Assembly (NCBI RefSeq): GCF_004343705.1
Contig: NZ_SKFH01000050.1
Span: 1-32,225, forward strand
Direction: 5' to 3'
DNA: 32,225 bases
DNA from: Flaviaesturariibacter aridisoli
GTDB taxonomy: Bacteria; Bacteroidota; Bacteroidia; Chitinophagales; Chitinophagaceae
The notes beneath the pieces were generated by a model. It saw nothing but the letters and a program-made list of their open reading frames with translations. It was not told the DNA's origin and did not search any database. Positions 1 through 32,225 of this stretch are shown one piece after another (within the stretch, counting starts at the first letter, position 1; each line of letters opens with the position of its first letter). A program made the translations under genes and the position numbers.

Positions 1-30
1 GGGGTGATCGGAATTAATTCCGATCACCCC
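1..30. terminator. 30-bp perfect palindrome, possible terminator of the fasciclin gene
   Basis: The first 15 bases (ggggtgatcggaatt) are followed at once by their exact reverse complement. As RNA this would fold into a GC-capped hairpin with an AATT tip. It lies 35 bp beyond the stop of the minus-strand fasciclin gene, which fits a transcription end. Any T-run on the minus strand would lie outside the window, so the terminator call is tentative; a dyad protein-binding site is the alternative. Confidence 0.45.
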
Positions 31-60
31 ACTTCCGACTTCGCATTTCCGACTTCCGGA
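31..60. repeat. CTTCCGA-family degenerate intergenic repeat
   Basis: The stretch repeats the unit acttccg/atttccg about four times with small variations. It lies downstream of the minus-strand fasciclin gene, so on that gene's coding strand it reads purine-rich (ggaagtcgg). The same unit occurs before pyrB (12674-12696) in the opposite sense relative to the gene. Confidence 0.6.
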
Positions 61-65
61 CTTGC

Positions 66-644
66 TTACGGCATGAGAACCTTGTCGATCGCGTGTATCA
101 CGCCATTGCTTTGGTACACGTTAGGGATGGTGATCGCAGCGGTGCCGCCTTTCTCATCTTTTACCCACCATTTGCCGGACGCGTCTTTCATGATCCACAG
201 CTTCGCGCCCTGCACCGTAGTCAGTTCGGCCTTTCCGCCGTTTTTGCGCATCTTCCTCTCGAGGTCTTTGCTGTCGAGGCGGCCGGGCACTACGTGGTAC
301 GTAAGGATGCTCGTGAGCAGCGCCTTGTTTTCGGGCTTTACCAGGTTCTCCACGGTGCCGGCGGGCAGCTTGCTGAAGGCCGAATTGGTCGGCGCAAATA
401 CCGTGAAGGGGCCTTTCCCCTGCAGTGTTTCCACCAGGCCGGCGGCCTTCACTGCTGCTACCAGCGTCGTGTGGTCGGAAGAATTGACCGCGTTCTCTAC
501 AATGTTCCGGCTCGGGTACATCGCCGCTCCGCCGACCATTACGGTCTTTTCTTTCATCGAAGCATGCGTGGCGTTCTGGGCGAACGACGAAAAGGACAAT
601 ACAAGGCCGGTCAGCAGCAAGGCTGCATTTTTCAGTTGCTTCAT
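66..644 (-). CDS. Secreted fasciclin (FAS1) domain protein
   Basis: The product is 192 residues. A signal peptide covers about residues 1-22, ending in SSFA before QN. A single FAS1 domain fills the rest: the conserved first box reads FTVFAPTNSAF, the middle has LTYHVV, and the end has GVIHAIDKVL, the typical H2 box. FAS1 domains are small adhesion modules found in secreted or surface proteins; the ligand cannot be read from sequence. An in-frame ATG 63 bp upstream (707) would add a charged 21-residue tail before the signal peptide, so the start at 644 is preferred. It is transcribed away from the EVE gene and may end at the palindrome at 1-30. Confidence 0.9.
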   Translation of the reverse strand: MKQLKNAALLLTGLVLSFSSFAQNATHASMKEKTVMVGGAAMYPSRNIVENAVNSSDHTTLVAAVKAAGLVETLQGKGPFTVFAPTNSAFSKLPAGTVENLVKPENKALLTSILTYHVVPGRLDSKDLERKMRKNGGKAELTTVQGAKLWIMKDASGKWWVKDEKGGTAAITIPNVYQSNGVIHAIDKVLMP

Positions 645-762
645 ACTAAAGTTTTTTGAAGGGTTGAGTGGGTTTCGTACCGGTTTCCGGTGAATCCCGT
701 TGTGCATTAAATACGACGGCCTGTTGCCGTTGGATTTGCGGGGCCAGATTTTTTTTCTGCGC

Positions 763-770
763 TAATTTAG
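763..770 (+). promoter_or_regulatory. Bacteroidota -7 element ahead of the EVE gene
   Basis: TAATTTAG resembles the Bacteroidota sigma-A -7 consensus TAnnTTTG with one mismatch. It lies 19 nt before the ATG at 790, so transcription would start inside a short leader. Confidence 0.4.
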
Positions 771-789
771 CCGCCCAAGCAACCTGACT

Positions 790-1209
790 ATGGCATACTG
801 GCTCATCAAATCCGAACCCTTCAAGTACAGCTGGGAGCAATTCGAGCAAGACGGACAAACCTTTTGGGACGGCGTGCGCAACTACGCGGCGCGCAACAAC
901 CTGCGCGCGATGAAGCGTGGCGACCAGTTGTTTTTTTACCACAGCAATGAAGGCCTCGAGATCGTCGGCATTGCCAAGGTGGTGAAGGAAGCTTATCCCG
1001 ATCCCACCACCGACGAAGACGCCTGGGTGGTGGTGGACGTAGCGCCGGTAAAGCGCTTGAAGGTTCCTGTTAGCCTGAAGACGATCAAGGCCGATCCGCG
1101 CCTCGCCAACATGGCGCTCCTGCGCCTGGGCCGCCTGTCGGTGGCCCCCGTTACCGATGAGGAGTGGGCCATTGTGCTGGAGCATGCGGGTACCAAAGCG
1201 AAAAAATAG
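790..1209 (+). CDS. EVE domain-containing protein
   Basis: The product is 139 residues and is essentially one EVE domain (PUA-like fold, thymocyte nuclear protein 1 family). The start MAYWLIKSEP, the segment WDGVRNYAARNNLR at about residues 27-40, and the later GDQLFFYHSN are family hallmarks. EVE domains resemble YTH/PUA folds and are thought to read modified bases in DNA or RNA; this protein's actual target is unknown. Length is normal for stand-alone bacterial members. It stands alone, divergent from the fasciclin gene, and a lipoprotein gene follows after about 100 bp. Confidence 0.92.
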   Translation: MAYWLIKSEPFKYSWEQFEQDGQTFWDGVRNYAARNNLRAMKRGDQLFFYHSNEGLEIVGIAKVVKEAYPDPTTDEDAWVVVDVAPVKRLKVPVSLKTIKADPRLANMALLRLGRLSVAPVTDEEWAIVLEHAGTKAKK

Positions 1210-1306
1210 GAGGTCGTCTTTTGCATTCCGTTAAGGTTACTTTTCGCGCGGCGGGGTATCAAGAAGTGCAGCTGCACAATCATCTCTTATTCAAAAAAAC
1301 AACGTT

Positions 1307-1708
1307 ATGAAAAGCATACTCCCGGCCATTGCCGGCACGATCCTTTTTGCCTCCGTTTTCGCCTCCTGCAGCTGGCTCAACCGCAAAGCCGAACCCCACT
1401 CCGATATCGCCGGCACCTGGCGATTGGATTCGGTGGTGGATAAAAACGACAGCGTCAATCCGTTGCCGGCGGTGCTGGTAGCCATGGCCGCCGGCGACAC
1501 CGTGCCGGTTACCTACCGGTTCACCGCCGACAGCTTGCATGTTGTCAGCGGCTCCGACGTATTCGAGTCGGCGCCTTACCGCTACGAGAAACCGCAGATC
1601 ACGATCCTCGATTCATCAAAGGAGCAAATGCAGGTAAGCCGTCCTTCCGACAGTGTGCTGGTGCTCCGCACGAGCGACTCGTCGCGGATGTTCTTTACCC
1701 GTCAATAA
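1307..1708 (+). CDS. Small lipocalin-like lipoprotein
   Basis: The product is 133 residues. It has a lipoprotein signal peptide with a lipobox ending FASC, so Cys20 is the likely lipidated residue. The mature part has the pattern IAGTWRLDSV, then alternating short beta-strand segments and a closing SRMFFTRQ. This resembles the lipocalin-like domains common in Bacteroidota lipoproteins, in which GTW marks the first strand. Its ligand is unknown. The last 7 bp overlap tail-to-tail with the minus-strand protease gene, so the two transcripts would be complementary at their 3' ends. Confidence 0.75.
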   Translation: MKSILPAIAGTILFASVFASCSWLNRKAEPHSDIAGTWRLDSVVDKNDSVNPLPAVLVAMAAGDTVPVTYRFTADSLHVVSGSDVFESAPYRYEKPQITILDSSKEQMQVSRPSDSVLVLRTSDSSRMFFTRQ

Positions 1709-2607
1709 CCGAAAAGGTCCGGCCGGAGCTGGTGGCCGATCGTGCCACCCAGCTCCATCAGCCAGGCAATGCCCAGGTGCACGAGCAGCCCGCCCCAGAT
1801 GCTGCGCGTGTGCAGCGTCACCACACCCAGCAGCAACCCGCCAAAGAAGGAGCTGATGCATTCGCCGAGCGGCTTGCCGAAGTGGATCGTACAGTAGAAA
1901 AGCGCCATCGGCAGCAGCGCCGCCGAACCTGCGTAGCGCGCGAACGCCAGCACGAGAAAACCCCGGAAGAACAGTTCGATGGTAACAAAGTCGGAGCCGT
2001 ACGACAGCTCGTACAGCAGCTTTCCGCCCGGGCCGGACTGCCGAACCGCGTCCAGGTGCTGCCACTTGGGGTATACGGCCAGGAAATCGGGCTGCAGGGA
2101 AGCCAGCGCCACCAGTGGTACCATGAAGAGCAGCATAGCGCCATAGGGCCGTAATAGCGAGCCGCCGGACGCAGTGCCATAAAATGGAATATCGGGGTGG
2201 TAATGGCGCCAGAGCGCATAGAGACTGCCGCCGATCAGCAGGAGCTTGAACGGGTAGTAGCAGATCGTTTGCCAGAAGTCGAAGCCGCGTGGAAAGGGCA
2301 GGGGCAGGGCCAGCTTCACCGCGAAGATGGCGGGCGCCAGCAGCAGGAGCATGCGAAAAGGGGCGCCGCGCCCACCGGGAAGCCGGCCGCAACAACGATA
2401 AAGAAGATACGGGCTCCAGAAGGCAAGGGCGAACAGTCCATACCAGGCGGCCAACCGTAATAATACGGGAAGCTGCATCACCCGGGGCTCGAGGCCGTAG
2501 TGGTAATTGCAATAAACAAGCAGCAGCGCCAGCAATACCGTCGGCGCCGCAACTAGTAGCGGCAGCGTACGGATGTAGGTGCGGAGGCCCTGCAAAAGTT
2601 TCTTCAT
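1702..2607 (-). CDS. CPBP-family intramembrane protease, atypical motifs
   Basis: The product is 301 residues and very hydrophobic, with about eight membrane segments. The C-terminal half carries the CPBP (CAAX protease/Abi) signature: ELFFRGF at 211-217 (E211, R215), a His at 242 in FYCTIHFG, and a His at 277 in LLVHLG. Compared with the usual EExxxR, FxxxH and HxxxN motifs, the first Glu is Ile210, the Phe four before His is Tyr238, and the Asn after the last His is Ala281. The catalytic Glu, Arg and both His remain, so activity is possible. Its start overlaps the stop of the upstream VOC gene by 4 bp (ATGA), indicating translational coupling. The substrate is unknown. Confidence 0.8.
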   Translation of the reverse strand: MKKLLQGLRTYIRTLPLLVAAPTVLLALLLVYCNYHYGLEPRVMQLPVLLRLAAWYGLFALAFWSPYLLYRCCGRLPGGRGAPFRMLLLLAPAIFAVKLALPLPFPRGFDFWQTICYYPFKLLLIGGSLYALWRHYHPDIPFYGTASGGSLLRPYGAMLLFMVPLVALASLQPDFLAVYPKWQHLDAVRQSGPGGKLLYELSYGSDFVTIELFFRGFLVLAFARYAGSAALLPMALFYCTIHFGKPLGECISSFFGGLLLGVVTLHTRSIWGGLLVHLGIAWLMELGGTIGHQLRPDLFGY

Positions 2608-2969
2608 GAAGGTTGTTCTTGGCCGAATTGCAGAATGAATCCATTGAGGTCGCGAATGGCGAATTCACGCATGCCCCAGGGGAAGGTTTCAATCGGGTAT
2701 ACGATCTCGCAGTCGTCCTTCAGCCGTTCCCACCAGGCCGCTGCATCCCTGGTGTTGAAATAAAATGATCCGGTGAACAGGGGACCACTGTATGGCATAT
2801 GCGCGGGTGGGCGTGCCAGCATCAGTTCAACGCCGTCGCGACCAAGGCTGGCCCATTGCCAGTCTTCGGAAGATTCCAGTTCGGAAAAGCCCAGTGTCGC
2901 TATATACCAATCGGAGGCAGCCCGGACGTCGGGGACCCAAAGCAGCGGACGCAGGTGCAGCAATTTCAT
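2604..2969 (-). CDS. VOC (glyoxalase/bleomycin-resistance fold) family protein
   Basis: The product is 121 residues, the length of one two-module VOC domain. The opening LRPLLWVPDVRAASDWYI and the closing FAIRDLNGFILQFGQ match the family, whose C-terminal Glu/Gln position often binds metal; here the last module has D-L-N-G-F. The middle ELMLARPP aligns with the usual metal-ligand strand. VOC proteins range from glyoxalases and dioxygenases to antibiotic-binding proteins, and the sequence does not decide which. It is the first gene of a two-gene unit with the CPBP protease (4-bp overlap). Confidence 0.85.
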   Translation of the reverse strand: MKLLHLRPLLWVPDVRAASDWYIATLGFSELESSEDWQWASLGRDGVELMLARPPAHMPYSGPLFTGSFYFNTRDAAAWWERLKDDCEIVYPIETFPWGMREFAIRDLNGFILQFGQEQPS

Positions 2970-3035
2970 CGCAACAAGATTTTAACCTCCATTAACCGAA
3001 AGGGCTGCTAACTTACGTCTTCAAACTAAAGCGCC

Positions 3036-3416
3036 ATGAAAAAGCTTGTACTCCTGCTGGCCCTCACTGCCGGCATTTCCTCGACCTCGCTCTTCGCACA
3101 GGAGCAGCGCGACCCCGCGCAAATGGCCCAGCGCATGAAAGAGCGCATGAAGCCGCAGCTGATCGAAAAAACGAAGCTCTCCGACGCCGACGCCGAAAAG
3201 GTCATGGACCTGATTATCGAGCAGCGCCAGCAGATGCGCGGCTTCCGCGAGCTGTCGCAGGAAGATCGCGTTAAGCGAATGGACGAACTCAACGGCATCC
3301 TGGAAAAGAAACTCTCGGTTATCCCGCTCAACCCCGACCAGGTGAAGACCGTCATGGTTTTCCTGGAGGAGCAGCGCCAGCAAATGCGCAACCGCCAGAA
3401 TGGCGGCGGTCGCTGA
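3036..3416 (+). CDS. Small secreted helical protein, Spy-like in composition
   Basis: The product is 126 residues with a signal peptide ending SSTSLFA before QEQ. The mature part is almost entirely charged amphipathic helix, rich in Met, Gln, Arg and Glu. The heptad EQRQQMR occurs twice (about residues 67-73 and 112-118), each ending a helix of similar length, so it looks like an internal duplication. Periplasmic Spy/CpxP-type chaperones have this composition, but I do not see a clear LTxxQ motif, so that relation is only a suggestion. A strong terminator follows directly. Confidence 0.7.
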   Translation: MKKLVLLLALTAGISSTSLFAQEQRDPAQMAQRMKERMKPQLIEKTKLSDADAEKVMDLIIEQRQQMRGFRELSQEDRVKRMDELNGILEKKLSVIPLNPDQVKTVMVFLEEQRQQMRNRQNGGGR

Positions 3417-3437
3417 TCCCTCATAAACCCCTTGTTA

Positions 3438-3463
3438 AAGCTGCCCCAAGGGGCAGCTTTTTC
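3438..3463 (+). terminator. Rho-independent terminator
   Basis: The arms aagctgcccc and ggggcagctt form a near loopless GC-rich hairpin followed by TTTTCGTTTT. It ends the transcript of the small helical protein 22 bp after its stop. Confidence 0.85.
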
Positions 3464-3467
3464 GTTT

Positions 3468-3475
3468 TACCTTGC
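3468..3475 (+). promoter_or_regulatory. Possible -7 element of msrC
   Basis: TACCTTGC partly matches TAnnTTTG, 18 nt before the ATG at 3494 and just after the preceding terminator's T-run. Confidence 0.35.
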
Positions 3476-3493
3476 AGCCCTTAACGCAACACC

Positions 3494-3976
3494 ATGGCCG
3501 AAGACCTGCAGATCGCCAGCGGCACCCGCGCCGAACAATACGAAGCCCTCATCCCCCAGATCAAAGGCCTTCTCGAAGGTGAGCCCGACCTCGTGGCCAA
3601 CCTCGCCAATGTAGCTGCCGCCCTCAAAGAGCAGTTTGGCTGGCTCTGGACCGGCTTTTACCTCGTAAAGGGTGAGGAGCTTGTACTCGGACCCTTCCAG
3701 GGCCCGGTTGCCTGTACGCGCATCCGAAAGGGCCGCGGCGTTTGTGGCAGCAGCTGGGCACAGGCCCGAACCCTGGTGGTGCCCGACGTTGAAAAGTTTC
3801 CCGGCCACATCGCCTGCAGTTCGCTGTCGCGCTCCGAGATCGTGGTACCCATGCTGCACGACGGAGCCGTTTGGGGTGTGCTCGACGTGGACAGCACCGA
3901 CCTGTCCACCTTCGACGAAACCGACCAGCGCTACCTCGAAGCGATCGTGAAGCTCATCCCTTTTGCATCATTTTAA
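3494..3976 (+). CDS. msrC: Free methionine-(R)-sulfoxide reductase (GAF domain)
   Basis: The product is 160 residues: one cytoplasmic GAF domain of the fRMsr type (yeast YKL069W, E. coli YebR/MsrC). These enzymes reduce free L-methionine-(R)-sulfoxide with thioredoxin, repairing oxidised amino acid rather than protein. Three Cys residues sit at 74 (GPVACTRI), 84 (GVCGSS) and 108 (GHIACSS). The 10- and 24-residue spacings equal those of the three redox Cys of the E. coli enzyme (84, 94, 118; from memory), so the catalytic set is intact. GFYLV, GPFQG and SEIVVP are further family marks. It stands between a terminator and the S41 protease gene, with no obvious operon partner. Confidence 0.93.
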   Translation: MAEDLQIASGTRAEQYEALIPQIKGLLEGEPDLVANLANVAAALKEQFGWLWTGFYLVKGEELVLGPFQGPVACTRIRKGRGVCGSSWAQARTLVVPDVEKFPGHIACSSLSRSEIVVPMLHDGAVWGVLDVDSTDLSTFDETDQRYLEAIVKLIPFASF

Positions 3977-4068
3977 TATTTGGTGAGGGACCTGTTAAAA
4001 GGAGTGGGGAAAAGGATTTCGCGCCCTGTTTTTGCTGTTAGGCGCGCACAACAATCTTCCTACGAAAT

Positions 4069-5442
4069 ATGCCTTTTCCGAAATTCCTGACCTCTGCCTT
4101 GGTCCTGTTGGCCGCAGGGGCCCTGGCCTCCTGCAAAAAGACCGATCTCGTTGCGAACAACTTTACCAGTAATGGTTCTGCCTCCCCCGTAACCGCCACC
4201 TACCGCGACACGGCTGTAGCGTATGCGCGGGAGATCTACCTCTGGAATGACCAGATTCCCACCTCGTTCAGCGGCGCCTCCTACAGCGATATCAATGCCC
4301 TCATGACCGGCCTGCGCCAATACAGCCAGGAGTCGGGCTTCAGCGGTCCCGTAGACAAGTGGAGCTTTGCCGTTCCGAAAGCCGAGTGGGACCACGTAAG
4401 CGGCGGCACCGCCACCGGTGACTTCGGCTTTAGCGTGTTCTTTCGCAGCGCTTCCGACCTCCGCGTAAAGCACGTGGAAGTGGAGTCGCCCGCGGGCCTG
4501 GCCGGCGTTCGCCGCGGCTGGCGCGTGGTCAAGATCAACGGATCAAGCAATATTTCAACCGCCAATACCGATTACGTGGTGCAGAACGTGTTCCAGAGCG
4601 CTAATACCACCTTCACCTTCGCGAAGCCCGACAACAGCCAGGTAACCCTGTCGCTGAATGCCAGTACCTACCGGGAACATCCCATCATCAAAGACACGGT
4701 GCTGCAGGAAGGCGGGCGGAAGATCGGCTACTTTGCCTTCAACTCCTTTATGGGCGACAGCCTCACCGTACTTGGCGGCTTCCGCACGGCATTCTCGCGT
4801 TTCGTCAGTGCCGGCGTCAACGACCTCGTGGTGGACCTTCGTTACAACGGCGGCGGTTATGTGTACATGCAGGAAGCGCTGGCCAACTACATCGCCCCGA
4901 TGTCGGCCAACGGAAGCGTGATGATGAAGCAACAGTTCAATGCCCGCAACAGCGCCTACAACGAGACGACGAACTTCCACAAGCTCGGCGCCCTCAACCT
5001 TCCCCGCGTGATCTTTATTGTCAGTAAAAGCACTGCTTCGGCTTCGGAACTGCTGATCAATAACCTGAAACCCTACATGGAGACTGTGCTTGTGGGCCCC
5101 GGCGCTACACACGGCAAGCCGGTCGGCTTCTTCCCGATACCGGTGCAGGATTGGTACATCTTCCCGGTTTCTTTCCGCACCGTTAACCGCAACGGGGAAG
5201 GCAATTACTTCAACGGGCTGCCCGTCAATGCGACCATTGCCGACGGTCTGGACAAGGATTGGGGTGATCCCGCGGAAGCCAGCCTGTCTGCGGCCATCAA
5301 TTACGCCGTGAATGGTACCTTCCGGGTTGCCGGACGCAGCAGTGATGCGCCCTCGGCCGATGGCAGCCTGAATGCCGTCAACAGCCGCCTCGAGCGCCCC
5401 GGCATCCGCGGTACGTTTGACACCCGCGGCCTTCGCCACTAG
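4069..5442 (+). CDS. S41-family (C-terminal processing) peptidase, lipoprotein
   Basis: The product is 457 residues. A lipoprotein signal ends at ALASC with two Lys following, so the enzyme is probably anchored in the envelope. After a helical N-terminal domain comes a PDZ-like segment at about residues 125-175 (VESPAGLAGVRRGWRVVKING). The S41 core follows: FNSFMG, DLVVDLRYNGGGYV, then the TASASE motif at 322-327 with the nucleophile being Ser324 or Ser326, and THGKPVG with the general-base Lys350. Such proteases cut proteins near their C termini. Bacteroidota have many lipoprotein members of unknown substrate. The last 40 residues, rich in Ser, Gly and Arg, lie beyond the core. A bidirectional terminator follows. 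Confidence 0.9.
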   Translation: MPFPKFLTSALVLLAAGALASCKKTDLVANNFTSNGSASPVTATYRDTAVAYAREIYLWNDQIPTSFSGASYSDINALMTGLRQYSQESGFSGPVDKWSFAVPKAEWDHVSGGTATGDFGFSVFFRSASDLRVKHVEVESPAGLAGVRRGWRVVKINGSSNISTANTDYVVQNVFQSANTTFTFAKPDNSQVTLSLNASTYREHPIIKDTVLQEGGRKIGYFAFNSFMGDSLTVLGGFRTAFSRFVSAGVNDLVVDLRYNGGGYVYMQEALANYIAPMSANGSVMMKQQFNARNSAYNETTNFHKLGALNLPRVIFIVSKSTASASELLINNLKPYMETVLVGPGATHGKPVGFFPIPVQDWYIFPVSFRTVNRNGEGNYFNGLPVNATIADGLDKDWGDPAEASLSAAINYAVNGTFRVAGRSSDAPSADGSLNAVNSRLERPGIRGTFDTRGLRH

Positions 5443-5464
5443 TCGTTTCACCCTTAACCATAAC

Positions 5465-5499
5465 AAAAATCCCCCGCGCTCCGGCAAAGGGGATTTTTT
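5465..5499. terminator. Bidirectional terminator between convergent genes
   Basis: The arms aaaaatcccc and ggggattttt enclose a 14-nt loop. The flanking A and T runs serve both directions, ending the S41 gene on the plus strand and the short secreted-protein gene on the minus strand. The minus gene's TAA stop (5498-5500) lies inside the arm. Confidence 0.8.
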
Positions 5500-5728
5500 A
5501 TGGGTGGCGACGCCGCCCGCAGCCTTTTTTCTTCCGGCTGGCGGGCTTGCGCGGCGCTTTTTTCAGGCTGTCGTCGGTGATGCGGGTCTTATCGTGTACG
5601 TAAAGGTCTGCCTTACCGCTTTGCTCCTTGCGGTCGGGGCGCCGGGCGGCATCGTCCACGGGCTTGCTCTGGGCTTCGGCACGGCCCAGCAGGAGGGTAG
5701 CCAGGAGCAGGAGAAAGGGGTATTTCAT
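5498..5728 (-). CDS. Short secreted basic protein, unknown function
   Basis: The product is 76 residues. Residues 1-19 are a clear signal peptide (MKYPFLLLLATLLLGRAEA before Q). The mature 57 residues are hydrophilic, first mixed charge (DDAARRPDRKEQ), then strongly basic with RKKKGCGRRRHP at the end; the single Cys lies in that tail. I recognise no family. The signal peptide, a sensible start at 5728 and the shared terminator argue that it is real. A longer frame reading upstream to 6046 has no signal peptide and runs through opposite-strand genes, so it was discarded. Confidence 0.6.
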   Translation of the reverse strand: MKYPFLLLLATLLLGRAEAQSKPVDDAARRPDRKEQSGKADLYVHDKTRITDDSLKKAPRKPASRKKKGCGRRRHP

Positions 5729-5831
5729 GGTTTTTCTTTGGCAAAAGACGTGCGCAAGGCGCCGGCGGTGGCCTGTGGCATTGTGAAAAGCGGAATGGCA
5801 CAGTATTTCGGGAAAGGGAGAAAAAGCAGTT

Positions 5832-6050
5832 ATGGAAGCACGCAACAACCCGGCCGGCGGTGGTGGCCGGCACGAACACCCGCTACGCCGCGAGATCCCG
5901 CAGAGCGAGCAGGAAGCCGCCCGTGTAGCCCACGAAGAAGCCGAGCACGACATCGCCGAAGATCCCGACTTCGCCCCCGGTAGCCCCAACGACGACCTCG
6001 ACGAAGGCGAATCGGCCCGCCTCGGGGAAGACATCACTGGGATCATTTAA
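5832..6050 (+). CDS. Tiny acidic hydrophilic protein, unknown function
   Basis: The product is 72 residues with no signal peptide or membrane segment. It opens with a Gly/His/Arg-rich part and continues as a strongly acidic stretch with AEHDIAEDPDFAPG and DDLDEGES, probably disordered. I recognise no named family. Its stop lies 9 bp before the next tiny gene, which has the same character, so the two likely form an operon. An RNA- or stress-related role is conceivable, but nothing in the sequence proves it. Confidence 0.6.
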   Translation: MEARNNPAGGGGRHEHPLRREIPQSEQEAARVAHEEAEHDIAEDPDFAPGSPNDDLDEGESARLGEDITGII

Positions 6051-6059
6051 ACGATCGCT

Positions 6060-6260
6060 ATGAATGAACGCAGGAATTCCGATAGGAGCGAAGAGGCCAG
6101 CAAGTTGCCCGACGAAGCGTCCACGCAGGAACTGCGCGCGCAGGAGAGCGCTGGTCATTCCGAACAGGGCGTGCACGCCCGGGTTGACCCGCCCCACGAC
6201 GACGATGGCGCCGACAACAAGCTGAGCACTTCGCTGGATGAGGATTCGGCAGTGAAGTAG
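6060..6260 (+). CDS. Second tiny acidic hydrophilic protein, unknown function
   Basis: The product is 66 residues, without hydrophobic segments and with no Cys, Trp or Phe. It is mostly Glu, Asp, Ser and Ala (SEEASKLPDEASTQELR, later PPHDDDGADNK), consistent with a disordered cytoplasmic peptide. It starts 9 bp after the stop of the preceding tiny gene and shares its acidic make-up but not its exact sequence. No family is recognised. The start codon has no obvious ribosome-binding site, which is normal in this phylum. Confidence 0.55.
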   Translation: MNERRNSDRSEEASKLPDEASTQELRAQESAGHSEQGVHARVDPPHDDDGADNKLSTSLDEDSAVK

Positions 6261-6335
6261 TGGCTACGGCGTGTTGCTCAACCGGCGGGTGGCGGCATTC
6301 CCATTGCCGGCTCCCGGAGGCCCCGCCCGGGCACT

Positions 6336-6343
6336 TAACTTTG
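6336..6343 (+). promoter_or_regulatory. -7 element TAACTTTG, 4 nt from the start codon
   Basis: A full match to TAnnTTTG ends 4 nt before the methyltransferase ATG (6348). The transcription start should fall at or next to the A of ATG, predicting a leaderless mRNA. Confidence 0.65.
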
Positions 6344-6347
6344 TGGC

Positions 6348-7151
6348 ATGTCCAGCGCTTCGGCTTACACCGGCAACATCCCACACCATTATGAACAATA
6401 CCTCGGGCCGATCCTGTTTGAGCCCTATGCCGCCGACCTGGCGGCCCGGGTGACGTCGCATACGCGGAGCCTGCTGGAGCTCGCCTGCGGCACGGGCCGG
6501 GTGACCCAGCACCTCGACCGGCGCCTGGCGGCGTCCGCGCGGCTGGTAGCCACCGACCTCAACCGCGACATGCTGCACCTGGCCCGAAGCATTGTATTCA
6601 GCCCCCGTGTGGAATGGATGGAAGTGGATGCGCAGCACCTTCCGTTCGGCGATGCGCTCTTTGATGTGGTGCTTTGCCAGTTCGGGGTCATGTTCTTTGC
6701 CGACAAGCTCGCAGCCTTCCGCGAGGTATACCGCGTGCTGGAGCCGCGGGGTCGTTTTTTGTTCAACACCTGGGATGGCTATTTCGCCAACCCGCGCGCG
6801 GCGCTGCTGATGCGGGTGATGAACGAGGAACTCGGCGCACGCGCGCCCGACCTGCTTTCGACCGGACCTTACAGCTTTCACAACCAGGCGCAGATCGTGC
6901 TGCTGCTCGAAGAGGCCGGTTTTCATTCGATACGCCTCGAAACCGTAGCGCGCAAAGCGCAGTACACCGATCCCAACGAGCTCGTGGAGGGCTTCGTGGA
7001 AGGCTCGCCGGTAGGCGCCTACCTCGATCGCCTCGACCGCAGCCTGCGCCCGAAGATCAAAGCGCGCCTGCATGCCGCGCTCGGAGAGCAGTTGGCCACT
7101 TACGGCCACGACGTGCCTATGCAGGCCATCGTGGTGGAAGCAGTGAAGTAG
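6348..7151 (+). CDS. Class I SAM-dependent methyltransferase
   Basis: The product is 267 residues, soluble. The SAM-binding motif I is LLELACGTGRV at about 42-52, the acidic end of strand 2 is VATDLNRDML, and motif II/III reads VDAQHLPFGDALFDVVLCQFGVMFF. This is the Methyltransf_11/25 type (UbiE-like fold). The C-terminal part (PYSFHNQAQIVLLLEEAGF) is a family-typical helical cap. The acceptor substrate, a small molecule or lipid-like compound, cannot be told. The ATG at 6348 follows a -7 promoter element directly, which supports the start. Confidence 0.9.
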   Translation: MSSASAYTGNIPHHYEQYLGPILFEPYAADLAARVTSHTRSLLELACGTGRVTQHLDRRLAASARLVATDLNRDMLHLARSIVFSPRVEWMEVDAQHLPFGDALFDVVLCQFGVMFFADKLAAFREVYRVLEPRGRFLFNTWDGYFANPRAALLMRVMNEELGARAPDLLSTGPYSFHNQAQIVLLLEEAGFHSIRLETVARKAQYTDPNELVEGFVEGSPVGAYLDRLDRSLRPKIKARLHAALGEQLATYGHDVPMQAIVVEAVK

Positions 7152-7251
7152 GAGGATAGTGGAGCTCGGCTCCCCCTGCGTAGGCAGTAGCTACGCGCGG
7201 TAACAAGACTGCAGCTGAGCGGAAGCAAAAACAGCGACTTGGGTGAAAGGG

Positions 7252-7281
7252 AAAAAAAGAGGCCACCGTTGGGGGGCCTTT
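7252..7281 (-). terminator. Terminator of the short membrane peptide gene
   Basis: On the minus strand, aggcc and ggcct arms with a 10-nt loop are followed by CTTTTTTT. It lies just after the stop of the gene at 7287-7445. Confidence 0.6.
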
Positions 7282-7286
7282 ATGCG

Positions 7287-7445
7287 TCAGGTAGTTTTTT
7301 CAGAAAAAAGCTGTTCGAGGAGGTCCTCGTTGTATTGCTGAATTTCGAGTTGCCGGAATTGCCGGTAGAACCAGGCGCACACGCCCAGCGATAACACGAA
7401 GCTGATCTCATTGATCCGCGCTACAATCATATCTCCGATCGCCAT
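7287..7445 (-). CDS. Short single-pass membrane peptide, unknown function
   Basis: The start at 7445 gives 52 residues: a short head, one likely membrane helix (ISFVLSLGVCAWFY, about residues 14-27), then a charged tail with QYNEDLLEQLFSEK that may be helical and cytoplasmic. An ATG at 7538 would add 31 residues without a signal and seems less likely. No family is recognised. A terminator directly after the stop supports a real minus-strand gene. It could be a small regulator or a subunit of a larger membrane complex. Confidence 0.45.
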   Translation of the reverse strand: MAIGDMIVARINEISFVLSLGVCAWFYRQFRQLEIQQYNEDLLEQLFSEKTT

Positions 7446-7577
7446 GGTAAGGGTGTTTCCGGAAAAAGTGCAAAAGCCCTGCCAGTCTTCGGCGGCGCTC
7501 AGAGGAACAACCGGTTGCGCACCGGGGCTGAAGTTCATCCACCCGGTTGAAAGTGAAACAGACGTACAAAACTCATC

Positions 7578-7610
7578 ACCCCATTAGCAGATTACCCCAT
7601 TACCCCATTA
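7578..7610. repeat. TTACCCC-family repeat before prfB
   Basis: The unit attacccc occurs in three degenerate copies and runs directly into the -7 element of prfB, filling the place where the -33 element should be. A complementary array (gggtaat type) lies just after the prfB stop, at 8721-8753. Confidence 0.65.
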
Positions 7611-7616
7611 TCTTTG
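7609..7616 (+). promoter_or_regulatory. -7 element TATCTTTG of prfB
   Basis: A full TAnnTTTG match ends 6 nt before the prfB ATG (7623), predicting a leaderless or almost leaderless mRNA. Confidence 0.65.
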
Positions 7617-7622
7617 CGCCCT

Positions 7623-8715
7623 ATGACACAAGAAGCGATTAAAGATATGAGGGACCGCGTCGTTGTCCTGAGGAGGTTTCTTTGACGTCGAGAACCGACG
7701 CCATAAGATAACCCAGGACAAACAACTGTCCCTGTCGCCCGGATTCTGGGACGACAATGCCCGCGCGACGGGTGTACTGAAAGAAATCAAGGTCAACGAA
7801 TACTGGATCGGCCTTTACGAGACCGTGGAAGGCGCCGTGGAAGACTTTGCCGTACTGTTCGAATTCTGGAAGGAAGGAGAGGGTACGGAAGAGGACGTGC
7901 GCGCCGCCTACGAAAAGTCGCTGGCCGCCATTGAAGATGCCGAGTTCAAGAGCACGCTCAACCAGCCCGAAGACGAGCTGCCGGCGGTGCTGCAGATCAA
8001 CTCGGGCGCCGGCGGCACCGAAAGCCAGGACTGGGCCGAAATGCTCGCCCGCATGTACCGCATGTATGGTGAAAAGCAGGGCTGGTCGGTTACGGAGCTC
8101 GATTGGCAGGACGGCGACGGGGCCGGTATCAAAACCGCCACGTACCAGTTCGACGGACCCTTTGCCTACGGATTCCTCAAGGCCGAAAGCGGCGTGCACC
8201 GCCTGGTGCGCATCTCGCCCTTCGACTCGAACGCCCGCCGGCACACGTCCTTCGTATCCGTGTTCGTGTACCCGCTCGTAGACGATTCGATCGAGATCGA
8301 GATCAAGCCTGCCGACATCAAGATGGAAACATCGCGAAGCGGCGGCGCCGGTGGTCAGAACGTGAACAAGGTGGAAACGAAAGTTCAGCTCACCCACATA
8401 CCGACGGGTATCGTCGTGGTGTGCCAGCAGGATCGTTCGCAGTTGGGCAACCGTGAGCGCGCGATGGAAATGCTCCGCAGCCGCCTTTACGAGATCGAAT
8501 TGCGCAAGCGAAACGAAGCCAAGGACGCGGTCAACGCCAATAAGAAAAAGATCGAGTGGGGCTCCCAGATCCGCAGCTACGTTTTTCACCCGTACAAAAT
8601 GATCAAGGACCACCGCACCGACTACGAAGTAGGCAACATCGGCCCGGTGATGGACGGTGAGCTCGATGGATTCATCAAGGCTTACCTGATGTCGCAGAAG
8701 GATGACGAGAGTTGA
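7623..8715 (+). CDS. prfB: Peptide chain release factor 2, with programmed +1 frameshift
   Basis: RF2 releases the finished protein at UGA and UAA codons. The zero frame codes 20 residues ([20 protein letters not shown]) and meets TGA at 7683-7685. A +1 slip on CTT (7680-7682) continues with GAC at 7684 and gives a full 363-residue protein, close to the usual length. The frameshift site is classic: AGGAGG at 7671-7676, three spacer bases, CTT TGA C. In the product the stop-codon-reading SPF motif is at 198-200 and the peptidyl-transfer GGQ motif at 243-245, the same 45-residue distance as in E. coli. The site senses RF2 level: low RF2 lets the ribosome pause and shift. The gene is flanked by complementary repeat arrays. 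Confidence 0.97.
7671..7686 (+). promoter_or_regulatory. prfB: prfB programmed frameshift signal
   Basis: The signal reads AGGAGG, TTT, CTT, TGA, C. The internal Shine-Dalgarno sequence lies three bases before the slippery CTT, as in E. coli (AGGGGG, TAT, CTT, TGA, C). It pulls the ribosome one base forward when the UGA is read slowly. Confidence 0.95.
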
Positions 8716-8720
8716 GCAAA

Positions 8721-8753
8721 TCGGGTAATGGGGGAATTGGGTAATCGGGTAAC
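8721..8753. repeat. GGGTAAT-family repeat after prfB
   Basis: The stretch holds three to four degenerate units (gggtaat, gggggaatt, gggtaat, gggtaac). It is the complement of the array ahead of prfB, so the gene is bracketed by inverted copies. Confidence 0.65.
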
Positions 8754-8784
8754 GAGAATTACGGCAGGCCCCTCTTCCCAAGGA

Positions 8785-8817
8785 GCTAATCAACGAATAG
8801 ACTAATAAACAACAACC
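8785..8817. repeat. CTAATAAAC-family repeat directly before pruA
   Basis: The units gctaatcaac, gaatag and actaataaac run up to the ATG of pruA, so they would form its 5' leader. The complement of this family occurs after porP and after the M56 gene (23297-23331 and 23401-23434). Confidence 0.65.
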
Positions 8818-10467
8818 ATGAGCCTCGGATATTTTTCCTATCCTACACCGGCCAACGAACCGGTTTTGTCTTACGGACCCGGAACGCCGGAGCGTGCCGC
8901 GCTGAAGAAAACGCTCGCTGAACTGAAGGGGCAGCAGCTCGACGTGCCGATGTACATCGGTGGCGACGAAGTGCGTACCGGTAAGCTGGTGGCCATGCGC
9001 CCGCCGCACGAGCACCAGCACGTGCTGGGTCATTTCCACGCCGGCGATGCGTCGCACGTAACGATGGCCATCGACGCCGCGCTCGCCGCCCGCGAAAGCT
9101 GGCAGGCTATGCCCTGGGAAGACCGCGCCGGCATTTTCCTCCGTGCCGCGGACCTCATCGCCACCAAGTACCGCTTCCATATGAACGGTACCACGATGCT
9201 GGGACAAAGCAAGAACGCCTTCCAGGCGGAGATCGATGCGGCCTGCGAGCTGATCGACTTCCTGCGCTTCAACGTACACTTCCTGGGTGAAATTTACAAG
9301 CAGCAACCCGTAAGCGGACCTGGCATGCACAACCGCCTGGAATGGCGCGCCCTCGAAGGCTTCGTGCTCGCTGTGACGCCTTTCAACTTTACCGCCATCG
9401 GCGGCAACCTTCCCACGTCGGCGGCCCTCTGCGGCAACGTGGTGGTATGGAAGCCTGCCAATACACAGGTGTACTCGGCGCAGATGTTCCTGCGCATCCT
9501 GCGCGAGGCCGGCCTTCCCGACGGCGTGATCAACCTTGTATACGTAGACGGCCCGACGATCGGCCAGGTTTGCTTTGCGCACCGCGAATTCGCCGGCGTG
9601 CACTTCACCGGCTCCACGGGTGTGTTCAACCAAATGTGGAAGACCATCGGCGCCAGCGTCGGCGGCTACCGCACTTACCCGCGCATCGTAGGCGAAACGG
9701 GCGGCAAGGACTTCGTGATCGCACACAGCTCGGCATCGCCCGACGTGGTGGCTACGGCCTTGTTGCGCGGCGCTTTTGAGTACCAGGGACAAAAATGCTC
9801 CGCCGCCTCGCGTGCCTATATCCCGTCCAACATGGCCGATGAAGTAAAGCGCCTGCTGGTGGAAGGGGTGAAGAGTTTCAAGATGGGTACCGTGGAAGAT
9901 TTCGGCAATTTCGTTAACGCCGTGATCGATGAAAAAAGCTTCGACCGGATTGCAAAATACATCGATGACGTGAAGGCCAACGGGGGCGCACAAGCCAACA
10001 TCCTCGTGGGCGGCACCTACGACAAGTCGGTAGGCTGGTTTATCGACCCGACCATCATCGAGGCTGTAGACCCGCAATACGTAACAATGTGCGACGAGAT
10101 CTTCGGCCCCGTGCTGACGATCCACGTATACGACGCCGACCGCTTTGAAGAAGCGCTGACGCTGGTGGATACCACTTCTCCCTATGCGCTCACCGGCTCC
10201 ATCATTGCGCAGGACCGTGCCGCTGTAGTGCTCGCTACCGAGCGTCTGCGTCATGCCGCCGGCAACTTCTACATCAACGACAAGCCTACCGGTGCCGTGG
10301 TGGGCCAGCAGCCCTTCGGTGGCGCCCGCGCATCGGGAACCAACGACAAGGCCGGCTCACAGCTGAACCTGTACCGCTGGCTCAGCGCCCGCACCATCAA
10401 GGAAACCTTTGTCCCGCCCACCGATTACCGCTACCCGTTCCTGCGTGGCGAGAGCGAAGGCATCTGA
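8818..10467 (+). CDS. pruA: L-glutamate gamma-semialdehyde dehydrogenase (P5C dehydrogenase)
   Basis: The product is 549 residues, cytoplasmic, of the ALDH4A1 type. It oxidises glutamate semialdehyde (from 1-pyrroline-5-carboxylate) to glutamate with NAD+, the second step of proline breakdown. The catalytic Cys is C327 in GQKCSAASR, the general-base Glu is E293 in GETGGKDF, and the NAD-binding segment has FTGSTGVF. TPFNFTAIGG and FGPVLTIHVYD are further ALDH marks. It is a stand-alone enzyme without the PutA proline dehydrogenase domain, and no proline dehydrogenase gene is near. A strong terminator follows the stop. Confidence 0.96.
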   Translation: MSLGYFSYPTPANEPVLSYGPGTPERAALKKTLAELKGQQLDVPMYIGGDEVRTGKLVAMRPPHEHQHVLGHFHAGDASHVTMAIDAALAARESWQAMPWEDRAGIFLRAADLIATKYRFHMNGTTMLGQSKNAFQAEIDAACELIDFLRFNVHFLGEIYKQQPVSGPGMHNRLEWRALEGFVLAVTPFNFTAIGGNLPTSAALCGNVVVWKPANTQVYSAQMFLRILREAGLPDGVINLVYVDGPTIGQVCFAHREFAGVHFTGSTGVFNQMWKTIGASVGGYRTYPRIVGETGGKDFVIAHSSASPDVVATALLRGAFEYQGQKCSAASRAYIPSNMADEVKRLLVEGVKSFKMGTVEDFGNFVNAVIDEKSFDRIAKYIDDVKANGGAQANILVGGTYDKSVGWFIDPTIIEAVDPQYVTMCDEIFGPVLTIHVYDADRFEEALTLVDTTSPYALTGSIIAQDRAAVVLATERLRHAAGNFYINDKPTGAVVGQQPFGGARASGTNDKAGSQLNLYRWLSARTIKETFVPPTDYRYPFLRGESEGI

Positions 10468-10487
10468 TGACAAAAGATCTACATTTG

Positions 10488-10520
10488 AAAAGTCCCGCGC
10501 TTGCGGGACTTTTTATTTTC
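10488..10520 (+). terminator. Rho-independent terminator after pruA
   Basis: Perfect 11-bp arms (aaaagtcccgc, gcgggactttt) with a GCTT loop, followed by TTATTTT. Confidence 0.92.
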
Positions 10521-10563
10521 ATTCCGGCCCTTTTTTTGCGTAGGTGCGCGCAAACGAATCCAG

Positions 10564-11157
10564 ATGAAAAAATTGTTTGCAGTAGTACTGCTGGCCGGTC
10601 TCGCCGGCACGGCATCGGCGCAGTTGCCCAAGTTAGGAATTAAAGGAGGTCTCAACATTGCCAACGTTGGGGGAAGCACCTTCGCCACCAGCACGCGTCT
10701 CAGCGGTCATGGCGGGGTGCTCGTGCATATTCACCTGGCGCCCTCCCTGGCATTGCAGCCCGAGGTGCTTTTTTCCGGCCAGGGCTTCAAAGAGAAGGTA
10801 ACAGGCACGGAGCACACCTGGGCGTTGGACTATCTCAACGTGCCGTTTATGTTGCAGTATATGTTTGACAACGGCTTTCGTGTGGAAGCAGGTCCGCAAG
10901 TAGGGGTGGTGCTCAGCGCCAAGGTCAAAGACCCCAGCGGCGCGACCGACATTAAAAACCGCTTGAAGCAGGCCGACTTTGGGGTAGGCTTCGGGGTAAA
11001 TTACCTGTCGTACTCGGGTTTGGGTATCGGGGCGCGATACAACCTCGGATTGAGCAATATCAACAAGCTTGAAGGCGGCGACCCGCTTAAAAACAGGGTG
11101 GCGCAGGTGTCGGTTTTCTACATGCTCGACCACAGTCACAAAGCAAAATCCCGCTAG
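10564..11157 (+). CDS. Outer-membrane beta-barrel (PorT-like) protein
   Basis: The product is 197 residues. The signal peptide ends GTASA before QLP. The mature part has the typical small-barrel pattern of alternating residues: LGIKGGLNIANVGG, HGGVLVHIHLAPSLALQPEVLFSGQG, LDYLNVPFMLQYMF, FRVEAGPQVGVVLSAKV, and a last strand ending VSVFYMLDH. This is the outer-membrane beta-barrel family common in Bacteroidota (porin family, PorT-like), of about eight strands. Its role, structural or transport, is unknown. Frames reading from 10501 have no signal peptide, so the ATG at 10564 is chosen. A second barrel gene follows. Confidence 0.88.
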   Translation: MKKLFAVVLLAGLAGTASAQLPKLGIKGGLNIANVGGSTFATSTRLSGHGGVLVHIHLAPSLALQPEVLFSGQGFKEKVTGTEHTWALDYLNVPFMLQYMFDNGFRVEAGPQVGVVLSAKVKDPSGATDIKNRLKQADFGVGFGVNYLSYSGLGIGARYNLGLSNINKLEGGDPLKNRVAQVSVFYMLDHSHKAKSR

Positions 11158-11190
11158 CCGGGAATGGCGATTGTGCATAAAAGTTCATCG

Positions 11191-11215
11191 AGGCCGCAAC
11201 TGCGGCCTTTTTTTT
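11191..11215 (+). terminator. Rho-independent terminator
   Basis: The arms ggccgc and gcggcc with loop AACT are followed by eight T. It separates the two barrel genes into distinct transcripts. Confidence 0.88.
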
Positions 11216-11248
11216 GCATAAAGGGATGCATCGAAAAACTCAACAAAT

Positions 11249-11968
11249 ATGAAAAAGATCAGCTTAGTTGCCCTGGCATGCACAGCCGCAGTATCAGTAA
11301 TGGCACAAGACGGTAGCACGGGTACTGATGCAAACAAAGACTACAAACCCCTGCGCACGCCGATGGCATCGAAGGTTCGTTTCGGCATTACCGCCGGTAT
11401 CAACTCTTCGAAGTTTTATTACAGCGGTTCGGGAACCAGTGGGCTGAACACTACGATGAAGGTTGGTCCCTTCGGCGGTGCTTATGTGAACCTGCCCCTG
11501 GGCAGCGTGCTGGCCATTCAGCCCGGCGTCACGTACAACATCTATGGCTCCAAGGGCAGCCTGACGAGCTCGGCTACGGTAGGCGGTGTAACCACCAGCA
11601 GCACGACCAACTTCCAGGAAGATCTGCACTACATCTCCGTGCCGGTTGCGGTACAAATCAAGCCCGGCAACACCGGCTTCTTTATCGAAGCGGGACCGCA
11701 GGCAAACTTTCTCGTAGCCGCCAAATTCAAGAACCAGACCCCTGGTTCGAACAGCGGCGACCGCGACAACAAGGACGATTATGACAACTTCGACTTCAGC
11801 GCATTCGGCGGCCTGGGGTATATAACCCGGATCGGACTTGGCTTTGAAGCAAAGTATAACGCAGGCTTCAACAATGTGTTGAACGACACGCAGGCCGGCG
11901 CCGACAATAAATGGAAGAACCGCGCCTGGACCTTTGGTCTCTTTTACAACTTCGGAGCAGCCAAGTAA
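11249..11968 (+). CDS. Outer-membrane beta-barrel (porin-family) protein
   Basis: The product is 239 residues with a signal peptide ending SVMA before QDG. The mature protein repeats barrel strands: VRFGITAGINSSKFYY, VGPFGGAYVNLPLGSVLAIQPGVTY, LHYISVPVAVQIKP, FFIEAGPQANFLVAAKF, FSAFGGLGYITRIGLGFEAKYNAG, and ends WTFGLFYNFGAAK with an aromatic near the C terminus, as is usual for assembly by the BAM machinery. It shares the LNVP/ISVP and EAGPQ motifs with the barrel gene just upstream, so the two are probably paralogues. A Gly/Asp-rich loop (SNSGDRDNKDDYDN) may face outward. The function is not known. Confidence 0.88.
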   Translation: MKKISLVALACTAAVSVMAQDGSTGTDANKDYKPLRTPMASKVRFGITAGINSSKFYYSGSGTSGLNTTMKVGPFGGAYVNLPLGSVLAIQPGVTYNIYGSKGSLTSSATVGGVTTSSTTNFQEDLHYISVPVAVQIKPGNTGFFIEAGPQANFLVAAKFKNQTPGSNSGDRDNKDDYDNFDFSAFGGLGYITRIGLGFEAKYNAGFNNVLNDTQAGADNKWKNRAWTFGLFYNFGAAK

Positions 11969-12000
11969 CCCGGTTTGAACGTTTATTGGATCAATGATAG

Positions 12001-12030
12001 GAAGGTCGCCGCAAGGCGGCCTTCTCTTTT
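12001..12030 (+). terminator. Rho-independent terminator
   Basis: The arms gaaggtcgcc and ggcggccttc (one G-U pair) with loop GCAA are followed by TCTTTT. It ends the second barrel gene. Confidence 0.85.
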
Positions 12031-12079
12031 GTTTCGCCAACGCGATCGTTCCTTCTTGCGAAAAACCTGCTACCAACAG

Positions 12080-12102
12080 ATGAATCAACCAATAATCCAA
12101 CA
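12080..12102. repeat. CCAATAATC-type repeat ahead of pyrR
   Basis: The stretch atgaatcaaccaataatcc belongs by composition and unit size to the CTAATAAAC family. It includes an in-frame ATG that would extend PyrR, but its repeat nature argues that it is non-coding. Confidence 0.4.
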
Positions 12103-12120
12103 GGCCAAGGAACCATTGCC

Positions 12121-12128
12121 TAATTTAG
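12121..12128 (+). promoter_or_regulatory. Possible -7 element of pyrR
   Basis: TAATTTAG (one mismatch to TAnnTTTG) lies 14 nt before the GTG at 12143, fitting a short leader. Confidence 0.4.
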
Positions 12129-12142
12129 CGCAAACGTTTTCT

Positions 12143-12673
12143 GTGAAGTCGATTCTTCCCGCCGGCCAGATGGCGCTTACGATCCAGCGGCTGGCGCACC
12201 AGTTGCTCGAAGACCCGGACCTGCTGTCGAAGACCGCGCTGATCGGCATTCAGCCGCGCGGCGTGTTTTTATCCGACCGGCTGGTGCAGGAGCTGCGCCG
12301 AGAGCCCGGTACGCCCTCCTTCGATTATGGCAAGCTCGACATCACTTTCTACCGCGACGACATCCGCCAGGGCCTGCATGTACCGGCTGCTACCGACATC
12401 GGCTTTTCAATTGAAGGCAAGCGCGTGGTCCTGGTAGACGATGTGCTGTATACCGGCCGCACCATCCGCGCCGCCCTCGACGCGCTGATGGACTTCGGCC
12501 GCCCGGCGCGCGTGGAGCTGCTCGTACTGATCAACCGCCGCTATAGCCGCGAGCTGCCGGTGCAGCCCGATTACACCGGCCGCCACATCGACTCCATCGT
12601 GTCGCAAAAGGTGAAGGTCCTGTGGGCCGAACGCGACGGGCGCGACGAGGTGCTGCTGCTCGACAATGATTAA
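12143..12673 (+). CDS. pyrR: PyrR: pyrimidine regulator / uracil phosphoribosyltransferase
   Basis: From the GTG at 12143 the product is 176 residues, near the usual 180. The PRPP-binding loop reads VVLVDDVLYTGRTIRAAL (D99, D100, T104-R106). Other family marks are LIGIQPRGVFLSDRL, LDITFYRDD and the late RELPVQPDYTGRHI. PyrR binds UMP and pyr mRNA in Firmicutes and also converts uracil plus PRPP to UMP; regulation in Bacteroidota is not established here. The GTG start aligns with the B. subtilis start region (from memory). An ATG at 12080 would add a 21-residue tail coded by repeat-like DNA. pyrB follows 41 bp later. Confidence 0.93.
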   Translation: MKSILPAGQMALTIQRLAHQLLEDPDLLSKTALIGIQPRGVFLSDRLVQELRREPGTPSFDYGKLDITFYRDDIRQGLHVPAATDIGFSIEGKRVVLVDDVLYTGRTIRAALDALMDFGRPARVELLVLINRRYSRELPVQPDYTGRHIDSIVSQKVKVLWAERDGRDEVLLLDND

Positions 12674-12696
12674 CTTCCGACTTCCATCTTCCGACC
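12674..12696. repeat. CTTCCGA-family repeat between pyrR and pyrB
   Basis: Three units (cttccga, cttccat, cttccga) stand directly upstream of the -7 element of pyrB, occupying the expected -33 region. The complement of this family follows the fasciclin gene's stop. Confidence 0.65.
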
Positions 12697-12699
12697 GCT

Positions 12700-12707
12700 T
12701 AACTTTG
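12700..12707 (+). promoter_or_regulatory. -7 element TAACTTTG of pyrB
   Basis: A full TAnnTTTG match ends 7 nt before the ATG at 12715. pyrB may therefore have its own near-leaderless transcript besides read-through from pyrR. Confidence 0.6.
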
Positions 12708-12714
12708 CGTTTTA

Positions 12715-13641
12715 ATGGCACTTTCGACCCGACATCTGCTAGGTATCAAGGAGCTCCAGGCATCGGACATCGCAACCATTTTACAAACCGCCGACCAGTT
12801 CAAGGAGGTGTTGCAGCGGCCCATTAAAAAGGTGCCCTCGCTGCGCGACATTACCATCGTCAACCTTTTCTACGAAAATTCCACCCGCACCCGCATTTCT
12901 TTCGAGCTGGCGGAGAAGCGCCTGTCCGCCGATACCATCAACTTCAGTGCATCCGGATCTTCTGTTTCGAAAGGAGAGACCCTCCTTGATACGGTCAACA
13001 ACATCCTTTCGATGAAGGTCGATATGGTGGTGATGCGCCACAGCGCCTCGGGCGCGCCGCACTTCCTGGCACAGCACATCCCGGCGGCGATCATCAACGC
13101 CGGTGATGGGATCAACGAACACCCGACGCAGGCGCTGCTCGACGCTTTTTCCATCCGCGAAAAGCTGGGTACGCTCCAGGGCGTCCGGGTAGCGATCATC
13201 GGCGACATCCTGCACAGCCGCGTGGCGCAGAGCAATATGCACCTGCTGCAGAAAGCCGGTGCCGAAGTGATCGTTTGCGGCCCGCCGACGCTTATTCCGA
13301 AATACCTTACCGAAGCTTTTGGTGTGCGCGTGGAATACAACCTGCGGCGCGCCCTCGAGTGGTGCGACGTGGCCAACGTACTTCGTATCCAGCTGGAGCG
13401 CCAGAGCCAGGTGCTTTTCTCCTCGCTGCGCGAATACAATTTATCGTACGGCATCAGCCGCCGGCTCCTGGAGAGCCTGCCGAAGCCGATCACCATCATG
13501 CACCCGGGGCCCATCAACCGTGGTGTGGAGCTCGACTCGGATGTTGCCGACGGCGAGCATTCGATCATCCTGCAACAAGTGGAAAACGGCGTGGCCGTGC
13601 GGATGGCGGTGCTGTACCTGCTGTCGAATAAGGCCGGGTAA
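12715..13641 (+). CDS. pyrB: Aspartate carbamoyltransferase, catalytic subunit
   Basis: The product is 308 residues, normal for the catalytic chain. It joins carbamoyl phosphate and aspartate to N-carbamoylaspartate, the first committed step of pyrimidine synthesis. The carbamoyl-phosphate site STRTR is at 56-60, the second conserved block SVSKGETLLDT follows near 83-93, HPTQALLD is at 136-143, and MHPGPINRGVE lies late in the chain. No pyrI regulatory chain is near, so the trimer probably works alone or with another partner. It follows pyrR, with which it shares a pathway, and coaD comes next after a 126-bp gap. Confidence 0.97.
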   Translation: MALSTRHLLGIKELQASDIATILQTADQFKEVLQRPIKKVPSLRDITIVNLFYENSTRTRISFELAEKRLSADTINFSASGSSVSKGETLLDTVNNILSMKVDMVVMRHSASGAPHFLAQHIPAAIINAGDGINEHPTQALLDAFSIREKLGTLQGVRVAIIGDILHSRVAQSNMHLLQKAGAEVIVCGPPTLIPKYLTEAFGVRVEYNLRRALEWCDVANVLRIQLERQSQVLFSSLREYNLSYGISRRLLESLPKPITIMHPGPINRGVELDSDVADGEHSIILQQVENGVAVRMAVLYLLSNKAG

Positions 13642-13755
13642 GACCGAAGGTTTTTCACCCCCGACGATGCTGGCCTGTTTGTTTCAAAAAAACCGGGCGT
13701 ACCAATTTCTTTTCTTCTCTCTTGAGCGGTTCCGACCCTTTTTTCCCTTTCTCAT

Positions 13756-13763
13756 TACCTTCG
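13756..13763 (+). promoter_or_regulatory. -7 element TACCTTCG of coaD
   Basis: TACCTTCG ends 4 nt before the ATG at 13768. The same octamer and spacing recur at the Nudix and pyrE genes. Confidence 0.6.
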
Positions 13764-13767
13764 CCCC

Positions 13768-14247
13768 ATGCGTATTGGTTTTTTTCCCGGCACATTTGAT
13801 CCCGTTACCCTCGGGCATATCGACATCGTGCAGCGCGCCCTACCGCTTTTCGACAAGCTGTTCATCGGCATCGGCGTCAACGCCAACAAGCAGCCGATGT
13901 TCCCGGCCGAGCAACGCCGCGCCTGGTTCCGCGAGATCTTCGCCAACGAGCCGAAGATCGACGCGGTGGTTTACGAAGGGCTGACGGTGGATTGCTGCAA
14001 GCTTGTCGGCGCCAACTACATTCTCCGCGGCATCCGCTACGTTTCGGATTTTGAATACGAAAAAGCCATCGCCGATATGAACCGCACCATCGACGGCGGC
14101 ATCGAAACGATTTTTCTCACCTGCCTGCCGCAGTATACCTCGGTGGCATCCACGCTTGTGCGCGACGTACTGCGCTATGGCGGCGACATCAGCCGCTTTG
14201 TGCCGGAGGTGGTGCTGGAAAGCCTGCGGGCCGAATCAGCGGGCTAA
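13768..14247 (+). CDS. coaD: Phosphopantetheine adenylyltransferase
   Basis: The product is 159 residues, the usual size. CoaD joins ATP and 4'-phosphopantetheine to dephospho-CoA, the penultimate step of coenzyme A synthesis. The nucleotidyltransferase motif (T/H)xGH reads TLGH in FDPVTLGHIDI (about residues 14-17). The second signature reads ASTLVRD in place of the usual ISSTxxR. The segments NYILRGIR, FEYEKAIADMNR and FVPEVV are also conserved. It probably has its own promoter. Its last 12 bp overlap tail-to-tail with the Nudix gene. Confidence 0.97.
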   Translation: MRIGFFPGTFDPVTLGHIDIVQRALPLFDKLFIGIGVNANKQPMFPAEQRRAWFREIFANEPKIDAVVYEGLTVDCCKLVGANYILRGIRYVSDFEYEKAIADMNRTIDGGIETIFLTCLPQYTSVASTLVRDVLRYGGDISRFVPEVVLESLRAESAG

Positions 14248-14814
14248 GGCGGCGGTCAGCACTTCCTGCACGGCCTTGTACATTCCGGACCAACGTTCCC
14301 TTAGCCCGGACTCATCCACCCAGATGCATTCGGTGATGTCCTCTTCGGTTTGCGGCGACAGGCGGCCGGTGAAATCGGTTTCCATCAGGTACCAATGGTT
14401 TTCTTTGAGGATCCGCCGTCCTTTTTCTTCGTAGCTATGATAGGTAACGGTCAGCGGGCGCACAATGCGCAGCCCGGTGACGCCGGTTTCTTCACCCACC
14501 TCGCGCAGGGCGGCCGCTTCGGTCGACTCGTCTGGGTCGAGTTTGCCCTTGGGCAGGTCCCACCAGCCGAGGCGCCGGATCAGGAGGTACTTGCCTTCTA
14601 CGTGGCGCACGGCGCCGCCGCCGGTAGGCCATACCGTGAACAGCGTTTTCCAATCGAGGTTGGAAGCAATGGCCAGCGAGCGCTCGGGCTCTTTTCCCAC
14701 TGCGAAATCTTCGATGGCTTCGGCCAGCTTCTGCGGCGTAACGATGGCATGACCGGCGGTACGGCTGTCGGTAGTAAGCGTCAGCAGGCGCTCGTTGAAC
14801 GTGATCTGGGGCAT
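14236..14814 (-). CDS. Nudix hydrolase
   Basis: The product is 192 residues, cytoplasmic. The Nudix box is complete: G90, E96, R104, E105, E108, E109 and G111 fit GX5EX7REUXEEXGU. It cleaves some nucleoside diphosphate linked to another moiety; the exact substrate is not readable. The N-terminal 60 residues, before the domain opens at GGGAVRHVEGKYLLIRR, have no recognised fold. The C terminus has an ECIWVDESGL segment typical of the family. It is divergent from pyrE with only 41 bp between starts, and its 3' end overlaps that of coaD. Confidence 0.92.
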   Translation of the reverse strand: MPQITFNERLLTLTTDSRTAGHAIVTPQKLAEAIEDFAVGKEPERSLAIASNLDWKTLFTVWPTGGGAVRHVEGKYLLIRRLGWWDLPKGKLDPDESTEAAALREVGEETGVTGLRIVRPLTVTYHSYEEKGRRILKENHWYLMETDFTGRLSPQTEEDITECIWVDESGLRERWSGMYKAVQEVLTAALAR

Positions 14815-14818
14815 AAGG

Positions 14819-14826
14819 CGAAGGTA
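14819..14826 (-). promoter_or_regulatory. -7 element TACCTTCG of the Nudix gene
   Basis: On the minus strand TACCTTCG ends 4 nt before the ATG (14814). It mirrors the pyrE element in the same 41-bp spacer. Confidence 0.6.
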
Positions 14827-14843
14827 CCGACTTCTCTTTCCGC

Positions 14844-14851
14844 TACCTTCG
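14844..14851 (+). promoter_or_regulatory. -7 element TACCTTCG of pyrE
   Basis: TACCTTCG ends 4 nt before the ATG at 14856. It is identical in sequence and spacing to the divergent Nudix element, with 17 bp between the two octamers. Confidence 0.6.
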
Positions 14852-14855
14852 CGCC

Positions 14856-15491
14856 ATGACCGATGCGCACGTTACCGCCGAGAAGCTGCTCCAGGCCGGA
14901 GCGGTGCGGCTCAGCCCCGGGGCGCCCTTTACCTGGGCTTCAGGTTGGAAGAGCCCGATCTATTGCGACAACCGCCGGGTGCTTTCGCAACCGTATATCC
15001 GCGATTACATTAAAAGCGAGCTCAGCAACCTCGTATTCGAACGCTTCCCCGATGCCGATGCGATCGCGGGTGTGGCCACCGCCGGCATCGCCTGGGGCGC
15101 CCTCGTGGCCGACCAGCTCAAGCTTCCTTTTCTGTACGTTCGACCAAAACCGAAAGAACACGGTCTGGGCAACCAGATTGAAGGCAGCTTTACCGAAGGA
15201 CAGCAGGTCGTGGTGCTGGAAGACCTTGTTTCCACCGGGAAGAGCAGCCTGCAGGTAGTGGATGTGCTTCGAGCGGCCGGAATGGTGGTGCAGGGCATGG
15301 CCGCCATTTTTCAATATGGGTTCCCGGAAGGGAGCCGTCGTTTTGAAGAAACCGGCGTTCCCTTGTTTTCCCTGACCGATTACGCGCACCTGGTGGAGCT
15401 CGCCGGCCAGAAAGGACAGATCGGCGAGGAGGAGCGGGCTGTTTTGTTAAAGTGGCAGGAAGACCCGGCTAACTGGACCGGAGTTTCCTAA
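14856..15491 (+). CDS. pyrE: Orotate phosphoribosyltransferase
   Basis: The product is 211 residues, near the family norm. It transfers orotate to PRPP, giving OMP, the fifth step of UMP synthesis. The PRPP motif is VVVLEDLVSTGKSS (118-131) with E122-D123, where many members have DD. The segments FTWASGWKSPIYCDNR, IAGVATAGIAWGALVAD and LYVRPKPKEHGLGNQIEG bind orotate and the ribose phosphate. It forms a loose pyr cluster with pyrR and pyrB 1.2 kb upstream. The stop codon overlaps a possible -7 element (TAAATTGG) of the next gene. Confidence 0.97.
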   Translation: MTDAHVTAEKLLQAGAVRLSPGAPFTWASGWKSPIYCDNRRVLSQPYIRDYIKSELSNLVFERFPDADAIAGVATAGIAWGALVADQLKLPFLYVRPKPKEHGLGNQIEGSFTEGQQVVVLEDLVSTGKSSLQVVDVLRAAGMVVQGMAAIFQYGFPEGSRRFEETGVPLFSLTDYAHLVELAGQKGQIGEEERAVLLKWQEDPANWTGVS

Positions 15492-15515
15492 ATTGGGACA
15501 AATTCCGCCGACACC

Positions 15516-15884
15516 ATGAAAAAAATCCTGTTTCTCCTGCTGCTGGCCGTAGGTATCAGCCAGGCTTCCTTCGCGCAATCGAAGGCCATTCAGACCATCA
15601 AGATCAGTTTGCCGACCGTACAGGAGTGCGACGTTTGTAAAGAAAAGATCGAGACGTACCTGAAACGCTACGACGGTGTAGCCAGTGTAGCGGTGAACCT
15701 ACGCCGGAAAGAGGCGACGATCAAATACTTCACTGACCGGATTACCGATGAGGATATCAAGGCGGCGATCGCCACGGCCGGTTTCGACGCCAACGAGGTG
15801 AAAGCAGAGCCGGACGCTTACAACCGGCTGCCCAAGTGCTGCAAGATCCCCGAAACAAAAGGAGCCGCAAAAGCAGCCCAATGA
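15516..15884 (+). CDS. Secreted heavy-metal-associated (HMA) domain protein
   Basis: The product is 122 residues. The signal peptide ends QASFA before QSK. The mature chain is one HMA ferredoxin-like domain with the metal-binding CxxC at C38 and C41 (ECDVCKEKIE), followed by VASVAVNLRRKEATIKYF and TDEDIKAAIATAGFDANEV, the two typical strand-helix halves. A second Cys pair, C108-C109 (PKCCK), near the end is unusual and may add a ligand. Unlike CopZ it is exported, so it likely handles copper or another soft metal in the periplasm. No P-type ATPase is near. Confidence 0.88.
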   Translation: MKKILFLLLLAVGISQASFAQSKAIQTIKISLPTVQECDVCKEKIETYLKRYDGVASVAVNLRRKEATIKYFTDRITDEDIKAAIATAGFDANEVKAEPDAYNRLPKCCKIPETKGAAKAAQ

Positions 15885-15904
15885 TCAGATAACGACATTC
15901 GATT

Positions 15905-16381
15905 TTACAACCCAGCCCCGGCTGGGTTTTTTATTAGGTCGGCCGAGATGGTCTGCGTGCCCTCGTAATGGATGGGCTTGCTGATGAAGATGCCGGCCTT
16001 TCCCACCTCAACCGACCCGTCTGCCCGGAGGGTCACTGTCTTGCCCAGGAGGCCGGGCAGGTCGAATTTCAGCGCCTTCTGCAGGCCGATCGTTCCCTCC
16101 AGGGGAATCGAAAATTCCGCGTTTTTAATCACGGCTACTTCTGCCGGCTGGTGGAACTGCCCCAGGTGAACCGTATCCACCCGTACATCGATCACTGCCT
16201 CTTTGACAGTTACGCTGAAATCGTTGGGGTTGAAGTAGGTGGCCGAAAAACCCACGGTTGATTCTTCAAACCCCAGTTTCCGGACACCGAAGTTTTCCAC
16301 CCGCCGGAACTCCGGATCCTTGATCCGGGTGCAGGCGGAGAGGAGTACCAGTGCCCCGATTGATACCATCCATTTTACCAT
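15905..16381 (-). CDS. LEA14-like (WHy domain) lipoprotein
   Basis: The product is 158 residues. Its lipobox reads LLSAC, with the lipidated Cys near residue 16. The mature part has the LEA type 2 pattern: SATYFNPNDFSVTVKEAVIDVRVDTVHLG, then AEFSIPLEGTIGL and a final VGKAGIFISKPIHYEGTQ. LEA14-like domains are beta-sandwich modules found in bacterial lipoproteins and plant desiccation proteins; the bacterial role is unclear. The frame runs 19 codons further upstream, but the start at 16381 gives the signal peptide and lies 5 nt from a perfect -7 element. Its last codons overlap the terminator of the convergent HMA gene. Confidence 0.85.
   Translation of the reverse strand: MVKWMVSIGALVLLSACTRIKDPEFRRVENFGVRKLGFEESTVGFSATYFNPNDFSVTVKEAVIDVRVDTVHLGQFHQPAEVAVIKNAEFSIPLEGTIGLQKALKFDLPGLLGKTVTLRADGSVEVGKAGIFISKPIHYEGTQTISADLIKNPAGAGL
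15909..15934 (+). terminator. Terminator of the HMA gene, inside the end of the LEA14-like gene
   Basis: The arms aacccagc and gctgggtt with loop CCCG are followed by TTTTATTA. It works only on the plus strand, and it is also the coding 3' end of the opposite lipoprotein gene. Confidence 0.85.
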
Positions 16382-16386
16382 AAGTC

Positions 16387-16394
16387 CAAAGGTA
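16387..16394 (-). promoter_or_regulatory. -7 element TACCTTTG of the LEA14-like gene
   Basis: On the minus strand, a full TAnnTTTG match ends 5 nt before the ATG at 16381. Confidence 0.6.
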
Positions 16395-16430
16395 GTCAAA
16401 ACCCGTGCTAAGCGCAACAAAGCACTGCGG

Positions 16431-16735
16431 TTATCCACTACTAAAAAATGTAGTAAAGCATCAGTTTGTCAAAACATCCAAGTTGCTATTTTTATTAGTG
16501 TTCAAAAAATAAATCAATTAATTCATTTACAGTGTATACTTGTTTAAAATTTATATTAAATATGGAAAAGTTTAAAACCGGTATTGGATTATAATGTAAC
16601 CAGCGCGCCGAAACTTAAACACAGTAGTTATCGTATTGATAACTGATACATTATCAATATTTTGTAAGTTTTAATAGAATAAGTGCTTTGTTTAAAGGCA
16701 TTTTTTTGACTTTTACAGATGTATCGTTATCCACA
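16431..16735. other. AT-rich gene-free stretch bounded by DnaA-box-like sites
   Basis: This part of the 743-bp gene-free gap is clearly AT-rich compared with its GC-rich surroundings. TTATCCACT (16431-16439, one mismatch to the DnaA box) stands at the left and a perfect TTATCCACA (16727-16735) at the right, in the same orientation. Inverted repeats lie between them. A replication origin, a regulatory region or acquired DNA would all fit; no convincing gene is present. Confidence 0.4.
16627..16657. repeat. Nested inverted repeats GTTATC/GATAAC and TTGATAA/TTATCAA
   Basis: GTTATC-N5-GATAAC (16627-16643) overlaps TTGATAA-N8-TTATCAA (16636-16657). The shared middle arm gives three half-sites about one and a half helical turns apart, as in an operator for a dimeric protein. 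Confidence 0.5.
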
Positions 16736-16803
16736 TGGCTGTTTTTGCCATTCTTTTTTGTTTTCCAGCCCGACTGCTGGCTGACGGATGGATGCCCGTA
16801 AAT

Positions 16804-16854
16804 GGGCTCTTTTGGCCCTTCCCGGCTAACCGCCCCAAAAGGGCTAATGCCGGG
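16804..16854 (+). other. Possible pseudoknot-like RNA structure in the gene-free gap
   Basis: gctcttttgg (16806-16815) pairs with ccaaaagggc (16835-16844), with one G-U pair. The 19-nt loop between them holds cccggc (16821-16826), which can pair with gccggg (16849-16854) beyond the stem. The order A-B-A'-B' is that of an H-type pseudoknot. The rest of the stretch to 17124 holds no gene, only a weak TAACTTGG (17088-17095) that might be the -7 element of the PKD gene. Confidence 0.3.
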
Positions 16855-17124
16855 AGGCCGGATGCACACCTGGCTCGGATCGACTAGACCGTTTTCCACC
16901 ATTGGTAAAAAAGACCGGCTGACCGTATGGAGCAGTCTGACGAAATGGCGTGACGATGGGAGGTAGTGGTCGCTGCTGCCCGGTTAAACCTTCCCGCCTC
17001 CGGCCGGTCAAATCCCCTTGTGAACCGGCCAAACACCCCTTAACAACGCATTTGTGTGAGTGGCAAAAGGGTATAGGGGTAATGTCGTAACTTGGGCCCT
17101 CATTCGAATCCCCTACGCAGGATA

Positions 17125-20100
17125 ATGAAAAGACTAATTGCTTCCCTCTCCCTGCTCATGCTTCTATGCATGGGCCAAACCGCTCATTCTCAGGACTTTT
17201 CTAATAAAGGGAAGGAATTCTGGATCGCCTATAGCTACCATGTGGGCATGTCGGGTGGTGGCAACCCGACCATGACGCTTTACCTTACCTCCGACGTGAC
17301 CACTACCTATAATGTGGAGATCTATGGGGTTGGTACCCTTGCCAGCGGTTCCATCGTGGCGGGCGCCGTGGTAAATGTCAACGTGCCTATTTCCTATGCG
17401 ATCAATGGGGAAGGATCGTTTTCTCAGAAAGCCGTCCACGTAACTTCGGCCAGCCCGATCGTCGTTTACGCCTATATAACCCGTTCCGCCGCTTCCGCCG
17501 CCACCCTGTGCCTGCCGGTGGCTGTGCTCGGAAAGGAATACGTCGCCTCCTCATTTACCCAGGTTTCGAACGAGGCGAATTCCAACTCCTTCGTGACCGT
17601 CGTGGGGGTTGAAGACAACACAACCGTGGAAATCAGGCCTTCGGCCAACACCAAGAACGGGTGGCTGGCCGGTCAAACCTACCAGGTGACGCTCAACAAG
17701 GGCCAGGTATACCAGATCCTCGGTTTTGCCAACGCCTCTCAGTCTTCCGCGCAGACGTTTCTCGGCAACGACCTCAGCGGTACGTGGGTGCGATCAGTGT
17801 CTACCGGCACCGCTGGCTGCAAGCGCATCGCCGTGTTTTCGGGTTCTGGGAAGATCCGGTTGCCCAACGGCAACTGCGCCAACTCCTCCGACAACCTTTA
17901 CCAGCAACTGTATCCCACCGGCACCTGGGGGAAGAAATACCTGTCGGTACCCAGCAACAACAACAATTACAACTACTACCGAGTCTACCGTAAAGACCCT
18001 TCGACACAGCTTCGTGTGAATGGCGTGTTGGTGCCGTCCTCGTCTTTCATAAATGATTATTACGAATTGCCCGGCTCCAACAACACGCCCAACCTGTTCG
18101 AGGCCGACCAGCCGATCAGCGTGGCGCAGTATTTCACCACGCAGGGCTGCGGTGGCAATTCGGCTTCGGTGCCGAACGATCCCGACATGATCATGTTGAA
18201 CCCGGTGGAGCAGAACATCAATAAAGTAACGCTCGTCAGCTCCAACCTGGCGGCCGCCGAAACACCGCAGTACCCTCACCAGCATCATATTCATGTAATC
18301 ATGAAAAATACGGGTACCGGGATCTCCTCGTTCCTATTTGACGGCACGCCCGTCGATCCGGCGAGCTGGATCGTGCACCCGCGCGACCCTTCGTATTCGT
18401 ACGTTTACCTGAAAGACCGCGGCGCCACCACTGGCGTGCGCCAGGGCTTCCACACGCTGTCGTCCGACTCGGGCTTCCTTGCCCTTGCCTATGGCTATGC
18501 TGCTGCGGAAAGCTATGGCTACTCCGCCGGCGCCAACGTAAAGGACCTGTACCAGTTCGCTTCGATCCACAATGACTACGCTACCGTGAATTTCCCGGCT
18601 ACCTGCCGCAACACGCCGTTCCGCTTTTCGATGACCTTTCCGTACCAGCCCACCCAGATCACCTGGGAGTTCAATGGTCTTTTCACCAACGTTGTCATCA
18701 ACAACCCGGTGCCCGATTCCACTTACCAGGTAGGCGGGAAGACGGTGTACCGTTATACGCTTCCGAACACTTACTCGGCGCCTACCGTGGGTAACTATCC
18801 CATCCGGATCCTGGCCACTGGCGCCACGGCGGACGGTTGCGGCGGCGAACAGGAGATCAGCTACGACCTGCAGGTGCTGGAGCGCCCGCTGGCCAATTTC
18901 ACCTTTACCTCCTCCGGCTGCGTTACCGACCCGGTACAGTTCACCGACGCGAGCAACGGCCAGGGGCGTCCATTCAGCCAGTTCAATTGGTTCTTTGGAA
19001 ATACCGGTAATACGTCATCGGTGCAAAACCCGACCTATACCTTCCCGGGTGCCGGCAACTACCAGGTAAAGCACCTTGTGATCACCGATATCGGCTGCGT
19101 ATCGGATACGGCTACCCAGGCCGTGTCGCTCAGCCAACCGCCCGTTGCCAACTTCGGCATCAGCGAACCCTATTGCGTCGGAAAGTCACTGCGCTTTACC
19201 GATACGTCGATCGCTAATGGCGGAACGCTGAGCAACTGGCAATGGAATTTCGGCGACGGCACGCCGGTAGTCAATGCGCCCACCGGTGCCGCACAGACCC
19301 ACACTTATGCCACGGCCGGCACGTTTACGATCTCGTTGCAGGTGTCGGGTTCCGGCGGCTGCAAAAGCCTTGTCTTTTCGCGCACCATTGTAATTGGCAA
19401 TAATCCTTTGGCTGGCTTCAGCTTCGGCAGTGCCTGTCTTCCCACCGGCGCGGTTACGTTTACCAACAGCTCCACGATCGCCGGTGGCGGCGCACTGACC
19501 TACCAGTGGAACTTTGGTCCCGCAGGCGCCAACTCCACGGCCACCAGTCCCACCTATAATTACGGCGCTGCCGGTCCTTTCAATGCCAGCCTCGTGGCTT
19601 TGGCGGCGGACGGCTGTACCGATACGGCGCGCCAGGTGGTCAATACGATCTTTGCCCGTCCTACTTCCGCGTTTACCTTACAGGCGGCGCCGGTGGCCGG
19701 CAAATACTGCCGCAATGCCAGCATCACCATGACCAGCAATGCCGGGGCGCCGGGCAGCACCGTCAGCGAGTATCATTGGGATTTTGGCGACGGCAACAGC
19801 TCGACCCAGCAGGCGCCGGTGAAAAGCTATGCGACACCGGGCACCTTTGTGGTGAAGCATTGGATCAAGTCGGCCCTTGGCTGCGAATCGGATACAACGG
19901 AGCAAACGATTACCATCGTAACCCTTCCCCGCGCCAGCTTCACCGTTGGCGCACACCGCTGCGCCGGCGACCCGATTGACCTCATTTCCAACTCCGACGC
20001 CGTTGCGCCCGGCAGCAGTATCAGCGCCTTTAGCTGGACTGCGAACACAGTGCCGCTCAACGGCCCGCAAGCCGCACAGATGGCACTAACCCCCGCAGCC

Positions 20101-22269
20101 GCCGTAGACCAGACGGTGCTGCTGACCGTGCAAACGGAAGCGGGTTGCACCGACGATACGACGATCCTGATCAGCGTTCACCCGAAACCGGTACCCGATT
20201 TCAACCTGCCCAATGTATGCCTGCCGGCGGGAGCGGCCACCTTTACCAACGCCACGACCATCACCGACGGCAGCATCACTACCGTCACCTACCAGTGGAG
20301 CTTTGGTGATGGGGGCCTGGCCACCACGGCGAATCCGTCGCACAATTTCAGCAGCACCGGCCCCTTTGCCATCAGCCTGACAGCTACCTCTGCCAACGGT
20401 TGTGCGGCTGTCGCGGTAAAGCAGTTGACCACTGTTTTTGCACAGCCGCAAGCTCAGTTCACTGCCAGTAGCAGCGATGCCTGCCTGGGCACCGCGTTTA
20501 CCTTCACCGATGCCAGCACGGCGCCGGCTTCGGGCGTGGCCCAATGGAACTGGGATTTTGGTGATGGCAACACCTCCAGCGTTCAGAACCCCGCACATAC
20601 CTTCGCCAACCCCGGAACTTTCCAGGTGACGCTCACCGTGACTTCGGCTGCAGGCTGCGTGTCGGCTACTACACCGCTGACCGTTACGGTCAACCGGCTG
20701 CCCACCGCGCAATTCACGATCGGCACCCCGATGTGCGCCACGCGTGACATTACCTTTACGGACGCTTCCGCTGCCAACTCCGGTACCCTGCAATCGTGGA
20801 CCTGGGACTTCGGCGACGGCAGCAGCACTGTGAACGGGCCAGGCCCCCAGCGACATACTTATGTCGCCACGGGTAACTATGGCGTTCGCCTCACCGTTAC
20901 GAACGATAAGGGCTGTATCGCCAGCATCGTGGACACGGTTCGTGTGCACCCGCTGCCGCTGGCCGGATTTGTGATTCCGGAAAACTGCCTCAGCGATCCC
21001 TTCTCCGAGTTTACAGATACGAGCCGCGTGGCCGCCCCCGATGCAATCAGCGCCTGGAACTGGAACTTCGGCGACGCCGGATCTACGCCCGCCAACAATG
21101 TATCGAACCAGCAACATCCACGGCACCGCTTCAGTACGGTAGGGCCTTTCTCCGTTTCGCTGACCGCCACAACCAACAACGGGTGCACCGACGCCATTAC
21201 GCAGCAAGTCATAATCGCCGGTACCTCGCCGGTGCCTGTGCTGAAAGTGCTTCAGGGCAACGTGTGCAGCAACGACAGCGTGCGTATCAAGGACAGTTCG
21301 TGGGTGGATATCGGCCGCATTCTGCGCATCGACATCTGGTGGGACGCAAGCGACCCGTCGAGCGTACAAACAGTGCTCAACCCGACAGCCGCCACTATCT
21401 ACAGTCATAAGTACCCTGAGTTGTTGAACCCCGCCACCCGGACGATGAACATCAAGCTTGTGGCCTATTCGGGCACGACCTGCGCCGTGGATGCAGCCCA
21501 GCCGCTGACGCTGCTGGCCGTGCCCGAGGTGCGCTTTGCGCCCGTTACCGGTGTTTGCGAGAACGTTCCCGCCTTTACCATCACCGAAGCTACCTGGGGC
21601 AACCAAACAACCGTCCCGGGTACCGCGGTATTCAGCGGTAGCGGTGTATCCGCGGCAGGACTTTTCACACCCACAACTGCGGGCATCGGTCTCCACCCGA
21701 TCAACTTCACCGTTACCGGCAACAACGGCTGCGTGAATGATACGAGCATGTCGATCGCAGTGTATGGTGTTCCGACTGTGAGCGCCGGGCCGGACAAGTT
21801 TATCCTGGAAAGCGGCGTCGACACCCTCGAGGGAAGCGGCACCGGCAACAGCCTCCAGTTTGTATGGACGCCCGCCCGCTGGCTGAGCGACGACTCCACG
21901 GCCCGCCCGGCCGTCCGGCCCCTGGGTGACGAAACCTACACGTTGACGGTAACTTCTGCCGATGGTTGTACGAATTCCGACCAGGTGGTCGTTAAGATGC
22001 TGAAGATGCCAACGATCCCGAACGTATTTACCCCGAACGGGGATGGTGTGAACGACCGCTGGGTGATCCAGTACCTGGAAAGCTACCCCGGTGCCACGGT
22101 CGACATTTTCAACCGGTACGGGCAGCCGGTGTTCCATTCCGTGAATTACGCCACGGCCTGGGATGGCACCCTGAAGGGGCAGCCGCTGCCCACGGGCACC
22201 TATTATTACATCATCAACCCGAAGAACGGCCGTCCCCAGATGGCGGGCTTCGTGGATCTTATCCGCTAA
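17125..22269 (+). CDS. Giant PKD-repeat surface protein with IgGFc-binding-like N terminus and T9SS type B sorting domain
   Basis: The product is 1714 residues. A signal peptide (MKRLIASLSLLMLLCMGQTAHS) is followed by an IgGFc-binding N-terminal-like domain at about 25-470, opening with GKEFWIAYSYH. From about 590 to 1366 come roughly eight PKD-type repeats with the core WxFGDG: clear at nt 19249, 19783, 20299, 20560 and 20806, and degenerate at 19015 (FGNTG), 19510 (FGPAG) and 21064 (FGDAG). Two less clear beta-domains precede the last 85 residues (from about 1629), which begin IPNVFTPNGDGVND and form a gliding-motility/T9SS type B sorting domain. It is expected to be exported by T9SS and attached outside the cell. 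The PorP/SprF-like gene begins 6 bp after the stop. The ATG at 17125 is chosen for its signal peptide. Confidence 0.93.
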   Translation: MKRLIASLSLLMLLCMGQTAHSQDFSNKGKEFWIAYSYHVGMSGGGNPTMTLYLTSDVTTTYNVEIYGVGTLASGSIVAGAVVNVNVPISYAINGEGSFSQKAVHVTSASPIVVYAYITRSAASAATLCLPVAVLGKEYVASSFTQVSNEANSNSFVTVVGVEDNTTVEIRPSANTKNGWLAGQTYQVTLNKGQVYQILGFANASQSSAQTFLGNDLSGTWVRSVSTGTAGCKRIAVFSGSGKIRLPNGNCANSSDNLYQQLYPTGTWGKKYLSVPSNNNNYNYYRVYRKDPSTQLRVNGVLVPSSSFINDYYELPGSNNTPNLFEADQPISVAQYFTTQGCGGNSASVPNDPDMIMLNPVEQNINKVTLVSSNLAAAETPQYPHQHHIHVIMKNTGTGISSFLFDGTPVDPASWIVHPRDPSYSYVYLKDRGATTGVRQGFHTLSSDSGFLALAYGYAAAESYGYSAGANVKDLYQFASIHNDYATVNFPATCRNTPFRFSMTFPYQPTQITWEFNGLFTNVVINNPVPDSTYQVGGKTVYRYTLPNTYSAPTVGNYPIRILATGATADGCGGEQEISYDLQVLERPLANFTFTSSGCVTDPVQFTDASNGQGRPFSQFNWFFGNTGNTSSVQNPTYTFPGAGNYQVKHLVITDIGCVSDTATQAVSLSQPPVANFGISEPYCVGKSLRFTDTSIANGGTLSNWQWNFGDGTPVVNAPTGAAQTHTYATAGTFTISLQVSGSGGCKSLVFSRTIVIGNNPLAGFSFGSACLPTGAVTFTNSSTIAGGGALTYQWNFGPAGANSTATSPTYNYGAAGPFNASLVALAADGCTDTARQVVNTIFARPTSAFTLQAAPVAGKYCRNASITMTSNAGAPGSTVSEYHWDFGDGNSSTQQAPVKSYATPGTFVVKHWIKSALGCESDTTEQTITIVTLPRASFTVGAHRCAGDPIDLISNSDAVAPGSSISAFSWTANTVPLNGPQAAQMALTPAAAVDQTVLLTVQTEAGCTDDTTILISVHPKPVPDFNLPNVCLPAGAATFTNATTITDGSITTVTYQWSFGDGGLATTANPSHNFSSTGPFAISLTATSANGCAAVAVKQLTTVFAQPQAQFTASSSDACLGTAFTFTDASTAPASGVAQWNWDFGDGNTSSVQNPAHTFANPGTFQVTLTVTSAAGCVSATTPLTVTVNRLPTAQFTIGTPMCATRDITFTDASAANSGTLQSWTWDFGDGSSTVNGPGPQRHTYVATGNYGVRLTVTNDKGCIASIVDTVRVHPLPLAGFVIPENCLSDPFSEFTDTSRVAAPDAISAWNWNFGDAGSTPANNVSNQQHPRHRFSTVGPFSVSLTATTNNGCTDAITQQVIIAGTSPVPVLKVLQGNVCSNDSVRIKDSSWVDIGRILRIDIWWDASDPSSVQTVLNPTAATIYSHKYPELLNPATRTMNIKLVAYSGTTCAVDAAQPLTLLAVPEVRFAPVTGVCENVPAFTITEATWGNQTTVPGTAVFSGSGVSAAGLFTPTTAGIGLHPINFTVTGNNGCVNDTSMSIAVYGVPTVSAGPDKFILESGVDTLEGSGTGNSLQFVWTPARWLSDDSTARPAVRPLGDETYTLTVTSADGCTNSDQVVVKMLKMPTIPNVFTPNGDGVNDRWVIQYLESYPGATVDIFNRYGQPVFHSVNYATAWDGTLKGQPLPTGTYYYIINPKNGRPQMAGFVDLIR

Positions 22270-22275
22270 CGTACT

Positions 22276-23298
22276 ATGAGAAAAAGCCTGTTGAGTATAC
22301 TGGGAGCGGGGCTGACCCTTGCCGCGGCGGGGCAACAGCGGCCACACTATACCCAGTATATCCTGAACAACTACATCCTTAACCCCGCCCTGACGGGCGT
22401 CGAGAATTACGGCGATCTGAAATTCAGCATTCGCGACCAGTGGGCCGGTCTTAACGGTGCACCAAGGACCACCTACCTGTCGTATCACCAGCCGATCGGG
22501 AAGCAGGACTTCAAGCCTTCGCCAACCGGTTTCGGGATCCCGGGCGAAAACCCGCGCGGTGAAGAATACTGGGGCGCCTACGAAGCGTCTGCACCGCACC
22601 ACGGCGTCGGCTTCGTGCTCATGAACGACCGTACCGGCAACTTGAATCGGTTTACCGCCGATGTGTCGTACGCCTACCATATGGGACTGAGCTCCAAATT
22701 GAACCTCGCGGCGGGCTTTTCGGCAGGGGTAACCAAAATGGGGTACGACCGCTCGAAGGCGACCCCCGCAGTGGCCAATGATGTGGCACTGGGCGATGTG
22801 AACGTGTATATCAGCAAGGTCCGCCCGGACCTGAACCTTGGCCTTTGGCTCTATGGCGCCGACTTCTTCGCCGGCCTGTCTGCGCAGCAGGTGATCCCGC
22901 AGAAATACGTGGTGGCCGACGATGCTTCGTTCAACAAGGGCAAGCTCGTGCCGCACCTGTTCGGCACCCTGGGCTACCGCTTTCTGCTGTCCGAAGACAT
23001 CAACACAACGCCATCGGTGATGGTGAAATATGTGGCCGGCGCCTCGTTGCCGCTGCAATACGATCTCAATGTGAAGTTCCAGTACCGCGACCTGATCTGG
23101 CTGGGTGGCGGCTACCGGGTGAAAGAAGGTTACTCCGGTATGCTGGGACTGAACGTAGCCAATACGTTCAACATCAGCTATGCCTACGATTATACCACGA
23201 CGGTCATCAACACGGCCAGTAAAGGCACCCACGAGCTGATGATCGGCTTCCTGCTCGGCAACCGCTACGGCGACACCTGCCCGCGCAACGTCTGGTAA
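22276..23298 (+). CDS. PorP/SprF family T9SS membrane protein
   Basis: The product is 340 residues with a signal peptide ending in AAAGQ. The opening RPHYTQYILNNYILNPALTGVENY is the mark of the PorP/SprF family, outer-membrane beta-barrels needed for secretion or anchoring of T9SS type B substrates such as SprB. Later strands include HHGVGFVLMNDRTGNLNRF, ADVSYAYHMGLSSKLNLAAGFSAG and LIWLGGGYRVKEGYSGMLGLNVA, and the chain closes near HELMIGFLLG. It begins 6 bp after the PKD adhesin gene, so the two form an operon and the barrel probably serves that adhesin. A strong hairpin follows. Confidence 0.93.
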   Translation: MRKSLLSILGAGLTLAAAGQQRPHYTQYILNNYILNPALTGVENYGDLKFSIRDQWAGLNGAPRTTYLSYHQPIGKQDFKPSPTGFGIPGENPRGEEYWGAYEASAPHHGVGFVLMNDRTGNLNRFTADVSYAYHMGLSSKLNLAAGFSAGVTKMGYDRSKATPAVANDVALGDVNVYISKVRPDLNLGLWLYGADFFAGLSAQQVIPQKYVVADDASFNKGKLVPHLFGTLGYRFLLSEDINTTPSVMVKYVAGASLPLQYDLNVKFQYRDLIWLGGGYRVKEGYSGMLGLNVANTFNISYAYDYTTTVINTASKGTHELMIGFLLGNRYGDTCPRNVW

Positions 23299-23331
23299 AT
23301 TGGTCTATTGGTTAATTGGTAAATTGGCAAG
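23297..23331. repeat. ATTGGTCTATTGG-type repeat after porP
   Basis: The stretch repeats attggt about four times with variations. It is the complement-type strand of the CTAATAAAC/CCAATAA family and follows the stop codon of the PorP/SprF gene. Confidence 0.6.
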
Positions 23332-23350
23332 ACAATACTTCGCACAGCAA

Positions 23351-23385
23351 AACAAGAAAGCCGCTCGTAAAGCGGCTTTCTTGTT
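23351..23385. terminator. Bidirectional terminator, 15-bp perfect stem
   Basis: aacaagaaagccgct and its exact complement flank the loop CGTAA. It lies between the convergent PorP/SprF and M56 genes and can end both. Short T- and A-rich tails occur on each side but no long T-run. Confidence 0.8.
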
Positions 23386-23400
23386 GGTATGTATTACGTT

Positions 23401-23434
23401 ACTAATAAACCTATAGACTAATAAACCAATAAAC
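23401..23434. repeat. CTAATAAAC-family repeat after the M56 gene
   Basis: The units actaataaac, ctatag, actaataaac and caataaac lie just past the stop of the minus-strand M56 gene. On that gene's coding strand they read gtttattagt. Confidence 0.65.
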
Positions 23435-23440
23435 GTGCTC

Positions 23441-25126
23441 TTATAGTTTCACCGAGCCGTTCTTGTCTTTGCGTCCTTTCAGCATGTCGATTTCGGCGAT
23501 CTTCTGCCGGAGTTCTTTACGCACTTTGCGCAGTTCCGCCACAGACAAATCGGGGAGGGGCGTGGCCGCGGGGCGGGCGGTGGCTACTGTTGCTTTTTCG
23601 AGCTGGGCAAGCGCCGAGCGGTAAACCGACTGCACGCTATCGAGGCGGGCGAGGGCGATCTGTTCGTTCAGCTGTCCGTTGATGCGCTCGAGGTCTACTT
23701 CACCCTGGCCATAGCCGTTCTGGAGGTTCTTCTCGAAGCGCTGCCAGTTGATAGCGTCCACCTGGCTCAGGTACTGGCGGCGGGCCACCTCGCGTTCGCC
23801 GGCGGTAAGGCCGTCGGGAAAGTTACGCTCCACTTCCGACCATTGTACTTCGAGCAGCTGGCGGGCGTTGGAAACGGCCGATTGCACCTCCGAGCGCTGC
23901 TGGTCGGTAAGACTGGCGGTGCTTTCCTGGAAAGCAACCGTGCGGTAGACCGGGATATCGACGGCTGCTTCTTCGGTTTCAACTGCCGGCGGCGGGGGCG
24001 GGGCTACGGCCACTGCTTCCTGTGCAACTGTTGAAGCGGCCTGCTCCACCAGCTGCACCGTTTCGCGTAGCGGGGCTGTGGGCGCAGGTTGGTGGTACGG
24101 TGCCAGGCTCTCATCGAGCTGCAGGAACGCATAGGGAGCGCCATTGCCGCTGTAAGCAAAAGCAGTTGCGGTACCGCGGGAGGCGATCACCAGTGAGTTG
24201 AGGGTGAAAAGCAACATCAGCGCAGCAAAGGCACCCATCAGGTGCTGCACGTTGAGGCGTTGCTTTTTCTGAACGCCTACGATCCGTTCAATGCGGTGCA
24301 ACAGGTTGTTGCCCTTGGTAGCGCCCATGGCGAGGGCGGCACTGCGGTGGTTGGATTTTTCGAGCTCCAGCAGGGCCGAAGCATAGGCCACTTTGTCGTA
24401 TTCGAACTGGAGCACCAGCTCATCGCAGCAGTTCTCCCGTTCGGCCTCGAGGGCGCGGATGAACAGGCGGACGAAGGGGTTGTAATAGAGGACCACATGC
24501 AGTGCCGTCACGAACAGGTTTACCAGGTAATCGTAGCGGCGGATATGCGTCAGCTCGTGGAGCAACACGGCTTCGAGCTGCGCCGGGGTCAGGTTGTTGA
24601 CCGCGGCCAGCGGCACCAGGATCACGGGCTTCAGGTAGCCCACGGTCATCGGGGAGGTAACCAGGTTGGAGAGGTATACACGCACCGTTTTTCGAATGCC
24701 GATATGCGCGGCGATCTTAGCAACGAACATCCGCGTTTTCACCGGCGCCTTCGAGAGGCCGCTGCTACGGATCGCCTGGAGGTAGCGCCAGTTGCGGTAT
24801 ACATTGAAGGCAGGTACTACCAGCAGCAGCAGGTAGGCAACAGAGGCGGCCGTCAGAACCGTCGGAAGCACGCCGTCCGCAAAGAACGGCAGGTCCGGGA
24901 AGCTGAAGGCCGATTGCCCGTTGGTATAATAGGAGTAGAACGTCCAGCCGGCCCAGGCGGCGCCGAGCGCAAGGCTGTACACAGCCTGCAGGTAATTACG
25001 GTTGCTGTTGGGGCGGACGAAGTGCCCGGTGAACTGGTACCCACACCAAAGCAGCCCCATTTGCCAGAAGCTGTTAAGGGTCGCCCAGCCGAGGGCTTGC
25101 AGAAAAACGGACTGGCTCCAGGCCAT
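23441..25126 (-). CDS. M56-family membrane metalloprotease (BlaR1/MecR1-like)
   Basis: The product is 561 residues. The N-terminal half has membrane helices near 10-30, 45-65 and 85-108, then the zinc-protease core: HELTH at 190-194, and ERENCCDE at 229-236 supplying the third ligand. A further helix near 296-315 leads to a long outside part (320-561) rich in Ala, Glu and Gln, probably coiled coil, with a Pro-rich spot near 380. This part is not the penicillin-binding sensor of BlaR1, so the signal sensed is unknown. The protease is expected to inactivate the BlaI-type repressor coded just 1 nt upstream. Confidence 0.92.
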   Translation of the reverse strand: MAWSQSVFLQALGWATLNSFWQMGLLWCGYQFTGHFVRPNSNRNYLQAVYSLALGAAWAGWTFYSYYTNGQSAFSFPDLPFFADGVLPTVLTAASVAYLLLLVVPAFNVYRNWRYLQAIRSSGLSKAPVKTRMFVAKIAAHIGIRKTVRVYLSNLVTSPMTVGYLKPVILVPLAAVNNLTPAQLEAVLLHELTHIRRYDYLVNLFVTALHVVLYYNPFVRLFIRALEAERENCCDELVLQFEYDKVAYASALLELEKSNHRSAALAMGATKGNNLLHRIERIVGVQKKQRLNVQHLMGAFAALMLLFTLNSLVIASRGTATAFAYSGNGAPYAFLQLDESLAPYHQPAPTAPLRETVQLVEQAASTVAQEAVAVAPPPPPAVETEEAAVDIPVYRTVAFQESTASLTDQQRSEVQSAVSNARQLLEVQWSEVERNFPDGLTAGEREVARRQYLSQVDAINWQRFEKNLQNGYGQGEVDLERINGQLNEQIALARLDSVQSVYRSALAQLEKATVATARPAATPLPDLSVAELRKVRKELRQKIAEIDMLKGRKDKNGSVKL

Positions 25127-25127
25127 G

Positions 25128-25511
25128 TTACTTGGTTTTGAGGTTATTCAGCAATTTCTGAATCTGCTCTAACTCCTCGGGGCTCGCGTTGTGCTCACCC
25201 AATGCCTGCAACACTAATTGCGTCGAAGATCCGCCAAAAAGCGAATCGATCATCTTGGTCAGTAAATGTTTCTGGGTCTTTTCCTTGTTCACGGCCGGCT
25301 GGTACACATGCGTACGCATCGACTCGTCGCGCTTTACGATGCCCTTTTCGTGCATGATCTGCATCAGCTTCAGCGTGGTGGTATAGCCCACATCCTTCGT
25401 CTTCGCGAGCTCCTCGTGCACTTCCCGAACCGTTGCAACTCCTTTCGTCCAAAGGATTTGCAGGATTTCGAGCTCGCTTTCCGTGGGTTTGATGGTTTTC
25501 GGTGCTGCCAT
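25128..25511 (-). CDS. BlaI/MecI-family transcriptional repressor
   Basis: The product is 127 residues, usual for BlaI/MecI. The winged helix reads PTESELEILQILWTKGVATVREVHEEL (about 8-34), then the recognition helix and wing VGYTTTLKLMQIMHEKGIVKRDE. The C-terminal part serves for dimer formation and bears the site normally cut when the signal arrives. It is followed after 1 nt by the M56 protease, the standard pair. An ATG 18 bp upstream (25529) is also in frame; the 25511 start gives the usual short head. A palindrome and a -7 element lie just upstream and could mark self-repression. Confidence 0.93.
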   Translation of the reverse strand: MAAPKTIKPTESELEILQILWTKGVATVREVHEELAKTKDVGYTTTLKLMQIMHEKGIVKRDESMRTHVYQPAVNKEKTQKHLLTKMIDSLFGGSSTQLVLQALGEHNASPEELEQIQKLLNNLKTK

Positions 25512-25531
25512 AACTAATCTTGATTTCAAAA

Positions 25532-25539
25532 CGAATATA
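25532..25539 (-). promoter_or_regulatory. -7 element TATATTCG of the blaI-like gene
   Basis: On the minus strand TATATTCG (TAnnTTYG type) lies 20 nt before the ATG at 25511, inside the 32-bp gap after the hydroxylase gene. Confidence 0.5.
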
Positions 25540-25543
25540 CGAC

Positions 25544-26488
25544 CTATTTCGTACGAACGCCTCCGTGCCCTTCGTTTTTGGGGACGTTAACATTATTTAA
25601 CATTTCATGGCCGGGGTCCAGCATTCCGCTTTGGGCACGCAGTTGCCTCGTCGTCAGCGTACTTCCATCGGGGCTCCAACCGGGTGCACCGAACAGGTAA
25701 CTCATTCGCTCCTGCCAGTTCCGGGCCCGAACCACCTGGCGGAGCAGGTCGCCCCATGTTTTCAGGGCTACGACCACCGGGTGGAACGACCCGATATTCC
25801 GCGTCAGTCCATATGTCGGGCGTTCCTCCTCGGGCTGGAAGGTGCCGAAGAGGCGGTCCCAGATGATCAGGATACCGCCATGGTTTTTGTCGAGGTACTT
25901 CAGGTCGGAGCCGTGGTGCACGCGGTGGTGCGACGGCGTGTTGAGTAAAAACTCAAGCGGCCGCGGCAGCCGCTGCACCAACTCGGTATGGATCCAGAAC
26001 TGGTAGATGAGACTTACCTGCTGCATCAGCAGGATCCAGACGGGCGCGAAACCGGCGAGCGGCATCCAGGCCCAAAAGAGAAAGGTCCCCGTAAGATTAC
26101 CGGTCCAGGTTTGCCGCAGCGCCGCCGCGAGGTTATATCGTTGCGAAGAGTGATGCACCACGTGCGAGGCCCAGAACCAGTTCACGTTGTGGGCGCTGCG
26201 GTGAAACCAGTAGTAAGAAAAGTCATCGGCGAGGAAGAGCAGGGGCCAGAACCACCAGTGCGTTGCCGAAAGGTCGAATAGGCGGTAGCGATACAACAGC
26301 GTGAACAGTCCGAAGATGAGGGCTTTGGTAAGAAAGCCGGAGAGCACGTTGCCGACGCCGAGCGCCAGCGAACTCCAGGTGTCCTTTGTATCATAGAGGC
26401 TGCGCTGCTCGCGCGCGGAGAGCCAGGCCTCCAGGGAAAGCAGCAGCAGGAAGAACGGGATCGCATAAAGGACGAGGGCCGGAGGCAT
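25544..26488 (-). CDS. Fatty acid hydroxylase / sterol desaturase superfamily membrane protein
   Basis: The product is 314 residues with several membrane helices. The histidine clusters that hold the di-iron centre are all present: HRSAH at 96-100, HVVHH at 109-113, and HHRVHH at 187-192, plus H167 and H203. The family hydroxylates or desaturates lipids; the exact lipid is not clear from sequence. The C-terminal 60 residues continue past the core to GGVRTK. It starts 3 nt after a TACCTTTA element. It lies upstream of the blaI-like gene in the same direction, so its promoter could also feed the repressor and protease genes. Confidence 0.92.
   Translation of the reverse strand: MPPALVLYAIPFFLLLLSLEAWLSAREQRSLYDTKDTWSSLALGVGNVLSGFLTKALIFGLFTLLYRYRLFDLSATHWWFWPLLFLADDFSYYWFHRSAHNVNWFWASHVVHHSSQRYNLAAALRQTWTGNLTGTFLFWAWMPLAGFAPVWILLMQQVSLIYQFWIHTELVQRLPRPLEFLLNTPSHHRVHHGSDLKYLDKNHGGILIIWDRLFGTFQPEEERPTYGLTRNIGSFHPVVVALKTWGDLLRQVVRARNWQERMSYLFGAPGWSPDGSTLTTRQLRAQSGMLDPGHEMLNNVNVPKNEGHGGVRTK
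25548..25557. promoter_or_regulatory. Palindrome TTCGTACGAA, possible BlaI-type operator
   Basis: This perfect 10-bp palindrome stands 8 bp upstream of the blaI-like -7 element and within the last codons of the hydroxylase gene. BlaI family operators are dyads over their own promoter, but the sequence differs from the Staphylococcus TACA/TGTA type, so this is a guess from position. Confidence 0.4.
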
Positions 26489-26491
26489 ACT

Positions 26492-26499
26492 TAAAGGTA
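26492..26499 (-). promoter_or_regulatory. -7 element TACCTTTA of the hydroxylase gene
   Basis: On the minus strand TACCTTTA, one mismatch from TAnnTTTG, ends 3 nt before the ATG at 26488. Confidence 0.5.
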
Positions 26500-26594
26500 C
26501 CGGTTCAAAAGTAATTTGCTATGGCTGAGCGGGCTTTGCACAGAATTTGTTAAGGGATTGGCGATCGTTTCATTTACCCCAAAAAACCATACGT

Positions 26595-27125
26595 ATGAAA
26601 AAAGGAAAGATCCTCTTTCTCGCTTCCGCCTTCGCCCTGACCCTGACCGCCTGTGACAAGGATAATGATGAGGGCAACAACAATGGCACCGAAACAAGCA
26701 ACACCCAGGATGTGAACTTTGCGCTCCAGGCTTCGTTTGCCAACAAGGCGGAGATCGCCGCGGGCAACATCGCCAGCCAGCGCGCTACCAACGCCGGTGT
26801 GATGAGCTTTGCCCAGATGATGGTGACCGACCACTCGACGGCTCAAACCCAGCTGCAGACGGCGGCCAACAACGCCCGCCTGTCCATCACTGCCGATACG
26901 AGCTCCTTCGCCGCGGTTCGTCAGCAACTCCTGGCACTGAGCGGACGAGCGTTCGACAGCACCTATATTACCATGCAGGTAGCCGGCCACCAGGCCACGC
27001 TGGCCCAGCTGCAGGCGGAAGCCACCAACGGCGCTTCGCCTTCGCTGAAGGCCTATGCCACCCAGCAGATCCCGCACGTGTCCGAGCACCTGCGCGTAGC
27101 GGATAGCCTTCGCCTGCACCTGTGA
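26595..27125 (+). CDS. DUF4142 lipoprotein
   Basis: The product is 176 residues. The lipobox ends LTAC and is followed by an Asp/Asn/Gly-rich linker. From about residue 38 the DUF4142 four-helix bundle runs: DVNFALQASFANKAEIAAGNIASQRATNAGVMSFAQMMVTDHSTAQTQLQ, matching the family with its late H-V-x-E-H (QIPHVSEHL). DUF4142 proteins are ferritin-like in fold and lie in the envelope; no function is firmly established. It stands alone, divergent from the hydroxylase gene, and two small hairpins follow it. Confidence 0.92.
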   Translation: MKKGKILFLASAFALTLTACDKDNDEGNNNGTETSNTQDVNFALQASFANKAEIAAGNIASQRATNAGVMSFAQMMVTDHSTAQTQLQTAANNARLSITADTSSFAAVRQQLLALSGRAFDSTYITMQVAGHQATLAQLQAEATNGASPSLKAYATQQIPHVSEHLRVADSLRLHL

Positions 27126-27144
27126 TCCGTGAGGAGTAAGGAGG

Positions 27145-27196
27145 AATCAGTGGCCCTTGCCACTGAACCGGAATGAGGAGCCGAAAGGCTCCTTTT
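27145..27196 (+). terminator. Tandem hairpins ending the DUF4142 gene
   Basis: The first hairpin is tcagtggc-CCTT-gccactga (27145-27164). The second is aggagcc-GAAA-ggctcct (27174-27191) followed by TTTTC, a standard terminator. A purine-rich stretch (gaggagtaaggaggaat, 27130-27146) sits just before. Confidence 0.8.
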
Positions 27197-27215
27197 TCGT
27201 GCCCACTCCACTTCA

Positions 27216-27254
27216 ACATTCCTCATTCCGTGTTCCCTGTTCCTTCTTGTTGTT
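27216..27254. repeat. ATTCC/GTTCC-type degenerate repeat
   Basis: The stretch repeats attcc, gttcc and ttcttg units. It lies beyond the hppA stop and reads purine-rich on that gene's coding strand. A purine-rich counterpart follows the DUF4142 stop at 27130-27146. Confidence 0.45.
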
Positions 27255-27263
27255 GCCCTGAAT

Positions 27264-27292
27264 AAAAAAAGGCCCCGCTAAAAAGCAGGGCC
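27264..27292 (-). terminator. Terminator of hppA
   Basis: On the minus strand ggccctgc and gcggggcc (one U-G pair) with a 6-nt loop are followed by seven T. Confidence 0.85.
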
Positions 27293-27318
27293 ATCTCACA
27301 GTAAGCAGTAGAAAGCGT

Positions 27319-29580
<2,262 letters not shown>

Positions 29581-29660
29581 GTGCTCTATTGTTTTGCGGG
29601 TTTAAGTCACGCCCTTGCGGCGTCCGTTAATGAAATGTGAACGCCCATTTTGGCGGACGG

Positions 29661-29668
29661 CAAAGATA
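29661..29668 (-). promoter_or_regulatory. -7 element TATCTTTG of hppA
   Basis: On the minus strand a full TAnnTTTG match lies 80 nt before the ATG at 29580. The leader, about 75 nt, holds a small acgcc/ggcgt hairpin. This contrasts with the near-leaderless genes elsewhere in the window. Confidence 0.55.
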
Positions 29669-29725
29669 GGGGAGCAGCCGTAAATGTGTACGGTTACGAA
29701 AACCTTCCGGCTAACACCCGCTTCC

Positions 29726-30775
29726 TTAATAATAAAAGCGATAATTAAAGCGGTCGCCGAGGGCGCTGCTGGCGCCTGCCGACAGTGCCGACGGCCAGTA
29801 GGGCCGGTTGGCCATAGGGGTGATCTGCAGGTCGAAGTAATCGGAGGCCGCCGCGATGAGCCAGCCGCCGGAGGTATAGCCGCTCAGGAAGAAGTGGTTC
29901 GGCACCCGCGGCGACAGGAAGTCGAGGTAATAAGGAAGGATGTTGGAATTCCAGGCCGCCTTGTGCCAGCTGTTGCCCAGCACCTCCCTGGTCACCGGCG
30001 TATAGATCGGGGCGAAGGGCATTCCAGATATGTTCAGCTCCGAAAGCGGGTTGACGAAGGCCGAATACTGCACGCCTTCCACCAGGGCATAGTCGCCGCT
30101 GCCGAAGCTTCCCTGGGCGAGGGCGCTCTTGAGCGTCCCGATGCCGCCGCCGGGCGCCACCTGCAGCGTGTCTGAGCGGAGCCACTGGTCGGCACCGCCA
30201 CTGACCGGCGCGTTTCTCCAGTAAACGTACACGCGTCCGCCGGCAGCATCATAGGTATAGGTGCGGGTTACGAGTACGCGCACCGGCGTGCCGCTGCTGT
30301 TGAAGGCAATCATCTGGTTGCTTCGGTCGGTGGTTGGCAGCCCGTTGGCTGCGTAGTCGACTTCGGTGGTATCGTAAATGATCGAGCCGGGTGTACTTCT
30401 ATTGAGGTTGGGCGCAATGATGCGCCAGGGGCGACGCGCGCTGCCGTTGTAAAAGAAACGACAGGTGGCCGTGTCGAGGCCCACCGGCGAATAATTGCGG
30501 ATGCCCACCGCCGTTACACGTCGGCTGCTGTCGTAGTAAAAGCTGTAGTCCTTGTTGCGGCGCAGGATGTTCGGGTTGCTTTGTTGGTAGTCTTCCTCCA
30601 CCCGGCTTACATAGAGGTTGCTGTCGGCCGGCGGCGGGGGCAGGGGCAGGGGCGGCGCCACGGTGGTATCTACCGGTGTTGGCGGCGGCACCGGGTCGGG
30701 GCGCGAGCAGGCGGCGAACAAAAGGGTGGCTGTGGGCGCGGCCAGGAGCAGGGAGCAAAAGCGGCGGGAGGCCAT
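29726..30775 (-). CDS. Lipoprotein with Pro-rich linker, unknown function
   Basis: The product is 349 residues. The lipobox ends FAAC (Cys22 or nearby), followed by a Pro-rich linker of about 25 residues (VPPPTPVDTTVAPPLPLPPPP). The rest is strand-rich: DYSFYYDSSRRVTAVGI, then TCRFFYNG, VTRTYTYDAAGGRVYVYW and RFNYRFYY at the end. Bacteroidota have such lipoproteins with YD-like strands (DUF4595-like in appearance), but I do not assign a family. It lies 54 bp downstream of another minus-strand gene and could be its operon partner. Confidence 0.75.
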   Translation of the reverse strand: MASRRFCSLLLAAPTATLLFAACSRPDPVPPPTPVDTTVAPPLPLPPPPADSNLYVSRVEEDYQQSNPNILRRNKDYSFYYDSSRRVTAVGIRNYSPVGLDTATCRFFYNGSARRPWRIIAPNLNRSTPGSIIYDTTEVDYAANGLPTTDRSNQMIAFNSSGTPVRVLVTRTYTYDAAGGRVYVYWRNAPVSGGADQWLRSDTLQVAPGGGIGTLKSALAQGSFGSGDYALVEGVQYSAFVNPLSELNISGMPFAPIYTPVTREVLGNSWHKAAWNSNILPYYLDFLSPRVPNHFFLSGYTSGGWLIAAASDYFDLQITPMANRPYWPSALSAGASSALGDRFNYRFYY

Positions 30776-30829
30776 GGGCAGGGTTTTACGGGGTGCAAAA
30801 GGTGAAAGCCATTGGGGGGAGCGGCCCGC

Positions 30830-31336
30830 TTATGAGCGGACGCGCCCGAGCTTTGCCAGCACGTCGGTGACGTCGAAGTACCATTCCGCACCGCTCTTCG
30901 TTACCACGTGATCGAGGCGGCGGCCGCTTTCCTCCAGCAGGCGCTGCGTGTCGAGCTCCTCGCCGAGTGCCTGGAGCAGGTCGTGCTCGTCGGCCACGCT
31001 GCTCACGAGGTAGGGCTGCTCCCGGCTTCCGTCGCCGGTGCCGCGGATGCCGTCGAGCATCATGCGGTAGAGGAATTGCTCGGCGCGCTCGCCGTCTTCA
31101 TGCCCGCATTTGTGCCAGGCGAAGCTTTTGAGCAGGTGGGCCCGCGGGCTGAGCAGCAAATTGATATCGGTGTTGGCGCCGGCCTCTTCGAAGCGGCCCC
31201 CATCGAGCTGGTCGTTGAGGTCGCCCAGCGCATTGCCGTAGGGCTCATAGCCGGGGTGAGCGATGACGGCGCTGCGGAGTTCGGAGAAGCTGGCCGCCGA
31301 AGGTGCTTCGAGGTAGGCCTGAAAGAGATGGATCAT
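30830..31336 (-). CDS. Uncharacterised protein, possibly DUF4919-like
   Basis: The start at 31336 gives 168 residues with no signal peptide. An early helical part (FSELRSAVIAHPGYEPYGNALGDL) is followed by INLLLSPRAHLLKSFAWHKCGHEDGERAEQFLYRMML, then DGIRGTGDGSREQPYLVSSVADEHDLLQALG. The segment with GTGDGSREQPYLVSSVADEHD looks like the end of DUF4919 proteins, where a GDG...SxxxF/Y-V-S...DEY pattern recurs. I rate that likeness as moderate. The function is unknown. The frame extends 19 codons further upstream without support. Confidence 0.7.
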   Translation of the reverse strand: MIHLFQAYLEAPSAASFSELRSAVIAHPGYEPYGNALGDLNDQLDGGRFEEAGANTDINLLLSPRAHLLKSFAWHKCGHEDGERAEQFLYRMMLDGIRGTGDGSREQPYLVSSVADEHDLLQALGEELDTQRLLEESGRRLDHVVTKSGAEWYFDVTDVLAKLGRVRS

Positions 31337-31380
31337 GGGCGAATTTGCCGGAAGGTCGCACCCGCGCCGCAAACGGCAAA

Positions 31381-31407
31381 GGCGCGGCACCATTTTTTAA
31401 CCGCGCC
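31381..31407. repeat. Inverted repeat GGCGCGG/CCGCGCC before the Gmad2 lipoprotein
   Basis: Arms of seven GC pairs are separated by 13 bp that include TTTTTT, and end 4 bp before the ATG at 31412. It might be a transcription signal or fold over the start region. Confidence 0.45.
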
Positions 31408-31411
31408 GGGT

Positions 31412-31906
31412 ATGCGTAGCGTTTTGCCGATCACCGTACTGGCCGTGGTGCTGGTTGCCTGCGGGCCCGGCAACGGGCACCCCGAAGCCAAGGACACCGT
31501 GTCGCTGGGGCCCGTTGCGGCCGATACCCCCCGGCGGGTTCCGCCAGCGGCACCCGCGCCCGGAAAGGACACGGATACGGTGGCTCCGGCCGACAGTCCG
31601 CAGCTGCGGGGTCTCCGGGCCGGCGACACGCTCAGGAGCCCCGCCCGCATCGAGGGCACTGCCCGGGGCACCTGGTATTTCGAAGGGCAATTCGTACTGA
31701 AACTCTACGACTCCCTCAACCGCCTGCTGGCGCTCATTCCCGCCAGGGCCACCACGGACTGGATGACCGAAGAATACGTGCCCTTCCGCGGGGTGCTGGA
31801 GTGGAAAAAATACAGCGGCCGCGGCATGCTGGTGCTGGAGGCGGACAACCCGTCGGGCGATGAAGAGCGGGCGAAGCGGCTGAAGGTGGGCGTGTGGCTG
31901 AAGTGA
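31412..31906 (+). CDS. Gmad2 (immunoglobulin-like) domain lipoprotein
   Basis: The product is 164 residues. The lipobox ends VVLVAC. A disordered stretch rich in Pro, Ala and Asp/Thr covers about 20-65. The C-terminal domain from about 70 reads LRSPARIEGTARGTWYFEGQFVLKLYDS, then ATTDWMTEEYVPFRGVLEW and ends VGVWLK. The GxARGTWYFEGxFxxxLxD pattern with a following DWMT is typical of Gmad2, an Ig-like domain first named from spore germination proteins but widespread in lipoproteins. Its partner is unknown. It is divergent from the DUF4919-like gene. Confidence 0.85.
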   Translation: MRSVLPITVLAVVLVACGPGNGHPEAKDTVSLGPVAADTPRRVPPAAPAPGKDTDTVAPADSPQLRGLRAGDTLRSPARIEGTARGTWYFEGQFVLKLYDSLNRLLALIPARATTDWMTEEYVPFRGVLEWKKYSGRGMLVLEADNPSGDEERAKRLKVGVWLK

Positions 31907-31913
31907 CCTTCGG

Positions 31914-31968
31914 CCCCCGGAGTGAAGTCCGGGGCAATAAAAGAAAAAGCCGCTACGCGGCTTTACGA
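31914..31968 (+). terminator. Two successive hairpins after the Gmad2 gene
   Basis: A ccccgga/tccgggg hairpin (31916-31936 area) is followed by aaagccgc-TAC-gcggcttt (31946-31964). The second has an A-run ahead and TTT at its end, so it can serve on either strand. Confidence 0.65.
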
Positions 31969-32050
31969 GGGCGCAGGTAGTTAAGCCTTTGAGTTCAGAT
32001 TGGTTTGGTAACCCTCCACTTGTGCTGTTCTTTACTACCCGACAGCCGCC

Positions 32051-32196
32051 CTCGCCTTCGAATGGAATCGGCGAGACCCCGCACCGCGAAGCGGTGCTAT
32101 CCCGGTAGCCGGCGGGCAAAGCCCGCCGGAACGGATTGAAAGCGGGAGGACGGCGCCCTGGAAGGGCGCCATCTTTATTACGTCCGGCGCAGCCGG
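32051..32196. other. Cluster of five GC hairpins at the window end
   Basis: In 146 bases I see ctcgcc/ggcgag (32051-32075, 13-nt loop), gcaccgc-GAA-gcggtgc (32081-32097), ccggcgggc-AAA-gcccgccgg (32109-32129), ggcgccc/gggcgcc (32152-32170) and ccggc-GCA-gccgg (32184-32196). No convincing gene covers 31907-32225. It could be a REP-like repeat cluster or a structured RNA cut by the window edge; the strand is undecided. Confidence 0.5.
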
Positions 32197-32225
32197 GCGG
32201 TGGAATGACGCATCCCGGCCGGCCA

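What the first reader, a model, noticed from the sequence alone, without database searches (positions are those of the whole stretch)
31..27254. Degenerate intergenic repeats that obey a start/stop orientation rule
Several short repeat families (CTTCCGA at 31-60 and 12674-12696; TTACCCC at 7578-7610 and 8721-8753; CTAATAAAC/CCAATAA at 8785-8817, 12080-12102, 23297-23331 and 23401-23434; purine/TTCC-type at 27130-27146 and 27216-27254) lie only next to genes. At every copy I found, the C/A-rich strand is the coding strand when the repeat precedes a start codon (prfB, pruA, pyrR, pyrB), and the complementary G/T- or purine-rich strand is the coding strand when it follows a stop codon (fasciclin, prfB, porP, M56, DUF4142, hppA). 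Different families share one polarity, which simple microsatellite growth does not predict. A role in mRNA ends (5'-3' pairing, stability, translation start) or a transcription-linked mutation bias could explain it. I know of no described element with this rule.
Basis: partly seen in the sequence, partly recalled or inferred. Interest (0 to 1): 0.78.

Follow-up and report, generated by a model that had tools for sequence, protein, structure and literature searches.

The report
Paired inward-pointing repeat arrays between genes
Many gaps between genes in this Bacteroidota bacterium hold short tandem repeats whose G-rich strand points away from the nearer gene, often as mirrored pairs; the same rule is in print for one G-rich repeat in Xanthomonas and Nostoc, and here it also holds for many repeat sequences with too few G-runs to fold into standard G-quadruplexes.

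Summary
In 1.602 Mb of the window's 4.37-Mb genome I found 253 intergenic arrays (period mostly 7, then 8, 9) against 0.0 in dinucleotide shuffles; 201 of 243 with a skew obey the polarity. A second detector gives 224 of 262.

The rule is not about starts and stops. It is strand-symmetric: the G-rich strand reads away from the nearer gene, in convergent, divergent and tandem gaps. Arrays often form inverted pairs: 55 adjacent G..C, none C..G; 34 of 55 share a unit family against 6.5 expected. The start/stop rule follows from this architecture.

At orthologous gaps of sister species occupancy recurs (37 of 319 against 17.8 expected) and polarity mostly agrees (26 of 32), while units are alike in only 10 of 32.

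New here: many families (40 clusters of consensus units), only 9 of 253 arrays with four GGG tracts, family turnover. The cause of the polarity is unsolved; I favour slippage plus template switching between inverted arms.

The parts
31..63 (-). ACTTCCG-type array, 7-bp period; G-rich on the minus strand, downstream of the fasciclin stop; the far side of this gap is off the contig
   Evidence: TRF score 36; lag-scan score only 10
7574..7610 (-). TTACCCC-type array, 8-bp period, C-rich on the prfB coding strand; runs into the TATCTTTG box at 7609; prfB ATG at 7623
8719..8752 (+). GGGTAAT-type array, 8-bp period, G-rich on coding strand, directly after the prfB stop (8715)
12673..12695 (-). ACTTCCG-type array in the 41-bp tandem gap between pyrR stop and pyrB start; C-rich on coding strand; TAACTTTG box follows at 12700
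   Evidence: (TRF 32); not in the lag-scan list at score 11
23293..23330 (+). Left arm of an inverted pair: TTGGTAAA-type array, 8-bp period, G-rich on +, over and after the porP stop (23298)
   Evidence: pairs with the right arm
23351..23385 (.). Terminator-like hairpin (15-bp stem) in the spacer between the two arms of a convergent gap
   Evidence: fold of 23293-23440, z -7.9 against shuffles
23401..23434 (-). Right arm of the same pair: CCAATAAA-type array, C-rich on +, downstream of the M56 stop (23441) on the minus strand
27130..27146 (+). Weak G/A-rich left arm after the DUF4142 stop; not an array by itself, but pairs in the predicted fold with the pyrimidine-rich stretch at 27212-27248
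   Evidence: fold of 27126-27260, z -4.5; not called or 55
27177..27192 (.). GGAGCC-GGCTCC inverted repeat followed by a T-run, in the spacer; seen in the sequence, not the predicted minimum-energy pairing of the whole gap
   Evidence: sequence
27212..27248 (-). ATTCCTC-type array, 7-bp period, C-rich on +, on the H+-pyrophosphatase stop side of a convergent gap
   Evidence: lag-scan score 14

Best explanation
The repeats are arms of strand-symmetric inverted arrays in gaps: [gene] - (G-rich unit)n - spacer - (reverse-complement unit)n - [gene], complete or with one arm decayed. Read from either gene, the array's G-rich strand runs 5'->3' away from that gene and toward the middle of the gap. 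Shown here: polarity, inverted pairing, arms sharing a unit family, the same polarity in all gap types, and different units at the same gap in sister species. Inferred: the arrays are born and rewritten at the DNA level, by 7- to 9-nt slippage in non-functional gap DNA plus template switching between the inverted arms (quasi-palindrome type), which keeps the arms in one family without keeping the order of the units; selection sets the outer limits at stop codons, promoters and start codons. Why the G-rich strand leads into the gap is not explained by known steps. My guess is that expansion is favoured when the nascent strand approaching a mid-gap hairpin or stall is G-rich.
For: Polarity 201 of 243 and 224 of 262 by two detectors; own genome, two relatives and 74 named Bacteroidota loci pooled: convergent 64 of 78, divergent 63 of 78, tandem 234 of 295, 18 skew-free set aside. 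Adjacent pairs: G..C 55, C..G 0, GG 6, CC 6, three with a skew-free member; second detector G..C 48, C..G 1, GG 5, CC 5, 8 with a skew-free member. Arms share units in 34 of 55 against a shuffled mean of 6.5, maximum 13, but unit order is not mirrored: 33 pairs tested, mean z -0.01. Single arrays often keep an inverted 6-mer partner on the inner side: 77 of 122 against 47.7 in mononucleotide shuffles; same orientation 44 against 37. Arms of pairs lie close to the genes (median 12 and 9 bp) with a median spacer of 39 bp. Orthologous gaps: both occupied 37 of 319 against 17.8 expected within length bins, maximum 28; same-side arrays agree in polarity in 26 of 32 (one of them without skew in both) and share units in 10 of 32. 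Window gaps 23293-23440 and 27126-27260 fold arm to arm (z -7.9, -4.5). Homogenisation of inverted-repeat arms by template switching is described (PMC8604942, abstract start).
Against: No step here shows slippage or template switching; they are inferred. About 15-17% of arrays break the polarity. Outside the genus the picture is noisier: in the Bacteroidota loci convergent gaps obey only 5 of 9, and adjacent pairs are G..C 14, GG 8, C..G 1, CC 1; in relative G010 G..C is 5 of 10 adjacent pairs, in G016 13 of 15. Family sharing does not fall clearly with spacer length (13 of 21, 11 of 14, 10 of 20 for under 30, 30-60 and over 60 bp), which template switching would predict. The identity gradient along arrays is slight (-0.015, SE 0.008) and does not show the growing end. 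Ordinary hairpins in array-free gaps have C-rich 5' arms (187 against 65), so G-first is not a general hairpin property. The gap 8716-8817 does not fold better than shuffles (z 0.26). The start side is stricter than the stop side, so selection near starts probably acts too. My gene caller is simple and misplaces some starts.
Confidence: 0.4

Rival explanations
1. mRNA-end selection: C/A-rich, G-poor leaders before starts are favoured for translation in Bacteroidota, G/T-rich tails after stops are tolerated or favoured.
For: Nearer a start in tandem gaps 76 of 77 obey; array-free gaps are also C-skewed just upstream of starts (-0.26 in the first 15 nt).
Against: Convergent gaps contain no start yet 32 of 40 arrays obey, 41 of 47 by the second detector; array-free gaps show no matching G skew after stops (-0.08 to +0.03 in the first 60 nt); arrays on the two sides of a gene do not match (3 of 42).
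Confidence: 0.17
2. G-quadruplex elements as considered for GGGNATC repeats: the G-rich strand folds and acts on transcription or translation.
For: G-C skew predicts polarity best: 201 of 243, against 192 of 248 for keto skew, 149 of 243 for T-A and 126 of 243 for purines.
Against: 9 of 253 arrays have four GGG tracts and 82 have four GG tracts; 39 arrays without any GG still obey 28 to 11.
Confidence: 0.07
3. Mobile inverted-repeat elements (MITE- or REP-like) inserted in gaps, with heptamer arms.
For: 73 of 247 array gaps share non-array sequence with another gap, more than the 138 of 773 array-free gaps; some spacers, e.g. around GGCGTGA arms, recur.
Against: Units differ at the same gap between species (10 of 32 alike); G005 (100% complete) and G008 (84%) have no Y1-transposase match but 30 and 366 GTSA-array pattern matches; other transposase types were not searched; length gain per array base is 0.61 over 56 gaps, not a fixed element length.
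Confidence: 0.12
4. Telomere-like healing: breaks in a gap get G-rich repeats added to both 3' ends and are rejoined, giving G..filler..C with one family.
For: Predicts G..C order, shared family and unmirrored unit order.
Against: Terminator-like hairpins lie inside some spacers in convergent gaps; no template or enzyme was sought beyond Ku. Ku is not needed: G012 and G005 have no Ku match but 127 and 30 GTSA-array pattern matches, and G013 has two Ku matches and no pattern match (other array families not counted there); the genomes of four array-rich loci (L097, L117, L119, L162) have no Ku match, that of L092 has one. The window's own genome has two.
Confidence: 0.1
5. Bidirectional Rho insulators: any transcript entering a gene meets a C-rich, G-poor stretch, any transcript leaving meets a G-rich one.
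For: Fits the strand symmetry and all gap types.
Against: Arrays are mostly four or five units, short for a rut site (recalled); the same rule holds in Nostoc (PMC4692102), and cyanobacteria lack Rho (abstract start of PMC13289151, listing).
Confidence: 0.08

Closest known systems
GGGNATC / GGGGA(C/T)T heptamer repeats of Xanthomonas and Nostoc (Rehm et al. 2015, PMC4692102; abstract, sections 3, 13 and 16, and passages read)
   Same: Heptamers over-represented in gaps; G-rich strand antisense just upstream of starts and sense just after stops; convergent pairs (70 in Xcc, 75 in Xac); loci shared between the two species with length and sequence variation; no known function.
   Different: There one G4-forming type; pairs were few in Nostoc; repeats scarce between divergent ORFs. 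Here many unit families, few with G-runs, periods 7, 8 and 9, arms matched by family, units differing between sister species at the same gap; divergent gaps are occupied in 30 of 223, convergent 36 of 187, tandem 135 of 711.
TAACTGA direct repeats (MacGregor 2015, PMC4679880; abstract and sections 10 and 23 read)
   Same: Intergenic heptamers, mostly forward just before starts in a Maribeggiatoa; in the Bacteroidete Flexibacter litoralis 12 of 14 sets forward before a start and one reversed right after a stop, a small precedent for the rule in a unit without G-runs.
   Different: A single unit without G-C skew; read as translational regulation; in a sample of 24 sets from Microcystis the orientation was mixed; no inverted pairing in the sections I read. 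The unit does not occur twice in tandem in my sample.
Heptanucleotide repeats of Calothrix (reported via the introduction of PMC4692102; original not read)
   Same: Tandem heptanucleotides, three kinds in one genome.
   Different: No polarity analysis seen.
Quasi-palindrome template-switch mutagenesis (PMC8604942, PMC7202029, PMC8794818; abstract starts only)
   Same: Inverted-repeat arms kept alike by DNA synthesis.
   Different: No tandem units and no G-first polarity in what I saw.

Membership tests
Rehm-type G-rich heptamer repeats | Heptamer tandem units concentrated in gaps | tested here: met
   169 of 253 arrays have period 7, 52 period 8, 22 period 9; in a first 432 kb, 51 of 60 arrays at score >= 14 lay in gaps
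Rehm-type G-rich heptamer repeats | G strand antisense near starts, sense near stops | tested here: met
   201 of 243; 224 of 262
Rehm-type G-rich heptamer repeats | Convergent inverted pairs (Xanthomonas) | tested here: met
   55 G..C, 0 C..G of 70 adjacent pairs
Rehm-type G-rich heptamer repeats | G-tracts able to form a quadruplex | tested here: not met
   9 of 253 arrays with four GGG tracts
Rehm-type G-rich heptamer repeats | GGGNATC consensus | tested here: not met
   two tandem GGGNATC units: 0 in 1.602 Mb; top consensus units GTAGTTT 34, GGCGTGA 29, GGTTTATT 13
Rehm-type G-rich heptamer repeats | Preference for four units | tested here: inconclusive
   82 of 190 period-7 arrays have four units, 61 five, 10 three; the score cut-off removes shorter arrays
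TAACTGA repeats | Unit TAACTGA in tandem | tested here: not met
   0 in 1.602 Mb, both strands
REP / RAYT elements | Partner Y1 transposase in the genome | tested here: inconclusive
   14 of 18 genus genomes have PF01797, own genome 7 matches; G005 and G008 have none but have arrays
REP / RAYT elements | Single 20-40 bp palindrome with a GTAG or CGTC tag | not tested
   feature from the title and abstract start of PMC3733652; not searched for

The most novel reading that the evidence does not exclude
A sequence-agnostic DNA-level process, at work in Bacteroidota and, going by the published repeats, in Xanthomonas and Nostoc, writes short tandem arrays into the gaps between genes with a telomere-like polarity (G-rich 3' direction facing away from each gene), homogenises the two sides of a gap, and exchanges the unit family as species diverge while the architecture persists.
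Probability: 0.2. Interest if true: 0.85.

Novelty: new variant of a known kind. Interest (0 to 1): 0.55.

Why it matters
The polarity was known for one quadruplex-forming repeat and discussed in terms of quadruplexes. Finding the same polarity and pairing across dozens of unit families (116 consensus units, 40 clusters at one mismatch, 14 at two), mostly without the G-runs a standard quadruplex needs, moves the explanation from the sequence of the repeat to the geometry of the gap. It also offers a test system: sister species share the gaps but often not the units. If the process is mutational, part of the intergenic sequence in such bacteria is being rewritten by a polar mechanism for which I know no name.

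Tried and rejected
Base composition of gaps as the cause: array-free gaps show C skew mainly just upstream of starts and no G skew after stops. Fold-back copying of a whole arm: unit order not mirrored. Hypervariable columns within units: mean z 0.58, 7.8% of 153 arrays above 1.64, not enough; the tables fixed the core by the search pattern and are not used as evidence. Excess of C-G exchanges within arrays (20% against 11.5% by composition): dropped, because ortholog substitutions in this genus show 23.7% C-G as well. Growth direction: no clear gradient; periodicity just outside arrays 0.24 on the 5' and 0.27 on the 3' side of the G strand. Ku/end joining as a requirement: rejected. 5'-3' pairing across a gene: rejected. 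Rfam: no match in the window at gathering scores. A TAnnTTTG box between array and called start was found in 30 of 116 start-side arrays; 211 of 1354 called starts have one within 60 nt upstream, so this is only a remark. I found no paper that states the rule for several families together or as a general rule in Bacteroidota (searches, of an open-licence library only); the F. litoralis counts in PMC4679880 are a partial precedent.
Full report
What was checked. The window is contig 50 of an 84-contig, 4.37-Mb assembly. Its best named matches by the pruA protein are Terrimonas ferruginea (81%) and a Flavihumibacter MAG (79%), Chitinophagaceae in my recall. One of these three starts at an in-frame pyrR ATG. 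Pfam supports the gene names.

Genome scale. I took 1.602 Mb of the genome (window included) in stretches, called genes with a simple codon model, and scanned gaps for lag-5 to lag-12 self-similarity. There are 1125 gaps of at least 15 bp. At score 13 or more, 253 arrays are seen against 0.0 in three rounds of dinucleotide shuffles; periods are 7 (169), 8 (52), 9 (22) and others (10). E. coli K-12, 50 kb and 29 gaps, gives none.

The rule. Taking the G-over-C strand as the pointer, 201 of 243 arrays point away from the nearer gene (10 without skew set aside), and 141 of 157 within 20 nt of a gene. Tandem Repeats Finder run on the same sequence gives 224 of 262, and 176 of 203 with one vote per gap, p = 5.5e-28. 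The rule holds in convergent (32 of 40), divergent (32 of 40) and tandem gaps (137 of 163). With one vote per gap each gap type is separately significant in the lag-scan set, p from 0.003 to 6e-11. Pooled with two relatives and 74 of 80 Bacteroidota loci it is 64 of 78, 63 of 78 and 234 of 295; in the Bacteroidota loci alone convergent gaps give only 5 of 9. G minus C predicts best; keto skew 192 of 248, T minus A 149 of 243, purines 126 of 243.

What it is. Arrays come in inverted pairs: of 70 adjacent pairs, 55 are G then C, none C then G, 6 GG, 6 CC, 3 with a skew-free member. Arms of a G..C pair use the same units in 34 of 55 cases (shuffled mean 6.5, maximum 13), without a clear fall with spacer length. 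Unit order is not mirrored. Single arrays (152 of 217 occupied gaps at score 12) tend to have a decayed inverted partner on the inner side (77 of 122 against 47.7). Outside the window's genome the pairing is noisier: G016 13 of 15 G..C, G010 5 of 10, Bacteroidota loci 14 of 24 with 8 GG and one C..G. In the window, the two convergent gaps 23293-23440 and 27126-27260 pair arm to arm and fold far better than shuffles; 8716-8817 does not. The start/stop rule is the shadow of this strand-symmetric design.

How it evolves. Gaps of two sister species (pruA 92% and 91% identical) were matched by their flanks with each other and with the window's genome. Of 319 orthologous gap pairs (98, 89 and 132 for the three species pairs, so not independent), 37 have arrays in both, 59 in one, 223 in neither; 17.8 are expected in both when shuffled within length bins, maximum 28 of 2000 shuffles. 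Same-side arrays agree in polarity in 26 of 32, one of them without skew in both, and share units in 10 of 32. The GTSA-NNN family shows species-specific triplets: GGC and AGC here (110 of 161), ATC first in G010 (4 of 12, few), GCC and GAT in G016 (30 of 42), mostly ATG in the listed part for G005. Arrays present in one species only add 0.61 base per array base (56 gaps), so they partly lengthen and partly replace the gap.

What it is not. It is not a quadruplex device in general: 9 of 253 arrays have four GGG tracts (82 have four GG tracts), and arrays with no GG obey 28 to 11. It is not 5'-3' pairing: families do not match across genes (3 of 42, shuffled 4.0). It is not a simple transcription-linked bias, since sense strands are opposite at the two ends. 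Ku is not required, nor a Y1 transposase (G005, G008).

Literature. Rehm et al. [quoted passage not shown] MacGregor 2015 (PMC4679880) reports TAACTGA repeats before starts, also in five Bacteroidetes, with F. litoralis close to the rule (12 of 14 forward before a start, one reversed after a stop) and a mixed Microcystis sample. I found no paper that states the rule for several families together or as a general rule in Bacteroidota.

Mechanism. The strand symmetry argues for a DNA-level process centred on the gap. Slippage plus template switching between inverted arms explains unit-sized arrays, shared families and unmirrored order; it does not explain why G leads inward. I give this 0.4 and leave break healing, mobile elements, Rho insulation and selection at starts as rivals. 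The near-perfect start side in tandem gaps (76 of 77 against 61 of 86 at stops) suggests selection also acts there.

Noticed in passing
window 7623-8715: prfB opens with an ATG at 7623 ahead of the long ORF called from 7825, which looks like the layout of a programmed frameshift (biology recalled; the shift site was not examined).
   Followed up: no
own genome, array-free gaps, e.g. C7:13146-13294, C5:188024-188199, C2:203523-203762: Other dispersed inverted repeats flank terminator-like hairpins (CCCCTTCCC / GGGGATGGG type; GAAGAGAAGAAG ... CTTCTTCTC type); long-range inverted repeats in array-free gaps lean to a G-rich 5' arm (50 against 23).
   Followed up: partly
own genome, array-free gaps: Ordinary hairpin stems of 8 bp or more have a C-rich 5' arm (187 against 65, 37 even), the opposite of the arrays.
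   Followed up: no
L085 (relative G006), just after the prfB stop: A GTCAGGA array, G-rich on the sense strand, sits where the window has its GGGTAAT array.
   Followed up: no
window 7609 and 12700: TAnnTTTG boxes (Bacteroidota -7 element, recalled) directly follow the arrays upstream of prfB and pyrB.
   Followed up: partly
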